A DNA stretch of 64,000 bases from Leucobacter musarum subsp. musarum (GTDB taxonomy: Bacteria; Actinomycetota; Actinomycetes; Actinomycetales; Microbacteriaceae): the NCBI RefSeq assembly GCF_001273845.1, contig NZ_JHBW01000067.1:62001-126000 (forward strand). Reading direction: 5' to 3'. Positions within the stretch are counted from its first letter, which is position 1; the number at the start of each line of letters is the position of its first letter. The notes below the pieces were generated by a model. It had not been told where the DNA came from. It saw only the letters and a program-made list of their open reading frames with translations, and did no database searches. A program made the translations under genes and the position numbers. Of this stretch, positions 1 to 64,000 are shown in pieces.

Positions 1-1
1 C

Positions 2-628
2 TCAGTGAATGAAGGCCAGCAGCGCGGCGACTCCGATGAACAGCGCACCGAAGACGCTGTTGAGTACGCGCTGACCGCGCGTCGTCGCCGAGTACCGTCG
101 GAACGGGCGGGCCGCCACGGCGAAGAACCCCCACATGACGGCAATGTCGACGCACACCACGGTCGCCGCCAGCAGCGCGTACTGGGGTGCGAGCGGCAGA
201 TCCGACCGGATAAACTGCGGCACGAACGCGAGGAAGAAGACGATCGCCTTGGGGTTCAGCAGGTTGACCCAAAACCCGCGACGCAGCATGGGCCAGTGCC
301 CACCCGAATCGACGGCGTCTTCGCCGGTGTCGACGGCTTCGCTGGGCTTTGTCAGGATGAGCCGGACGCCGAGGTAGACGAGGTACGCGGCCCCCGCGTA
401 CCGGATCACGTTGAACAGCACCGGGCTGCCGGCGACCAGCACCCCGACTCCGGCGGCGACAATCACGAGATGCACCAGCAGAGCGAGCTGCTGCCCCGCG
501 ATGCCCCAGATCGATCGACGCCAACCGAAGGTCATCGAGTTCGACATCGTGTTGATCGCGCCGGCTCCCGGCGTCAAACTGATGACCACCGATGCCGTGA
601 GCAGGGAAAGCCAAATCGCAGGGGCCAC
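2..628 (-). CDS. LysE/RhtB-family amino-acid exporter
   Basis: Predicted 208-aa inner-membrane exporter of amino acids or amino-acid-like solutes. The N-terminus carries the family pattern SLTPGAGAINTMSNS, followed by about six hydrophobic segments, with a conserved NPKA turn near residue 125 (LLNPKAIVFFLAF). Length fits the family (about 205-210 aa). I place the start at the GTG at 628-626, which gives the usual short leader before the first helix; an upstream ATG at 667 would add 13 polar residues that are not family-like. Lies just outside the left end of the genomic island, divergent from the tRNA gene. The transported substrate cannot be told from sequence. Confidence 0.88.
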   Translation of the reverse strand: MAPAIWLSLLTASVVISLTPGAGAINTMSNSMTFGWRRSIWGIAGQQLALLVHLVIVAAGVGVLVAGSPVLFNVIRYAGAAYLVYLGVRLILTKPSEAVDTGEDAVDSGGHWPMLRRGFWVNLLNPKAIVFFLAFVPQFIRSDLPLAPQYALLAATVVCVDIAVMWGFFAVAARPFRRYSATTRGQRVLNSVFGALFIGVAALLAFIH

Positions 629-704
629 CCCGTCAGTGTAGGGCCGCACGGGGCACTGCGATTTCACATCGCTTCAGCACGACTGATAGAGTGAAGCGCT
701 GTTA

Positions 705-777
705 GGGTCTGTGGCGCAGTTGGTAGCGCGTCTCGTTCGCAATGAGAAGGTCAGGGGTTCGATTCCCCTCAGATCCA
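705..777 (+). tRNA. tRNA-Ala(CGC)
   Basis: Full cloverleaf can be drawn. Acceptor arm GGGTCTG pairs with CAGATCC (one G-U), D-stem GCGC/GCGC, anticodon stem TCTCG/TGAGA, anticodon loop TTCGCAA (anticodon CGC, alanine), T-arm AGGGG-TTCGATT-CCCCT, discriminator A at 777. Its 3' half is duplicated at 25505-25547, which makes it the integration site of a genomic island. The intact copy is on the left, so the island supplied the present 3' end of the gene. Confidence 0.95.
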
Positions 778-778
778 C
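736..778 (+). repeat. Island left attachment site (attL) inside tRNA-Ala
   Basis: 43 bases from the anticodon loop to the 3' end of the tRNA gene recur in direct orientation at 25505-25547 with two mismatches (745 A/G and 774 T/G). The perfect core is 28 bases (746-773). Position in a tRNA 3' end and direct orientation are the classic signature of site-specific integration. Confidence 0.85.
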
Positions 779-916
779 CGGTTAGGGCTTCGGTTTCTTC
801 GTGAAACGGGGCCCGTTTTCTTTCGCTTCGTGCCCTTCGCAATGGGGGCTTATCGGCCCACATGAATGCCAGAGCTCTCCAGACGCAGGCGCCGCTGGCA
901 CCGTAGAGTGATGGAT

Positions 917-1618
917 GTGCCCATTCCCAATGCATCCAAGCCCAAGATCGCCCGCCGACTCCTGCGCGACGAAGCGCACGATCTGATCCGCGCCGCGATA
1001 CTCGACGGCACCCTCGCGGCCGGCGAGCAACTCGATGACGCGAGCCTGCAGAATTGGCTCGGGATCTCCCGCACCCCGATCCGCGAGGCGATCATCGCTC
1101 TGCAGGTCGAAGGCTTTGTCGAGATCGCCGCGCAGACGCATACTCGCGTGGTCGACCCGACCCCGCAAGACGTTATCTACGCGATCCAGACCGTGGGCAC
1201 CGTATTCGGCGGCGTTCTGCGTTCAATCGTGCCCGATCTCGACGACCTCACTCGAGCACAGATAGTGGAGATCGTGGAACGCGCGAAAGCGGCGATCGCT
1301 GCGGGCGACGCACGCACGCACATGAACACGACGATCGAGTACTACCGGCTCATGATCGAGCGTTGCCAGAACCCCACACTGAAGCTGGTCGCCGACTGGG
1401 CGGTCACGTCGCTCAGCTTCAAATACAGCATCACCGTCGATCAGCGTGAACCCAATTGGGACATGCTCACACACGGTTGGGAGCAAATGCATCAGGCGAT
1501 CATTGACGGTGACGCAATCGCTGCGGAGCTCGCTTGCGAAGACATGCATCTTCTCCCCGGTTCTGGCACCGACTGGGCGCCGCCGTCTTGGAAGTCGGAC
1601 TCGGGAGCATCCGCATGA
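917..1618 (+). CDS. GntR/FCD-family transcriptional regulator, copy 1
   Basis: 233-aa DNA-binding regulator: winged-helix GntR domain at about residues 8-75 (recognition region GISRTPIREAI) and an all-helical FCD effector domain at about 85-215. Start chosen at GTG 917 because it lines up exactly with the ATG of the paralogue at 15057 and sits 7 bases after a TAGAGT -10-like box (904-909), consistent with a leaderless mRNA. ATG 911 is the alternative. The gene is nearly identical to the 15057 copy at a constant offset of 14140 bases, but the similarity stops at codon CEDM (about 1548). The last 23 residues are unrelated and probably read into foreign sequence, so this copy may be truncated. 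Ligand and targets unknown. Confidence 0.8.
   Translation: MPIPNASKPKIARRLLRDEAHDLIRAAILDGTLAAGEQLDDASLQNWLGISRTPIREAIIALQVEGFVEIAAQTHTRVVDPTPQDVIYAIQTVGTVFGGVLRSIVPDLDDLTRAQIVEIVERAKAAIAAGDARTHMNTTIEYYRLMIERCQNPTLKLVADWAVTSLSFKYSITVDQREPNWDMLTHGWEQMHQAIIDGDAIAAELACEDMHLLPGSGTDWAPPSWKSDSGASA
930..1548 (+). repeat. Duplicated GntR segment, copy 1 (partner 15070-15688)
   Basis: Gap-free near-identity with 15070-15688 at a fixed offset of 14140 bases. Both copies lose similarity at the same base after GACATGCA. Recombination between the two direct copies would excise the roughly 14.1 kb between them. Confidence 0.85.
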
Positions 1619-1755
1619 TTCGAACAGCCGGAGCGCTTATCCGACGGCCCGGAATGGGCATGCTTCTTATCGGCGCGACAGCCTTCGCAATCTCGCTCGT
1701 CTGCGCGGGCGTGTATTGCGCGGTCTGCGAGTACCCGTCAGTCGTGCACCTCTAG
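1615..1755 (+). CDS. Possible small membrane peptide
   Basis: 46-codon frame whose ATG overlaps the GntR stop (ATGA at 1615-1618). It holds one hydrophobic stretch (GMLLIGATAFAISLVCAG) and two cysteines near the C-terminus. No family recognised. The overlap suggests translational coupling, but the same frame stays open upstream to 1534, so it could equally be the tail of a larger membrane protein cut when the GntR gene was rearranged. Confidence 0.25.
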   Translation: MIRTAGALIRRPGMGMLLIGATAFAISLVCAGVYCAVCEYPSVVHL

Positions 1756-1912
1756 GTAAATCGTCAGACCAACATCGTCGAAGTCGACTCGAGCGAAGTC
1801 CTAGGCGGAGACATTCGATCCGCCCAACCATAACTCTTGCCCCTGCAGATAAACGTCGTCTTTAAGCTTCCGGGGCGTCAACTGAGCAGCCCTGGACCGA
1901 TCATGGCGATGC

Positions 1913-2628
1913 CTAGCAAACCTTGCTACTCGGGTAGACCTTGCAGACTGATTCATATGCCAGGTCGATCTCAGACCGCGTCAAATGGCTCTTCTCTACC
2001 GCCCGTGGGTACTTCTCGAGAGTTTCGCGCCACTCGCCCTCATCCGAACAATCGATCATCGTTGGTTCGAACGATTCCGTCGTGATGAAGGCTGGGTCGC
2101 CACCTGCGATGAATTCGAAAGCTGCGTCGCATGTCGACATTCCAGCCACACGCTCTCCTTCTGCAAGTTCCTCCCACGCGGGCAGCTGTGGAACGTCGAG
2201 CACGGCGGCACACCGCGAGTAAAGCTGCACAACGAGACCGCGGGCGCTGCTTGCGATGTCGTTTTTCTGTCCTTCGGCCATGACGAATTGTTGATCATGG
2301 CTAGATACACAGCTAGTTGGTTGACTACTTCTTCGAGTACTGGTTCAGCGTCAGTCTTGATGCTGTCGAACTCGTTTTTAAGTTCAGAAAGGTCATCGGA
2401 CTGCGCCTCACTCATCGTATGAATGTCGAACCCGTCAAGTTCCGCGATCGCTCGCGGAAGGGGCTGGTCTCCATCCCAAATGATCGCACATGTCCGCTCC
2501 AACGAAACATGCGAATCAGTTGCTTCCTCAATGACGTCAGCGGTGTCTCTGGCAGTTGACTCGCTAGCCGTTGTTGCACAGCCAGAAACCAGAAGAAATG
2601 ACACAACCGCAGCAGCAATTGCAGCACA
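1913..2628 (-). pseudogene. Broken lipoprotein gene (5' end lost, frameshifted)
   Basis: Read on the minus strand, the sequence begins inside a lipoprotein signal peptide (CAAIAAAVVSFLLVSGC, lipobox cysteine) and continues as an acidic helical domain to about 2285, where the frame changes. The downstream frame (2281-1913) runs on from MAEGQKNDIASS to the stop and looks like the same protein's second half, with four cysteines. No start codon exists in frame upstream, because the 5' end is fused head-to-head to the sigma-factor remnant at about 2622-2630. A protein of roughly 220-230 residues would result if the frame were repaired. Family not recognised. Local G+C is visibly lower than in the core flanks. 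Confidence 0.55.
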
Positions 2629-3374
2629 GGATCCTCGGCAGCGTCTCCGATGCCGAAGACGCGGTTCAAGAAGCTTTTGTGCGGTGGTATCGACTCCTCG
2701 ACGCTGAACGTGCTGCCGTGAAGAACCCAGTCGGATGGTTTGCAAAGACCACAGCCCGGATTTGCCTCGATTTCATGAAAAGCGCGTCCCGCCGGCACGA
2801 CCTCTATGTGGGCCCGTGGCTGCCAGAGCCAGTACCCGCACACCGCTTTTCATCGACCAGCATAGACGCGGCGGATCCCGCCGAGAAAGCTCTGGAAAAT
2901 GAGTCGTTAGGGATGGCGTTGCTAACGATCATGGAGGAAATGTCACCCGCCGAGCGCGTCGCGTTCGTACTTCGAGACGTGTTCGATTACCCCATCTCGG
3001 ACATCGCCGAAGTGTGAGATCGTTCCCCTGGAGCGGTACGCCAGCTCGCTTCCTCAGCTCGTACCCGGGTCGCAGGCAAACCGCGCCCATCGGCGCGAGC
3101 CAACAATGACCTCCTCATCGCGTTCCAGCGAGCAGCCACTACTGGTGATGTAGCCGGACTTGTGAAGCTGTTACATCCGGACATTGTGTTGCGCTCGGAT
3201 GGAGGCGGCATCGTGCGTGCCGCACGAAACCCGATCTACGGGCCCGACAAGGTCGCACGTTTCATCATCGGGGTACTTGCTCGACAGGCTCCGACCACAC
3301 TCGTCATCACGCGCGGCCCTGCCGGAAACCTCGCCGAGTTTGTAAGTGAGGGAACAACCAGCGGTGTCCTTTAA
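2629..3374 (+). pseudogene. ECF41 (SigJ-type) sigma factor remnant
   Basis: Sigma region 2 begins abruptly at RILGSVSDAEDAVQEAF (the 20-25 residues normally before it are absent) and region 4 follows at PAERVAFVLRDVFDYP. An in-frame TGA at 3015-3017 interrupts region 4 between IAEV and DRSPGAVRQLASSAR, where intact relatives read V-G-R-S. The same frame then continues through the SnoaL-like C-terminal domain typical of ECF41 (LLHPDIVLRSDGGG) and ends early at 3374. Lacks both ends and carries a stop, so it is dead. ECF41 factors commonly neighbour oxidoreductase genes, which agrees with the MDR gene that follows. Confidence 0.8.
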
Positions 3375-3514
3375 CTTGTCCCGAGCGACTCAGGGGCGGT
3401 AGCCACTGAGGTACTCATCCAATGGAACCCTGAAAAACTTCGTTCATGGCACTCAACCTGACAAGGATGGTGCCTGCGTCGTCTAACTAGTGAGTCCAAG
3501 TAATAGGACGCACG

Positions 3515-4438
3515 ATGCAGGCAATCGTTGTGAATGATCGAAACGCGGGAACGACTGACATGCGACTTGAGGAGCAACCGTATCCGCACGCGTCGGAGAA
3601 CGACGTCATCGTTCGTATCCATGCTTCGGGGTTTACGCCCGGGGAATTGGAATGGCCAGGGACCTGGACTGATCGGGCAGGACGAGACCGAACGCCCAGT
3701 ATTCCTGGCCACGAATTGGCGGGCGTGGTCGCCGAGCTCGGGTACGGCACGACAGGGTTGAGCGTAGGTCAGCGGGTGTTTGGACTCGCAGACTGGACCC
3801 GGAATGGGACTCTTGCCGAGTTCGCTGCAGTCAAAGCCAGGAACCTCGCACCCCTTCACGCGGATCTTGACTACGCCACCGCAGCGAGTCTTCCGATCTC
3901 TGGGCTTACCGCGTGGCAGGGCCTCTTCGACCACGGCCGCATCAGTACCGGGGAGAGTGTTCTCGTGCACGGAGCGGCAGGCGGAGTTGGTTCGATCGTC
4001 GTGCAACTTACTCGTGAGGCAGGTGCGCACGTCATCGGAACTGGGCGAACCACTGACCGCCAAAATGCACTCGGTTTCGGTGCGCACGAATTTCTTGACC
4101 TCAGTGCTGATGACCTCCAGGACACGGGACACGTCGGGCTAGTTTTCGATGTGATCGGTGGCGAGATCGGCGACCGGTCCCTCGACTTATTGCGCCCAGG
4201 CGGGACCCTGGTGACAATCGCCGGCCCGCCTTCTCGGCAGCCCGCAGATGGTCGCGCAATTCTCTTCGTGGTCGAGGCGAACCGCACTCAACTCTCAGAG
4301 ATCGCGAGCCGCGTCACCGACGGGCGACTACGAACAAATATTGCGCAGGTTCGATCGCTAACGGAAGCCGCTGAGGCGTTCAATCCGGTCTCGCGCGTTG
4401 CCGGAAAAACAATCATTGCCGTGCCTGGAAACGAATAG
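3515..4438 (+). CDS. NADP-dependent MDR oxidoreductase (quinone-reductase-like)
   Basis: 307-aa zinc-independent medium-chain dehydrogenase/reductase. GroES-like N-domain at residues 1-115 with the signature PGHELAGVVAELG. Rossmann domain follows, with the nucleotide-binding motif VHGAAGGVGS near residue 150. The catalytic zinc cysteines of alcohol dehydrogenases are absent, which fits reduction of quinones or enals with NADPH. Length matches the family and the frame is intact, unlike both neighbours. The N-terminal MQAIVV is family-like and supports ATG 3515. It was probably a target of the broken ECF41 sigma factor just upstream (inference from family context). Confidence 0.88.
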   Translation: MQAIVVNDRNAGTTDMRLEEQPYPHASENDVIVRIHASGFTPGELEWPGTWTDRAGRDRTPSIPGHELAGVVAELGYGTTGLSVGQRVFGLADWTRNGTLAEFAAVKARNLAPLHADLDYATAASLPISGLTAWQGLFDHGRISTGESVLVHGAAGGVGSIVVQLTREAGAHVIGTGRTTDRQNALGFGAHEFLDLSADDLQDTGHVGLVFDVIGGEIGDRSLDLLRPGGTLVTIAGPPSRQPADGRAILFVVEANRTQLSEIASRVTDGRLRTNIAQVRSLTEAAEAFNPVSRVAGKTIIAVPGNE

Positions 4439-4486
4439 TGATGGTTTATGAACGTGACCACTACGTCCCGATAGCGCACTAGAAAC

Positions 4487-5359
4487 ATGCTGACTCCAGC
4501 TACGCCGGAATCCGTGCATTCGATTTCTGTCACCAACCGTCATGGTGGTGCCGCAACCCTGCGCCTCATCGAACGGGGCGAAGGTCCGGCGGTGCTCCTC
4601 TTGCACGGCGTGCCACAAAATGCTCACGCATGGGATCCAATCGCGGCATCTCTCGCCGCCGATCACCGAGTGTTGAGCGTAAACATACGCGGTTTCGGTG
4701 GTTCGACTGTCACGCGAAAAGGCTACGATCTTGACGGTCTTGCTGAAGACGTTCTGATGCTGTTGGATGCACGCGGGGTGACGCACATTCGAATTATTGG
4801 CCACGATCTCGGCGCGCAGGTTGGATTCCGCCTGGTGCAACGAGCGCCGGACCGCGTCAAAGCGCTGCTCGCCCTGAACATGTTCCATCCTCGGATGCTG
4901 CGTCGCCGTTATTTCCTTCATGCGTGGAGATTTTGGTATACAGCGTTTCTGGAGTACCCGTACGTGGGCGAGTGGGTAGGTCGGCACTGTCCAGCTTTTA
5001 CTCGCTCCCTCTTAAGATATGAAGCGGGGTCGCCGAACGCGTGGAGCGAAGAGGAATTGGCGGAACAGTCAGCGGCAGCTGCGCATAGTGCCCGAGCAGT
5101 ACAGTAGGTGCTGTGGCAGTACATTCTGAGAGAAATGCCACGTATGTTGAAGCGGCGACCCGAAACCTCAGACGTACCGATCAAACTACTCACGGGTGCT
5201 AAGGATCCCCGCATTCCGATGGGTTTGCTCGCAGGAGCGCCGCCATCGGTCCACATTGCATCGATCGAGGACGCCGGGCATTACTTGCCACATGAACGAG
5301 CAGATGTCGTTATTGCTGCTGCGCGGGAACTGTTCAGCTCTGCTACTCCTCTCGGATAG
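4487..5359 (+). pseudogene. Alpha/beta hydrolase (epoxide-hydrolase-like) with in-frame stop
   Basis: The N-terminal half has the oxyanion motif LLHGVPQNAHAW and a nucleophile elbow GHDLGAQVG with Asp as nucleophile, the pattern of epoxide hydrolases and haloalkane dehalogenases. A TAG at 5105-5107 ends the first frame after RAVQ. The same frame resumes at once (VLWQYILREMP) and supplies the acid-side strand (IKLLTGAKDPRIP) and catalytic histidine region (DAGHYLPHER), ending at 5359. The total of about 290 codons is normal for the family, so a single nonsense change split it. The first piece alone lacks the catalytic histidine and should be inactive. Confidence 0.85.
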
Positions 5360-5697
5360 CGGGCTTCATCCCCAAGCTAGCTACCGATAGGTCGCGGTTA
5401 CCAGCTGACCCGCATGGGCCAGCGCCTCGATCGGCGGATTGCCAAACTCACTGCTGACTGCTCTAGAAAAACTCGGCACCCGACTCACACCGGTCCGTCA
5501 CTTGCCCAGGACCTCACGATGCTTGAGTCTCGCGCCCATCACCTTTTACGAATGCTTTGCAAGCTCGTGCCCGTTAGACGATCGCTCAACGAGCACCAGC
5601 CCCGGGCCGGCGGCCTCAGTTCTCAACTGAAGTGGAGGTGCACGAATAGCCTGCCCGGAATGATACCCACTAAAGGAGCCGCATCTGATGCAACGAG
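5360..5697. other. Non-coding stretch, 338 bases
   Basis: Only short low-quality open frames are present, without recognisable domains or ribosome binding sites. No strong hairpin, repeat or RNA gene was seen. It separates the broken hydrolase from the convergently oriented resolvase. Confidence 0.4.
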
Positions 5698-6285
5698 TTA
5701 CCGGGCGTCTCGCTCGAGGTAGCGATAGATCGTGGGTCGGGTCACGTTAAACGTGTCAGCGATCTCCTGCACGGTGTGCTCCTTACTGTCGTACATCGCC
5801 CGCGCCTGCTTGATCTTCGCGTCCGTCATCTTTGGGCGCCGGCCACCGTTGCGGCCGCGAGCTCGCGCAGCGGCTAGCCCTTCCTGGGTGCGTTCGACAA
5901 TGAGGTCGTGCTCGAACTCTGCGATTGCGGCGAGCATGTGGAAGAACAGTCTGCCACCGGGAGTCGTGGTGTCGATTCCTTGGGTGACGGCTTTCAGCCC
6001 AATCCCCCGTTGCTCGAGCTCGTCGACGATCTCTTTCAGATTCTTCACCAAGCGTCCGAGGCGATCGAGCTTTGTCACCACCAGAGAGTCACCGTCGCGG
6101 AGGTAACCGAGCGCTTCGGTGAGTGCCGGCCGCCGCGCTAGCTTTCCAGACGCGTGATCCACAAACACTTTCTCGCATCCGGCAGCCTCAAGGACAGCGG
6201 TTTGCCCGGCCGCGTTCTGATCTCTGGTTGATACTCGCGCACTCGACAGCGGGAGGTGAGTTGCATGGCTGCTGAACCTCCTCAT
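5698..6285 (-). CDS. Serine recombinase (resolvase/invertase family)
   Basis: 195 aa from ATG 6285. The catalytic N-domain carries ARVSTRDQN (nucleophilic serine in VST), then GDSLVVTKLDRLGR and GIDTTTPGGRLFFHMLAAIAEFE, followed by the E-helix region and a C-terminal helix-turn-helix (TVQEIADTFNVTRPTIYRYL). The first strand is unusual: the usual IGYARVS reads PLSSARVS, so the extreme N-terminus may have been rearranged and activity is uncertain. A 5'-truncated relative lies at 16032-16432. Small resolvases of this kind act on plasmids and Tn3-like elements and would not be expected to drive tRNA-targeted integration. Confidence 0.85.
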   Translation of the reverse strand: MRRFSSHATHLPLSSARVSTRDQNAAGQTAVLEAAGCEKVFVDHASGKLARRPALTEALGYLRDGDSLVVTKLDRLGRLVKNLKEIVDELEQRGIGLKAVTQGIDTTTPGGRLFFHMLAAIAEFEHDLIVERTQEGLAAARARGRNGGRRPKMTDAKIKQARAMYDSKEHTVQEIADTFNVTRPTIYRYLERDAR

Positions 6286-6552
6286 TCTTGCAACGGCCGC
6301 GGCTGCGCTGTCTCGCGCTGGCGCGCCGTTTAACGGTCGCTTCTCACCCTCACGGTATGTGAGCATCCTCGCTCGCTATGCCCGTATGCGCGCACACGGG
6401 GGCGCTCGCCTTCGTGCAGGCACTTGAGAGGATCCTCGATTTAGCGGGGTCCGTGGAGTGCGGGAACGTCAGGGCGCCGATACCTCTCTCCGCCGGCCGA
6501 TACCGGCAGATCGTTCACGCTGCGCTCGCGCAGCATGGGAAAGGACATTTCG

Positions 6553-6767
6553 TGACCCAAAAATTCATGCAGCAGGCAATGAACAGCCGGCGTCGGCGGA
6601 AGCCCACGCTTGAATGGCAGGCCATCAGCTTCACCGTGTCGCTATATCTATTCATTTGCCTCGCGCTCCTCGCTTCTCACTACGCCGCCCCTCTCCTCGA
6701 GGACGTTCCCACTGCTCCATGGGATTGCGCGGGCAGTTCTTCCATTTCCCCGTTCAACCCCTGCTAA
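6553..6767 (+). CDS. Small membrane protein, unrecognised
   Basis: 71 codons from GTG 6553, preceded by AAGGAC as ribosome binding site. Basic N-terminus (NSRRRRKPT), one transmembrane helix (ISFTVSLYLFICLALLA) and a short outside tail with two cysteines. No family recognised. Probably an island accessory gene; the frame also stays open upstream without a better start. Confidence 0.35.
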
Positions 6768-6810
6768 TACCTGTCACCATCACTCCACACGAAAAGAATT
6801 GAGATATAGA

Positions 6811-7077
6811 ATGAGCACGAAAACAGATTTCGAGACTACGAACGAACTACAAGCCCACTGGATTCAAGTGTCACCAGAAGGGCGGGGGCGGCTCGATCAC
6901 CTTCGTCGAGCGCACGGCCTCGATCCCCCGACGCTCATTGCAACGTTCTACGGCATGAATTTCACCGGGATGCCCGAACTCAACACACAACACGGATTCC
7001 TCGTGACAACAATTCTCACGTTGGTCGCCGCGATCAGCCCGCTCTGGTACATCAAGCGACGAGGATGGCTGCGATAG
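6811..7077 (+). pseudogene. Internally deleted CorA-type Mg2+ transporter
   Basis: 88 codons. The C-terminal 45 residues are a clear CorA ending: the GMN signature in LIATFYGMNFTGMPEL, then the second membrane helix and a basic tail. The N-terminal 40 residues (AHWIQVSPEGRGRLDHL) resemble the opening of the CorA cytoplasmic domain, where family members have W-I-D-x-x-x-P-x-x-x-E. A normal CorA is about 320 residues, so an in-frame deletion of roughly 230 residues joins the two ends, removing the stalk and most of helix 1. It cannot form a normal channel alone, although the short frame is open and could still be translated. Confidence 0.65.
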
Positions 7078-7321
7078 GAGAAACGCGGTTCCCCACAGCG
7101 GCATCCGACACGGGATTAAAGTCATAACCGCACGCGAAGCATCAAAAACTCATCCCGTTCGGTCCCTATAGCAAGCGGGCTGTCACCCGCATTTGACTAA
7201 ATGCTCGTGACCGCCCGCTTGGTACCCAAAGTTTGAAACTCCACGGTGTCGTGGCTCCATCGCGCCCCGAAGGCATGGTTGTCTCGTCACAGAAGATGCG
7301 GATGAAATTTTGGCATATTTC

Positions 7322-7327
7322 TATACT
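7322..7327 (+). promoter_or_regulatory. Probable -10 element for a leaderless start
   Basis: TATACT ends 5 bases before GTG 7333, so transcription would begin at or next to the start codon. No convincing -35 was seen. Confidence 0.4.
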
Positions 7328-7332
7328 CATCC

Positions 7333-9315
7333 GTGCAAGCCTGGAGTATGAGAAACCGAAGAACTATTCAATTCTCCGTCATTTGCAGCGCCGCAGCCCT
7401 CGCCTTTACTAGTTGTGCGCTTCCTGAAGCGGGAAACGAGGCCGCCCGCGTCAGTTGGGACGGAGAGAGAGTACGTGTTGAGCTCGACACTGGAGTCGCA
7501 GAGATTGTGCCCGACTCACTCGAGGTGTTCTTCACGTCACATGATGGGGAACAACAGACCTGGTCTGCCCCTGCTGCTGGATCACTGGGGAAGGCATCTG
7601 GCCCCCAACTCGAACCCGAGGGAGCGACTTGGGACTTTCCTGACGCCGCAATGCACGTGCGGGTCTCAGAGGTTGATGGGCGTGCATCGATTTCCTTGGA
7701 ATCGGATCGGACGCAGCAACTCACTTGGCCTCAATCGGCGGGGGACCCGAAGGTTCAGTCGGTTGAGTTTCCTAACGGTGAAGGGCAGTCGATTCCCGTT
7801 GATGATGCCTTCTGGAATAACGCTGATACCGGGTTGGTGGGCAGCTCCTGGGATTTTGCCGGCGGGCTCACCATGCCGTTCTGGGGAACGACATACGCCG
7901 ACTCCGGAGTGAGTTACTTCGTCGATTCCGATATCGGCACGAGTCTCGACTTCACTACGCAGGACGGACGCATCCATGCGGCCGCGACACATGTATTCGA
8001 CGTGGATCGTGGCACCGGAAAATACTCCATCTCGATGGGCGCGAATGATGGAAATCCCGTTGGGGCAGCTCAGGACTATCGGGAGCATCTGCTTGACGGT
8101 GAGGGAATCGTCACGCTCGACTCGAAGATCGCCGTCAACCCTGAGACGGAGCGATTGTTAGGTGCGATTCACGCCTACACCTGGGGGGACGGACGCGACG
8201 CGGAGCTGGTCGCTCGTCTCGAGGAGCTCGGTATTGAACGGGCTTGGCTCGGCTACGACGCCGACGGTTCACCGATGAGTGCCGAGACCGTCGCTGCTGC
8301 GGAGCGAGCCGGTTACCTGGTCGCGCCATACGACACATGGGACAACGCGCAGGATCCCAAAGACGCGGACACCGAGTCGTCGATCTGGCCCGGAGACATC
8401 TGGCCGAATGGTTGCGTGCGAGACAGTAACGGTGAGCCCGTTACCGGGTTCGGCGGCCGGGGATGCTATGTCAGTACCGCGGCGCTTGAAACTGCGGAGC
8501 AGTCCGACGGTGCGCTCTCGAAGCGGGTGCAGGAGTTCACGAGCAATGGAGCTTCGTCGTACTTCCTCGACGTCGACGCCGTCGGTCAACTCTTCCGCGA
8601 CTACTCACCCGAGCATCCGCAGACCGAAGCTCAGGATCGCGAACGCCGAAAGGCCCGAATGCTCGCACTCGCGCAGGGAACATACTCATCGGGCTCACCG
8701 CTCGTATTGGGCTCAGAGACCGCGGCGTCGTGGGCAAACGGATCGCTGAGTTATTCACACGGATCGAGCACGTCGTTGACTAACGCGATATGGGAATTCC
8801 AAAAAAACCGTGAGCAGTGGGGAGGGTACTGGCCGAAAGAACGGCCAGGATTCTTCTTCAAGCCCACTGAGCTCCCGGAAGCACTCGCGACTGCGATGTT
8901 CGCGCCTGAGTACCGCGTCCCGCTGTACGAGACCGTGCTCCACGACTCGGTGGTCTCGACGGATCGTTGGGAGATGGGTCTCTACAAGTTCGCCGGGCTC
9001 ACGGAACAACGCATTCTGACGAACATGCTCTATAACACCCCAGCCGTGATCGCTCTCGACGGTCGTGTGCTCGAAGAGCATGGTGCGCAGCTCGCCGAGA
9101 TGCAGGAAGTGTTCGCGCAGCTGCAGGATGCAGCGGGCACCCAGCCGCTGACCTCTTTCGAGCGAGTAACCGACCAGGTACAGCGCACGACATTCGGCAA
9201 GGGGGCGTTGGTAGTGACGGCAAACTTTGGCACGCAAGAGGCAGCGGGCGTCGCTGCCGGTTGCCTCGTCGCGACAATTCCGGGCCGTGATGACCTGAAC
9301 TACTGCCCGGCATAG
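7333..9315 (+). CDS. Secreted lipoprotein, glycoside-hydrolase-like
   Basis: About 660 aa. N-terminal lipoprotein signal (ICSAAALAFTSC, lipid-bearing Cys about residue 28), a beta-sandwich-like region to about residue 260, then a region that looks like a TIM barrel: RLLGAIHAYTWGDGRD, GIERAWLGYDADG, AGYLVAPYDTWDN, SSYFLDVDAVG. The pattern of strand-end acids (YDADG, FLDVDA, GSETA) resembles large glycosidases such as the GH101/GH129 group, but I cannot fix the family. Start either GTG 7333 (leaderless, TATACT upstream) or ATG 7348. Acting outside the membrane, it would trim host or environmental glycans. It is flanked by a CorA remnant and a frameshifted gene, yet itself has an intact frame. 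Confidence 0.65.
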   Translation: MQAWSMRNRRTIQFSVICSAAALAFTSCALPEAGNEAARVSWDGERVRVELDTGVAEIVPDSLEVFFTSHDGEQQTWSAPAAGSLGKASGPQLEPEGATWDFPDAAMHVRVSEVDGRASISLESDRTQQLTWPQSAGDPKVQSVEFPNGEGQSIPVDDAFWNNADTGLVGSSWDFAGGLTMPFWGTTYADSGVSYFVDSDIGTSLDFTTQDGRIHAAATHVFDVDRGTGKYSISMGANDGNPVGAAQDYREHLLDGEGIVTLDSKIAVNPETERLLGAIHAYTWGDGRDAELVARLEELGIERAWLGYDADGSPMSAETVAAAERAGYLVAPYDTWDNAQDPKDADTESSIWPGDIWPNGCVRDSNGEPVTGFGGRGCYVSTAALETAEQSDGALSKRVQEFTSNGASSYFLDVDAVGQLFRDYSPEHPQTEAQDRERRKARMLALAQGTYSSGSPLVLGSETAASWANGSLSYSHGSSTSLTNAIWEFQKNREQWGGYWPKERPGFFFKPTELPEALATAMFAPEYRVPLYETVLHDSVVSTDRWEMGLYKFAGLTEQRILTNMLYNTPAVIALDGRVLEEHGAQLAEMQEVFAQLQDAAGTQPLTSFERVTDQVQRTTFGKGALVVTANFGTQEAAGVAAGCLVATIPGRDDLNYCPA

Positions 9316-9347
9316 CGAGCAGCTGCGGGTTGCTGATTGGTCACCGA

Positions 9348-9820
9348 TCAGCACCCCGCAGAGTCATCTGCGAGAGCGCACGCGAGTTCGATGAACGATA
9401 CGGCACGCACGATGTCACCGCTGCCGAGGGCTTCATCGGCGTACCGAATTGCCGCGTCAACGGCGCGCCGCTGATTTCGGCGCAGCCGCCGCAGCGTCAG
9501 ATCGGTATGCCCGGCGGCATGCGTAACTTCGAGCTGCCACAGTTTGGATGGCGTTGCCAGACCTTCCCGAGGTGCACTTGTCCTGAGCTCATGAACGCGC
9601 TGAGGCCACTGCGTTTCCGACGAGCGATTCTCCGGTGTGATCATCGTGCGGTATTCGATTCCGTGCACACGGCCAAGCATGAGCACCCGAAGCACTCCCG
9701 ATTCTGCGCAGGTGAAAGCGCATTTCTACTGAGCCCACTCTGCAAATTTGCTAGAACGAGAGCGCTGACGCACGCAATCGCGACCATACCGAGAACGAGC
9801 TTGATGCCTCTTAACCGCAC
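9348..9820 (-). pseudogene. Frameshifted small secreted/membrane protein
   Basis: From GTG 9820 (ribosome binding site AAAGGA, spacing 6) the first frame encodes a signal or anchor peptide (GIKLVLGMVAIACVSALVL) and stops at about 9642. An overlapping frame from about 9695 carries on to 9348 with a charged helical domain (TDLTLRRLRRNQRRAVD). Joined, they give about 155 residues, a plausible signal-anchored protein. Lack of an independent start signal for the second frame argues for a frameshift. Family unknown. Confidence 0.45.
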
Positions 9821-10257
9821 GAGAATTCCTTTAGCTTAGGGCCGCCGGATCAGCGGCAAGTCCAGTTCAATACAGCCGCGGGTTTCGCTTCTTTATCACC
9901 CCGAAACTGAGTTCGGCGCGACGATCTGCCCTTCTGCGCAGTAGGTAGTAGTGAGGTGTGAACCTAGCAGCGATTGGCACCCCGTCACTTCCTCTGCGAA
10001 ATCGGCGCGAATAAGTGACGTTTCTGTTGCTCTGGCGATCGAACATCTGGCACCGAAGTGCCTAACGGCCAACTTCGGCAGATGTTAGACAGCCGGGCTG
10101 CCCGGTGACGGCCTTATCGTGTCCACAGCCGAATACGCGCAGGTTCAATCACTCGCCCCTGCGAACGGCGACCTTCACACGATAGAGAAACGAAACAGCG
10201 CTTCGGAGTGAGATGGCACATCTCGGCAAACCTCAGCACGAATCTTTAGGAGAGACA
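9821..10257. other. Intergenic region with repeat copy A
   Basis: 437 bases without a supported gene. It holds copy A of a diverged 100-base repeat (9913-10015) and the upstream region of the lipoprotein at 10258. No RNA gene recognised. Confidence 0.5.
9913..10015 (+). repeat. Diverged ~100-base repeat, copy A
   Basis: Aligns with 10918-11024 through blocks such as TCGGCGCGACGATCTG, TTCTGCGCAGTA and GAGGTGTGA, with a few substitutions and small indels. Copy A lies 242 bases before a lipoprotein gene and copy B 134 bases before a wall-protein gene, both in the same direction. Confidence 0.75.
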
Positions 10258-10734
10258 ATGGCCCCATCATCACCGCGTGTACGCGCCGTCGCATGCGCCG
10301 CAATCCCAGTCCTCGTCTTCGGGTTGATTGGCTGCGCTCCCGCGTCAGATTCGACCAATTCACAAAATGGCGCCACATCCACCGACCGGAACGCGAATCC
10401 TCAATCCACCTCGGAATACGACGACTGGTACCTCAAGTTTGCAAAATGCATGAGGGGAAAAGGAGTTGACGTCCCAGATACCCCGCCATCCACAATGTCA
10501 CTCAACCCGGACGACGGGTTCTCCGAGGCCGCGCCAACCTGCATAAAAGAGGTGGGCAACCCTCCAACCCGTAACTTGGGCACTCCACGGTCCGAGGACA
10601 CCAGACGGAAGATTGCTCAGTGTTATCGCGATTCCGGCTACGACGTAGCCGATCCAAAACCAGGCATGCCTGCGGAGATGCCCGTCGATGCCCCGCCGGA
10701 AATCGTCGACAAGTGCCTTGCCGCAGCAAATTGA
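10258..10734 (+). CDS. Small secreted lipoprotein
   Basis: 158 aa from ATG 10258 with a strong ribosome binding site (AGGAGA, spacing 5). Lipoprotein signal VFGLIGCAPAS with the lipobox cysteine near residue 22, a Ser/Thr/Asn-rich linker, then a globular part with the recurring pattern FAKCMRGKGVDVPDTPP and three more cysteines. Actinobacterial lipoproteins with this C-M-R-x-x-G-V-x-x-P pattern are common, but no function is established that I can name. Anchored on the outer face of the membrane. Confidence 0.7.
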   Translation: MAPSSPRVRAVACAAIPVLVFGLIGCAPASDSTNSQNGATSTDRNANPQSTSEYDDWYLKFAKCMRGKGVDVPDTPPSTMSLNPDDGFSEAAPTCIKEVGNPPTRNLGTPRSEDTRRKIAQCYRDSGYDVADPKPGMPAEMPVDAPPEIVDKCLAAAN

Positions 10735-11158
10735 GAGCGCAACGAAACATTTACCGGTTCACACGACAGCGTACGATCACTGGCGTCGGCACGCCCAATC
10801 AAACCATCGATACCAAGGCCTGAACGGGGACTGTCAAAGAAGCACTTGGATACCTTCTCAGTTTTGAACATTCAAAGTAGTGCTCTCTTTGCAGCACGCT
10901 TCGCCACTTCGCAGGCGTCGGCGCGACGATCTGTCCTCTTTTCTGCGCAGTAAGTAGTAGCGAGGTGTGAGCCTGGAAGCGAATGGCGCCCCGTCGGCGC
11001 CTCTGAGAAATCAGCGCACAAACGCACACACCTGAGGTTACTCCGATCGCTAGCGACGATATCTACACGATCCAGCAAGCTGCCTACTTGTCCTCCGCTC
11101 GCGGGCCCTTGGTATCTTTATCCGAAATGAGCACTCACTACTCCCAGGGAGCTGGCGA
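10735..11158. other. Intergenic region with repeat copy B
   Basis: 424 bases without a supported gene. Contains repeat copy B at 10918-11024 and the promoter region of the wall protein at 11159. Confidence 0.5.
10918..11024 (+). repeat. Diverged ~100-base repeat, copy B
   Basis: Partner of 9913-10015 (see that entry). Precedes the wall-anchored protein gene. Could be a shared leader, promoter module or duplication scar. Confidence 0.75.
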
Positions 11159-12532
11159 ATGAACTTAAGATTCCGGAATTCACTGGTGGTCGCGACGGTG
11201 CTCGTGTGCGCGGCGGTAGGCGTGACGATCCCAGCGGATCGAGCAGAAGCCGTCCCGCTCGAAAATGAGCTATTTTCGATCAGTGAGACCAGACCTGAAC
11301 TTTCGGTGCCGCTCGGGTACTCCGGCACGACCGAGACCACCCTCACTGCTCATACCCGGATCCAGGTGACTCAGCCATGGGGTCAGCTCGAGTCAGGCGG
11401 GCCTGATTATCCGTTCTGGTCACGATTCGCTGGAGTATGCGCTACCTGGAGCGGCACGGATGTCGATACTTTCGTGATGCAAGCCGGGGACTCCTGCACA
11501 TGGACTTACACGTACACCCCGCAACGATTCGAAAACTCGGCTGCGCAGTGGACGCCGAGCGCACGCGCCATCGATGAAGCCGGAGTGCCATTTGGCGTCA
11601 CCGTCCCGGGACCGGTGTACCTGTTCGTCGGCATCCGGGCGCTCGAAGCGGCACAACTGAGTTTCGGCGAAGTCGCGGTGGGTGATTCAGGGACGGGAAG
11701 TCTCACCCTCAGCAATCCAACGGCCATCGACATCACGGTTTCCGGCGCGACCTTTACCGCTCCGGAGTTCACGCTCGCAGAAGCGGCGGAGCTCCCAGTC
11801 ACCGTCCCCGCAGGCCAGACGTACGACCTGCCGATCACGTTCGCCCCGCAGCAGGTCGGCCCGATCGAAGACTTCTGGGGTCTCAGAATCGACTACGACG
11901 TGCCAGGTTTCGGCACGAGCTGGTTCGCTCGGACACTGTCAGGAACCGGGGTGCAGCCCCTGATCGAACCGCTTCCGTTGGAAGTCAGCGATCTCGATTT
12001 CGGAAGTGTTCTCGTAGGCGACACCATTCCCGGAAGCGTGACCGTGCGCAACATTTCCGAATTGCCCGCTACTGCGCAGATCACGAATGTAGACAACCTC
12101 AACCGCCGCGGGGTGACTGCTGCACGGGAGTCGATTGAACTTGCCCCCGGAGAATCAGCTACTGTCGCGCTGAGCTGGTCCCCCGCCACCCCGGTTAATA
12201 CGTCGACCTTCACGACGGTGGACTGGATCGATGCCCAGCACCCAGGTACCGGCCTGCGGCAGTCCAGATTGACCGGCTCCGCCTACCTGCCCACGGAACC
12301 GCCGTCGCCGATCACTCCACCTGAAGAAAGAGGCGGTGTGGCCGCGAATCTCGGTCGCGGAGCCAGTCCCGCAGCTCCCCCGCAGGAACTCGCCGCTACG
12401 GGATCGCAGGGCATCACTCAGTTTTGTGCTCTTATCGCAGCTCTCGTCGCCGCTTCGGGGGTGTCGTTTGCCGGCGCCCGTCGCTTTCAGACGCGACGCT
12501 CCCCCGGCACAGTCTCGCGCTCCTGGCGCTAA
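11159..12532 (+). CDS. Wall-anchored surface protein with LAATG sorting signal
   Basis: 457 aa. Signal peptide over residues 1-32 (LVVATVLVCAAVGVTIP), unique N-domain to about 155, then two choice-of-anchor-D / ASH-like immunoglobulin-fold domains opening with LSFGEVAVGDSGTGSLTLSN (about 162) and LDFGSVLVGDTIPGSVTVRN (about 280). A Pro-rich spacer leads to LAATG at 411-415, a hydrophobic segment and an Arg-rich tail, the order of a sortase substrate. LAATG departs from LPXTG at position 2. A related C-terminus survives as a fragment at 16505-16740. No sortase is in the island; a chromosomal sortase must attach it. Role: surface binding or adhesion (inference). Confidence 0.78.
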   Translation: MNLRFRNSLVVATVLVCAAVGVTIPADRAEAVPLENELFSISETRPELSVPLGYSGTTETTLTAHTRIQVTQPWGQLESGGPDYPFWSRFAGVCATWSGTDVDTFVMQAGDSCTWTYTYTPQRFENSAAQWTPSARAIDEAGVPFGVTVPGPVYLFVGIRALEAAQLSFGEVAVGDSGTGSLTLSNPTAIDITVSGATFTAPEFTLAEAAELPVTVPAGQTYDLPITFAPQQVGPIEDFWGLRIDYDVPGFGTSWFARTLSGTGVQPLIEPLPLEVSDLDFGSVLVGDTIPGSVTVRNISELPATAQITNVDNLNRRGVTAARESIELAPGESATVALSWSPATPVNTSTFTTVDWIDAQHPGTGLRQSRLTGSAYLPTEPPSPITPPEERGGVAANLGRGASPAAPPQELAATGSQGITQFCALIAALVAASGVSFAGARRFQTRRSPGTVSRSWR

Positions 12533-12661
12533 GTTGCGGTACCGATCACGAACAAAATCGGGGAGGAGGAAGGTGAGTGCGAACCCAATACAAAATGCTA
12601 GCGTTTAATGTCTAGGCGCAGTTTGAATTGGTTTGACGTCGTTGAACGAGAGGGACCCAAA

Positions 12662-13177
12662 ATGACTTACACGAATCTTGACACTGCCACTCCTTCGCTC
12701 CCTCCCGGCCTGATGCAACGCAGTGCTCACGCTGCGCAACTCGAGGCCACTGTGCTGTACGCGATTGCGCGGCTTCGGTCTGAGGTGTTCGTCGTCGAAC
12801 AAGCGTGTCCGTATCTTGATCTCGACGGAAGCGACTTAGAGCCGGGAGCCGAGCAGTTCTGGGCCGAGGTCGAAGGAGCCGCAGCTGACGCACGCATAGC
12901 CGCAACTTTGCGCGTATTGCAAGAAGATGAAGCCACGCGCATTGGACGGGTAGCAACCGCTCCTGCCTGGCGGGGTCGTGGCCTTGCTGCAGCGCTCATG
13001 CGAGCGGCCGTAACTGCCCATGACAAAGGGACGCCTGACCGCCCGATCGTTCTCGATGCGCAATCGTACCTGACGGAATGGTACGCCCGTTTCGGATTCC
13101 TACAGCACGGCGAGGAATTCCTCGAGGATGAGATCCCACACACACCAATGCGCCGGGAACCGAGAACGCATGCATAG
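12662..13177 (+). CDS. GNAT N-acetyltransferase (ElaA-like)
   Basis: 171 aa from ATG 12662 (ribosome binding site GAGAGGGA). ElaA-type pattern: LRSEVFVVEQACPYLDLDG near the N-terminus, the acetyl-CoA-binding motif RVATAPAWRGRGLAAALM near residue 100 and YLTEWYARFGF near 140, followed by the conserved ending H-T-P-M. Transfers acetyl from acetyl-CoA to an unknown amine, cytoplasmic. Intact and full length. Confidence 0.85.
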   Translation: MTYTNLDTATPSLPPGLMQRSAHAAQLEATVLYAIARLRSEVFVVEQACPYLDLDGSDLEPGAEQFWAEVEGAAADARIAATLRVLQEDEATRIGRVATAPAWRGRGLAAALMRAAVTAHDKGTPDRPIVLDAQSYLTEWYARFGFLQHGEEFLEDEIPHTPMRREPRTHA

Positions 13178-13250
13178 GGATTGAAGTCCGCGGCCCGACC
13201 CCCGAAAGGAAAGCTGCACTCATGCCCGCAGGATCCGATTCGTACTCGGT

Positions 13251-13832
13251 TTAAGCTGCCGCGCTATCCGCGTCTACCTTCGCCAACGCCCGGGAAACCG
13301 ATGATTTCCCGACGCCAAGCACTCCCGCAATATGCACGATGCTCTTTTTGTTCGCTCGCATGGCGATCGCCGCGTCGATACGTTCCTGCGTCATCACCGT
13401 GGGCCGGCCGCCGATACGCCCCTCGGAGCGGGCGTGCTCGAGGCCACGGCGGGTGTTGTCTCGAATCGTGTCAACGCGGAGCTGCGCGAACACCGCGACG
13501 ATCCCGAACAGTGCGCGCCCCATCGGGGTCGTAGTGTCAATGTCGGGCTCGGTCAGGCTCTTGATGTTTACGCCGCGCTCGTGCAAGTCCGTGATGACTT
13601 CGATGGCCATCTTCTCGGTGCCTGCGAGTCGGTCGAGCCGTCGCACCATCAAGGTGTCGCCGTCGCGCAAGCACTTCAGGCACTCCACCCATTCAGGGCG
13701 GTCCTTGGTGCGACTCGATTCGGCGTGGTCGACGAACACCTGGATGGCACCTGCAGCACGGAGCTCAGCCTCTTGCGCAGCCGGGTCTTGGTCTTTTCGA
13801 GAGACGCGGGCGTAACCGATGATGCTACTCAT
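13251..13832 (-). CDS. Serine recombinase, coupled to fic
   Basis: 193 aa, complete. Catalytic domain IIGYARVSRKDQD with the active serine in RVS, MVRRLDRLAGT, then DIDTTTPMGRALFGIVAVFAQ, and a C-terminal Hin-type helix-turn-helix (IVHIAGVLGVGKSSVSRAL). Its ATG (13832) overlaps the fic stop (TAG at 13825-13827) and the ribosome binding site AAAGGAGC lies inside fic, so it is translated from the antitoxin-fic transcript. Resolvases joined to toxin-antitoxin genes are common on plasmids, where they resolve multimers. That suggests plasmid ancestry for this cassette (inference). Confidence 0.9.
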   Translation of the reverse strand: MSSIIGYARVSRKDQDPAAQEAELRAAGAIQVFVDHAESSRTKDRPEWVECLKCLRDGDTLMVRRLDRLAGTEKMAIEVITDLHERGVNIKSLTEPDIDTTTPMGRALFGIVAVFAQLRVDTIRDNTRRGLEHARSEGRIGGRPTVMTQERIDAAIAMRANKKSIVHIAGVLGVGKSSVSRALAKVDADSAAA

Positions 13833-14598
13833 CGCTCGATGCTCCTTTCGTCCTGATCACGGCCATCGAGCTCGCGCTGCGCGGCGAAGCGGTCGACGAT
13901 TCCGTACGGTCCTCGTCGAACATCCGCGCTGCTGCGACCGGAAATGCGAGACGAGCGAGTTGTTCAGCTTGTTTTCCGTCTGCAGCGCCGGCATCGGTAG
14001 CGAACGGCGACACGATGCCGCGGAACATGCTCTCGAGCGGGGCAAAGTCTCGACGCTCTGCTGCGATCCGGCGCGCCTCGTCGTTCGTGCTGCCCTGCAC
14101 CGATCGCCAATCAAGCTGCCAGCCGGCGTCATTCGCGATTCGCTCCCAGAACACGCGCTGGGTGCGCCCGTTGCCTTCCCGGAACGGATGGATGTGGTTG
14201 AACTGGTCATAGTGAAACGCGAGCCGTGACACAAAGGCCTCGTGCTCGGGTCCACGCAGTGACCCCTCCGACTGCAGCTCCCCTGCGGCGAAATCTGCTG
14301 CTCGTTCGATGAGCGAGCTCGGAACAAACGGTTCGCCGTCGGCGTCCTTCCAGAGGTCGACCGTGCGCAGCTTCCCTGCCCAGGCATAAACGTCTTGGAA
14401 GAGGTGGCGGTGGATCGCTTGGAACTCAGCGAGATCGCTCGTGGGCGCCGACGGATGATCGCCAAGTTCCATTAGACAGGTGAACGTCAGCGCACCTTCG
14501 GCTTGTGCGAGCTCCGCCGCGGTGCGTGCGGACGTGAGGTGCTTGAGAAACCCCGTCGCTGGATCCAGATACGGGTCTACGAATTCCGGCGAGGCCAT
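13825..14598 (-). CDS. fic: Fic-family AMP-transferase toxin
   Basis: 257 aa from ATG 14598. Contains the Fic core with the complete active-site motif HPFREGNGRTQR (catalytic His, Gly-Asn-Gly anion hole, Arg), preceded by a target-docking flap region (EPFVPSSLIERA). Such enzymes transfer AMP to Ser/Thr/Tyr hydroxyls of target proteins. The neighbour upstream carries the class I inhibitory motif, so this is a toxin held by a separate antitoxin. The start has no good ribosome binding site and lies inside the antitoxin frame. Followed with an 8-base overlap by a resolvase. The motif is intact, so it is probably active when released. Confidence 0.9.
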   Translation of the reverse strand: MASPEFVDPYLDPATGFLKHLTSARTAAELAQAEGALTFTCLMELGDHPSAPTSDLAEFQAIHRHLFQDVYAWAGKLRTVDLWKDADGEPFVPSSLIERAADFAAGELQSEGSLRGPEHEAFVSRLAFHYDQFNHIHPFREGNGRTQRVFWERIANDAGWQLDWRSVQGSTNDEARRIAAERRDFAPLESMFRGIVSPFATDAGAADGKQAEQLARLAFPVAAARMFDEDRTESSTASPRSASSMAVIRTKGASSDE

Positions 14599-14779
14599 AG
14601 CGGGCTCGAGCTCGGGCGACCAATTCGCTCGAGTCGATCTTCCCGGCGATGTACTCCCCCGCGTCACGCTGAGTGTCAGCGTCGACACTCAACCCTTCCA
14701 TCTCCCCGCTGTGGATCGCTTCGTCGACGCGACGCCGGCGCCGGGTTTCTGCAGCTGCAGGTGAGACTTGAGATGCCAT
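14426..14779 (-). CDS. Fic antitoxin (VbhA-like, class I)
   Basis: Starts at ATG 14779 (ribosome binding site GAGAGG). The helical N-terminus carries S-G-E-M-E-G at about residues 24-29, which fits the inhibitory motif [S/T]xxxE[G/N] that places a Glu in the Fic ATP pocket. The usual ending (ELVARARARYG) is reached at about residue 62, but no stop follows. The frame runs on for about 56 further codons within fic, giving 117 residues and a 173-base overlap. The extension (Arg/Ser-rich) looks like non-native sequence, so a stop may have been lost. Inhibitory function should survive because the motif is N-terminal. Confidence 0.78.
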   Translation of the reverse strand: MASQVSPAAAETRRRRRVDEAIHSGEMEGLSVDADTQRDAGEYIAGKIDSSELVARARARYGLAGIRRPVSGSSDGVSQAPHVRTHRGGARTSRRCADVHLSNGTWRSSVGAHERSR

Positions 14780-14825
14780 GATCAGATCCTCTCGCGGGTG
14801 AGCGGGTATCCCAATACTACCAGAT

Positions 14826-14961
14826 TTCCCAAAAACCACCGAACGTGAGTTTCGGGCCAAAATGGTTTCGGGAGGCATTTTGGGAATCCCTATTCCAATC
14901 TCCGAGTGCACTTCCTCGCCCCCGAGCCCGGTCCACCTTCCCAAAAACGATCATTTTTGGG
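14826..14961. promoter_or_regulatory. Candidate operator cluster upstream of antitoxin-fic
   Basis: The element TTCCCAAAA occurs four times in either orientation: 14826-14835, 14877-14886 (inverted) and as a perfect 8-base inverted repeat with a 6-base spacer at 14940-14961 (CCCAAAAA / TTTTTGGG). All lie in the 180 bases before the antitoxin start, where an autoregulator would bind. The IR could instead act as a hairpin. Confidence 0.4.
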
Positions 14962-15056
14962 CTTTCTTTGTGTCCGAGCGATCGCCACTGGCCTATGTAT
15001 CTCCATCGGAGCCGAGCCTGAAGCTTTAACCGATATAGCACATTCGGATTTGAGAT

Positions 15057-15959
15057 ATGCCCAAACCCTTTGCGTCGAAGCCCAAGATCGCCCGCAGACT
15101 CTTCCGCGACGAAGCGCACGATCTGATCCGCGCCGCGATACTCGACGGCACCCTCGCGCCCGGCGAGCAACTCGATGACGCGAGCCTGCAGAATTGGCTC
15201 GGGATCTCCCGCACCCCGATCCGCGAGGCGATCATCGCCTTGCAGGTTGAAGGGTTCGTCGAAATCGCCGCGCAAACGCATACTCGCGTGGTCGACCCAA
15301 CACCGCAAGACGTGATCTACGCGATCCAGACCGTGGGTACCGTATTCGGCGGCGTTCTGCGTTCGATCGTGCCCGAGCTCGACGACCCCACCCGAGCTCA
15401 GATCGTCGAGCTCGTAAAGCGCGCGAAAGCGGCAATCACTGCGGGTGACGCACGTACCCATATGAACGTCACGATCGAGTACTACCGGCTCATGATCGAG
15501 CGGTGCCAGAACCCCACGCTGAAGCTGGTCGCCGACTGGGCCGTCACGTCCCTCAGTTTCAAATACAGCATTACCGTCGATCAGCGTGAACCCAACTGGG
15601 AAATGCTCACTCACGGTTGGGGGCACATGCACCAGGCGATCGTTGACGGTGACGCAATCGCAGCGGAGCTCGCGTGCGAAGACATGCAAAAACGCGACAG
15701 ATGCAACGATCTCCGCACCTGTGGGACAGATGCAACGATCTCCGCACCTGTGGGTCCGTGCAGCAGCCAGCCAAGCGGAATAAACGCTTGGTGCGGCCAG
15801 GATGGCTTCGTCGTACAGAATTGCAATAGCCCCAACGTTCGCATCCAGGTCAGGGGCAGCGCGGTTCCCCAATGGTTCGGACGCGCAACGTTGAGTCCCT
15901 GCCAGCAGAAGACCTGGGGAAATGTCTTGATCCTCACAGGCGAGTGGCGCTACTGCTAG
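15057..15959 (+). CDS. GntR/FCD-family regulator, copy 2
   Basis: 300-codon frame from ATG 15057. Residues 1-211 nearly duplicate the regulator at 917 (HTH GISRTPIREAI, then FCD helices). After CEDM the sequence switches to an unrelated Cys-rich tail of about 90 residues, which contains two tandem 29-base repeats and ends at 15959. FCD domains normally end soon after this point, so the tail is probably read-through into inserted DNA. The DNA-binding domain is intact. Whether the protein folds is uncertain. Confidence 0.7.
   Translation: MPKPFASKPKIARRLFRDEAHDLIRAAILDGTLAPGEQLDDASLQNWLGISRTPIREAIIALQVEGFVEIAAQTHTRVVDPTPQDVIYAIQTVGTVFGGVLRSIVPELDDPTRAQIVELVKRAKAAITAGDARTHMNVTIEYYRLMIERCQNPTLKLVADWAVTSLSFKYSITVDQREPNWEMLTHGWGHMHQAIVDGDAIAAELACEDMQKRDRCNDLRTCGTDATISAPVGPCSSQPSGINAWCGQDGFVVQNCNSPNVRIQVRGSAVPQWFGRATLSPCQQKTWGNVLILTGEWRYC
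15070..15688 (+). repeat. Duplicated GntR segment, copy 2 (partner 930-1548)
   Basis: See 930-1548: constant offset of 14140 bases, no indels, similarity lost at the same base. Confidence 0.85.
15697..15754 (+). repeat. Two perfect tandem 29-base repeats
   Basis: The unit begins ACAGATGCAACGATCTCC and ends CACCTGTGGG; copies are 15697-15725 and 15726-15754. It lies exactly where the GntR copy 2 tail departs from copy 1, so it may be the end of a vanished insertion element or a replication-slippage product. Confidence 0.85.
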
Positions 15960-15997
15960 GCATCACTCTCCTGACGCCGCCGGCGTGATACCAACCG

Positions 15998-16051
15998 TGA
16001 AGGTCTTTAATGAATGGACCGCTTGAAGCTCTCATTCACCGGAGACCTTCA
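15998..16051. terminator. Compound inverted repeat between convergent genes
   Basis: Outer arms TGAAGGTCT (15998-16006) and AGACCTTCA (16043-16051) with a second, inner pair TGAAT/ATTCA. It sits between the end of GntR copy 2 and the end of the resolvase fragment, so it may be a bidirectional terminator. It could also be a mobile-element end. Confidence 0.35.
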
Positions 16052-16432
16052 GACGTTTGTCCCACCTTGCAACACCATGTGCCCCATGCCTCAGTAGCCC
16101 GCTTAGTCCAGGCCAGATGCGCTCAAGGCGCCGATAAAAGGTCGGCCGCGTCACGTTGAAAGTGTCAGCGACCTCCTGCACCGTGTACTCCTGACTGCCG
16201 CACATCGCGCGGGCCAGCTTGATCTTCGCGTCTGTCATATTCGGACGCCGGCCACCATCGCGGCCGCGAGCTCGCGCAGCGGCAAAACCCTCCTGAGTAC
16301 GTTCGACGATGAGGTCATGCTCGAACCCCGCAATCGCCGCGAGCACATGAAAGAACAGGCGACCACGGGGCGTCGTCGTGTCGATGCCCTGCGTGACTGC
16401 CTTAAACCCGATCCCCCGCTGCTCAAGCTCGT
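16032..16432 (-). pseudogene. 5'-truncated serine recombinase
   Basis: Begins abruptly at HELEQRGIGFKAVTQGIDTT (about 16432) and continues through FEHDLIVERTQEG to the C-terminal helix-turn-helix (VADTFNVTRPTFYRRLE). Close relative of the resolvase at 5698-6285, but the catalytic serine region and about 90 residues are missing. The C-terminus also runs on 20 residues past the usual end. Dead remnant of a second resolvase copy. Confidence 0.85.
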
Positions 16433-16504
16433 GTAGTTGCCCCCGGTCTGTTCACGATCGAGACCACAAAATAGAGCTAAGAGCGCGAGATCACCCCTGG
16501 GGTG

Positions 16505-16740
16505 TCAGACCCGAAAGCAATGGGCGCCGGCGAGCGTCGCCCCCGCAGCGGCGGCGACGAGCGATGGCATCAGGGCACTAGATTGCACAATGTCCGACGA
16601 TCCCGTAGCGGGGAGTGCGTCAGTTGCCGTTTTGAGGCTGGGGCCGTGACTGAGACCAGGCGCTGCATTGGCTCCTTCTTTTGGTGGGGTGGTCGGCTCA
16701 GGCGGCTCCGTGGGCAGAGAGGCGGAGCCGGTCAGTAACG
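16505..16740 (-). pseudogene. C-terminal fragment of a wall-anchored protein
   Basis: Encodes TGSASLPTEPPEPTTPPKEG, a linker, LPATG, a hydrophobic helix and a short tail. The order and wording match the C-terminus of the 457-aa wall protein (TGSAYLPTEPPSPITPPEE ... LAATG). No signal peptide or binding domain remains; the frame upstream (to 16825) is unrelated. It is a decayed relative in the opposite orientation, and it keeps the canonical LPXTG that the long copy has lost. Confidence 0.75.
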
Positions 16741-17006
16741 AACCCTCTGGGGCGGCGAGGGGGCATAGGTTCAGCCTTACCAGCCAGCAAAAATCAGCCA
16801 TGTTGAATGTCAACCGCACGGGCATACGGCTCGTACGAGACGCTGGCTCGCGCTCCGAGGGGTGCGATGCGCGTACGCCTGCGCGGGGATTGCTAGGTAA
16901 TCCTGGCTGACCGGCTCGACGTCCGGGCTATCGGGCATTTAGCATGAAACTGACTGAAATATTTTATGTATCGCACTAGTTCTGCATGCTACTCGAGAGA
17001 AATATA
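16741..17006. other. Intergenic region before the adhesin operon
   Basis: 266 bases with falling G+C toward the 3' end. The last 60 bases (AT-rich, with a GAGAGA ribosome binding site) are the likely promoter region for the lipoprotein-adhesin pair. Confidence 0.35.
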
Positions 17007-17384
17007 ATGAAACGACGTCACACAGCTATGACTATTGTGGCGGCAGGTTGGCTCACCTCTTGCAGCGTATCTAGCCCGCCCACGCCTCCCATCTCCGAAC
17101 CCGCGACTGTGCACTGCGCGAACCGCGATGTCTTTCTTGAGGACGCGGGAACGAATGTCAACCTCGTGGGCTCATGCGCGAGTGTGACTGTGGCGGCCTC
17201 CTCAATTGAGGTGACCGGTGACGGGACGGAGTCCCTCATCCTGCGTGGCAGCGAGAACAGGGTCACTCTCGATCAGATCGAGGTTATGGATATCGAGGGC
17301 CGCGGAAACCATGTCGTATGGCAAGAAGGAATTTCAGTCTCGGAAGAGATGTTTCCTGGCAACACGTTGGACGGACCCCAATGA
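17007..17384 (+). CDS. DUF3060-type small lipoprotein
   Basis: 125 aa from ATG 17007 (GAGAGA upstream). Lipoprotein signal MTIVAAGWLTSCSVSS with lipobox Cys, then a short repetitive beta-solenoid typical of DUF3060 (LVGSCASVTVAASSIEVTG, NRVTLDQIEVMDIEG), where N and D residues recur at turns. Its stop overlaps the start of the giant adhesin (ATGA at 17381-17384), so the two are translated together. It may sit at the membrane as a partner of the adhesin (inference). Confidence 0.75.
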   Translation: MKRRHTAMTIVAAGWLTSCSVSSPPTPPISEPATVHCANRDVFLEDAGTNVNLVGSCASVTVAASSIEVTGDGTESLILRGSENRVTLDQIEVMDIEGRGNHVVWQEGISVSEEMFPGNTLDGPQ

Positions 17385-20300
17385 GCAACGTAACTGACAA
17401 CACTCCGAAAAGCTTGCGCACCCGGCGCACACCTCGAGAACAGAAACCGGAACAAATGACAACTTGCCCACCCAAGAAGCGCGCGCGCCGCGCGCTCGCA
17501 GCGATCACCACGTTGGCGGTGTTCGTTGGCGGCCTCTTGGCGACACCGCTCGCGGCCGCTGCGGAGACGCTGGACGCGACCGGCGAGATCAGTGAGTTTA
17601 AGCTTACGATCACCGATGACGGCGCAGCCGGCACCGTCGATCCTTCTAACACCAATGGCCTCATCGCGACAGCAGGTAGCGCGGTGTTCACCTGGTCCAT
17701 TGGCAGTGAGGGCGTGAACGACGCTGTTGTGGAACAAACACTCCCTCAGGGGTGGAAGTGGGACGAGCGGTCGCTCATCAAGCTCGTGAATGATTCGAGC
17801 TACTTCTCATCCAGCTATGCACTAGACGATGACGGCCGCACGGTTCGTGCGACGATGTCGATCCCGACCGGTTCGCTCGTCACCCTCGACGGCCTCACCG
17901 CGACGGCGAGCGGCTACACGGCAACACCCGGTGAGGTCTACGACGCGCGTGTGCTGTACACCGATGGAACCGGGCAGCACTCCGTTGACGGGGGTGCTCT
18001 CACCCTCGTGGGCGAGTACTCTGCTCGGCTGAGCATGAACAACGGAGCCTCGCAGAGCGAGACGACGCATGACTTCGGCTCGGGTGAGGAGCCCGCGATT
18101 CCACTGCTCACCTACGTTTATTTCAATTCCCACCTTGAGCCGGGGCAGCGACGCCCGATGAATATCGACGTGCCTTTCGACGTGCAGATGACATATGACG
18201 GCCCTAAGGCCAGCGACGTTACTCTGGACAGCCCCAATGCTGAGATCGTAGATGTGACAGAGAAAGTCATTACGATTCGGGTGACTTCGCTTCCAGTGAA
18301 GGACACTGCGACGACTCAAACTTGGCTTCGACCCTTACTGTGGTACCCCCGCGATGAGGTCCCGGAGAAAGCGGCAGACGCGGTCCGCGTGAACTATTGG
18401 CTCACCGGCCCAGTGTGGACGACGAACGGTGGCGAGCCGATCACGGGCAACATCGATGGTCGCGGCTACGCCCTGCTGACCCAAAACAAGCAGGAGGACA
18501 ACTGGGAAGTCCGGCCTGCGCAGGGGCGACTCAAAGCTGCCGACTACCGACTTGGCGTCCCCAGCTACCCAGTCCTGAATGATTCGTCATGGCCGGATGT
18601 GACCGGGGCCATGGTCGCACCACAAGCAGAGATGCTTGCTCACGCGAGCTTCAGTCCGCGTGTGATGTACAACACGGCGACTGGAAAGATGCGAAGCGAG
18701 GGCCTCACCGATCTGGTTTCGTACCAGTTCTGGAACCCTGAGGAGGCGCAGTTTGTGCTCGACTCCTCCGCGATTGGCGTGGGCACCCGTTCCGGGCAAT
18801 CGCTTGGCCGTATTCCCTCATCCTCGTACCGTGTTCAGTACACTGCCGGAACCAATCACGACAGTCCAGACGCGAACCTGTGGGAAGATACCGTGACTGC
18901 CGCGGGTGGCCCTGAACTTGTTGCCGGCGTGCGTGTTTTGTACCTCGATGGCCCCTGGAAGCAGGGCACCGAAAGTGCAAACCATAATGATTTCCGCTTC
19001 GATGTCCAAGTGCCGCTGACTGGTGTCGCCGGTGCCGGAGAATGTATCGTGGTGAACCAGTTCTTGACGGCAGCAGAGACCGGAAAGGTGGCAACTTCCG
19101 CAAGCGCGTGCGTAGAACTGTACTCATCCGCGATCGAGCACACCGCGAACCCCTCAACCGTTGCCGGTGGCAGTTCCGTTGACTTCACCGCAGGGTTGTC
19201 GTTCCGTCGTGCTCCCGGAACCCGACTTGACGCTGAACCCATCGTTCTGGACGATATCCAGTTGACCTTGGAGATCGATTCCGCGTCGACGGCGATCGAT
19301 TTCTCGGCAGTGCGCGAATCGTGGGATGTCGTGTCGTTTACAGAACCAGACTATGGTGCGGACGGCATGCCTGGTACGCAGGACGATGCGGCGCCCGCGC
19401 AGTTGGTTCTGGCCCCGAAGAAGGCTGTCGAGCTGCCTGGGGACCGTCCAGCAGCCACGAAACCGGCAAATTACACGACCAAGGTTTCCTTCCAGAAACC
19501 AGTTAAGCCCAACCACTGGTCGAATGCGAGTGATGGCACGGTGCAGAGCGTCGCAAAGTCGGGTTCATTGACGAAAGACGTCTCAGTCAATGTTCTTCAG
19601 GTTGATACGCTGACCGTCGCCGGTGATGCGGGCCGTGCTGAGGTCGATGGAGCCACAGAGCTAATTGACTTCACGACGTATTGGTACAATTTCACTAAGA
19701 GCAACTTTGACGGCCCGGTTACCTTCCTCAATGTGCTTCCACACGTCGGCGATGACTCCGGAACCTCGTTCCACGGCACCGCGGTGCTGGACAGTCTGCG
19801 CCTGTTGGGCAGCGATGATGGCGTGATCCAGGTCACCACTGACGACCCCTCGCTGATCGGTCTTGCACCCGGAGACAAAGTCACGTGGTCGACGTTGCAA
19901 GATTCGATAGATCTATCGGCGGTAACCGCCGTTCGGGTACAGTATCCGAAGCTTGTCTCAGCGGCTGCCGGAGGGCTCCGCATGGAACTGCGGATCGCTG
20001 GTCAAGAGGCCGGCGACGTATACCGGAACTCAGCGGACGCGTACTTTGGTGCAGATTCCGTCCGGTTGAACACGGAGGTTTCTCAAACGTCGGTGGTCGC
20101 GTCAGGCGCCGGTGGCGTGGTGTTCAATGACCGAAACGGCGATGGCGTGCGGCAGCCCAATGAAGCGGGGTTCGGCAACGTCGATGTCGCAGTCCGCACG
20201 GCTGCAGGCGACGAGGTGACATCGGTGCGCACCAGTGAAGACGGTGAATTCTTCGTGGGCGATCTCGTCTCGACCGTTGACTACGAAGTGATCATTGACC

Positions 20301-22729
20301 CAACCACGCTGCCGGGTAACTCGCACCGTCAGACTGTGGGATGGGAAGATCGTCGTGATAACATCGCCGGCCCTATGCAACTACCCTTGGGTGGCGACCG
20401 CGACGATCTGCTCTTTGGATACCAGACCGTGTACTCAAAGATCGAGCTCGACAAGCAGGTCGGCCTGCCAGCCGGAGACCTCGAAGTGGGATCGACCCTC
20501 ACTTACCGCTTCACTGCAACGAACGCCGGAGCGGGCTCGCTGAACGATGTGACGTTGTCTGACGAGCTCGAAGGGTTGGGCGAACTGACCCTCACGTGGC
20601 CAGGCGACAATGGAATCCTCCCAGCGGGTGAGAGCCTGACAGGCGAGGCCACCTACGCGCTGACCCAGCGGGACATCGACAGCGGTCACATCACGAACGC
20701 TGCTTCCGTGACAGCCGTGGATGAGGTTCTCGGAAATGTCGCTGCCCAAGACACCGTCACGGTCGACATCAAGTCGGCTGCTGCGGTGAAGGTGGACATT
20801 CAGGGAAGCGTGCGCGGTGAGATTGCCGTCGGTGCGCATGTGGACTGGACGATCGTGGTCGAGAACGCCGGACGTCCTACCCTCCGCGATGTGTCGCTCA
20901 CCGAGGATGACGACGAATTGGGTTCGTGGGATGCGCTCGCGCCGGGTGCCCAGAGCATTGTTCGCTCTGAGACCACGCTGACGCAGGCAGACATCGACGC
21001 AGGAGCGGTGAAGCGCACCGTCTCGGTCTCCGGCCTCCACCACGCTGATGGTGGCGTGGTATCCGACACGGCTTCCGCGGAGGTGCTCCTTCCGGTTGCC
21101 GGCGAGCTTGGTCTGCAGATCCTGCTTGAAGGCCAGAAAATTGAGGCTCCGCCGGGTCCGGACGTGATGACGGGCGATGAGGTCGCATGGACGTACCGTG
21201 TCACCAATACCGGTATCCGTACGCTGACAGATATTGAGGTCGGTGACAACCTTCCCGGTAACAACCCGGTGGAGACCATCGACCGTCTTACCCCCGGCGA
21301 GAGCGTCGACATCCTCGTGAACAGCGTGGCCGAGTTCAACGAGCAAACGGTCGAAGCGAACGTGGTCGGCACCGAGGCGGGGCCGCGCCCACACGGTCCG
21401 GTCTCTGCGACGGATCAAAGTTGGTACCGCGGTGTAGTTACCTCCGCCATCACTTTGAGCGAAACGCCCGTCTTGCCCGAGGAAGTTCTTGACGTCGGGA
21501 CCGTGATCCCCTTTGAGATCACGGCAACGAATACGAGCCATGGCACCACTCTCACGGACGTGCAGATCGCCGATCTACTCGAGGGGATGAGTGACCCTGA
21601 GATCGTATGGCCAGGTGCCTCGGAAGAGCTAAAAGTCGGTGAAACAGTATCTGCAACCGTGGAATACGCCATTACGCAGGCCGACGTGGATCGGGGATTC
21701 ATTGAAACTAATGCATTTGCCTCCGGGATTGACATCACAGGCTCTGTGGTAGAAGCACGCGATTCTGTGGAGATATTTATCGGATCCCAAGCGTCTGTGC
21801 ACGTACGTGCGCAGGGTGCCGTCCGAGGAAATATTGAGGCCGGTGCGGTCGTTGACTGGACCGTCACGGTCGAGAACGACAGCATCGTGACTCTTCAGGA
21901 CGTCGTCCTTTCAGACGCCGAGGACAGCATTGGACAATGGGCAACGTTGGCACCCGGTGCGATGCGAGCGGTACGGACTGAGACCATACTCTCCCAAGCA
22001 GATATTGATTCAGGCAGCGTCCAACTCAATGTTCAGGCAGAAGGGAAGCACCCAGTGGATCGCGCCATCGTGTCCGCAACTGACACCGCAGAGGTCTTGC
22101 TTCCGTCACTCAGCGATATTAGTATTTCGATCTTCCTGGACGAGGAAGTGGTGGTGAGCTCCCCAGGTCCTGAATATCCCGAGGGAGCGGAAGTGACGTG
22201 GAGTTACTTGGTCACCAATACAGGATCGCGCACGCTCCACAACGTGGTGATCTCTGATGATCAAGCCGGTCACCAACAGTTCGCTCTTGAGGCACCGCTC
22301 TCTCCGGGCGAGTCCACCACGATCAACCACCAGGACGTCGTAAAGGTCGGACAGCTCGAAGTCAACGCCTCCGTGCAAGCCGACGACGCGGCCCAAAATA
22401 ATCAGGACGGCGCAACTGCCCAAACGCTGGTAACTGATCATGCGCTGTCGTGGCTGTCCGGTGTTCCCGCGCTCGACACCAACATCGACCCAGCTCCCGG
22501 TGCCTCAAAGGGAGATGACGAGAAGACTTCAGAAACCCCAACCGGAGGGGGTGATAAAGCGAGACAACTGGCGACCACCGGCTCCAACGGAGTGCTCGTT
22601 ATGGGCGGAGGATTCCTTGCGTTGATGTTGATCGCCGCCGGAGTGATGTTCATCGCTCGGCGTCGGAAGGAAGATACAACCGATTCCGTGCAGGGCGAAG
22701 TCGGTTCTCTGTCCGAGGACAATTCCTAA
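17381..22729 (+). CDS. Giant wall-anchored adhesin with LATTG sorting signal
   Basis: 1782 aa. A long basic N-terminus is followed by a signal peptide (ALAAITTLAVFVGGLLATP, cleavage near residue 61). Residues 70-900 are a large beta-rich region, then an SdrD-like B domain with a Ca-binding-type pattern (VVFNDRNGDGVRQPNEAG) at about 908-1005. Residues 1018-1690 hold two tandem copies of a three-domain module of about 337 residues built of DUF11/DUF7507-like domains (STLTYRFTATNAG, VDWTIVVENAG, VAWTYRVTNTG). A charged linker leads to LATTG at 1730-1734, a membrane helix and RRRKE. Sortase attaches it to peptidoglycan. Likely role: long-stalk adhesion. Followed by a strong terminator. Confidence 0.85.
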   Translation: MSNVTDNTPKSLRTRRTPREQKPEQMTTCPPKKRARRALAAITTLAVFVGGLLATPLAAAAETLDATGEISEFKLTITDDGAAGTVDPSNTNGLIATAGSAVFTWSIGSEGVNDAVVEQTLPQGWKWDERSLIKLVNDSSYFSSSYALDDDGRTVRATMSIPTGSLVTLDGLTATASGYTATPGEVYDARVLYTDGTGQHSVDGGALTLVGEYSARLSMNNGASQSETTHDFGSGEEPAIPLLTYVYFNSHLEPGQRRPMNIDVPFDVQMTYDGPKASDVTLDSPNAEIVDVTEKVITIRVTSLPVKDTATTQTWLRPLLWYPRDEVPEKAADAVRVNYWLTGPVWTTNGGEPITGNIDGRGYALLTQNKQEDNWEVRPAQGRLKAADYRLGVPSYPVLNDSSWPDVTGAMVAPQAEMLAHASFSPRVMYNTATGKMRSEGLTDLVSYQFWNPEEAQFVLDSSAIGVGTRSGQSLGRIPSSSYRVQYTAGTNHDSPDANLWEDTVTAAGGPELVAGVRVLYLDGPWKQGTESANHNDFRFDVQVPLTGVAGAGECIVVNQFLTAAETGKVATSASACVELYSSAIEHTANPSTVAGGSSVDFTAGLSFRRAPGTRLDAEPIVLDDIQLTLEIDSASTAIDFSAVRESWDVVSFTEPDYGADGMPGTQDDAAPAQLVLAPKKAVELPGDRPAATKPANYTTKVSFQKPVKPNHWSNASDGTVQSVAKSGSLTKDVSVNVLQVDTLTVAGDAGRAEVDGATELIDFTTYWYNFTKSNFDGPVTFLNVLPHVGDDSGTSFHGTAVLDSLRLLGSDDGVIQVTTDDPSLIGLAPGDKVTWSTLQDSIDLSAVTAVRVQYPKLVSAAAGGLRMELRIAGQEAGDVYRNSADAYFGADSVRLNTEVSQTSVVASGAGGVVFNDRNGDGVRQPNEAGFGNVDVAVRTAAGDEVTSVRTSEDGEFFVGDLVSTVDYEVIIDPTTLPGNSHRQTVGWEDRRDNIAGPMQLPLGGDRDDLLFGYQTVYSKIELDKQVGLPAGDLEVGSTLTYRFTATNAGAGSLNDVTLSDELEGLGELTLTWPGDNGILPAGESLTGEATYALTQRDIDSGHITNAASVTAVDEVLGNVAAQDTVTVDIKSAAAVKVDIQGSVRGEIAVGAHVDWTIVVENAGRPTLRDVSLTEDDDELGSWDALAPGAQSIVRSETTLTQADIDAGAVKRTVSVSGLHHADGGVVSDTASAEVLLPVAGELGLQILLEGQKIEAPPGPDVMTGDEVAWTYRVTNTGIRTLTDIEVGDNLPGNNPVETIDRLTPGESVDILVNSVAEFNEQTVEANVVGTEAGPRPHGPVSATDQSWYRGVVTSAITLSETPVLPEEVLDVGTVIPFEITATNTSHGTTLTDVQIADLLEGMSDPEIVWPGASEELKVGETVSATVEYAITQADVDRGFIETNAFASGIDITGSVVEARDSVEIFIGSQASVHVRAQGAVRGNIEAGAVVDWTVTVENDSIVTLQDVVLSDAEDSIGQWATLAPGAMRAVRTETILSQADIDSGSVQLNVQAEGKHPVDRAIVSATDTAEVLLPSLSDISISIFLDEEVVVSSPGPEYPEGAEVTWSYLVTNTGSRTLHNVVISDDQAGHQQFALEAPLSPGESTTINHQDVVKVGQLEVNASVQADDAAQNNQDGATAQTLVTDHALSWLSGVPALDTNIDPAPGASKGDDEKTSETPTGGGDKARQLATTGSNGVLVMGGGFLALMLIAAGVMFIARRRKEDTTDSVQGEVGSLSEDNS

Positions 22730-22738
22730 CGTCTGGCA

Positions 22739-22788
22739 AGGAGGGCTGGGAGGTGCCTCCCATGGGATCGGTACCTCCCAGCCCTCCT
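22739..22788 (+). terminator. Rho-independent-type terminator after the adhesin
   Basis: Perfect 16-base stem: AGGAGGGCTGGGAGGT (22739-22754) against ACCTCCCAGCCCTCCT (22773-22788), followed by TGTTGT. Confidence 0.9.
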
Positions 22789-22910
22789 GTTGTCTCGGAA
22801 CACGTAAATCAAACGGGACTACATCACCCGTGAGAATTTACGCTTGTTCAGTGAGTACACCTCGCATTATTCTCACGTCAATGATCGGCGAAACGGGGGC
22901 GGGAGGGGCA

Positions 22911-23624
22911 ATGGTAACAGGCAATCCATCTTTTTCGCGGACGGATGAGGTCGCCCGTGATGTTCTGACGAAGATCTTGAGTGGTGAACTGAAACCCGGC
23001 GAAAGTGTCTCAGCACTTCGTCTTTCACGCACATACGAGATCGCTGCAGCGACAGCTCGAGAAGTGGTTGGCCTATTGCGGTTGCAGCGGCTTGTGAAGA
23101 TCGAGCGCAATCACGCTCCCAAAGTTATAACGCCGAACTCAGGATGGTTCCTCGTTGTCGTCGCTGAACTTGCAGGTCTTTCTGGTGTGGCGACTGAGTT
23201 AGGTGTCCTCAAAGCCACCGACGCGCAGATCGAAGAGTTAGCAGAGCTCGCTAACCACGCGAGCGCCTCATGGACGGATTCCTACAAAGAGCAGGGTGCG
23301 GCAATCGTTGCAGTATGGGGCCTGTTCGAGAGGCTCGCAAGCGTCGCTGGAAACTCGGACCTTCAACGCGCGCATTCGGAGAAGTGGCCCGCAGTCGCCC
23401 TAGGGTTCACCTATCTCCGCATCCGAAGAAACCCGAAAACTCTTCAAATCACACTTAAAGAACTATCTGCGGCCATTAGCGCCCGCGATCGTTTCGAAGC
23501 AGTATCCCTGGTGCACGACCTCTACGACTACGTACTGCGGGTTAGGATAGACAATTTTCCGTTGCCTCCGATATCTGCGCCAACACGACTCACTTATGAG
23601 ACAGATCAAAGGAAGCCGAGTTAG
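22911..23624 (+). CDS. GntR-like transcriptional regulator
   Basis: 237 aa from ATG 22911, chosen for its ribosome binding site (GGAGG, spacing 5). N-terminal winged helix (EVARDVLTKILSGELKPGES, then YEIAAATAREVVGLLRLQ) followed by an all-helical C-domain that resembles FCD in layout but is divergent. It is more distant from the 917/15057 pair than they are from each other. Lies directly downstream of the adhesin terminator in its own transcript, so it may control the adhesin (inference from position only). Confidence 0.7.
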   Translation: MVTGNPSFSRTDEVARDVLTKILSGELKPGESVSALRLSRTYEIAAATAREVVGLLRLQRLVKIERNHAPKVITPNSGWFLVVVAELAGLSGVATELGVLKATDAQIEELAELANHASASWTDSYKEQGAAIVAVWGLFERLASVAGNSDLQRAHSEKWPAVALGFTYLRIRRNPKTLQITLKELSAAISARDRFEAVSLVHDLYDYVLRVRIDNFPLPPISAPTRLTYETDQRKPS

Positions 23625-23891
23625 CTGGCGGTTTGAAGTCAAATGATTTCAATGGGCGCGCTTTGGGGCTAACACCGACTCTGATGGACCTTCATTTGTT
23701 CGTTGCTCTTTTAATGCCTCCTCCGATGCGCTTCTTCTCGCAGATTATGCTGGTTTATCGCGAGTTTTCGAACCCCAATCGCCTTTTGGGAATGCCGATT
23801 TTGCTTAGGCGCATAGCGAGGCGGGTGTATGGGCCCTGAGCTGTCACCTGCAGCAGAAACAGATACCTCTGGATTGCTTTCACGCCAAGAA
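23625..23891. other. Low-G+C intergenic region
   Basis: 267 bases between the GntR-like gene and the GntR stub. No domain-bearing frame, hairpin or RNA gene seen. Confidence 0.35.
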
Positions 23892-24091
23892 ATGCCGCTG
23901 GCCACGTGCGAATGTGCCGGAGCGAGCATCGGTAAGCATTTCACATTTAGATATGGAGTACCAACGCCTATAGATAACGGGTCAGAACGTCACCTTGCCC
24001 GCCGTACGCTGCGAGAGGACGCCTACATCGCGCTCAAGAATGGAATCGTCCATGGTATGTTCGCGGCAGGTGAGCAGCTGGATGAAGCGCA
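23892..24091 (+). pseudogene. GntR 5' stub cut by IS3 element
   Basis: Encodes an N-terminal extension and the first half of a GntR winged helix (ARRTLREDAYIALKNGIVHG, MFAAGEQLDEA), similar to the 917 and 15057 regulators (LDGTLAAGEQLDDAS). Interrupted at 24083 by the left inverted repeat of the IS. The rest of the gene is not found on the other side. Confidence 0.75.
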
Positions 24092-24119
24092 CTGGGTTTA
24101 GTTCCGCACCGGTTTCCGG

Positions 24120-25027
24120 TTAGCGCACCGCTATCGCGGGATTACGGGTTTCAGCGTAGTAGTTCTCCTCGGCCTCGACCGGGGTCCGGTAATCGAGCGC
24201 TTCGTGCAGCCGCCGGTGGTTCCACCACCACACGTACTCAAGCGTCGCGAGTTCGACTTCCTCGACAGTCCGCCAAGGGCCGCGCCGGCGGATCAGCTCT
24301 GCTTTGTAGAACCCGTTCACCGTTTCCGCGAGCGCATTATCGTAACTATCCCCGACCGTCCCAGTCGAGGGCATCGCGCCGGGTTCCCGCACCCGATCGC
24401 TGTACACGATCGACATGTAATTCGACCCGTGATCCGAGTGATGCGTGACTCCGGCAAGATCCCCGCCCGCCGCCCACGCCGCCATCTCAAGCGCCTGTAA
24501 AGGCAGCACATCAGCTCGCAGCGTCGACGCGACGTTCCAACCCACAATCCTGCGGGAGAAGACATCAACGATGAACGCGACGTACGCGAACCCAGACCAT
24601 GTCGCCACATAAGTGATATCGGCCACCCACAAACATCTGGGTGCACCGGCCGTGAAGGCGCGATTAACGAGATCCCCCGGCAGATCCTGCGCAGCATCAC
24701 GTTTCGTCGTGTACGTCTTCGCGCGTCGGGTGACCCCTTGTACACCGGCGACCCGCATTAACCTTCCAGTCTGGTCCCGAGCGATCACCCACCCCGCACG
24801 CTGCAGCAGAGCGTGCATCTTCCGCACTCCATACACGCTGTAGTTCTCAGCATGCAGACGCCGAATCTCGGGCACCAGCCACTCGTCCCGCACCTGTCGG
24901 TCACTGGCCGCCGCTTCGCTGTTCGATAACCACGCGAGGTGAGGAATCCACGAACCGCCGCACGCAGGACACGGCAGATGAACTCGACCCCGAAACGATC
25001 ACGATGCTCGTCGATGAACGCGATCAT
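24120..25027 (-). pseudogene. IS3 transposase OrfB, frameshifted
   Basis: From ATG 25027, overlapping the orfA stop by ATGA, the first frame reads IAFIDEHRDRFGVEFICRVL and on to YRTAKRRP. Near 24905-24915 the coding potential passes to another frame (DRQVRDEWLVPEIRRLHAEN) that runs to 24120. The second part holds the rve DDE catalytic core: WVADITYV (Asp), HHSDHGSNY (Asp) and NALAETVNGFYKAEL (Glu). All three acids are present, but they are out of frame with the N-terminal HTH_21-type region, so one indel has inactivated it. Confidence 0.85.
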
Positions 25028-25338
25028 TTCGTTCGTGGGTGGTCGAGTTCCTTCGCGAAAAATATCGACGCGGCTTTCAAGACCTCGTTCGCTTTGCGCA
25101 GCTCGGCGTTCTCTCGACGCAGGCGACGGTTTTCCTCAGCGATATCGGAGCTCACGCCGGGCTTCGCGCCAGTATCGATCTGGGCTTGCCGGTACCAGGT
25201 GCGCAGGGCTTCGTCACCGATACCGAGAAGCGCGGCGACATGTCGGACCGCGCCGGTCGGGTTCGGGTGATCTGGAAGCGCTTCGGTCACCATGCGAACC
25301 GCACGGGCCTTCAAATCTGGGTCATACTTCTTGGGCAT
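25024..25338 (-). CDS. IS3 transposase OrfA
   Basis: 104 aa. N-terminal helix-turn-helix (ARAVRMVTEALPDHPNPTGA, then VAALLGIGDEALRTWYRQ) and a C-terminal leucine-zipper-like coiled coil (EENRRLRRENAELRKANEVL). Binds the IS ends and joins OrfB in the transposase. Stop overlaps the orfB ATG by four bases. No A-rich slippery heptamer is visible at the junction, so OrfB is more likely made by reinitiation than by programmed slippage. Confidence 0.88.
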   Translation of the reverse strand: MPKKYDPDLKARAVRMVTEALPDHPNPTGAVRHVAALLGIGDEALRTWYRQAQIDTGAKPGVSSDIAEENRRLRRENAELRKANEVLKAASIFFAKELDHPRTK

Positions 25339-25504
25339 CGTGTTCCTATCCTCGTATAAAGGTCGGAACTAAACCCAGTGCGCTTCAGACGGTGGATCTT
25401 CGCCCATGCCCGGATCGTGCCCGCGACAGGCACAATCACCACGCAGTGACACCTCATTCACCGCTCGAACCGGAAAATCATAAAGGCCCCCGGGCGCGAA
25501 CCGC

Positions 25505-25547
25505 TTCGCAATGGGAAGGTCAGGGGTTCGATTCCCCTCAGAGCCAC
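25505..25547 (+). repeat. Island right attachment site (attR), tRNA 3' half remnant
   Basis: Direct copy of 736-778 (41/43). It starts in the anticodon loop, so no tRNA can be made from it: the 5' half is absent. About 40 further bases downstream also resemble those after the left tRNA (AGTTTCCTCGCGAAGCGGG versus GGTTTCTTCGTGAAACGGG), so the original terminator of the chromosomal tRNA probably lies here. Confidence 0.85.
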
Positions 25548-25666
25548 TAGATAGCGCCTCAGTTTCCTCGCGAAGCGGGCCTTTTTTCAATCTTTGCGCG
25601 CCCGCTGCGCTGCGCCAAGAGCGAAGCCCGTTGTGCGAAGCTGCTAAACGCCGTGAACTCGTACGT

Positions 25667-26641
25667 ATGAGACGCGTGTTGGTACTGGGTGGAACCGGAT
25701 GGTTGGGGCGCGAGGTCGCGCGGGCGGCGCGCGACGGTGGAGCCGAAGTGACGTGTCTCGCGCGCGGCGAATCGGGCGACGTTCCTGACGGCACACAGCT
25801 CGTGCGCGCCGACCGCAGTCTTCCGGGTGCCTATGACCGGGTCAAGGGTGAATGGGATGACGTCGTGGAGCTCGCGTCAGAACCGCAGCTCGTTCAATCC
25901 GCACTCGACGCGCTGGCGCCCCGCGCGGCGCACTGGACGCTCGTCTCAACCGTGTCCGTGTATGCTGACGACGGCACACCCGGAGACGACGAGTCGGCCG
26001 AGGTGGTCGAGCCCCGGGATCTCACACGCTACGCGGACGCCAAAGTCAACGCTGAACGCGTCTCGCGTACGCTCCTCCAGGACCGCCTGCTCATCGCCCG
26101 TCCTGGCCTGATCGCCGGCCCCGGCGACCCCAGCGACCGGTTCGGCTATTGGCCCGCTCGTTTGCACCGAGGCGGGCGGGTACTCGTTCCGACGACGGAT
26201 CGGCGATTCGTGCAGTACATCGACGTTGCCGATCTCGCGGCATGGATCGTGACGGCCGGCGCCAACCGGATCACCGGAACCGTCAATGCCGTCGGCCCGG
26301 CCCACACGATGGACGACTTTTTTCGTGCGGCAGGTCGCGTTGCTGAGTTCAACGGCAGTCTGATCACCGTGGACGACAAGACGCTTCTCGACGATGGCGT
26401 GCAGTATTGGGCCGGCTCACGGTCGCTTCCGCTGTGGCTGCCGACAGAAGCTGCCGGGTTCGCACAGCGCGACGGAGCCGCCTTCATCGCTACCGGAGGT
26501 CGACCGCGATCGCTGCAAGACACGCTCATCCGCGTTCTCGCTGACGAGCTCTCGCGGGGTCGCGATCGCCCCCGCCGCGCAGGATTGACCGCCGCCGAAG
26601 AACGCGAACTCCTCGCCAATTCCCCCCTAGCCAGGCGCTGA
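25667..26641 (+). CDS. NAD-dependent epimerase/dehydratase family protein
   Basis: 324 aa from ATG 25667, which places the Rossmann motif VLGGTGWLG right at the N-terminus as in extended SDRs. Further features: the segment HWTLVSTVSVYADD (SDR Ser/Tyr region), RYADAKVNAERV (Tyr-x-x-x-Lys-like, Y..AK) and LIARPGLIAGPGDPSDRFGYW. Probably a nucleotide-sugar or isoflavone-reductase-like enzyme; the substrate is not evident. First chromosomal gene to the right of the island. Confidence 0.85.
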   Translation: MRRVLVLGGTGWLGREVARAARDGGAEVTCLARGESGDVPDGTQLVRADRSLPGAYDRVKGEWDDVVELASEPQLVQSALDALAPRAAHWTLVSTVSVYADDGTPGDDESAEVVEPRDLTRYADAKVNAERVSRTLLQDRLLIARPGLIAGPGDPSDRFGYWPARLHRGGRVLVPTTDRRFVQYIDVADLAAWIVTAGANRITGTVNAVGPAHTMDDFFRAAGRVAEFNGSLITVDDKTLLDDGVQYWAGSRSLPLWLPTEAAGFAQRDGAAFIATGGRPRSLQDTLIRVLADELSRGRDRPRRAGLTAAEERELLANSPLARR

Positions 26642-26715
26642 CATTCAGAAACACCATCGCCATCGCATGCAGCCGCCAGGCTACCCAGTGCCTGAACATT
26701 CGCCGGCGCTAAACG

Positions 26716-27126
26716 TTACCCCACCGCCTGCTTCACCAGGTTCAACAGCCGCGTGGCGTCCGCGTCAGAGAGCTCCAGAATGCCGTATGCGCTCGGCCAC
26801 ATGCCACCATCGCGAATGAGCGTCGCGTCTTCGAAGCCGAACGTCGACGTGGCCGTCTGGTACTTCGATGCGGCCATGAAGAAGCACAGCACCTTGCCGT
26901 CCAGGTAGTACGCCGGCTGACCGTAGCGCAGTTTCGGCTGCAGCCGAGGCGCCTCCTCGAGAATCGCTTCGTGCAGTCGGAGCGCGATGATCTGCTCGTC
27001 GGGCGTCATCGCCTCGATGATCTTGCGCACCTCGGCGTCGCCGTTCTCTCGCTTCTTGAGTTCTGCGGCGCGCGTTCTGATCGCTTTTCGCTCTTCGGCG
27101 GAAAGCGTCTCGGTTGTGTTCGGCAT
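26716..27126 (-). CDS. DUF1801 / YdhG-like protein
   Basis: 136 aa. The charged helical N-terminus is followed by the DUF1801 core (LHEAILEEAPRLQPKLRYGQ, AYYLDGKVLCFFMAASKYQ) and a C-terminal helix (DADATRLLNLVKQAV). Homologues are small cytoplasmic proteins related to bacterial frataxin-like iron chaperones. Exact role unproven. Complete, stand-alone gene. Confidence 0.8.
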   Translation of the reverse strand: MPNTTETLSAEERKAIRTRAAELKKRENGDAEVRKIIEAMTPDEQIIALRLHEAILEEAPRLQPKLRYGQPAYYLDGKVLCFFMAASKYQTATSTFGFEDATLIRDGGMWPSAYGILELSDADATRLLNLVKQAVG

Positions 27127-27260
27127 TCGGTCCCCCTTCGGTCAACGTTGGTGATGCCAGGCTAACCGGCCGCCCGGCGGGCAACTTCTCGAATCCTGAC
27201 CGATGCACCTCCTCGTTCACCGCATGGCCACCCAGCCCGCGTCTGAGGCAGAATCGAGTT

Positions 27261-27635
27261 ATGACCGGTCACCGCCTCGCCCGCCTCAGCCTGCGTATCG
27301 ACGCGATCTATTGCATCGCTCTGGGAGTACTCGTGGCCGCCACGGCGCCATTCACCGCCGGCAGCGTCGCACTCCCCCTCCCAGTGCTCGTCGCCATCGG
27401 CGCGCTCACCGCTGCGTGGGGCGGATACGTCTGGTGGTCGCACGTGCATCGCCCAATTCGACAGGCCACCCAATTCGTCATGGTCGCCAACATCGCGGCG
27501 AGCCTCGCTCTCGCAGCGACGGGCCTCTTCGCGGGCGAGTGGGTGCTCGCCCTCGCCGCATCAGTGCTCGCCATCGACGTCGCCGCATTCGCGGTGAGCC
27601 AAGGAATCGCCCTGCGCCTCCCCGCACGCGGGTAA
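27261..27635 (+). CDS. Small four-helix integral membrane protein
   Basis: 124 aa with four hydrophobic helices (IDAIYCIALGVLVAATAPF, LPLPVLVAIGALTAAWGGYV, FVMVANIAASLALAATGLF, VLALAASVLAIDVAAFAV). ATG 27261 lies 6 bases after CAGAAT, so probably leaderless. Function unknown. Begins a short same-strand run with the next two genes. Confidence 0.7.
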   Translation: MTGHRLARLSLRIDAIYCIALGVLVAATAPFTAGSVALPLPVLVAIGALTAAWGGYVWWSHVHRPIRQATQFVMVANIAASLALAATGLFAGEWVLALAASVLAIDVAAFAVSQGIALRLPARG

Positions 27636-27645
27636 CCTGCTGTGC

Positions 27646-28431
27646 ATGGGGAAAACGGTGGCTTTCGATGACGTACTGACCGCGTTGCCAGCACTTGCGG
27701 CGACGATCTGGCACGACGAGGTGTCGTCGCAGGAGGATCTGCGCGACCTGCTCGAGTCTTCGGGGCTTCCTCGCAAGATCGAGTACAACGATGGTCTCGA
27801 CGACGACGATGCGGTAAGCCCACGCGTGAGCACCCGGTTCCAGGTGACCGGTCGTGATGACGATGCGGCGAGTGAACGACGTTTGCGTGCCGCAATCTCG
27901 CGATCGGCCGGCAAAGCCGTCGGCACCGATAAGCACTGGGATCTCGGCTCGTTCGAGTTCAAGATGAGATGCCGCGGCGATGAGTTCACTCTCGACTTCC
28001 AGCGCAAGTTCTCACTCGCGGCCGTGCGGGCGGCGGCTGCCGACTGGCTTGCCGGCGATCCGGGCGTCGCGTGGCTGCTCGCTCACGAACTCATCGATTC
28101 GGGCACCGAGCCTGAGAGCAACGAGTTCTGGCCCAAACCAGCCCGCTACTCGCAAAGCACCTTGGCACGATTTCTCCCCGACGGCACGGTGCGGGCGCAC
28201 CTGTATCTCGATGCGAGTTCGGTGCCAACGGGCGCAAAGCCGAAGTCAGACGACGCTGCCTACGAACTGACGCTCGCGTACCTCGAGGAATCGCTCGGAG
28301 CACGCACCGACCCCGCCCCCCACACCAGGCCGAGCTGGACGCGCGGCACCCGCACCTTTGAGTTTTATCGCATGCGCTCGCGGAGTCGCTCCGCGCAATT
28401 CACCGAAGCCGCGCGATCGGCAGCCGGGTGA
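27646..28431 (+). CDS. Unrecognised 261-aa cytoplasmic protein
   Basis: No family recognised. The N-domain is acidic (residues 1-75, with a DDDD run), followed by a basic mixed region with several W residues (DKHWDLGSFEFKMRCRG, WLAGDPGVAWLLAHELID), and a Ser/Arg-rich C-terminus (RMRSRSRSAQFTE). No signal peptide or membrane helix. ATG 27646 follows TAACCT by 7 bases (leaderless). The stop overlaps the next gene's GTG (GTGA), so the two form a translationally coupled pair. Confidence 0.7.
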   Translation: MGKTVAFDDVLTALPALAATIWHDEVSSQEDLRDLLESSGLPRKIEYNDGLDDDDAVSPRVSTRFQVTGRDDDAASERRLRAAISRSAGKAVGTDKHWDLGSFEFKMRCRGDEFTLDFQRKFSLAAVRAAAADWLAGDPGVAWLLAHELIDSGTEPESNEFWPKPARYSQSTLARFLPDGTVRAHLYLDASSVPTGAKPKSDDAAYELTLAYLEESLGARTDPAPHTRPSWTRGTRTFEFYRMRSRSRSAQFTEAARSAAG

Positions 28432-28838
28432 CCCGCCGATCCGATGCCCCTCGCCCGCTGCAATCGGGGTTGCACTCGCGACTCGATGGCGTTGAGTATC
28501 AGGTGACCAGCACATTCGGCTGGTCGCTGTGGTCTCTCACGCCGGCCCCCGGCTTCACCCGACGACCCGGCAAGACTGGCTATTACCACCCCATCGAGCG
28601 CAACGGGCAGTTCACCTGTTTTCACGTCAGCACGCGTGGCTCCTACCGTGGCGTGCCCGTGGATGTCTCGGGCGGTGGCCGCGGCGGATACCTCCTTTCG
28701 ACGAGCGACGATCGTGCCGGCGACGCGGGCTTCTCGCAGCGCGGGCGCGCGGAGTGGCTGAAGAATGTCGCGCTCGATGATCGCGAGCTGCGATACAGCA
28801 CGATTCGCACGCCGGTGCCGCCTCCGTGGGAGCGCTGA
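28428..28838 (+). CDS. Unrecognised 136-aa protein coupled to 27646 gene
   Basis: Begins at GTG 28428 inside the previous stop codon. Rich in Gly, Ser, Arg and aromatic residues (STFGWSLWSLTPAPGF, NGQFTCFHVSTRGSYRG, GGGRGGYLLST), ending PPPWER. No signal peptide or membrane helix. Partner of the 261-aa protein by overlap; no function can be offered. A terminator follows. Confidence 0.65.
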   Translation: MTRRSDAPRPLQSGLHSRLDGVEYQVTSTFGWSLWSLTPAPGFTRRPGKTGYYHPIERNGQFTCFHVSTRGSYRGVPVDVSGGGRGGYLLSTSDDRAGDAGFSQRGRAEWLKNVALDDRELRYSTIRTPVPPPWER

Positions 28839-29254
28839 TAGACGCGCATCTGGGCGAAGCGCAAGACAGGTGGTGGATCACACAAAACGAGCCACCCAGA
28901 ACTGCTCGGGTGGCTCGCCGCTCGTGCTGGGACCAGGGCGTACCTCCGGCAGTTGAAACGCTGCGGCTGTGCCCGCACCGTCAGAGGGTAACTTGAGCAT
29001 AGTTCACGCTATGCAATTTGTTAATACTTAATTTTCAAATCCAAAGAATGACGAGTTTTGGATTCGCGTCACATCCAGGTTCGCCCACGCCAAATCCCTA
29101 CTTTCGTAACTGAAATTTCAAAACATCAACCAATTGGTCGATTCGACGGCCGCACGCTGAACCATACCTTCGAGAGCGAGGAAGCGGCACCCCGCCCGCT
29201 TCCTCCTCACGTCACCATCGCCGCACTGGGTGCGGCACGACCGAAGGATCTCAC
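28839..29254. other. Intergenic region, AT-rich centre
   Basis: 416 bases. Contains the terminator at 28888-28917, an AT-rich stretch at about 29000-29060 with an imperfect hairpin (AATCCAAA 29038-29045, TTTGGATT 29057-29064), and the upstream region of the secreted protein at 29255. No gene seen. Confidence 0.45.
28888..28917 (+). terminator. Hairpin terminator after the 28428 gene
   Basis: CGAGCCACCC (28888-28897) pairs with GGGTGGCTCG (28908-28917), 10 perfect base pairs with a 10-base loop. Confidence 0.75.
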
Positions 29255-29929
29255 GTGAACAAGATCACCCGTATCGGCGCCACCGGCGTCCTCGCAGCCG
29301 CGCTCGCCGGCGGCATCGCTCTCCCTGCGAACGCCGTCGCGCCCGCGCCGAGCACCGCCACCTCTGGCATCTCGGCGGTGGCTTCGACCACCGGCGCCCC
29401 GACTATCCAGGTCGATGCCGTGCAGCCCGACACCCAGCAGGTGCAGCTCTCGGGCACGGCCGCGGCGCGCACGACGGTCTACGTCGAACGCGCGGCAGCC
29501 GGTCGCTACGTGCGCGTTGCAACCGTGCAGTCGAACGCGCAGGGCGCCTGGAGCGCAACGGCGACGGGCACCTACGGCGACAATACGTTCCGCGCACGCA
29601 CCGTCGGCGCTCCGACGAACGACGCACGCTCCTACACGGGCGTCACGATCGACCGCGCGCAGAGCACGGTGCAGTTCACCGCACAGGCCACATCGGTCGA
29701 TCGCGCGGCGAAGCGTGCCGTCATCTCGGGTACCGCGACGCCGGGCACGCAGGTCAACCTCATCTACGGCTTGGGCGGCACGAGCGCGACCGCTGACATC
29801 GCAGGCAACTGGACGGCGACGATCTCGGCGACCAACTGGCGCGACGACTGGGCAGGTGCCGCAGAAGGTTCGAAGTCGGTCCAGGTGAGCTCGTACGCGA
29901 TGGGCCAGTACCTCACGGTCAGCTTCTAG
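29255..29929 (+). CDS. Secreted beta-sandwich protein
   Basis: 224 aa from GTG 29255. Signal peptide ATGVLAAALAGGIALPANAVA, cleavage near residue 28, then two Ig-like or Big-type repeats: IQVDAVQPDTQQVQLSGTAA and VDRAAKRAVISGTATPGTQV, each followed by a Gly-x-W strand (GAWSATATG, GNWTATISA). No anchor motif, so released. Similar repeats occur in bacterial carbohydrate-binding and adhesive proteins; role unproven. Confidence 0.75.
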   Translation: MNKITRIGATGVLAAALAGGIALPANAVAPAPSTATSGISAVASTTGAPTIQVDAVQPDTQQVQLSGTAAARTTVYVERAAAGRYVRVATVQSNAQGAWSATATGTYGDNTFRARTVGAPTNDARSYTGVTIDRAQSTVQFTAQATSVDRAAKRAVISGTATPGTQVNLIYGLGGTSATADIAGNWTATISATNWRDDWAGAAEGSKSVQVSSYAMGQYLTVSF

Positions 29930-29941
29930 GCACCACCCGAG

Positions 29942-30853
29942 TTACAGGCCTGCGGCCTCGTACAGGGCCTCGACCGCGTCGACGACCTCTTCCGAGTCGC
30001 TATCTGCGTCAGATCGCAGCGCCTGAACACGCTCGGTGAATGCCGGCCCGAGCGCGTCGAGACGTGCACGCCACGCCTCGGCGCGCTCCTGCCAGTAGGC
30101 CACGCACTTGTAGTTCGCAGCGGGCAACTGCTGCTCGTGCCGCAGGTACTTGCGCACGGCGCGGTTCAGTCGGCCTTCGGTCGACACCCAGACGTACGTC
30201 GACGCGTCGGGGTTCAGCTCGCGCAGCGCGTCGAGCACGCGGCTGTCGGCGTGCCCGTTACCCGAGCCGTCGAGCCAGCGGTACTCGACCTCTTCGGCGG
30301 CCGCGACGAGACGCCGCTCGGCGTCTCCCACCTCGAGCAGCAGCACAGTCTCGACGTCGTCGGGGGTCTCTTCGGCGAGGCGGAGGGCGGCCGGCAGGCC
30401 GGGTTCGTCGGCAACGAGGATCTGTCGCTTGAGATCATCCGGCCGCTCGTACAGCCCACACGGTGGGTTGATGCCGACCGCCTGCCCGGGCCTGGCCTGG
30501 AGCGCCCACGCGGCGGCGATCCCGCCCTCGTGCACGACGAAGTCGACGTCGACCTGCCCCGCCCGATGCGCGCGGATCGTGTAGACGCGCATCTCCGACG
30601 GCTCGACCCCCTCGGCGTAGTCCCAGCCGCGCAGCGACGTGATGAACGGCAGCCGCACCTCGTCGTCGGGGGTGTCGGGGAAGAACATGCGCACATACTC
30701 GTCACCGGTGCCAGTGGTCGGGTAGTCGACGAGGTCGTCGCCGCCGAACACCACGCGCACCATTCCCGGCCCGAGACGCCGCACCTCGACCACCTCGGCG
30801 CGGTGAATGCGGGGCACGTACGATGCGGGGAATGGTGACGCGGTGTCGGTCAT
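29942..30853 (-). CDS. Siderophore-interacting protein (FAD ferric reductase)
   Basis: 303 aa, SIP family. FAD-binding barrel at residues 15-125 with the RVYTIR flavin motif and DVDFVVHEG following, NAD(P)H-binding region after LVADEPGLPAALRLAEE, and a C-terminal segment (YVWVSTEGRLNRAVRKYLR) typical of the family. Reduces ferric siderophore in the cytoplasm to release Fe2+. Last gene of the iron-uptake set on the minus strand, 55 bases after the binding lipoprotein. Confidence 0.93.
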   Translation of the reverse strand: MTDTASPFPASYVPRIHRAEVVEVRRLGPGMVRVVFGGDDLVDYPTTGTGDEYVRMFFPDTPDDEVRLPFITSLRGWDYAEGVEPSEMRVYTIRAHRAGQVDVDFVVHEGGIAAAWALQARPGQAVGINPPCGLYERPDDLKRQILVADEPGLPAALRLAEETPDDVETVLLLEVGDAERRLVAAAEEVEYRWLDGSGNGHADSRVLDALRELNPDASTYVWVSTEGRLNRAVRKYLRHEQQLPAANYKCVAYWQERAEAWRARLDALGPAFTERVQALRSDADSDSEEVVDAVEALYEAAGL

Positions 30854-30908
30854 GGGGTCCTCTCAGGGCGGGGCCAGGGCGCTGCGGCGCTCCGCCGCGC
30901 AACCCGGA

Positions 30909-31934
30909 TCAGAAGTTGTCGAATGCCTCGACGCTATCGGCAATATCGTTCACGAAGCTCGTGTAGGTGAGCGCGAAGCCGAAGCGCTGCGCGAGGTTGC
31001 CGTCGATCCAGTGGCCGGCCTCCACGGCGGGCACGCGGGCGAGCAGCGGATCGAGCTCCATGTCTTCCTCCGCCTTCAGCACGAGCACGATGTCGGCGCC
31101 GCCGAGCGCGCTGACGGCGTTCTCGAAGCTCAGCATGTGCCCGTCGCCGTTCTGGTTCGCGGGCGCGGCGGTGATCTCGGCGTTCTCGTACTCCGTGAGT
31201 CCGAGGTCGGCGAGCACCACCTGGTAGATCGAGTCGCCGGTGACGACGGTGAAGTTGTCGGTCGGGGTGTGGATCGCGACGAAGCTCTTGCCCGCGACGC
31301 GATCGCCGATCCGCTCTTTCGCATCCGCCACTGCGTCTTCGTAGCCCGCGATCGCCTCGTCGGCCTCGTCGGTTCGGCCGAGCAGCGTGAGCTGATCCGT
31401 CATCGACACGAACGGGTCGTCGGCCGACGCACCCGCGACATCGAGGCCGTCGTTCACCGCGAGCACGGGGGCGATCTCGTCGAGCTTGAAGTCTTCGCCC
31501 TCGTAGTAGTTCGCCCAGCCCGAGCCCACGACGATGAGGTCGGGGTTGTACGAGGCGATCTCTTCGCGGTTCAGGTCGAACGCCGTGTTCTTGAGGTGCG
31601 CGGCATCGTCGCCGACGAGCGGCGACAGGGGGCTGTCGTCATCGAACGCCGTCGCCACGATCGGGTAGTCGGCGAGCAGCGACATCTCGAGCCCGCTGCG
31701 GCTGTCGAGCACGACCACGCGCTCGGGTTCTGCCGGGATCGTGGCCTCGTACCCCTCGTACGAGAAATCGATGGTCTCGGCGGATCCGCCCGACCCTGCG
31801 GCTTCCGCAGACGGTTCCGCGGAGCAGCCCGCGAGCAGCCCGACCGAGAGCAATCCGGCGAGCGAGGCGGTGATCGCACGGCGCACGGCGGGGCGCGCGG
31901 TAGTGCGGGTCGCAGAGGGTGAAGCGAGAGTCAT
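30909..31934 (-). CDS. Iron-siderophore ABC transporter, substrate-binding lipoprotein
   Basis: 341 aa from ATG 31934. Lipoprotein signal with lipobox LLAGCSAEP, then the FecB/FhuD-type class III binding fold: RVVVLDSRSGLEMSLLADYP in the N-lobe, NPDLIVVGSGW, long linking helix, and C-lobe with KSFVAIHTPTDNF. Delivers ferric siderophore to the two permeases. Upstream gap of 55 bases to the ATPase gene, so probably co-transcribed. Confidence 0.93.
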   Translation of the reverse strand: MTLASPSATRTTARPAVRRAITASLAGLLSVGLLAGCSAEPSAEAAGSGGSAETIDFSYEGYEATIPAEPERVVVLDSRSGLEMSLLADYPIVATAFDDDSPLSPLVGDDAAHLKNTAFDLNREEIASYNPDLIVVGSGWANYYEGEDFKLDEIAPVLAVNDGLDVAGASADDPFVSMTDQLTLLGRTDEADEAIAGYEDAVADAKERIGDRVAGKSFVAIHTPTDNFTVVTGDSIYQVVLADLGLTEYENAEITAAPANQNGDGHMLSFENAVSALGGADIVLVLKAEEDMELDPLLARVPAVEAGHWIDGNLAQRFGFALTYTSFVNDIADSVEAFDNF

Positions 31935-31989
31935 GTCAGTCCTTGGTCGTTCGGAGACGGGGTACCGGCGCGGAGCGCCACGATCCACG

Positions 31990-32859
31990 CTAGGGAGCCG
32001 CGGCGACGCTGGGCGGACGAGACGCGTCGCGTTCCGGACGCGCAGACGGGGTGCCGCTGCGATCGCGGCCGAGCGGCACGACCATCGGGGTGCCCGTCAC
32101 CGGGTCGGGTACGACGCGGCACTCGAGCCCGAACACCTCGTGCACGAGATCGGCCGTCACAATCTCTGCGGGGGCGCCCTCGGCCACGATCGCACCGTCT
32201 TTCATCGCGATGAGGTGCGTGGCGTAGCGGGCCGCGTGGTTGAGGTCGTGGAGCACCGCGACGAGCGTGTTGCCCGCGAGGTGCAGGTCGGTGAAGAGTT
32301 CGAGCAGCTCGATCTGGTGGGAGATGTCGAGAAACGTGGTCGGTTCATCGAGCAGCAGCAGCGGAGTCTGCTGCGCCAGCACCATCGAGACCCAAACGCG
32401 CTGTCGCTGCCCGCCCGACAGCTCGTCGACCAGTCGGGGCGAGAGCTCGGTCACCCCGGTCGCCGCCATCGCTTCGACCACAGCGCGCTCATCGTCGTCG
32501 GTCCACTGACGAATGAGCCCCTGGTGTGGGTAGCGCCCGCGCGCGACGAGGTCGGCGACCGTGATGCCGTCGGGCGCGAGCGAGGTCTGTGGCAGCAGCC
32601 CCAGGCGCTTCGCGACTTCCTTCGCTTTGTAGGTCGAGATCGCTTTGCCGTCGAGCAGCACCTCGCCCTGCTGCGGTTTCAACAGCCGTGAGAGTGCGCG
32701 CAGCAGCGTCGACTTGCCGCAGGCGTTCGGCCCGACAATCACCGTGAACGAGTGGTTCGGGATCGCGACCGTCAGGTCATCAGAGATGACCCGCCGGTCG
32801 TAGCCGATGCGCGCCGCCTCGACGCGCAGGCGGGCAGGTGCAGAGTCTGGGGACGTCAC
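31990..32859 (-). CDS. Iron-siderophore ABC transporter ATPase
   Basis: 289 aa from GTG 32859, overlapping the permease stop (GTGA). Walker A GPNACGKSTL, Q-loop LLPQTSLAPDG, signature LSGGQRQRVW, Walker B LLLLDEPTTFLD and switch His in VLHDLNH, all intact; FecE/FepC type. C-terminal extension of about 25 residues is polar and not conserved. Energises siderophore import. Confidence 0.95.
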   Translation of the reverse strand: MTSPDSAPARLRVEAARIGYDRRVISDDLTVAIPNHSFTVIVGPNACGKSTLLRALSRLLKPQQGEVLLDGKAISTYKAKEVAKRLGLLPQTSLAPDGITVADLVARGRYPHQGLIRQWTDDDERAVVEAMAATGVTELSPRLVDELSGGQRQRVWVSMVLAQQTPLLLLDEPTTFLDISHQIELLELFTDLHLAGNTLVAVLHDLNHAARYATHLIAMKDGAIVAEGAPAEIVTADLVHEVFGLECRVVPDPVTGTPMVVPLGRDRSGTPSARPERDASRPPSVAAAP

Positions 32860-33914
32860 AGTCGCCTCCGTGCTTCGTGGATGAGGAGCCAGATGAGATA
32901 GACGCCGCCGATCACGACCGTGACGATGCCGACCGGCAGCATCGCGGGGAGCGCGTGGAGCGCGACGAAGTCTGAGGCGGCGAGCAGCGCGGCGCCCATG
33001 AGTGCGGATGCCCCGATCGAGACGCCGGCAACGCGGGTCACGCGACGCGCGATTTGCGGCGCGGCGAGCGCCACGAAGGCGATGGGCCCGGCCGCCGCCG
33101 TGACCACGGCGATGAGCGCCACCGACACCAGCATCAGCGCGAGGCGGGCCGCTTCGACGTGCACCCCGAGCGCCTGCGCGGCGTCGTCGCCGAGCTCGAG
33201 CTGCCGCAGTGGGCGAGAAAGCACGAGCGCCAGGGCGAGCAGCACGATCACGAGCGCACTGCCGACACCGGCCTGCGCCCACGTGATGCCGTTGAGCGAC
33301 CCGGCACCCCACACGGCCGCGATAAGCGCCTGGTCGAGGTCGGCGGTGAGCATCAGCCACGTGTTCACCGAGCCGAGCATCGCCGACACCGCGATGCCCA
33401 CGATGATGAGTCGGAAGCCCTGCACGCCGCGGCTGAACGCGAGAACGTACACGAGCAGCGCCGTCGCGAGCCCACCGGCGAACGCCCCCGCCGCGACCTC
33501 GAGGTAGGTGCCACCGAGCACGATGATGGCGATGAGCGCGCCCGTGTACGCGCCCGCCGAGAAGCCCACGATGTCGGGGCTCGCGAGCGGATTGCGGGTC
33601 AGCGACTGGAAGATCGCACCACTCGCGCCGAGTGCCGCGCCGAACACGATCGAGGCGAGCACGCGCGGCATGCGCCACTCCACCACCACGGTGCGCGTGA
33701 AGTCGTCGACACCTGAGAACAGCGCGTGGCCCACCTGGCTCAGGCTGAGCGGGTACTCCCCGAACACCAGGCCCAGCACGCCGAGCACCACGCACGCCAC
33801 GAGCAGCACGACGCCGATGACGACCGAGCGCACGTCGATCCACAGCCAGACGCCGCGGGCCTGCCACCGGTGCACGGTGCGCCCGAAGTCCACGCGATCC
33901 TGCACCTCGCTCAC
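32856..33914 (-). CDS. Iron-siderophore ABC permease (FecD type)
   Basis: 352 aa, FecCD family, about ten membrane helices. Signature stretches RMPRVLASIVFGAALGASGA, FQSLTRNPLASPDIVGFSAG and AAGPIAFVALAAPQIARRV. Start GTG 33914 overlaps the preceding permease stop (33911-33913). Pairs with that permease to form the channel. Confidence 0.95.
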   Translation of the reverse strand: MSEVQDRVDFGRTVHRWQARGVWLWIDVRSVVIGVVLLVACVVLGVLGLVFGEYPLSLSQVGHALFSGVDDFTRTVVVEWRMPRVLASIVFGAALGASGAIFQSLTRNPLASPDIVGFSAGAYTGALIAIIVLGGTYLEVAAGAFAGGLATALLVYVLAFSRGVQGFRLIIVGIAVSAMLGSVNTWLMLTADLDQALIAAVWGAGSLNGITWAQAGVGSALVIVLLALALVLSRPLRQLELGDDAAQALGVHVEAARLALMLVSVALIAVVTAAAGPIAFVALAAPQIARRVTRVAGVSIGASALMGAALLAASDFVALHALPAMLPVGIVTVVIGGVYLIWLLIHEARRRL

Positions 33915-34957
33915 AGCCCACTCGCCTTTCGGCGCCGAATCAGCGCGATCAAGAACGGGGCGCCGACGAACGCCGTCACGATGCCGACCGGAATCTCGGC
34001 CGGGCGCATGACGAGGCGCCCGACGATGTCGGAGACGAGCAGCAGGATCGGCGCGAGCACCACGGTGTACGCGAGAATCCAGCGCTGGTCGGGGCCGACG
34101 AACCAGCGCGCCACGTGCGGCACCATGAGACCAACGAACCCGATCGGGCCGGCGATCGCAGTGGCGCCGCCGGCGAGCAGCGTGATCGCGATGATGCTGA
34201 TGATGCGGGTGCGCAGCACGTTGGCCCCGAGCGCGGCCGCCAGGTCTTCACCGAGGGCGATTGCGTTGAGCGAGCGCGCCACGACCGCGGCGAGCACGAA
34301 CCCGATGGCGAGAAACGGCAGCACCGGAAGCACCACATCGAGGCTGCGCCCCACCACGGTGCCGGCGCCCCAGTTGCGCATCGCGTCGAACGCCTTCGGG
34401 TCGAGCAGCGTGAGGCCACTGGTGAGTCCCCCGAGCACCGCGCCGAGCGCGACGCCCGCGAGCACGAGTCGCAGCGGGTCCGCTCCCCCGCGGCCGGCCG
34501 CACCGATGGCGTACACCGCGACCGACACCGCGAGCGCCCCGGCGAACGCGAACCACAGGTAGCCCGAGATCGATGCGACGCCGAAGCCGCCGATGCCCAC
34601 GGCCACCGCGAACGCAGCGCCCGAGTTCACCCCGAGAATGCCCGGATCGGCCAGTGGATTGCGGGTCAGCGCCTGAATCAGCCCGCCCGACACCCCGAGC
34701 GCCGCCCCGACCACGATCGCGACCACCGTGCGCGGAATGCGCAGGTCGAGAATCACGAACTGCGCTTCATCGCCGCTCGGCGCGAAGACGGCATCGCGCA
34801 CGACGTCGAACCCGAGGTCGCGCGACCCGACCATGATGCTCAGGATCGCCACCGCGCCGAGCACCGCCAGTGCTACGCAGAGCACGAATGCCCGCGACGC
34901 GTTGCCCGACGCGAGGCCCACGGTCGTCGCTCTCGGGCGGGTGAGGGTGTCGCTCAA
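33911..34957 (-). CDS. Iron-siderophore ABC permease (FecC type)
   Basis: 348 aa, FecCD family. RIPRTVVAIVVGAALGVSGG, ALTRNPLADPGILGVNSGAA and GPIGFVGLMVPHVARWFVG are the hallmark segments. Start at TTG 34957, a rare codon, with a weak purine-rich stretch upstream; a later start would cut the first helix. First transporter gene after the AraC regulator, separated by 184 bases in which no second iron box was found. Confidence 0.93.
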   Translation of the reverse strand: MSDTLTRPRATTVGLASGNASRAFVLCVALAVLGAVAILSIMVGSRDLGFDVVRDAVFAPSGDEAQFVILDLRIPRTVVAIVVGAALGVSGGLIQALTRNPLADPGILGVNSGAAFAVAVGIGGFGVASISGYLWFAFAGALAVSVAVYAIGAAGRGGADPLRLVLAGVALGAVLGGLTSGLTLLDPKAFDAMRNWGAGTVVGRSLDVVLPVLPFLAIGFVLAAVVARSLNAIALGEDLAAALGANVLRTRIISIIAITLLAGGATAIAGPIGFVGLMVPHVARWFVGPDQRWILAYTVVLAPILLLVSDIVGRLVMRPAEIPVGIVTAFVGAPFLIALIRRRKASGL

Positions 34958-35141
34958 CGTGGATCGGGCTCCGTGCGGATTGGTGGTGGGGGAGATGCTG
35001 TTCGCTTCGGCGCAGGATCGCGCGGGAACGCCGTGCGGCGCGGCGACCCGGGCGCGCGTCAGCGCACGAATTCGACGCTACGCGGCCCCGGAGGGTGCGG
35101 GGAGACAGGCGGTGTCGCGATCCGGACACCCATCGGGCACC

Positions 35142-36008
35142 TCACAACTGGCCCGCGATGTCGCCCGGGGTCGACCCCACGACCTTGCGGAAGGCCGCGA
35201 CGAACGCGCTCGTCGTGCGATACCCAACCTGCCCTGCGACCGTCTTCACCGGAACACCGCAAGCGAGGGCGCCGATCGCCGCCTGCATGCGCACGAGCCG
35301 GCGCCAGGCTGCGAAGCTCATCGCCACCTCGGCAGCGAAGATTCGACTCACGGTGCGCGCCGTCAGATTAATGTCGCTCGCCCACTGTTCGAGCGATCGA
35401 TCGTCGGCTGGGTCCGCGATGACGCGCGCAACCAACGGGGCGAGCCGCGCGTCCCCCGGCAACGGCACGTCGAGCTGCACCGACTCCGTCGCCTCGAGCA
35501 TGTCCATGCAGACCTGCTGAGCGCGCAGCCGCTGCACGTCGCTCATGGCCGCGTGCTTCAGATGCATCAGCAGCTGCCGCACGGCAGGATGGATGCGCAC
35601 CGCAGTCGTCGTCGGCCACGTCTTCGTCCAGCTGTCGAGCGCGAAATAGGTGGCGCGCACCGCCGTGCGGTCGCGGGTTGAGCCCTCGTGCTCCACGCCT
35701 GCCGGGATCCAGACGCCGACCCCGGGCGTGACCGTCCACTGCCGCCCATCGACCACCATGTGTGCGACGCCGCTGTCGGTCCAGAGCAGCTCGTGCTCGA
35801 CGTGGCGGTGCGGGGGCCAAGCGAGGCCGTGGTCTGGCTGCAGCACGCTCGTGGCGAGAAGAAAGTGCCTCGGGACCTCACGCGCCGCATCGCGGGGTGC
35901 CGCGCGATGCATCCGAGCCGGAGTTGCTGCCGGCGCCAGTAACTGACCCGGAGCCGTCACCGGAGTGGTCGGCGCGGGGGGCGCGTACGGAGCGGAGAGC
36001 AGAACCAT
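35142..36008 (-). CDS. AraC-family regulator of siderophore uptake
   Basis: 288 aa from ATG 36008 (TTGAGG ribosome binding site, spacing 6). N-terminal cupin sensor (HRHVEHELLWTDSGVAHMV, TPGVGVWIPAGVEHE) and C-terminal double helix-turn-helix (LEQWASDINLTARTVSRIFA, KTVAGQVGYRTTSAFVAAFR). A DtxR/IdeR-like box lies 25 bases upstream and the next genes in the same direction are the siderophore transporter, so it is probably an iron-repressed activator of that operon (inference). Confidence 0.88.
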   Translation of the reverse strand: MVLLSAPYAPPAPTTPVTAPGQLLAPAATPARMHRAAPRDAAREVPRHFLLATSVLQPDHGLAWPPHRHVEHELLWTDSGVAHMVVDGRQWTVTPGVGVWIPAGVEHEGSTRDRTAVRATYFALDSWTKTWPTTTAVRIHPAVRQLLMHLKHAAMSDVQRLRAQQVCMDMLEATESVQLDVPLPGDARLAPLVARVIADPADDRSLEQWASDINLTARTVSRIFAAEVAMSFAAWRRLVRMQAAIGALACGVPVKTVAGQVGYRTTSAFVAAFRKVVGSTPGDIAGQL

Positions 36009-36032
36009 GGAGACCTCAAGGAGCACGTGTGC

Positions 36033-36049
36033 AGGTAAGTTCAACCTAA
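36033..36049 (-). promoter_or_regulatory. DtxR/IdeR-like iron box
   Basis: Read on the minus strand TTAGGTTGAACTTACCT, close to the DtxR-family consensus TTAGGTTAGSCTAACCTAA (the first seven bases, then C-T-x-A-C-C-T, match). Located 25-41 bases before the AraC start. A DtxR-family gene is at 55185-55877. Confidence 0.65.
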
Positions 36050-36077
36050 CATACGTGTGATGAGGATCTCGGGCGCC

Positions 36078-37115
36078 TCAGCTCGCTTTACGACGGCGAC
36101 GCAGCGCGGCGTCGAGATCGGGCAGGCCCTCGGCAGTGTCGCCGACCACGCCCATGCGGCGCAGTCGGTCACTCGCCGCGTCGCGCTGCGCCTGCACTTC
36201 ACGCGCCCGAACCGCGGCGCGCTGGCGCTCTTCGTCACGGGCGCGCTCTTGCTGGCGCTGGTGCTCTTCAGCGGCGGCCGTCGCCGCAGCGCGTGCCGGC
36301 GACGCTTCAGCCGCCGACTGCGCCAGCTGCTGCCGCACCTCGCGCAGCAGCATCGAATCCGTCTGGTTCACCTTCTGCGCGGGGCGCTCGGCGCGAGCGC
36401 GAGCCAGTGCGCGAGCGCGCTCGATGCGCTCAGCAGCAGCGCGCTGCGCTTCGGCGTGCGCAGCCGCGGCGACCGACGGGTCGACCTCGGGTGCGGGCTG
36501 CGGGGCCGACTCGACCACCGCGGTCGCGATCGCCGTCGTCACCTGCTCAGCGGGAATCGTGTGCACGCGGTTGCGACCCGGTGCTAGCAGCACCAGCGCA
36601 CCACTCGAGGCGGCGAAGAGCGCGAGCGCACCGAGCAGCATGCCGGCACCGCTCCCGGCAACCGCGAAACCGGCTCCGACGAGCACCCCGCCAACCCCCA
36701 GCAGTGCGCCGAGCGCCGCGGTCGCACGCACGCGGCGAGCAATCGGGCGGCGCACCTTCGCCGAGCGCTGTGCGGCGGCCTGCTTGCGGCGCATCTGCTG
36801 CGCCCTGATCTCGGCTCGCACCTGTTCTGCCTCCGCTTCCGCGAGCGCCGCATCGCGCTCCGCGTCTTGCCGTCGCTGCGCACTGCGCAGCATCTTCTCG
36901 TGCGCAAGCGCTTCGCGCGCTGTCGCCTCGAGCCGCACTTCCTGGGGCACTTCGTTCGCCTCGGCCAGCACGCGCAGCGTGCGCTGCAACCGCAGTGCGT
37001 TCTTCTCGGCGGCGCGGAACTCGCGTCGCCGCATCCACGACGGAACGAGCACGGCTCCCCAGAGGAGCGCAGCGACCACGAAGATCACGCCCCCACCGAG
37101 TACTCCGCCAGTCAT
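36078..37115 (-). CDS. Membrane protein with long charged coiled coil
   Basis: 345 aa from ATG 37115. N-terminal membrane helix (GVLGGGVIFVVAALLWGAVL) then WMRRREFRAAEKNALRLQR, a long Ala/Arg/Glu/Gln helical region, two further helices near 130-180 (ALGALLGVGGVLVGAGFAVA, LLGALALFAASSGALVLLAP) and another Ala/Arg/Gln coiled coil to the end. The W-x-R-R-x-x-x-R-x-x-E-K-N opening recurs in actinobacterial membrane proteins of unknown function. No catalytic motif. Confidence 0.75.
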   Translation of the reverse strand: MTGGVLGGGVIFVVAALLWGAVLVPSWMRRREFRAAEKNALRLQRTLRVLAEANEVPQEVRLEATAREALAHEKMLRSAQRRQDAERDAALAEAEAEQVRAEIRAQQMRRKQAAAQRSAKVRRPIARRVRATAALGALLGVGGVLVGAGFAVAGSGAGMLLGALALFAASSGALVLLAPGRNRVHTIPAEQVTTAIATAVVESAPQPAPEVDPSVAAAAHAEAQRAAAERIERARALARARAERPAQKVNQTDSMLLREVRQQLAQSAAEASPARAAATAAAEEHQRQQERARDEERQRAAVRAREVQAQRDAASDRLRRMGVVGDTAEGLPDLDAALRRRRKAS

Positions 37116-37233
37116 GGGGATCACTGTACGGCGTTCGCCGCAGGCGATCTCCTCGCCGCGCCGCGATTGCGGTCGAAATCGGGTTCCGATCAGGGAGCGG
37201 GGTGCAGAGTGCCCGAGCACCGAGGCGCGAACG

Positions 37234-37842
37234 TCAGGCGGCACCCAGCCGAGCCACGTAGCCCGCTCCGGCCTCTTCACGCAGCGCGATGAAACTCTCA
37301 TGATCGCGCCAAGCGCCGTCGATGTGAATGTACGCGGGGCGACGGCCCTCGTGCCGCAGGCCGAGCTTCTCGACCACGCGCAGCGATGGGCCGTTCTCCG
37401 GCCGAATGCAGATCTCGACGCGGTGCAGTTGCAACTCGGTGAAGAGGTGATCGATCACGAGTGCGACCGCGGTCGTCGCGATACCGCGGCCTGCCACGTG
37501 CTGCGAGACCCAGTACCCGATCTGCGACGACTGCAGCGCCCCACCACTGATCTCCGAGACGCTCAGCTGCCCGACGACCTCGCCATAGTAGGTGACGACG
37601 AAGGGCATGCCGCTGCCACTGCGCAACTGCTTACGCAGCACGCGCACGGTCGGCCGCATCGACACCGAACCCGGGACGACACTGCGCCCCGAGGGGTGCG
37701 TGGCCTCCCAGCGCTGCAGCCACTCGCGATTGTCGGTGAGCAGGCGACGCAGCGGTTCGGCATCACCCCACCGGATGATGCGTACGCCGACCTTCCCTGC
37801 GAACAGGACGCCTGGATCTTCGATCACCCGCCCGAGCGGCAC
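37234..37842 (-). CDS. GNAT acetyltransferase, RimJ-like
   Basis: 202 aa from GTG 37842. WGDAEPLRRLLTDNREWLQRW opens the fold, followed by MPFVVTYYGEVVGQLSVSEI and GYWVSQHVAGRGIATTAVAL (acetyl-CoA pocket) and RVEICIRPENGPSLRVVEKLG (RimJ/RimL pattern). Probably acetylates a protein N-terminus. Starts 6 bases after galU ends, so it shares its transcript. This galU-rimJ order is common in actinobacteria. Confidence 0.9.
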   Translation of the reverse strand: MPLGRVIEDPGVLFAGKVGVRIIRWGDAEPLRRLLTDNREWLQRWEATHPSGRSVVPGSVSMRPTVRVLRKQLRSGSGMPFVVTYYGEVVGQLSVSEISGGALQSSQIGYWVSQHVAGRGIATTAVALVIDHLFTELQLHRVEICIRPENGPSLRVVEKLGLRHEGRRPAYIHIDGAWRDHESFIALREEAGAGYVARLGAA

Positions 37843-37848
37843 GTGCGG

Positions 37849-38778
37849 TCAGCTCTCCGAGCGCTGCCCGCGGAGGCGATCCGCGAACTCGATGACCCAG
37901 TCGGTGATCTCCGAACCGAGCTCCGCGTGGTCGACACCGAGCAGCACGTTCGCCTTAATCCAGTCGGCGCGGTCGCCCGTGTCGTAGCGTCGGCCGCGGA
38001 AGACGACGCCGTACACCGGCCCCTCGCCCTTGCCCTCGGCCAAGTAGTTGAGCCCGTCGGTCAGCTGAATCTCGCCACCGCGCCCCGGCGGCAGCTCGTC
38101 GATGATGTCGAAGATCTCGGGGCGCAGCACGTAGCGACCGATCACCGCGAGGTTCGAGGGCGCCTCTTCGGGGGCCGGCTTCTCGATGAGGCCGGTGATG
38201 CGCACGACGTCGGGGTCATCGGTCGGTTCGACCGCTGCGCAGCCGTACAGGTGCACCGACTCCGGCGGCACCTCCATGAGCGCGATGACCGTCGCACCGC
38301 GCGCATCGTGCTCGGCGATCATGCGATCGAGCAGCGGGTCTCGGGGGTCGATGAGGTCGTCGCCGAGCAGCACGGCGAACGACTCGTTGCCGACGTGGCT
38401 GCGTGCGCGGCCGACCGCGTGACCGAGCCCGAGCGGCTGCCCCTGGCGCAAGAAGTGCACCTCGGCGACCTCGCTCGACTCGTGTACCTTGCCGAGCTTG
38501 CCCTCGTCACCCTTGCGCTCGAGCGTGTACTCGAGCTCGGGAACGCTATCGAAGTGGTTCAGCAGGTTGTCTTTATTGCGCCCCGTGATGATGAGCACAT
38601 CGCCGAGGCCCGCGGCAGCGGCCTCTTCGACGACGTACTGAATCGCCGGCTTGTCGACGATCGGGAGCATCTCTTTCGGCATCGCCTTCGTGGCCGGAAG
38701 GAAACGGGTGCCGAGGCCGGCGGCCGGAACAACGGCCTTCGTCACCGTGCTCTGCTGCGTCGCGCGCGTATCAGTCAT
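37849..38778 (-). CDS. galU: UTP-glucose-1-phosphate uridylyltransferase
   Basis: 309 aa. N-terminal nucleotide-binding motif KAVVPAAGLGTRFLPATKAM, then KPAIQYVVEEA, HFLRQGQPLGLGHAVGRA, LLGDDLIDP (metal Asp) and GLIEKPAPEEAPSNLAVIGR, all GalU hallmarks. Makes UDP-glucose from UTP and glucose-1-phosphate for wall polysaccharides and glycolipids. Full length. Confidence 0.96.
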   Translation of the reverse strand: MTDTRATQQSTVTKAVVPAAGLGTRFLPATKAMPKEMLPIVDKPAIQYVVEEAAAAGLGDVLIITGRNKDNLLNHFDSVPELEYTLERKGDEGKLGKVHESSEVAEVHFLRQGQPLGLGHAVGRARSHVGNESFAVLLGDDLIDPRDPLLDRMIAEHDARGATVIALMEVPPESVHLYGCAAVEPTDDPDVVRITGLIEKPAPEEAPSNLAVIGRYVLRPEIFDIIDELPPGRGGEIQLTDGLNYLAEGKGEGPVYGVVFRGRRYDTGDRADWIKANVLLGVDHAELGSEITDWVIEFADRLRGQRSES

Positions 38779-38856
38779 GACCGCCAGCCTATCCGTACCT
38801 CCTGCGCACTCAAAGCCGCGGATATCACCCGTCGCCCGGCGCCTATGCTGAGTGCT

Positions 38857-39441
38857 ATGTCGAGCGACACGCGTGTAGCCAAGATCGAGGTCCGATCGGA
38901 GGTGCGTGCGCGGCGCAATGCACTCACTCCGCTTGAGCGCCGCCGCCGCCGCGACGGCCTCACTCGGCAGCTCACCGCGCTCATCGCGGAGACCGGCGCT
39001 CGCTCGGTGACCGCGTATGCGCCACTGGGCAGCGAGCCCGACACCGAGGGGTTCCTTGCGTGGGCACGGGCGTCTGAGGTGCGCGTGCTGCTGCCGGTCT
39101 CACTGCCAGGCCACCGGCTCGCGTGGGCCGTCGACACCGGCGATCGCGTGAACGGGTTGCACGGGATCCCTGAGCCCGACGGACCCCGGCTCGAAGCGGC
39201 TGCGGCCGCCGCGGTCGATCTCATGCTCATTCCGGCGTGCGCCGTCGATGATCGGGGCACGCGACTCGGGTGGGGCTTGGGCTACTACGACCGCGCGCTC
39301 GAAGTGATCACTCCACGGCCCCCGATCTTCGCAGTCGTCGATGACGACGACCTGTACCCCTGGCTCCCCCGCGAGGCCCACGACATCCCGGTCGACGGGG
39401 TGGTGACAGCGACGTCGCTGCGACGCTTCGGCACGGAGTAA
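38857..39441 (+). CDS. 5-formyltetrahydrofolate cyclo-ligase
   Basis: 194 aa from ATG 38857, which lies 7 bases after TATGCT (leaderless). KIEVRSEVRARRNALTP opens the family, YAPLGSEPDTEGFL and the ATP/substrate motif GTRLGWGLGYYDRAL are intact, ending HDIPVDGVVTATSL. Converts 5-formyl-THF to 5,10-methenyl-THF with ATP. Divergent from galU. Confidence 0.95.
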   Translation: MSSDTRVAKIEVRSEVRARRNALTPLERRRRRDGLTRQLTALIAETGARSVTAYAPLGSEPDTEGFLAWARASEVRVLLPVSLPGHRLAWAVDTGDRVNGLHGIPEPDGPRLEAAAAAAVDLMLIPACAVDDRGTRLGWGLGYYDRALEVITPRPPIFAVVDDDDLYPWLPREAHDIPVDGVVTATSLRRFGTE

Positions 39442-39462
39442 TGGCGAGTAGAATACCTACTT

Positions 39463-39735
39463 GTGCCTACGTACGCTTACCGCTGCTCCGAGTGCGGCCA
39501 CGCCTTCGACATCTATCAGTCGTTCTCCGATGATGCGCTGACCGTCTGCCCGGAGTGCGGTGGAACACTGCGCAAGGTCTTCGGGTCGCTCGGGGTGACC
39601 TTCAACGGGTCGGGGTTCTATCGCACCGATTCACGTGCCGGTTCGCAGGGCACCGGTTCCGGTTCCGGATCAGCCTCGGGGTCGTCGGGCTCCTCGTCTT
39701 CCAGCACCTCGACGTCCTCCGGCTCAGGCTCGTAG
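39463..39735 (+). CDS. FmdB-type zinc-ribbon protein
   Basis: 90 aa from GTG 39463, 8 bases after TAGAAT (leaderless). Zinc ribbon with CSECGHAFD and CPECGG (four Cys), then KVFGSLGVTFNGSGFYRTDS and a low-complexity Gly/Ser tail. Follows the cyclo-ligase as in many actinobacteria. Function of the family unclear; nucleic-acid or regulatory role suspected. Confidence 0.92.
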   Translation: MPTYAYRCSECGHAFDIYQSFSDDALTVCPECGGTLRKVFGSLGVTFNGSGFYRTDSRAGSQGTGSGSGSASGSSGSSSSSTSTSSGSGS

Positions 39736-39764
39736 CCCCGACTGTCGGCGGCTGCCGACGCGGG

Positions 39765-39983
39765 TTACCCCCAGTGCGGTGGGCGATCCCGCACCAACGC
39801 CGCGTCGCGCGAACTCGGCGCACCCGGCTTCTGCGCACCGTCTTCACCCCAGCCCTCGGGGCGGTCTTCCGCCGCGCGAGCGTCAAGCGGATGCTCTGAC
39901 GGGCGCGGGTCGACTCCGTCAGGAGCCGGGCGCGACGCTCGGCGCGAAGCGCGACGCGGTGTGGCGTCGCGCTCCGGGGTCAC
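39765..39983 (-). CDS. Small protein coupled to helicase-like gene
   Basis: 72 codons from GTG 39983, whose GTGA overlaps the stop of the 1289-aa gene. Arg/Pro/Asp-rich, probably disordered, ending RDAALVRDRPPHWG. That short W-terminated ending resembles small Microbacteriaceae proteins of unknown function (from memory). The overlap is the main reason to accept it. Confidence 0.5.
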   Translation of the reverse strand: MTPERDATPRRASRRASRPAPDGVDPRPSEHPLDARAAEDRPEGWGEDGAQKPGAPSSRDAALVRDRPPHWG

Positions 39984-42900
39984 CCGACCTCCGACGCGGT
40001 CGCGCTCTCCCCCGCGTCGTAGCCGACGATGCGCGCGATCCGCAGCGCGACCTCATCGGGGTCGGCGAACAGATCGAAGCTTTGCACGCGGTGGTAGTGC
40101 CACCCGAGGCGTCGCAGCACCGCGGGCCGCAAGCGCAACGTGTCGCGCAAGCTGTCGCCACGGTACTCACCTGCAGCGCCGAGGTCGAGATCGATCGCAA
40201 TCGCGCGCTCACCGAGTGAGGCAACGAGCGGGATCGCCCCGCGGTAATCCATGGCGACCGTCAAGCCCAGTGCGGTCAGGCGATCCGCCAGTTCGCCGAG
40301 CATCGGATCGCGCTCCGCCGGAAGTGCCGGCGCCTCGGGCTCGGGGTGCTCGAATCCGAGCAGCTCCGCGAGCTCGACGACCCCGTGCTTCAGACGGTTG
40401 CGATCGAGATCTTCGGGCTTGAAGCAGCTGACGATCGTCATCGCGCGGCGCGCACGCGTCATCGCAACGGCGAGCAGTCGTTCGCCGCCCGGGCGACCGA
40501 GCCCGCCGAAGTTCGACAGCACACGTCCGTGCGGTGTCCGCCCGAATCCGATCGAGAAGATCACGCGATCACGGCTCTGAGCGGTCGCCTGTTCGAGCGT
40601 GAGCACCGCGAAGGGCTCCGCCCGTTCACCGAGCAGGAAGTCGCGGTACTGCGGGAACTTCGAGAAGGCCTGCAGCACGGACTGATACACCCGAACCGCG
40701 TGGCGCTCACTCGCGGTGATCACCATCAGCGACTCCGAAGACCGGTCGCTCGCGTGCTCGAGCACGAGCTGCACGACGCGCTCGACCTCAGCATCGGTGC
40801 TCTCGACCGCACCGGTCTGCTGATCCGGCAGCCCCTGGCCGCCGCGCACGAACTCGTACGTCAGGCTCGAGTGCCCCAAGAAGCTTCCGGCCCACGGCAG
40901 CGAGTGAATCGCACCATCGTAAAAGCGGGTGTTGACAAGATTCGTCAGGTCTTCACCGCCGGCCCGGTAGCTGCGGGTCAGCGTCAGTGTCGGCAGCACC
41001 GCACCCAACTGGGCGAACGCCGACCGCTGATGCAGTGCATCGGCATCGTCGGCCCCGCGATCCGCCCCCGCATCGGCACAGACCGAGATCTCGAAGTGCG
41101 ACGGCGTCTGCGTCATCGTGTCGCCGAACGCGACCACCTGGTCGGCCCGACGAATCGCCCCGAGGTTCTCGGCAAGCGTCGTCGCCCCCGCATCGACCAC
41201 CAGGGCGACGTCAAAGCGCATCGAATCGGGCAGCATCGCGACCTCGTACGGCGACATCGTCCACACCGGCGCAAGCACGCCGAGCAGATGCGGTGCGCGC
41301 TGCGCGAGCGAAATCGGAGACACGTAGCCGCTGCGCAATGCCTCACGCATCGCGAGCGCCTCTTGCTTGTGGTCGAGCACCGCGACGCGCCAGGCATCGG
41401 CGAGCGAAGCGGCCAGCAGCGCGCCGTTCGCGCCCGAGTGCGCGTCGTCGACGAGCCGGAAGTCGGCTTCGAGTCGATCGACCACGCTCGTATTCGCGCT
41501 CAGCAGCGCCGGGTTCGACTGCAGCATGCGCTCGAGCACCGACTGCCACCAGGCGAGCTCGAGCTCGGCGGCGACGTCCTCTGCCGGCACGTGACGAGCA
41601 GACAAATCCTCGAGCAACGGTTCGAGGTGAGCGGCGCGCATCTGCTCGACGATCGTCGTGCGCTCCTGAATGTTCTGGAGCACCTCGGATTCGCGGGCGA
41701 GGTCTGAAACACGGCTGGCGAGCTGCGCGAGCGACTGGTTCTTCAGGCGACTCGCGTCAGTGGTGGTGCCAAGCACGCGGTCGAGCCCGTCCAGATCTTG
41801 GTACGCCGACTGGTACGCCACGACAACGTCGGAGATGCCGAGCGGCACCTCGGGGCGAGCACCGACCACCGTGGTGTACCGCTGCCACAGCACGCGCTGC
41901 TGCTGAATCTGCACCAGCCGCGAGTACATGTCAGAGATGTGCACACCCGGGCGCACGTACTCGCGAGCGAGCTTGCGCAGGCGTCGCTTATTCGCCGTCG
42001 ACATCTCGTCGCCGCGGGGGGCGTGCGCGGCGATGACCTCGGTCAGCGAACGGTCGTACACGGCGGGGGTGAACCGGTCGAGCGTCTCCTGGATGCCCAT
42101 GAGCAGTCGCAGGTAGATGCCGAGCTCGGCGATCGTCTCGTAGGGGCGCATTGACGTCTGCCCCACGAGCTCGTTCGACATCGAGATCAGGCGTGGCAAT
42201 TGCGACTCGGCGAGGTCGACCGCGGTGCCGTAGGCGGTGCGCGCTTCCTCGGTCGTCGCAAAGCTGACGCCGTACCACGGCGAATCCTCGGGACCGTACT
42301 GGAACTGACCGAGGCGCGCGACCTCGGTCAGCGACTCGGCCACGGCCGAGCGGTCGAGGGTCAATTGGCCGAGTGCCTGATCGTCGAGGCGTACCGTCGT
42401 GGTCGGCGGGTGCTCGTCGAGCGAGAGCGTCGTGAGCGTGCGGAGCGCCTCGAGCGGCGAGACGCCGAAACGCTGGTCGGGTTCGGCGAGCGCGCTCTGG
42501 TAGTCGAGCAGCACACCGCGCAGACGCGTCAGCGCCTCATCGACATCGCGCAGCTGCTCACCGCGCGCATTTTCGTTGCGGCTGATCGATTCGACGAGGT
42601 TGCGACGCAGGCGCCGCGGGCTCACCGAGAGGCCGGCGAGACCAACACGCGCAAGCCGATGGGTGATGCCGTCGAGTGTGGCGCGGCGCGGTGAGACGAC
42701 CAGCACGCGCTTGCCGGCGCGCACCAGATTGCCGAGCGCATTCACGACGGTCTGGGTGCCGCCGGTACCGGGGAGCGTGTGCACGACGAGGGAGTGCCCG
42801 GCGTCGATCTGCGCAAGCACATCGTCTTGCTCGGCGTCGGCGTCATAGAGCGCGCGGTCGGTGTCGGGCGAGCGGTCGTCTGGCGGCGTCGCCGACACGG

Positions 42901-43849
42901 GGCGATACGCCGCGTCGAGCTGACGCTTCGCCGGCTCATTGCCGCAGACGGCAGCGAGCACGGGCGAGGTGAGGTCTTTGGCGTCGGCCGCCATCGACTG
43001 ACCGACGTTGTGGAACGACGAGACGACGAGCCGCGGTTGCACGACGAACCCCGGCACACCCGCGGCCATCTGACGCAGTCGATCGATGACGGGCTGCGGC
43101 TTGAAGACGCCTTCCGACTGCGACAACTCGATCAGTGCGCGGGCGTCGACGTTGATGCCGAACTGCTCGCGCATGACGCGAATCAGCTCGGAGTTCACGA
43201 CGGGGAACTGCTTGAGTTTGAGCTCGAAGTCGCGACCGTATCGACGAATGGCGAGGGGGCGCAGCAGAATCGGGGCGCAGAAGTCTTCGCCCTCGAAGTT
43301 CCACTTCGCGATGCCGACGCCGAGGTTCGTGGTCTCGAGACCGCGCACGGTGCGCATCTCGATCGCCTTGTCGGTCACGCGGCCCGCGGCGGCGCGAGCG
43401 TGACGCAGCGCCAAGTCGTCGCGAATCAACGCGGAAAGCAGAATCTTGTTGCCCGTGATGAACTGGGGCAGCCCGCCGGGGTGCGTCGTCGACAGCTCGA
43501 TGCGGTTCGCCGTCTCGTCTTCGAAGTGCAGCAGCGGGTTGCGCCCGCCGATACTCGCGAGCTCGCGTCGCCATTCGGCGTGCTCGTCGGCGTACGAATC
43601 GACGAGCGACACCGGGCCGACGGGCTGCGATGCGAGAACGTCTGAGGGCTGGGGCTGAGCTTTCGGGACCGTGGCCAGCGCGCCTTCGCTGCGCGGCTGC
43701 ACCGCGGCAGTGCCGGCGTCGGGCGACGAACTGTTGCGTGCTGCGTCGGCCGACGCGTCATCGGCGCCGTTCGCGCGCGCTGCCGTGGACTCGGCGCTTC
43801 CCGCGCCGCGTCCCTTTTCAGGTCGCCGTAACCGATCTACACTCCACAC
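39980..43849 (-). CDS. DUF4011/SF1-helicase-like protein with degenerate ATPase motifs
   Basis: 1289 aa. A disordered N-terminus (1-75) precedes a DUF4011-like domain (RRELASIGGRNPLLHFED). The SF1 helicase core follows, but the P-loop reads LPGTGGTQT near residue 358 where active relatives have PGTGKTQT, and the Walker B region (LVVDAGATTLAENLG, about 880) lacks the D-E pair. Later helicase segments survive: FGDTMTQTP, LTRSYRAGGEDLTNL, LAVAMTRARRAMTIV. The C-terminus (RLRPAVLRRLGWHYHRVQS) resembles the Vsr/DUF559-like nuclease end of this family. Likely binds nucleic acid or protein but cannot hydrolyse ATP normally (inference). Confidence 0.75.
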   Translation of the reverse strand: MWSVDRLRRPEKGRGAGSAESTAARANGADDASADAARNSSSPDAGTAAVQPRSEGALATVPKAQPQPSDVLASQPVGPVSLVDSYADEHAEWRRELASIGGRNPLLHFEDETANRIELSTTHPGGLPQFITGNKILLSALIRDDLALRHARAAAGRVTDKAIEMRTVRGLETTNLGVGIAKWNFEGEDFCAPILLRPLAIRRYGRDFELKLKQFPVVNSELIRVMREQFGINVDARALIELSQSEGVFKPQPVIDRLRQMAAGVPGFVVQPRLVVSSFHNVGQSMAADAKDLTSPVLAAVCGNEPAKRQLDAAYRPVSATPPDDRSPDTDRALYDADAEQDDVLAQIDAGHSLVVHTLPGTGGTQTVVNALGNLVRAGKRVLVVSPRRATLDGITHRLARVGLAGLSVSPRRLRRNLVESISRNENARGEQLRDVDEALTRLRGVLLDYQSALAEPDQRFGVSPLEALRTLTTLSLDEHPPTTTVRLDDQALGQLTLDRSAVAESLTEVARLGQFQYGPEDSPWYGVSFATTEEARTAYGTAVDLAESQLPRLISMSNELVGQTSMRPYETIAELGIYLRLLMGIQETLDRFTPAVYDRSLTEVIAAHAPRGDEMSTANKRRLRKLAREYVRPGVHISDMYSRLVQIQQQRVLWQRYTTVVGARPEVPLGISDVVVAYQSAYQDLDGLDRVLGTTTDASRLKNQSLAQLASRVSDLARESEVLQNIQERTTIVEQMRAAHLEPLLEDLSARHVPAEDVAAELELAWWQSVLERMLQSNPALLSANTSVVDRLEADFRLVDDAHSGANGALLAASLADAWRVAVLDHKQEALAMREALRSGYVSPISLAQRAPHLLGVLAPVWTMSPYEVAMLPDSMRFDVALVVDAGATTLAENLGAIRRADQVVAFGDTMTQTPSHFEISVCADAGADRGADDADALHQRSAFAQLGAVLPTLTLTRSYRAGGEDLTNLVNTRFYDGAIHSLPWAGSFLGHSSLTYEFVRGGQGLPDQQTGAVESTDAEVERVVQLVLEHASDRSSESLMVITASERHAVRVYQSVLQAFSKFPQYRDFLLGERAEPFAVLTLEQATAQSRDRVIFSIGFGRTPHGRVLSNFGGLGRPGGERLLAVAMTRARRAMTIVSCFKPEDLDRNRLKHGVVELAELLGFEHPEPEAPALPAERDPMLGELADRLTALGLTVAMDYRGAIPLVASLGERAIAIDLDLGAAGEYRGDSLRDTLRLRPAVLRRLGWHYHRVQSFDLFADPDEVALRIARIVGYDAGESATASEVG

Positions 43850-43866
43850 ACCGCCACCCTAGGCCG

Positions 43867-43900
43867 AACTCCGGGGAATCGGCGCTGATTCCCCGGAGTT
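43867..43900 (-). terminator. Terminator after uracil permease gene
   Basis: AACTCCGGGGAATC (43867-43880) and GATTCCCCGGAGTT (43887-43900): perfect 14-base stem with a 6-base loop, 63 bases beyond the permease stop. Confidence 0.85.
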
Positions 43901-43963
43901 TCGCGGCGCGCCGCGTGCCTTCGGTGCGAATGCTCAGCCCCGCATCGACCGAGGCAGGGACGG

Positions 43964-45304
43964 TCAGTCGCGGGTGTTGCCGGTCACCACCGGATCGACG
44001 ACCTGCACCTCGCCGCCGCGCAGCTTCGCGAGCCCGCGCATCACGTGGTACACGAGCACCGCGGCGATCGTGCCGAGCGCGATGCCGTTGAAGACGACCG
44101 ACCCGATCTGCAGACCGAAGTCCGCGATGCCCACGATCAGCGGCACCGCCGCAGAGAACTGGTTGATCGGCTTGGAGAAGTCGACCTTGTTGTCGATCCA
44201 GATCTTCACACCGATGAGGCCGATGAGGCCGTACAACGCAACCGTGACGCCGGCGAGCACACCCGCGGGCACCGAGAAGATGATCTCGCCGACCTTCGGG
44301 GAGAAGCTGAGCAGCACGGCGAAGATGCCGGCCACCCAGTACGCCGCCGTCGAGTAGACGCGAGTCGCGGCCATGACGCCGATGTTCTCGCCGTACGTGG
44401 TTGTGCCCGATCCGCCGCCGAAGCCGGCCAGCATCGTCGATACACCGTCGGCGAGCAGCGCCCGCCCCGTGACGGGGTCGAGGTCGCGGTTCACCATGAG
44501 CCCGACGCTCTTCACGTGGCCGACGTTCTCGGCGATGAGCACGAGCACGACCGGCAGGAACGCGGGCAGCAGCCCCCACAGCGTCGGGTCAGCGAACGGG
44601 TTGCCGACGGCGTGGAACGACGGCAAGCCGATCCACGCGGCGTCGCCCACCTTCGAGAAGTCGACCTCGCCCATGAGTGCCGCAGCGATGTAGCCGACGA
44701 CCATGCCGAGCACGATCGACAGGCGGCCGACGAGCCCGCGGAACAGCACCGTGATGAGCAGCACCGCGGTGATAGTGATGAGCGCGACCCAGCCCGAGAG
44801 CTCCGTCGCATTCCAGTTGTTCTTGACCGCGGGCGCGAGGTTGAAGCCGATCAGCGCGACGATGGCGCCCATGACGACCGGCGGCATGAGGGCGTTGATC
44901 CACCCCGTGCCGAAGCGGTTGACGATGAGGCCGACGATCGCCATGAGCACGCCGATCGCCAGGATGCCGAACGAGGCGCGGCCGAGATCGGGGTTCTCAG
45001 GATCACCGCCCGCCGTCGCCGCCATGATCGGGGCGATAAAGGCGAACGAGGAGCCGAGATAGCTCGGCAGGCGGTTGCCCGTAATCAGCAGGAAGAGCAG
45101 CGTGCCGAGACCCGAGAAGAACAGCGTCGCGGTCGGGCTGAAGCCGGTGAGCAGCGGCACGAGGAACGTCGCACCGAACATGGCCACCACGTGCTGGGCG
45201 CCAAAGCCGATCGTGCGGAGCCAGCTGAGCCGCTCCTCAGGGAGCACGATCGCGTCGGGCGCGACGTGCGTCCCGTCTCCGTGCTGCTTCCAGGTCAATG
45301 CCAT
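43964..45304 (-). CDS. uraA: NCS2 uracil/xanthine permease
   Basis: 446 aa from ATG 45304 (AAGGAG ribosome binding site). About 14 helices of the UraA fold. AQHVVAMFGATFLVPLLTGF opens the protein, the substrate segment GTTTYGENIGVMAATRVYST has the uracil-type T-Y-G-E-N-I-G, and GLIGLIGVKIWIDNKVDF follows. Proton-driven uptake of uracil or a related base. Stand-alone gene with its own terminator. Confidence 0.92.
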   Translation of the reverse strand: MALTWKQHGDGTHVAPDAIVLPEERLSWLRTIGFGAQHVVAMFGATFLVPLLTGFSPTATLFFSGLGTLLFLLITGNRLPSYLGSSFAFIAPIMAATAGGDPENPDLGRASFGILAIGVLMAIVGLIVNRFGTGWINALMPPVVMGAIVALIGFNLAPAVKNNWNATELSGWVALITITAVLLITVLFRGLVGRLSIVLGMVVGYIAAALMGEVDFSKVGDAAWIGLPSFHAVGNPFADPTLWGLLPAFLPVVLVLIAENVGHVKSVGLMVNRDLDPVTGRALLADGVSTMLAGFGGGSGTTTYGENIGVMAATRVYSTAAYWVAGIFAVLLSFSPKVGEIIFSVPAGVLAGVTVALYGLIGLIGVKIWIDNKVDFSKPINQFSAAVPLIVGIADFGLQIGSVVFNGIALGTIAAVLVYHVMRGLAKLRGGEVQVVDPVVTGNTRD

Positions 45305-45404
45305 CGCGGGCTCCTTCGGGGTGCCGGATCGCAAGGAGCCGTACGGCCACCCCTTCGAGCGCACAGCCAATCTCACATCTTAGCGCTCAGCTGACGCTCA
45401 GGAA

Positions 45405-45785
45405 TCACTCCCCCGCGACGTACACCTTGCGAATGTGATCTGGCACCGTCCAGCGTGTGCGGGTGCCCGCGACCAAGCGCATCACGTCGCCGGCGGCGAC
45501 CTCGACAACGCTTCCGACTTCCTCGGGCGCACCCGGCACCTCGAGCAGCTCGATGTGCGCCCCGCCGCTCAGCACGATGAAGATCTCGTCGACTTCAGTG
45601 TCGGTGACGGTGCCGTCGCGCAGCTCCCAGATGCCCAGTTCTGCACCGCCGACGGCGCCGAGCTCGGCGATGCCCTGCACGGGAGCGCCCGACACCACGT
45701 CCGTCGGGTCGACCGCTTCGAGTTCCACCTCGACCCGCGTCCCCGGCACCGCGGCATTGCGCCCGCCGGGCAGCAGGGCGCTCAC
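45405..45785 (-). CDS. Cupin-domain protein (DUF861-like)
   Basis: 126 aa from GTG 45785, overlapping the oxidase stop (GTGA). Cupin_3 pattern: GIWELRDGTVTDTEVDEIFI, VLSGGAHIELLE and AAGDVMRLVAGTRTRWTVPD. The metal His residues of classic cupins are largely absent. Paired with the amine oxidase, as in polyamine/ethanolamine catabolic loci of the puu type. Confidence 0.85.
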   Translation of the reverse strand: MSALLPGGRNAAVPGTRVEVELEAVDPTDVVSGAPVQGIAELGAVGGAELGIWELRDGTVTDTEVDEIFIVLSGGAHIELLEVPGAPEEVGSVVEVAAGDVMRLVAGTRTRWTVPDHIRKVYVAGE

Positions 45786-47206
45786 GAGTCGAACCCGAAT
45801 CCGACGGCGTCCATGGCCTTCAAGAAGAAGTTGCGCTTGCCCCCGTTGTGATCCGCGCGATCAAACGACCAGCGGAACATGTTGACCCCGATCGACGCAG
45901 CGGGCTCGGGCGGGAACGGCAGCGGCATCTGCTGCACCATCTGCAGCTGCGTGCGCTCCGTGGTGCGGCCCTCGAACCGGTCGACCATTACATCGGCTGC
46001 GAAGTGCGTCGCCCCGACCCCGAGACCGGTGAACCCCGACACGTACTGCACCCGGCCACCGTGGGCCTGCCCGAAGAACGCGCAGAACCGTGTGCTTGAG
46101 TCGATGACTCCCGCCCAACGGTGCGAGAACTTCACCCCTTCGAGCTGCGGGAACGTCGTGAAGAAGTGGCTCGCCAGCTTGCGGTGGCTCTCCATCCGAT
46201 CCTCGTACTCGCGCTTGATGCGCCCGCCTGCGTGGTACACCGCGTCGTAGCCGCCCCAGAGAATGCGGTTGTCTTTCGTGAGCCGCGAGTAGTGGAACTG
46301 ATTCGCGAGGTCAGACAGCCCCTCGCGTCCTTCCCACCCGATCGACGCCAGCTGCTCATCGGTCAGCGGTTCGGTCATCAGCACGTAGTCGTACACCGGG
46401 ATGGTGTGAAACCGGTACCGCTTGAGCAGCGACGGGAAGACGTTGGTGCAGAGCGCGACGCGCTCAGCGGTCACCGTGCTGCCGTTCGCGACGGTGAGGC
46501 GAATCGGAGACTCGGCCGAACCCTCGAGATTCTTCACCGGCGAGCCCTCGTAGATCTCGACGCCGATCTCCGCGGCGTGCCGGGCGAGCTCGAGCGCGAG
46601 CTTCGCCGGGTGCACATTCGCATTCTCGGACGGCGAGAACTCGCCGCCGAGGAAGGTCGGCGAGGCAATGCGCGCCTGCACCGCGTCACGATCGAGCGTG
46701 ACGACGTGCTCGTCTTCGCTCTCGCCCAACCAGTCGACCTGATAGGCCTCGTTCGCCACGGAGAGGGCTCCATTGCGCTCGAAATCGACGTCGAGCCCGT
46801 GCTCGCTGATGAATGCTTCGATCGCGTCAAGGTTCTCGTACCCGAGACGGCGCAGCGTGCCGGTCTCGTCAGGCCAGCGCGACTCGGCGTTCGGTTCGCC
46901 GTGCGTAATGCTCGCCTCGCAGAATCCGCCGTTGCGGCCCGACGCCGCCCAGCCCACGCGCACGGCTTCGATGAGCACCACACGGCGCTCCGGGTGCTCG
47001 GTCTTCAGCTTGATCGCCGTCCACAACCCGGCGAACCCTCCACCGACGACCGCGTCGTCGACTCGCTGCTCCCCGCTGAGCTCGGGGTGATGCGGTGCCT
47101 GGTGCTCGACATCGTCGGTCCAAAAGCAGGAGAAACGGGTGTCGGCGAGCGACGCATCGATCACGTGCTCGTCGGGTCGATGGGTTTCGAAAATAGTGGG
47201 GTGCAT
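45782..47206 (-). CDS. FAD-dependent amine/amino-acid oxidase (PuuB-like)
   Basis: 474 aa from ATG 47206. DAO fold: FAD motif DDAVVGGGFAGLWTAIKL, then VGWAASGRNGGFCEA (flavin-contact segment typical of gamma-glutamylputrescine oxidase), C-terminal HRWAGVIDSSTRFCAFFGQA and YVSGFTGLGVGATHFAADVM. Oxidises a secondary or primary amine with O2, giving H2O2 and an aldehyde. Coupled to a cupin gene. PuuB is the closest named type, but the substrate is unproven. Confidence 0.88.
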   Translation of the reverse strand: MHPTIFETHRPDEHVIDASLADTRFSCFWTDDVEHQAPHHPELSGEQRVDDAVVGGGFAGLWTAIKLKTEHPERRVVLIEAVRVGWAASGRNGGFCEASITHGEPNAESRWPDETGTLRRLGYENLDAIEAFISEHGLDVDFERNGALSVANEAYQVDWLGESEDEHVVTLDRDAVQARIASPTFLGGEFSPSENANVHPAKLALELARHAAEIGVEIYEGSPVKNLEGSAESPIRLTVANGSTVTAERVALCTNVFPSLLKRYRFHTIPVYDYVLMTEPLTDEQLASIGWEGREGLSDLANQFHYSRLTKDNRILWGGYDAVYHAGGRIKREYEDRMESHRKLASHFFTTFPQLEGVKFSHRWAGVIDSSTRFCAFFGQAHGGRVQYVSGFTGLGVGATHFAADVMVDRFEGRTTERTQLQMVQQMPLPFPPEPAASIGVNMFRWSFDRADHNGGKRNFFLKAMDAVGFGFDS

Positions 47207-47375
47207 GTCGTCCTCGTCGTCGATGTCCGATTCGATCCTTGCACATTGCTCGGATTCTGTACATGGATCCAGTCGGTCAGATGACACGAAAACACGCACT
47301 TTTCAGGCAATGTGAGCGGAATCCACCACTTCAGCCCCGATTTACGTGCGGAATCAGCACCGTCACGTGACGCCG

Positions 47376-47612
47376 CTAGCGTTCGTCGGCAGGCGGTTTC
47401 ATGATGGCGCCGGTCGCGAGCCCCATGGCCAGACCGGCGGGCAGCCACAGCCAGAACTGCGTCAGCGCGCCCAGCACCACACCCATGATTGCCCCGATGA
47501 CGAGGCCGACGATGATCTGCTTGCGCCGCGCTCGGGGCGAGGGCGGCTCGGAGTCGCCCGGCGAGCGCTTGCCCGCGCCTCGAGGCGTGCGGGGCGGAGG
47601 GGTCGGGCTCAA
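47376..47612 (-). CDS. Small Gly-zipper membrane protein
   Basis: 78 aa. A Pro/Arg-rich cytoplasmic start, then two hydrophobic segments with Gly-zipper spacing (VGLVIGAIMGVVLGALTQF, LPAGLAMGLATGAIMKPP). Starts at TTG 47612, overlapping the CYTH gene stop (TTGA), hence coupled. Function unknown. Confidence 0.6.
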   Translation of the reverse strand: MSPTPPPRTPRGAGKRSPGDSEPPSPRARRKQIIVGLVIGAIMGVVLGALTQFWLWLPAGLAMGLATGAIMKPPADER

Positions 47613-48358
47613 CGGGATGCTCCTTCTTCGGCGTCCGAGGACGATGGGATGAGTCCTGCCGCGCGCGCTGCGGCGCGGTCGGCACGGTCGAGGTCTTCGA
47701 GCGCAGCGATCTGCGACGCGTCGGCACCGTGCGCGCGAGCCATCGAGATCAGCGCTCCGGTCGCACGCGCGATCTTCGCGAGGCTGAGCGAGACTCGCGC
47801 TCCCGCGGCGAGCAGCACCGGCTCAACCGCGTCGAGCACTGCGGCGTCGGCGCCCGGAAGCACCTCCGCCTCCCACTCGCGCCACACCCGAGCGACATCG
47901 GCGACGCGATCGAGCGCTTCGACGCGATCGTCCGCCAGTTCGACGATTTCGGCCCCCGATTCATCGGAAAGCACCACGACCGCGCGTTCCGTGTTGAGCT
48001 CGGCGACCGGAACTACCGAACCTGCTGCCTCGCCGATGCGCGCCACAAGCTCCTCGCGCACCCCCGCCGGCATCTCATCGCTCAGCGGCCAGAAGAGCTC
48101 GCGCACACCATCGGAACCGCGCTGCTTGATGTGCCAGCCGGCATCCTTGCCCCCGTGCCGCACACGCATCGCCATGCCCCGGCTGGCGAGATCGCGCTCC
48201 GGAGAATCGAAGTAGATCGCCGCGAGTGCGTAGGTCACGGGCGCGGAAGCCGTCAGTCCGACTGCGGTGAAAGCCTCCGCTGCGGGCAGCGGCAGATCGG
48301 CGGCAACCTCGTACTTGCGCTCGACCTCGAGCGACTCCTGACCGGCTACGTGACTCAC
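47609..48358 (-). CDS. CYTH-domain protein
   Basis: 249 aa from ATG 48358. Begins with the ExExK signature (SLEVERKYEV) and continues with the triphosphate-tunnel strands (AAIYFDSPERDLASRGMAMR, VRHGGKDAGWHIKQRG, NTERAVVVLSDESG, EWEAEVL). Probably binds or hydrolyses triphosphate-containing substrates (inorganic triphosphate or cyclic nucleotide). A C-terminal helical extension of about 60 residues is Ala-rich. Cytoplasmic. Confidence 0.9.
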   Translation of the reverse strand: MSHVAGQESLEVERKYEVAADLPLPAAEAFTAVGLTASAPVTYALAAIYFDSPERDLASRGMAMRVRHGGKDAGWHIKQRGSDGVRELFWPLSDEMPAGVREELVARIGEAAGSVVPVAELNTERAVVVLSDESGAEIVELADDRVEALDRVADVARVWREWEAEVLPGADAAVLDAVEPVLLAAGARVSLSLAKIARATGALISMARAHGADASQIAALEDLDRADRAAARAAGLIPSSSDAEEGASR

Positions 48359-48367
48359 GCTGCCAGT

Positions 48368-49303
48368 CTATGACCCGTCGCTGGGCGGCGGCTCCCCCGC
48401 GCTCCCCTCGGCTCGCTCGTATTCCAGGCGACGGCGTTCGGCATCCGCGCCCGCCAGCCAGACGATCCCGGCACCCGCCGCGACGACCAGCACAATGCCG
48501 CCGACCGCGATCGGCGTGAGCAGCTGGTGTAGGAAGATCGCACCGACGATCGTGCCAACAACAGGGTCGAATGCGAAGAAGACGCCGAGCACCCTCGCGG
48601 AGGTGAGCTTGCCGGCGAGCGTATCGACGGTGAAGGCCAGTGCCGTGCCGAGCAGCGCTGACGCAACGAGCGGCAGCAGGTGCGGCGCCTGGATCAGCGG
48701 AATCGTGGGGACGGTGAACGGCAGAGTCAGGATCGCCGCGACCGCAACCGACAATGAGACTCCCGGCAGCCCGCCGCCCGACTGCCCGACGTGCGCGGCG
48801 AGCAGGGTGTACAGGCCGAAGGCGGTGCCCGCGAGCAGTCCGAACACGATGCCGAGCGGATCGAGCGGCCCGCCGAACCCCGCGACGAGCGCGACTCCGA
48901 GCAGCGCGACAACGGCGAGCAGCCCCTCGCGCAGGCGTCGCGAAGCGAGCAGCGCCACGGCGCACGGGCCGAGGAAGTCAAGCGTCGTCGCGATGCCCAG
49001 CGGCAACCGGTCGACGGCGAGGTAGAGCAGCGCATTCATCGAGGCCATCGCGATGCCGTACAGCACGATGCCCAGCCATTCGGCGCGCGTGCGGCCGCGC
49101 AGTTTCGGGCGGAAGATGATCAGGAGGAAGACCGCGGCGATCGCGAGACGCATCGAGCTCGTACCGAGCACCCCGAGCGGCTCGAACAGGCCGACCGCGA
49201 ACACGGCGGAGAGCTTCACGCCCGTCGCCCCGATCAGCACGAGGAACATCGCGCGAATGATGGCGCCCCGCGTGAAACGCTGCGCCGTCGAAGAACTGCT
49301 CAT
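48368..49303 (-). CDS. EamA/RhtA-like drug/metabolite exporter
   Basis: 311 aa with ten membrane helices in two EamA halves: IRAMFLVLIGATGVKLSAVF, EPLGVLGTSSMRLAIAAVFL, and second half SALLGTALAFTVDTLAGKL, FAFDPVVGTIVGAIFLHQLL. RhtA-like arrangement suggests efflux of amino acids or similar solutes. Polar C-tail. Ends 10 bases before the CYTH gene, so co-transcribed. Confidence 0.87.
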   Translation of the reverse strand: MSSSSTAQRFTRGAIIRAMFLVLIGATGVKLSAVFAVGLFEPLGVLGTSSMRLAIAAVFLLIIFRPKLRGRTRAEWLGIVLYGIAMASMNALLYLAVDRLPLGIATTLDFLGPCAVALLASRRLREGLLAVVALLGVALVAGFGGPLDPLGIVFGLLAGTAFGLYTLLAAHVGQSGGGLPGVSLSVAVAAILTLPFTVPTIPLIQAPHLLPLVASALLGTALAFTVDTLAGKLTSARVLGVFFAFDPVVGTIVGAIFLHQLLTPIAVGGIVLVVAAGAGIVWLAGADAERRRLEYERAEGSAGEPPPSDGS

Positions 49304-49343
49304 CAGGCCGAGCTTAGTGGGTGAGCGGGGCTACACTGGCCCG

Positions 49344-49898
49344 GTGGTCGAAGTGACGGAGGTACGCGCGGCGGCGGAACGCGCCGAAGCGGCGGCTCGC
49401 GACGCTGCCTCTCGACTCCATGACGCCGCAATCGCGCCGGAGGAGCTGGCGGAGTACGTGCCGTCGCGTCGAGGCTTCCTGCGGATGAAGCCCCCGACTA
49501 TGCGCCCCCTCGGCTCGGTCTGGCGACTCGGCGCGCTCCTGCTCGACGCGAATGGCGCACTTTTCGCACTCGGTCACGCCACCCGCGCCGCGGAGCGCGG
49601 CCGGCCGGGCTACCAGTCGGTCTCGCGCGAGGAGCGACGAGAGATCGCCGCGGCAGCGCTGCGCGGCGGCTACACGGCCGGCACCGAGGTGAACTACGAC
49701 GCCGTGCCGATCCCGCTTGACCCAGCGTCACCCGAGGCGATCCTCGCCCTCGCCTCCGAGCTGCCCGTCGGGTTCGACTCCGGCGAGGTGCGCGTGCGGT
49801 GGCGGGCCGGAGCCCCGCTCTCCGGGGCGCCGACCCTCGACGCGTTTCTGACCGAGCGGGTCGACCTGCTGATCGACCCGCCCTTCGCTCCGAGCTGA
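49344..49898 (+). CDS. Unrecognised 184-aa protein
   Basis: GTG 49344 follows TACACT by 6 bases (leaderless). The helical Ala/Glu N-terminus is followed by a mixed domain: SRRGFLRMKPPTMRPLGSVW, LGALLLDANGALFALGHATR, EERREIAAAALRGGYTAGTE. No signal peptide. Divergent from the EamA exporter. No family I can name. Confidence 0.7.
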   Translation: MVEVTEVRAAAERAEAAARDAASRLHDAAIAPEELAEYVPSRRGFLRMKPPTMRPLGSVWRLGALLLDANGALFALGHATRAAERGRPGYQSVSREERREIAAAALRGGYTAGTEVNYDAVPIPLDPASPEAILALASELPVGFDSGEVRVRWRAGAPLSGAPTLDAFLTERVDLLIDPPFAPS

Positions 49899-49904
49899 CC
49901 CCGG

Positions 49905-50831
<927 letters not shown>

Positions 50832-50848
50832 TCAAGTAGACTGGCCGC

Positions 50849-51415
50849 ATGTCCGAAACCGAAGTCCGAGAGCGCGTGGCGCGCGCAGCCGAAGGGTTGT
50901 ACTACGCGAAGGGCTACGCGGCCGTCGGAATGGACGAGCTGCGCAGCGCCGCCGGGGTATCGTTGCGCAAGCTCTACACCCTGTTTCCGTCGAAGAATGC
51001 TGTGGTCGCCGAAGTGCTCGACCGAAAGCATGCGGAGTGGGAGCGCGGGCTCTCGAACCGGGTGTCGCGGGCCGCACCCGACGCGCGATCGCGCCTGCTC
51101 GCCGTGTTCGACTACCTCGATGGCTGGTTCCGCGACCCGAGCTTCCACGGCTGCGCGTTCATCAACGCGTTCGGAGAGTTGAGCGGCACCGACGCCTCGG
51201 TCGCGCAGATCGTGCACGACCATAAGGCGTCGTTCCAGACCTATATGGCCGCACTCGTCGGCGACGCCGGTGGCACCCCGATGCTCGCGGCGCAGCTCTC
51301 GATTCTCGCGGAGGGTGCGCAGAGCACCGCGGCGATCAGCGGCGACCCTGCAGCCGCACGGCAAGCGCGCGCCGCAGCCGAAGTGCTCATCGCGCATGCG
51401 CTGGGCACCGACTGA
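50849..51415 (+). CDS. TetR-family repressor
   Basis: 188 aa from ATG 50849, 6 bases after TAGACT (leaderless). N-terminal TetR helix-turn-helix (EGLYYAKGYAAVGMDELRSA, AGVSLRKLYTLFPSKNAVV) and a C-terminal helical ligand domain (FHGCAFINAFGEL, typical of the TetR_C_33/LfrR-like groups). The operator over its own promoter implies autorepression together with control of the divergent hydrolase. Confidence 0.93.
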   Translation: MSETEVRERVARAAEGLYYAKGYAAVGMDELRSAAGVSLRKLYTLFPSKNAVVAEVLDRKHAEWERGLSNRVSRAAPDARSRLLAVFDYLDGWFRDPSFHGCAFINAFGELSGTDASVAQIVHDHKASFQTYMAALVGDAGGTPMLAAQLSILAEGAQSTAAISGDPAAARQARAAAEVLIAHALGTD

Positions 51416-51426
51416 CGCGTTCCGAC

Positions 51427-52416
51427 CTACTCGCAGTGGTGCGCGCGACCGTTGCGACGATACTCCGACGGGGTCAGTGCCGTGGTTTCACGGAAACCGC
51501 GATAGGCGGCATCGGTCGACCCGAAGCCGACCTGTTTCGCGATGACCTCGAATGTCTCCTCTGAACGCAACAGCTCAGCACGGAGCGCCTCGAGACGACG
51601 GGCGCGAATCGCCTGAGTGATCGTGCGGTTCTCCGAACTGAACAGTCGATGCAGGTATCGCACACTCACACGAAGCCGTTGCGCGATCTGCTCGACGCGC
51701 AGATCAACGGACGCGTACTCGCGCTCAATCATCGTGTAGACCCGTCGACGCATGAGCGTGTCTTCGGAGTCCGCCTCTGTCTCGCGGCCACGGGCGCGCA
51801 CCAGGCCGATCGCGATGTTGATCAGCGCCTGTGACAAGAGCTCGGCATCGACGGTGTGATCATCGGGTGTCTCTTGCGACAGGCCACGCAACACGCCGAT
51901 GAACGATTCGTTCAACGGCGATGAGGGGAGCACGCGCGCCCGGGTCACATCGACATCTCCCGGCGACATCTTGAGCAGCGGCACGGGCACGATGATGACG
52001 GAGAATTTCGCCGGTTCGCTGAGCGTCAAGCGGAACGGCTCAGTCATGGGCAGCACCACAAGCTCCCCGGCCTGAGCCCGGAACGATCCGTCGCGCGTCT
52101 CGAGATCGAGGTAGCCCTCGAGCACATAGTTCAACCGCACGACATCGCTGGGCTGCATCGCGATGCGACTCGGAGTCCGCTCGATGACGCACGGCGACAG
52201 GGTGAGTTCTTCGAACCCGACTTGTTCGAGAGGCACGGAGACAAGTCGGCCAGAGAAATGCGCGGGATCGAGCGCACGCCCGTTGGCGACAACGGCGAAG
52301 AGGTCCAAGCCTTCTTGACCGCTCAGTTCGTAGACGGTGCGCGTGCCGTGATCAGAGGCGTGCGTGATGCCGAGTGGTTGCAGGTCGGCTGAAACTGCTC
52401 GATTGTCGTCGGCCAT
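51427..52416 (-). CDS. AraC-family regulator
   Basis: 329 aa from ATG 52416. N-terminal AraC-binding-like cupin region (residues 15-200, VVRLNYVLEGYLDLETRDG, GELVVLPMTEPFRLTLSEP) and C-terminal helix-turn-helices (LRVEQIAQRLRVSVRYLHRL, FEVIAKQVGFGSTDAAYRGF). Similar in layout to NphR/FeaR-type activators of aromatic or amine catabolism. Convergent with tetR; its target is not obvious in the window. Confidence 0.88.
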   Translation of the reverse strand: MADDNRAVSADLQPLGITHASDHGTRTVYELSGQEGLDLFAVVANGRALDPAHFSGRLVSVPLEQVGFEELTLSPCVIERTPSRIAMQPSDVVRLNYVLEGYLDLETRDGSFRAQAGELVVLPMTEPFRLTLSEPAKFSVIIVPVPLLKMSPGDVDVTRARVLPSSPLNESFIGVLRGLSQETPDDHTVDAELLSQALINIAIGLVRARGRETEADSEDTLMRRRVYTMIEREYASVDLRVEQIAQRLRVSVRYLHRLFSSENRTITQAIRARRLEALRAELLRSEETFEVIAKQVGFGSTDAAYRGFRETTALTPSEYRRNGRAHHCE

Positions 52417-52557
52417 GCACTTCCCATCGCGATTCGTTGCACCGTTCGGCGCAGCCTGCGGAGAGTTCCGCGTGTCAGTAACACGCCACGGAGCCGGAAT
52501 CGTGACGCGCGGATGCGTGCCCAGCACTAGCGAGACCCAACACGCGAGGAATGAGCG

Positions 52558-52630
52558 TGCCCCGGATAGGAATCGAACCTACGACACCTTCTTTAGGAGA
52601 GAAGTGCTCTATCCACTGAGCTACCGGGGC
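52558..52630 (-). tRNA. tRNA-Arg(CCT)
   Basis: Minus-strand cloverleaf: acceptor GCCCCGG/CCGGGGC, D-stem GCTC/GAGC, anticodon stem CTTCT/AGAAG with loop CTCCTAA (anticodon CCT, arginine), T-arm with TTCGATT, discriminator A at 52558. No encoded CCA. Confidence 0.95.
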
Positions 52631-52706
52631 GCAGTGCACGCCGTGAAACGGCCTCTGCGAGTCTAACGCAACGGCGGCTCGCACTCGCTTCCCGGCACGC
52701 GACGCA

Positions 52707-52754
52707 GATACAGCTCAGCGGGCGGAGTCGAAACCCCGCCCGCTGAGCTGTATC
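52707..52754 (-). terminator. Terminator after NlpC/P60 gene
   Basis: Perfect 19-base arms: GATACAGCTCAGCGGGCGG (52707-52725) and its complement at 52736-52754, loop of 10 bases, directly after the stop at 52762. Confidence 0.9.
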
Positions 52755-52761
52755 GAACGCT

Positions 52762-53523
52762 TTAGCCGAGTCGGATGACGATCGGAGTCGCGCTCGGCGA
52801 CGCGTACGTGTTGACGACGGTCTGGTTGCCGCCCCAACCGCCGTGCACGGCCTGGCCATTGCCAATGTAGATCGCGGTGTGGGGGGCGCCCGGCCAGATC
52901 AGAATATCGCCGGGTGCGTAGTTGCCATCGGTGACCTGGGTGCCGTAGCGCATGAAGTCGCTCACACCGTGGTCGTAGCCGCCCTGATCACGACGCGTAG
53001 TGAGGCCGATGGCTGCGAGTGAGTTCTGCACGAGGTCGGTGCAGTCCTGGTTCACGCCAACCTGCGCGAGTGCTGCAGCGACCAGCCCGGTGGCGCCTTC
53101 GCCGGCGGGAACGTCAGTGCCGGTCGAACCGTTGTTCACCGGAGTCGCGGCTCCGGTACCACCGTTGGCAGCGGAGGCTGCCTGAGCTTCAGCAGCCTTC
53201 TTCGCAGCGGCTTCCTGCTTCTTCTGCTCTTCCGCGGCCTTATCGGCAGCGATGAACTCGGCACCCTCGACCGAACCCACGGTGGAGTCCACGAGAGTGA
53301 TGTCGACGTCTGCGGCGGTCAGCGACTGCTGCAGCGAAACATCTGCATCAGGTGCGCCTTCGACGGTCGGGGTAGCTGCGTATGCAGGAATCGAGAACGT
53401 GCCGACCATGCCGAGGCTGAGCGCTGCTGCGCCGGCCATCTGGGCGATCCGCTTCGCTCGCGACGGGGTGCGCTGACCGAGTTCGCTCGGAAGCACGACG
53501 TCCGCGCTGGAGTGCTGAGTCAC
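52762..53523 (-). CDS. Secreted NlpC/P60-type peptidoglycan hydrolase
   Basis: 253 aa. Signal peptide with GAAALSLGMVGTFSIPAYAA, an acidic region, a Lys/Ala/Gln coiled linker (residues 95-125), a Gly/Ser/Thr linker, and a C-terminal NlpC/P60 domain with catalytic Cys in NQDCTDLVQNSL and His in GAPHTAIYIGNGQAVHGG. Cleaves peptide stems of peptidoglycan outside the cell. Strong terminator downstream. Confidence 0.88.
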   Translation of the reverse strand: MTQHSSADVVLPSELGQRTPSRAKRIAQMAGAAALSLGMVGTFSIPAYAATPTVEGAPDADVSLQQSLTAADVDITLVDSTVGSVEGAEFIAADKAAEEQKKQEAAAKKAAEAQAASAANGGTGAATPVNNGSTGTDVPAGEGATGLVAAALAQVGVNQDCTDLVQNSLAAIGLTTRRDQGGYDHGVSDFMRYGTQVTDGNYAPGDILIWPGAPHTAIYIGNGQAVHGGWGGNQTVVNTYASPSATPIVIRLG

Positions 53524-53718
53524 GTGGGTATCTGCCTTACTGTTGCCTACGGGTGTCTGCGTCAGGTGTGGGCCCTGGGGCCACGACTGTTCAAGGGTAA
53601 CCGAACATCACGAATATGTCACGCTCGGGTCACGAAACCTTCAACCTCCGCTAAAACCTGCGGAAATTCGGACCCGCCGGTCGGCGCCGATAGTTCGACG
53701 CCGAGCGATCTCGCGCGA

Positions 53719-55173
<1,455 letters not shown>

Positions 55174-55184
55174 CTACGGGGTCT

Positions 55185-55877
55185 CTACAGCGAGACGAAA
55201 ATGTGGGCGGCGACCTCGGTTGGCAGGTCGATCGCCTCACTCGAACCTTCAACCTCGATGTGGACGACGTCCGCAGTACGAGTGAAGGAAGCTTTGTTGC
55301 CGGGCAGCACACCGGCACCCGCGAGCTGCTCCAGCAGCTCGGGGTCGGTCTGCAGGGGCTCGGCGAGCCGCTTGATGCGCGCAGTGGTGGGCTGGTCGGG
55401 GTCGATGAGCACGTCATTCAGCCCGGTGACTCCGGTCTGGAACGATCCGGCGCGCACCGCGCCGAGCTCTTCGAGACCCGGAATCGGGTTACCGTATGGC
55501 GACTCCGTCGGGTTGCCGAGAATGCCGAGCAGCTTGCGTTCGACCTGCTCGCTCATCACGTGCTCCCAGCGGCAGGCCTCTTCGTGGACGTACGCCCACT
55601 CGAGCCCGATGACATCGGCAAGCAGCCGCTCCGCGAGCCGGTGCTTGCGCATTACGTGCGTCGCCTTGCTGCGGCCAGGAACCGTCAACTCGAGTCGGCG
55701 GTCATCGGTGACGACGACGAGCCCGTCGCGTTCCATGCGGCCGACGGTCTGCGACACGGTCGGACCCGAGTGGCCGAGGCGCTCCGAAATGCGCGCGCGC
55801 AGCGGAACGATGCCTTCTTCCTCAAGCTCCAGAATGGTGCGGAGGTACATCTCGGTGGTGTCGATCAGGTCCGTCAT
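55185..55877 (-). CDS. DtxR/IdeR-family metal-dependent repressor
   Basis: 230 aa from ATG 55877 (AAAGGA upstream). N-terminal winged helix (MYLRTILELEEEGIVPLRAR, SGPTVSQTVGRMERDGLVVV), dimerisation and metal-binding domain with HVMRKHRLAERLLADVIGL and CRWEHVMSEQVERKLLGIL (Cys, His, Glu ligands), and an SH3-like C-domain from about 150. Three-domain length fits DtxR/IdeR. It is the natural candidate to read the iron box at 36033-36049. Divergent from serC. Confidence 0.93.
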   Translation of the reverse strand: MTDLIDTTEMYLRTILELEEEGIVPLRARISERLGHSGPTVSQTVGRMERDGLVVVTDDRRLELTVPGRSKATHVMRKHRLAERLLADVIGLEWAYVHEEACRWEHVMSEQVERKLLGILGNPTESPYGNPIPGLEELGAVRAGSFQTGVTGLNDVLIDPDQPTTARIKRLAEPLQTDPELLEQLAGAGVLPGNKASFTRTADVVHIEVEGSSEAIDLPTEVAAHIFVSL

Positions 55878-55965
55878 CGCCGTCCTTTCGGGTCCGGCGT
55901 CCAGCTTAGGGCATCCTGACCTGGCGGCGCATGCCCGGTCCGGTGCCGTCGCTAGAATTACGCGT

Positions 55966-57084
55966 ATGGCTGACATTACGATCCCTGCTGAATTGCTGCC
56001 CGCCGACGGACGGTTCGGCTGCGGCCCGTCGAAGGTGCGTGACGAGCAGATCTCCTTCCTCGGCTCGCTGCAGCCGGGCGTGCTCGGCACGTCGCACCGC
56101 CAGGCGCCGGTGAAGAACCTGGTCGGCAGCGTGCGCTCGGGCCTCACCGAGCTCTTCCGCGCTCCCGAGGGCTACGAGATTCTGCTCGCCAACGGCGGCG
56201 CGACGACGTTCTGGGACTCGGCCGTGCACTCGCTCATCGAGCGTCGCAGCCAGCACCTCACGTTCGGCGAGTTCGGTGCGAAATTTGCGAAGGCGGCGGC
56301 TGCTGCGCCGTTCCTGGAACAGCCCGACGTGCGCTCCGCTGATGCGGGCTCGCGGTCGGAATCGTCCGTGGTCGAGGGCGTCGACGTGTACGCCTACCCC
56401 CACAACGAGACGTCAACGGGCGTCATGGCCCCGGTTCGCCGCGTCGCCGGTGATGCCGGATCGCTCACGGTCGTCGACGCGACCAGTGGTGCGGGCGGTA
56501 TCGACTTCGATGCATCCGAGGTCGACGTCTACTACTTCTCGCCGCAGAAGAACTTCGCCTCCGACGGCGGGTTGTGGTTCGCCCTGGTCTCCCCCGCCGC
56601 CATCGAGCGCATCGAACGCGTCACCGGGTCTGGTCGCTACATTCCCGAGACGCTGAACCTTGCCGGCGCCATCGAGAACTCTCGGAAGGACCAGACGCTC
56701 AACACTCCGGCGCTCGCAACCCTCGGACTCATGGACGAGCAGGTGCGCTGGATGAACGCGCAGGGCGGTCTCTCCTGGGCTGCGGCCCGCACTGCCGAGT
56801 CCTCCGCCGTGCTCTACGACTGGGCAGAGCGCACTTCGGTCGCCACCCCGTTCGTCACGAACCCCGATCATCGGTCGCAGGTCGTCGTCACGATCGACTT
56901 CGACGAGTCGGTCGACGCGGCAGCGATTTCTTCGGCGCTGCGCGCCAATGGCATCGTCGACACCGAGCCATACCGCAAGCTGGGTCGCAATCAGTTGCGC
57001 GTCGCGACATTCACCGCCATCGATCCCGATGATGTGCGAGCGCTGACTGCTTCGATCGATTACGTGCTCGAGCGTCTGAGCTAG
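55966..57084 (+). CDS. serC: Phosphoserine aminotransferase
   Basis: 372 aa from ATG 55966, 7 bases after TAGAAT (leaderless). Actinobacterial SerC type: RFGCGPSKVRDEQI, GTSHRQAPVKNLVG, NGGATTFWDSAVHSL, PLP-lysine segment VDVYYFSPQKNFASDGGLW. Makes 3-phosphoserine from 3-phosphohydroxypyruvate and glutamate. The glutamate donor is produced by gdhA nearby. Confidence 0.95.
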   Translation: MADITIPAELLPADGRFGCGPSKVRDEQISFLGSLQPGVLGTSHRQAPVKNLVGSVRSGLTELFRAPEGYEILLANGGATTFWDSAVHSLIERRSQHLTFGEFGAKFAKAAAAAPFLEQPDVRSADAGSRSESSVVEGVDVYAYPHNETSTGVMAPVRRVAGDAGSLTVVDATSGAGGIDFDASEVDVYYFSPQKNFASDGGLWFALVSPAAIERIERVTGSGRYIPETLNLAGAIENSRKDQTLNTPALATLGLMDEQVRWMNAQGGLSWAAARTAESSAVLYDWAERTSVATPFVTNPDHRSQVVVTIDFDESVDAAAISSALRANGIVDTEPYRKLGRNQLRVATFTAIDPDDVRALTASIDYVLERLS

Positions 57085-57099
57085 CCGACCGCAACGCAC

Positions 57100-57157
57100 C
57101 GACGACGGGCCGGGTGAACGGGGTTCTCAGAACCACCGTTCACCCGGCCCGTCGTCG
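57100..57157. terminator. Bidirectional terminator between serC and sortase
   Basis: Perfect 22-base arms (57100-57121 and 57136-57157), loop of 14 bases, between convergent genes. Confidence 0.93.
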
Positions 57158-57176
57158 TTGAGCCGCCGAGCCCGGC

Positions 57177-58235
57177 TTACAAGGGGGGTGTTCCAGGCTC
57201 GGCGGGGCGCGGGTGTCCATCGCTGCGGGGTAAGGGGTATGCAGACGATGGAGCACCCGCTGGGGGCGGAGCAGCCGACAGAGGAAGGCCGTCAGCCGCT
57301 CCGGTCTGGGTTCGGGGGCCCGACTGGACCTCCGAGGTATGAATGCCCGAGCGGTATACGTAGGCGCCGAGCAGTATGATCGTCGCCGCGAGCCCGACAG
57401 CCCACCACGGGAACCCCGGCTGATCGGATGCTGATCCGGCACGATCGAGATCGGCCTGCGGAGTCGGCGTCACTCGCTCTGCGGTCACGAGGATGCGATG
57501 GGTGTTGATGCCCAGCGGGGTGCACGTCACCAGGGTGACGAGATCCTTGCCGTATTCAGGAAAGAGTGATGCCGTGTCTTCGGGTTCGACGACCTCCGTG
57601 GTCGTCACCCGGTACGTGAGTACCTGTCCGAAGACCTCGATCGTGAAGGTGTCGCCGACCGCGAGACGATCGAGGTGCGTGAACAGCTCGGACGACGCCA
57701 GCCCGCGGTGCGCGGTCAGCACGGAGTGCTGCGACTCGCCACCGATCGGGAGTGACGTGCCCTCCAGATGCCCCACGCCCTTCGCGAGCGTCGCGTCGTC
57801 GGTGCCGTGGTAGATCGGCAGGTCGACATTGATCTTCGGAATGCGCAGGCGCCCCATGGCTCCGTCGGCGTCGGCGCGCAGCAAATCGGCGTAATCGCCG
57901 TTGCCGCTCGCGACGCCGGTGCCCTGTGGCACCCGCGCGTTCTCCGCGAGCAGAGCCCCACCGACGAGGTCGTCGTTGTAGGCCTGTGCTCGCGCAAGCT
58001 CGTTGGAGAGCTGCGTCGGGGTCTCCTGCTGCTCTGCACCGCCGACCGAGGCGATGACGCGAGCCTGCTCCAGCTGAGACAACCAATTGGCCACGCTCGG
58101 GTACATGAAGATCAGCACGCCGATGAGTGCCAGCACCGAGATCACCATCGCGAGGCGAGGGAACCGCCAGGTGCGTCGAACCGATGCGTGTGCGTGGCGC
58201 GGTGCGCTCGGACGCGGTGCGGTCGTGATGCTCAT
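57177..58235 (-). CDS. Class C (pilus-type) sortase
   Basis: 352 aa. N-terminal membrane helix (RLAMVISVLALIGVLIFMYP), catalytic domain with PKINVDLPIYHGTDDATLAK (lid-adjacent region), His in SVLTAHRGLASS, Cys in TLVTCTPLGINTHR and Arg in the same stretch, then a second membrane helix (WWAVGLAATIILLGAYVY) and a Pro-rich cytoplasmic tail. Two helices and the lid region mark class C, which polymerises pilins. Last gene of the pilus operon, behind a hairpin. Confidence 0.93.
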   Translation of the reverse strand: MSITTAPRPSAPRHAHASVRRTWRFPRLAMVISVLALIGVLIFMYPSVANWLSQLEQARVIASVGGAEQQETPTQLSNELARAQAYNDDLVGGALLAENARVPQGTGVASGNGDYADLLRADADGAMGRLRIPKINVDLPIYHGTDDATLAKGVGHLEGTSLPIGGESQHSVLTAHRGLASSELFTHLDRLAVGDTFTIEVFGQVLTYRVTTTEVVEPEDTASLFPEYGKDLVTLVTCTPLGINTHRILVTAERVTPTPQADLDRAGSASDQPGFPWWAVGLAATIILLGAYVYRSGIHTSEVQSGPRTQTGAADGLPLSAAPPPAGAPSSAYPLPRSDGHPRPAEPGTPPL

Positions 58236-58299
58236 GGGATCCTCCCCTCTCGAGATTCGATGCGGTGCTGGGTGTGCTTCAGGAGTGATGGCCGGGATC

Positions 58300-58323
58300 G
58301 GGGGCGGCTGGTGGGCCGCCCCC
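58300..58323 (-). terminator. Hairpin between pilin and sortase genes
   Basis: GGGGGCGGC (58300-58308) pairs with GCCGCCCCC (58315-58323), 6-base loop. Lies between the pilin stop and the sortase start in the same operon, so it probably acts as a partial terminator or mRNA stabiliser that keeps pilin mRNA above sortase mRNA. Confidence 0.6.
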
Positions 58324-58343
58324 GTTCCGTGGCCGGATCGCGG

Positions 58344-59837
58344 TTAGTTCGCGGCCCGCTGCTTGCGGCGCGATGCGGCGAGCGCTGCGCCACCAGCCAT
58401 CGCCACGAGTGCGATGCCTCCGGCCATGAAGATCATGGTTCCGGTCGAGCCGGTGAGCGGCAGGTTCGGCACCGACTGCTGGGTGTTCTTGATGGTGACG
58501 GGGGTGACGGAGGTGATCGCATCGGCGGTCACAGTGATCTTGGTCCAGACCGTGCTGTCCGTAGGAAGCACGTAGCCCGCGGGCGCCTTGGTCTCCTTGA
58601 CCCAGTAGTCCTTCGAGACCGTAGCGTCGTTGCCGACCCAGAGACCGTCGATGGTGATTTCACCGGCGTCGTTCGTGGTGAGGGTGCCGACCGAGGTCAC
58701 CTTCGAGGCGTCGGTGTTCGAGGTGTGCAGCGTGAACTCCGCGCCCTTCAGGGTCTGCGCGGGGGTCTTCGCCGAGGTCTTCACGATCTTGAGCCCGCCC
58801 CAGTTGGTCTGCGGCTTGTTGGTCTCGCGGACCGAGTCGTTGGTGTTGACGAACGCCTGGTTCAGGATCTTGCCGTCGCCGAGCGAGTTGACCTTGGTGG
58901 AGTAGTCGACCGTGACCGTCTTTGTGCTGTCGAGCTTGAGCAGCCCGGCGGGGGTGAAGGTGACGATGACGTTGGCGCCGTTCGCTGCGGGCAGCGTGGT
59001 GGGGCTGAGCGTGTAGTCGGTGTCGCGCACCAGCGCCGTACCGTTCAGCTTCACGTCGACGGCGGTGAGACCGAGGCGCGAATCGAGCTGATCGGTGATG
59101 ACGAACTTGCGGTAGGTGTCGCCTGCGCCGAGGGCGGGCACTGCGGTCGAGACCGTCCACTTGACCGTGGAGCCGAGCTTCACATCGTCAGGAGCCGAAA
59201 CCGTCTTGGTTGGTACCGTCGTGTTCAGCTTGTTCTTCGGGTAGACGTTCACGTCGTAGATCCACGTGCTGTCGGTCGAACTCGGGAACGGCACTGACAC
59301 CAGGAACGGCTGCGCCGGCGAGACGACCGGGTTCGTGCCGGGGCTGGTCTCGGTGACGAGGTACAGGCCGTAGGGCAGGTTGCTCGCAGTCGCGAGTCCG
59401 CCGCCTGCGGTCGTCACCGTGGGGGTGCTGGCGGCCACAACGCTGTAACCGGCCTTTGCCGCACTGCCGGTCACGTCAGCCGGGGTGAGCGAGTTTCCGC
59501 TGACCTTCGTCTGATCCCAACCGGTCGAGGTCGTGAGATCGATCGGAGTACCGTTGAATGCCACCCGGTCGATCTTGAACGTGACGCCGTCGAGCCCGGC
59601 GCCGAGCGCGGAGATCGCTGACGGGGAGTTGATGACCTTGCCGTCGCCGGCGACGCCCGGGTCACCGGCGTGCTTGTGGATCGTGAGCGAGCCCACGGTG
59701 CCGGTGATGTTCGACGTGCTCGGGTCCGCGGCCTGGGCCGCAGAGCCGACACCAACGGTTGCGAGCAGCGCCAGAGCGGCGGCGCCGGCGATGGCGATCG
59801 CCCGGCGGGCGATCCCTTCGCGATTCTTGCGAGTCAT
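58344..59837 (-). CDS. SpaH/EbpB-type major pilin
   Basis: 497 aa from ATG 59837 (GAGGAA). Signal peptide ending AAQA, N-domain, pilin motif WIYDVNVYPKN (the Lys used by sortase, about residue 205), isopeptide-forming Ig domains, E-box YWVKETKAPAGYVL, and LPLTG sorting signal with membrane helix and RRKQR tail. Subunits are linked Lys to Thr by the neighbouring class C sortase. Confidence 0.94.
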   Translation of the reverse strand: MTRKNREGIARRAIAIAGAAALALLATVGVGSAAQAADPSTSNITGTVGSLTIHKHAGDPGVAGDGKVINSPSAISALGAGLDGVTFKIDRVAFNGTPIDLTTSTGWDQTKVSGNSLTPADVTGSAAKAGYSVVAASTPTVTTAGGGLATASNLPYGLYLVTETSPGTNPVVSPAQPFLVSVPFPSSTDSTWIYDVNVYPKNKLNTTVPTKTVSAPDDVKLGSTVKWTVSTAVPALGAGDTYRKFVITDQLDSRLGLTAVDVKLNGTALVRDTDYTLSPTTLPAANGANVIVTFTPAGLLKLDSTKTVTVDYSTKVNSLGDGKILNQAFVNTNDSVRETNKPQTNWGGLKIVKTSAKTPAQTLKGAEFTLHTSNTDASKVTSVGTLTTNDAGEITIDGLWVGNDATVSKDYWVKETKAPAGYVLPTDSTVWTKITVTADAITSVTPVTIKNTQQSVPNLPLTGSTGTMIFMAGGIALVAMAGGAALAASRRKQRAAN

Positions 59838-59906
59838 GATGATTTCCTCTCTATGGGCCGTGAGCACACGGACCCGGGTATGGGTGTTCTGAAAAGCGTG
59901 GATAGG

Positions 59907-62900
59907 TCATTGGGTGCGTGCGCGGCGGATGCCTCGCGCGACCAGGCCGGTGATCACGGCGAGCGCTGCGACGCCGAGTCCGCCGAGGGTGAATGCATCG
60001 GCGCCGAGGCCACCGGTGAGGGGAACGACGACCGCGGACTGCTGCTTGTTCGTCTGCGCGCCCTTATCGATCACGGTGCCGGCGTTGCTCGCATCAACCG
60101 TGAAGGTGAACTGCGCCCCGATGACGTACCCCGGAGGGGCTTTCGTCTCGGTCACCGTGTACGTGCCCCAGTTCAGGTTGCCGAGTGCGAAGCGGCCTGC
60201 GGCTGCGTCGGTATCGGGTCCGGTGCAGGGTGTGGCAGTGCAATCGGTGATCGCGGTGCCCGAAGCGCCCATGCCGGGGCCGGTGATCTTCCACTCGGAA
60301 CCGTTCAGCAGTGCACCGCCCGCCTGCGCGGTCTTCGACCACTTCACCGCCCCCGGCCGGTCACTGTTGGTGATCGTGCAGGTGACGTCGGCCGCGTTCG
60401 CGATCTGCACGACGCCTGCGGCAGACACCGTGAGCGCCGTCTGCCCGTTCGTGCAGGTCCAGGCGCTGGCCGTGTACCCGCCAGGGCCGGTCTCGGTCAG
60501 CGTGTAGCTGCCCGCAGTAACGGGTGCCGAGGTGACCGCAGCCTGCGTGGTCTTGCCCGAGATCGTGGTGGGGCCGGTCGCCGTGAGGGTCCAATCCGAG
60601 ACGACGCTGGTGCCGCCACGGGTGTTGTCCATCTTCTTGACCAGCGTGAGCTTCGGGGCCTTCAGTCGATTCACGTAGGTGCAGTCGACGCGGTCTCCGG
60701 GAACGACGCCCGCGATCTGCGTGGCATTGGGGCCGGTCAGTGCGGTTGTGGCCGTCGTGCCATCGAGGTGCGTCACGAGGCAGCTTCCGCTTTGGAACTC
60801 GTAGTCGCCGCCGTTCTGCTCGTTCACCGCAATGGTGGCCGACTGCGCCTTGGCGCCGAAGGTGTACGACCATGAGGCGTCGCCCGAGGTGCTGGTGGTC
60901 TGCGTGACCGCGTTCGTGCTCGCGACCAGAGTCGAACCGCTGGCGGGTGTGGCCGTTGCCCCCACCGTCCAGCCGGAGCGCGGCGTCGGGTTCTGCCCGT
61001 TCACGTCGGTCACATCCTTGTGGATCGTGACCTGGGCGACGAGAGGCGCGTTGAAGAATCGGCACTCCACCGCCTGCCCGCCGGCGGGAATCGTGATCTT
61101 GCCGGTCGTCGCGGTGCCCTGCGTGGTCTGCACACCGTCGACGAGGCAGCGGTAGCTCGAGGCGTACTGCGACAGGTCGGTGCCGCCGGCGGCGGTTTCC
61201 GTGAAGGTGAGTTCGACTCCGCGTACGGTCGGGATTGGCCCGACGCGCTGGCCCTGCAGGCCCGAGGCGGTACCGGTCGTCGTCGCCGTGCCGATGACCT
61301 GCGACCCCTGCGTCAGGGTGAGCGCGAACTGGTCGGTCGACTTCACACGCTGACCATCGATGAACTTCTCAAGCGTGATGGTGGGAGGCGACGAGCAGCT
61401 CGCGAGGTCGGTGCTACTGAGCCCTGTCGTCGCGGCCACTGCCATGTTCGACCAGCCGGGCATGTTGTACGAACGCATTTCGTTCGAAGAGCCGAGATAG
61501 CCCTTTCCTGAAGCGTCGAAGGCGACGCCGTTGACGCTATCCATGGTGGTGCGGCTCGCCGAGACCGCCGCAGAGATGGTGCCGCCATTCGCCGCGGCGA
61601 GGTTTGCTGCCGTCACACTGTAGATCGTGGTCGTGTTGTTTTCGCCGCGCACGACGAAGAGGTTGCCGGCCGCATCGAAAGCGATGTCGCCGTTCGCCGC
61701 AGATCCAGAGTTGATCGCAATCGTGCCCTTGAACGAGATGGGCGTCGACGCAGCGGGGTTGTACTCGTACAGGCGGAAGTTGCCGCCGTCGGTGAATCCG
61801 CCGAAGTAGTAGCGTCCGTTGCTGAGACTGACGGCACCGGCGACCAGGTTCGTCGACGTGTTGCCCGAGTTCGCACCGGTCGAGCTCCAGGTGCCCGTTG
61901 CCGTGTTGAACACGTACACGGTGCCGTTCTGGTCAGTACCACCGCTGGCGCTGCGCATGATCGCGTACGCCGAGGTGCCACCGCTGCTGATGCCGAGGCC
62001 ATTGAAGTTCGAGACGTTGGATGCCGGCGAGCCGAACGAGGTCACTGTGCCGTTCGGGGCGATCTGCTGCATCTGGCCACCCGCGGTAACCGCGTAGACG
62101 TATCCTGCGGTGCAGACCGGCTGCACTGCAGCGGCGGCTGCGGTAACGAGCGACTGCGCGGTTGCCCGAGCCTTGGTGCGCGGTGTCGGCGTCGTGACCG
62201 ATTTGGGCGTTGCGACGATCGCGACCTGCGTCGCCACTGCGTCGGCATTCGCCTCGGTAGCGATCTCCGTCCACGACGCCGCATCGCCGCTCTGGAACCC
62301 GGCGGCAACCTGACTCGGGCGCACGCGGAACGTCCGGTCGGCGGCGACGTCGACGACCGCACTGGCGTCGGCGTCGGAAGCGAGCTGCTTCACGAGGAAC
62401 GCACCGGGCGTCGGATCGAGATCGGCTCCGACGTAGTCGCTCTGACCGGTGTTGTCGACTACGGTGCCCTGCACCGCTGAGGCCCACTCAGCCGTGCCGT
62501 CGGCAACCACCTGGGAATCGCGTGCGCCGACCACCGTAAAGGCGGTCGGGGAGACAGCCGCCCCGGTCGCGTCGACCGCAGTCCACCGGAGGAACGGTGC
62601 CGCGAGCGGATCCGCCGCGGGCGTCTCGACCACGGGGGCCTCGGGCGCGGGCGCTTCGGTGGAAGGCGTCTCGGTGATGGGGGCCGGATCGACCGCTGTG
62701 TCGGCCGCCTCGGCAGTCTCGGGCGCGACAACATCAGTTGCTGCATCGTTGGGTGCTTCGGCGGTGGGTGCCGCGGTGGTGTCCGGAGTCGACGTCGTCG
62801 GTTCCTGAGACTGCGTGACCTGATGACCGTCGTTGGCCGCGGATTCGGCGAGCGCGGGTGACGCGCCGACCAGTGCGATTGCGCACGCTGCCAGCGTGGC

Positions 62901-62993
62901 GACGCCCGTGACGGCCCGGCGCTCCCACCGAACGAAGGCGTGCCGGGATGCCTGGCCGTGCCGTCCCCGCTTCGGGCGGTTGAGCTGCTGCAT
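59907..62993 (-). CDS. Pilus tip adhesin with beta-propeller-like domain
   Basis: 1028 aa. Signal peptide near residue 50 (GVATLAACAIALVGASPALA), a Thr/Pro/Ala-rich acidic segment (55-125), a domain with YVGADLDPTPGAF, a propeller-like region (about 295-515: GYVYAVTAGGQMQQIAPNG, GTVYVFNTATGTWSS, GNLFVVRGENNTTTIYSV, GVAFDASGKGYLGSS), SpaA/prealbumin-like domains, a last SpaA domain with YTVTETKAPPGYV, then VPLTG, a membrane helix and Arg tail. Gene order and size point to the tip adhesin. No YPK pilin motif was seen. Confidence 0.85.
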   Translation of the reverse strand: MQQLNRPKRGRHGQASRHAFVRWERRAVTGVATLAACAIALVGASPALAESAANDGHQVTQSQEPTTSTPDTTAAPTAEAPNDAATDVVAPETAEAADTAVDPAPITETPSTEAPAPEAPVVETPAADPLAAPFLRWTAVDATGAAVSPTAFTVVGARDSQVVADGTAEWASAVQGTVVDNTGQSDYVGADLDPTPGAFLVKQLASDADASAVVDVAADRTFRVRPSQVAAGFQSGDAASWTEIATEANADAVATQVAIVATPKSVTTPTPRTKARATAQSLVTAAAAAVQPVCTAGYVYAVTAGGQMQQIAPNGTVTSFGSPASNVSNFNGLGISSGGTSAYAIMRSASGGTDQNGTVYVFNTATGTWSSTGANSGNTSTNLVAGAVSLSNGRYYFGGFTDGGNFRLYEYNPAASTPISFKGTIAINSGSAANGDIAFDAAGNLFVVRGENNTTTIYSVTAANLAAANGGTISAAVSASRTTMDSVNGVAFDASGKGYLGSSNEMRSYNMPGWSNMAVAATTGLSSTDLASCSSPPTITLEKFIDGQRVKSTDQFALTLTQGSQVIGTATTTGTASGLQGQRVGPIPTVRGVELTFTETAAGGTDLSQYASSYRCLVDGVQTTQGTATTGKITIPAGGQAVECRFFNAPLVAQVTIHKDVTDVNGQNPTPRSGWTVGATATPASGSTLVASTNAVTQTTSTSGDASWSYTFGAKAQSATIAVNEQNGGDYEFQSGSCLVTHLDGTTATTALTGPNATQIAGVVPGDRVDCTYVNRLKAPKLTLVKKMDNTRGGTSVVSDWTLTATGPTTISGKTTQAAVTSAPVTAGSYTLTETGPGGYTASAWTCTNGQTALTVSAAGVVQIANAADVTCTITNSDRPGAVKWSKTAQAGGALLNGSEWKITGPGMGASGTAITDCTATPCTGPDTDAAAGRFALGNLNWGTYTVTETKAPPGYVIGAQFTFTVDASNAGTVIDKGAQTNKQQSAVVVPLTGGLGADAFTLGGLGVAALAVITGLVARGIRRARTQ

Positions 62994-63147
62994 GATGACC
63001 CCGTTTCGATTGCTTCACAGGGATGCATCACGCTTCTACCGCAACGCTGGCTACCCCTCGCGATAACGGTAGATTTTTCGCTCTTCCAGGGGATCCGTAA
63101 GAATTACGCAACTTTTCAGAGGGCGCACAAATGCCTGATCAAACACA

Positions 63148-63185
63148 AAAATCCCCTGCACCGCATGAGCGGTACAGGGGATTTT
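63148..63185 (-). terminator. Terminator after the DUF3027 gene
   Basis: 17-base arms (63148-63164 and 63169-63185) with one mismatch and a 4-base loop, ending in a T run on either strand. Insulates the pilus operon from upstream transcription. Confidence 0.88.
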
Positions 63186-63225
63186 CGTGCCTGATCGAGG
63201 CACCCAAGGGCGTGTTCACCCAGCA

Positions 63226-63837
63226 TCAGCGGCGGTGGGTGTCACCGCCTTCAGCGTCATCGTCGTCAGCGTCATCACCGTCGGTGTCATCGTCGTCATC
63301 ATCAACGTCGTCGGTGTCGCCGGCGAAGAGCTCGGTGTCGTCAGCGTCGTCGGCGAGCCCTTCATCGTCGTCCTCGTCGTCATCGAGGTCGACGTCACTC
63401 GCCGCGTCGGCATCAAGCTCGAGCTCGTCGTCCAGATCATCCTCGTCAGCATCGAACTCGTCGTCGAGGTCGTCGTTATCGTGCTCATCACCCTCGTCGC
63501 CGCCTGATTGGCGCGACTGGGCATCGCGATACTGCGCGAGCCGTTCCGACCACGGCACCCACTCGGGTGCAATCACTGCACCCTCGCCCGGCAGCAGTTC
63601 GACTTCAAGCACGGTGATTGGGGCCTCTTCACTGGTGCGGGTCAGCGTGGCGGCCCAGCGCCACCCGGGATACCCGGGCAGTCGGCACTCGAAGAACTGC
63701 GTGAGCACGTGTTCGCCTTCGACGACATACCCGTCGTGGCTGCCGATCGAGTCGGCCGGAGTAATCTCGAGCAGTGCTGAGCGCGCCTGTTCCGTCGCCG
63801 CGAGCAGCACCGAGTCCGGGGTCAGGGCCTCAGACAT
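63226..63837 (-). CDS. DUF3027-domain protein with acidic tail
   Basis: 203 aa from ATG 63837. Residues 1-110 are the DUF3027 core (GYPGWRWAATLTRTSEEAPI, LLPGEGAVIAPEWVPWSERL). The C-terminal 90 residues are almost all Asp/Glu with a few hydrophobics and end GGDTHRR. DUF3027 is actinobacterial and of unknown function. Overlaps the upstream gene by 8 bases. The low-complexity tail should be disordered. Confidence 0.87.
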   Translation of the reverse strand: MSEALTPDSVLLAATEQARSALLEITPADSIGSHDGYVVEGEHVLTQFFECRLPGYPGWRWAATLTRTSEEAPITVLEVELLPGEGAVIAPEWVPWSERLAQYRDAQSRQSGGDEGDEHDNDDLDDEFDADEDDLDDELELDADAASDVDLDDDEDDDEGLADDADDTELFAGDTDDVDDDDDDTDGDDADDDDAEGGDTHRR

Positions 63838-64000
63838 CGAAATCATCCGCTACTCGACGCAGCATGGTCGCCACCGTGCGCGACTGCGAGCGCTCCGGGT
63901 ATTGCCCGTTCTTGAGGCGCCCTCCGAGGCCGTCCAGCAGCTTGACCAAGTCCTCGATGATCACTGACATCTCATCGGCCGACTTGCGGCTGCGCTTCAC
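63830..64000 (-). CDS. 3' end of an unidentified gene (partial)
   Basis: Minus-strand frame open from the window edge to TGA 63830-63832, encoding a helical C-terminus (VIIEDLVKLLDGLGGRLKNG, RTVATMLRRVADDFDV). Stop overlaps the DUF3027 start, so they form one operon. A GTG at 64000 and a later ATG mean it could also be a very short complete gene. No family assignable. Confidence 0.5.
   Translation of the reverse strand: MKRSRKSADEMSVIIEDLVKLLDGLGGRLKNGQYPERSQSRTVATMLRRVADDFDV

Follow-up and report, generated by a model that had tools for sequence, protein, structure and literature searches.

Genomic islands of the kind collected in the Islander database are bounded by a regenerated tRNA gene and by the displaced fragment of that gene, and islands with a crossover in the anticodon loop form an established class among them (PMC4383910). 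Displaced tRNA fragments of such islands are said to be widespread (PMC9897764). Our search of the literature pairing Leucobacter with genomic islands yielded nothing on the site described below.

We analysed a 64,000-nucleotide stretch of the genome of Leucobacter musarum subsp. musarum (the window, in whose coordinates all positions are given), in which an intact tRNA-Ala(CGC) gene and a partial copy of it enclose 24.8 kb of DNA. Set against the Islander description (PMC4383910), the region has an intact tRNA gene, a displaced 3′ fragment in direct orientation that starts from the anticodon loop, and a length inside the 2–200 kb limits; it differs from that type in having no integrase gene, a composite interior and more non-core DNA outside the fragment. 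Since no tyrosine integrase lies inside, it would fail the database's test as described there. No Islander-type empty site matching both ends was seen in relatives, and core DNA resumes only near 36,070.

The closest system that we found within the genus is an element in another genome, G026. It uses the same tRNA, its attachment sequence likewise begins at the anticodon loop and extends to the 3′ end of the gene, and the terminator is repeated there as well. Unlike the window island, it carries a tyrosine integrase beside the tRNA, and the two show no DNA likeness beyond the tRNA in the first 6 kb, which were compared. We read the window region as a decayed, composite tRNA island without an integrase, one that was inserted at tRNA-Ala(CGC) by a tyrosine-type integrase, decayed afterwards and now lies in a larger non-core stretch; we give this reading a probability of roughly 0.8. 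The island is an ordinary relic of an established kind.

The tRNA-Ala(CGC) gene and its partial copy

The following features define the two ends:
2–667, minus strand, LysE-type gene, the conserved left neighbour of the tRNA
705–779, plus strand, intact tRNA-Ala(CGC) called by ARAGORN, attL side
736–820, plus strand, left repeat, covering the tRNA from its anticodon loop onwards and the terminator
25505–25588, plus strand, right repeat (attR side), consisting of the displaced 3′ half of the tRNA and its terminator

Positions 736–778 and 25505–25547 form a direct repeat with 41 of 43 bases identical (41/44 if taken over 736–779); 200 mononucleotide shuffles of the window gave ungapped scores of at most 28/44. 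The 43-base repeats, one inside the intact gene and the other a remnant lacking the 5′ part, had been described from the sequence alone, and their coordinates proved correct. In a whole-genome search the likeness reached into the terminator, with 84% identity over 85 bp (736–820 versus 25505–25588, E-value 1.9e-18). The right copy starts exactly where the seven-base anticodon loop starts, as read from the sequence with the anticodon at position 34. The tRNA region has seven matches in its own genome, namely itself, the right copy and five in tRNA genes, so that the right copy is the sole match outside a tRNA gene; ARAGORN called no tRNA there. A match on contig C90, near a GntR paralogue, was at one point taken for a second tRNA-Ala fragment and turned out to be a tRNA-Arg gene. 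One detail counts against simple integration, which predicts that the right copy is the native one: by eye, the terminator of a near relative (G060) resembles the left terminator more than the right one. The difference is small, a few bases.

In G026 the tyrosine integrase gene ends ∼135 bp from the 3′ end of the tRNA-Ala(CGC) gene. The same genome contains two detached tRNA fragments. One (locus L170) is an exact 44-bp fragment, starting at the equivalent of position 736, that adjoins an integrase 97% identical to the first with a different N terminus; the other (L171) is an exact 46-bp fragment, starting at 734, and downstream of it stands the gene that comes after the intact tRNA in genome G030 (82% identical DNA over 1.4 kb). 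A further fragment in G022, 94% identical over 35 bp, starts at 735, one base before the start of the window's copy. Given the G026 integrase and two fragments starting at or within two bases of the same point, anticodon-loop integration at tRNA-Ala(CGC) probably happens in Leucobacter. The intact tRNA with its integrase (L089) and the two fragments lie far apart on G026 contig C1, near 2.41, 2.88 and 0.79 Mb, respectively. Two of these loci have 1259 bp in common at 99.8% identity in opposite orientation, a likeness suggesting a large rearrangement.

On this anatomy, a tyrosine-type integrase would have recombined an integrative element into tRNA-Ala(CGC) at the region of the anticodon loop. 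The tRNA 3′ half and terminator brought by the element would have rebuilt the gene on the left, and the original 3′ half and terminator would have been displaced to 25505–25588. The element would then have decayed: it retains no tyrosine recombinase, and its genes are duplicated, cut and interspersed with plasmid-type and IS debris. It would now be immobile unless an integrase acts in trans.

The missing integrase and the right end

With PF00589 searched through the whole genome in six frames, stops being read through, we observed no tyrosine recombinase between the two tRNA copies; the genome has seven matches, all of them outside the island. This agrees with the earlier statement that the interior has only small serine recombinases and no tyrosine integrase; an IS3-family element is there as well. 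The relevant features are:
5698–6366, minus strand, small serine recombinase 1
16032–16346, minus strand, serine recombinase fragment
23980–24082, plus strand, GntR-like 5′ fragment that stops at the IS
24083–25387, minus strand, IS3-family element whose transposase frames are displaced; no other copy was found in its own genome

Small serine recombinase 2 spans 13251–13832, within a module listed below. Outside the window, on contig C96 (3198–3665, locus L012), a tyrosine integrase gene broken by an internal stop adjoins genes for tRNA-Phe, Asp and Glu; it is another decayed integrase at a tRNA in this genome.

The IS3-family element ends 117 bp before the right tRNA copy and had been called defective. 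The word is fair, given that the second transposase frame is displaced relative to that of an IS relative (L131), whose frames overlap; among the IS relatives, overlapping, intact frames were seen only there. The GntR-like fragment is cut at the IS and has no continuation in the 117 bp between the IS and the right copy, which makes a deletion there plausible; DNA adjoining the IS has been lost. The element also lacks matching 3-bp flanks. We had counted missing target duplications as a strong sign of deletion and dropped that argument, given that the one full-length IS relative whose flanks were read lacks matching flanks too.

These observations bear on the form in which the insertion was first proposed, with the integrase next to attR and removed by a deletion adjoining the IS3. 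The cut GntR-like fragment and the unmatched IS flanks speak for it, the latter as a weak sign only; but integrases of the G026 family point to the opposite end. Six loci of the 13 matches to this family were scanned for tRNAs, and in four of them, G026 included, the integrase lies 134–168 bp from the 3′ end of a tRNA (Ala-CGC, Arg-CCG, Val-CAC and Val-GAC), which corresponds to the left end here; no tRNA was called in the other two, one of them being the L170 fragment. The family thus hints that a lost integrase lay on the left, tRNA side, where the GntR gene now sits, although polarity may vary between families. We found no relative showing the island with an integrase. Of the sequence-only reading, integrase-driven insertion at tRNA-Ala(CGC), in which the right copy represents the displaced tRNA 3′ end, holds up, on the strength of the anticodon-loop start and of the G026 fragments with the same start beside an integrase or beside the gene usually found downstream of the tRNA; loss of a right-end integrase together with the IS3 is possible but doubtful.

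Interior and flanks of the island

The remaining features of the island and of its right flank are:
866–1618, plus strand, GntR/FCD regulator, the first gene after the tRNA
7333–9315, plus strand, GH129-family glycosyl hydrolase
11159–12532, plus strand, surface protein with choice-of-anchor D/ASH domains
13251–14944, minus strand, plasmid-type module of a VbhA-like gene, Fic and small serine recombinase 2
15057–15688, plus strand, second GntR/FCD copy, its DNA 91% identical to the first
17318–22729, plus strand, 1803-aa repeat surface protein with DUF7507/DUF11 repeats
25589–36069, second non-core segment, with an epimerase, a siderophore-interacting protein, an iron-siderophore ABC transporter and an AraC-type regulator
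36078–37301, minus strand, first conserved gene on the right, with weak SepX/GlpR likeness below the model's cut-off

The island also encodes a dehydrogenase, a partial hydrolase, a GNAT protein, a weakly GntR-like protein, and recombinase and surface-protein debris. The earlier description of the interior as accessory and mosaic is borne out by its matches in 53 other Leucobacter genomes, which are only gene- or IS-sized, the longest being copies of the IS. For this search the island was divided into two parts, which had some match in 35 and 47 of 54 genus genomes (its own included), and no long block of the island occurred in any of the 53 others; the best five candidates per genome were scored, so scattered short matches may escape, and a long block should not. 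The module at 13251–14944 has a counterpart on plasmid unnamed2 of Leifsonia shinshuensis INR9, where a small gene, Fic and an overlapping serine recombinase occur in the same order and the recombinase is 79.6% identical. The plasmid is 52.7 kb long and has a gene annotated as a relaxase close to this module, whereas Pfam scans of 23 of 75 island ORFs (at least 100 aa, 700–26700) found neither relaxase nor transfer genes. For 10 island ORFs the PHROGs matches were to recombinases, transposases and, weakly, DNA-binding proteins; a match to ‘terminase small subunit’ (4e-4) falls on serine recombinase 1. At the DNA level the whole island gave a single match to plasmids, of 203 bp and in a recombinase, and none to phages.

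Several smaller observations were made along the island. Paralogues of the GntR/FCD gene are located on contigs C90 and C93 of the same chromosome (83% and 71%). A direct repeat of ∼100 bp with 83% identity (9913–10008 and 10918–11017) lies on both sides of a small ORF. The 86-bp stretch 16740–16825 matches 13 other Leucobacter genomes at 77–84% identity, in one of them (G034) repeatedly right where contigs begin; it looks like the end of a widespread IS, judging by these matches. The GH129 hydrolase and the two surface proteins, whose C-terminal ends are LAxTG-like (a motif identified by eye), lie within 7333–22729.

The G+C content is 0.594 inside the island (780–25504), 0.651 to its left (1–704), 0.679 over 25548–36069 and 0.672 over 36070–64000, with shifts at both tRNA copies. 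Both outer flanks had been taken as core-like. For the left flank this stands: of 29 relatives, 11 have a counterpart of the LysE-type gene no more than 1.5 kb from tRNA-Ala, and it stands 5′ of the tRNA in six of the 27 that were placed. The right flank is different. With positions 25500–40000 as query, the conserved block starts between 36,069 and 36,338 in all eight relatives among the matches listed; of the loci from 19 relatives, 18 have a match to the block, located either 5′ or 3′ of the tRNA. Since conserved synteny restarts near 36,070, the non-core DNA 3′ of the tRNA amounts to 35.3 kb, and foreign DNA at the site extends ∼10.5 kb beyond the boundary first drawn at the right repeat. 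Because the island lies within this 35.3-kb stretch, which ends at the conserved gene at 36,078, the tRNA site has probably acquired DNA on more than one occasion.

An empty site in which the tRNA is followed directly by the epimerase had been predicted and was found in none of 19 relatives; the epimerase was absent from the tRNA site in all 29 relatives read over ∼3 kb and in all 19 read over 15–20 kb. No relative of it exceeded 42% identity in 36 genomes of the genus, and a scan of genome contigs with it also gave none. The iron-siderophore genes have matches elsewhere in two genomes (G001 and G013, 69–77%). On these comparisons the 25.6–36.07 kb segment is to be taken as non-core here despite its host-like G+C. 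It may be older than the island, given that in the closest relatives, too, the conserved block is separated from the tRNA by other DNA, 2–3.5 kb of it.

The right copy could instead be the remnant of a tandem duplication of tRNA and terminator, with the DNA in between derived from unrelated insertions. Such an origin would suit a likeness that continues past the tRNA into the terminator, the patchwork interior and the non-core nature of the DNA beyond the right copy. It fits poorly with a copy that begins exactly at the anticodon loop, as do the G026 fragments near integrase-bearing DNA, where the terminator is repeated too, and with G+C changes at both copies; we consider it unlikely. The island might also never have had an integrase and instead be a cis-mobilizable element, flanked by an attachment site at each end and moved in trans. 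The two sites are indeed almost intact (41/43), and a tyrosine recombinase has left no trace, but the cargo looks decayed and the genome encodes no relative of the G026 tRNA-Ala integrase at 1e-20, so this origin seems quite improbable.

The tRNA-Ala(CGC) site in other Leucobacter

One point against insertion by an integrase followed by decay is that none of the relatives compared showed the same two ends, whether as an island with an integrase or as an empty site, and none of the 19 relatives' loci has a second copy of the tRNA 3′ end. The conserved neighbour lies within 300 bp 3′ of the tRNA in five of these 19 (G013, G033, G008, G012 and G005), 1.8–9.9 kb away in seven, and beyond the 13–19 kb examined in the remaining seven. 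We had taken a distant neighbour as a mark of mobile DNA and withdrew this when the DNA after the tRNA in G030 was seen to encode an ordinary-looking protein with CvpA/trypsin domains. The tally of distant neighbours is therefore not a count of islands; only the neighbour differs.

Among Leucobacter, tRNA-Ala(CGC) has the same two conserved genes as neighbours, and it faces one way between them in some genomes and the other way in others. The SepX-like gene stands 5′ of the tRNA in 13 of the 19 relatives, and the other six are arranged as in the window, with the LysE-type gene 5′ and/or the SepX-like gene 3′ of the tRNA. Most of the named relatives of a conserved neighbour protein come from Leucobacter, its nearest tree rows being Leucobacter sp. 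L43 (90% identity) and G016. With 18 Leucobacter rows and one outgroup in the tree, three changes are needed to account for the flipped state (seven rows), and a single change to it was obtained in 0% of 200 bootstrap trees; the well-supported branches alone are compatible with one. That integration and excision can flip the tRNA gene itself, so that the window would represent the flipped state and its foreign DNA a by-product of a target-reorienting integrase, is on this evidence highly improbable.

Significance of the island

The host-like G+C of DNA past a tRNA fragment is no proof of a core flank, 10.5 kb of such DNA being non-core here. The cargo of a GH129 hydrolase and surface proteins could mean contact with a host surface. 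With the window island and the G026 element, tRNA-Ala(CGC) is documented as an anticodon-loop integration site in the genus.
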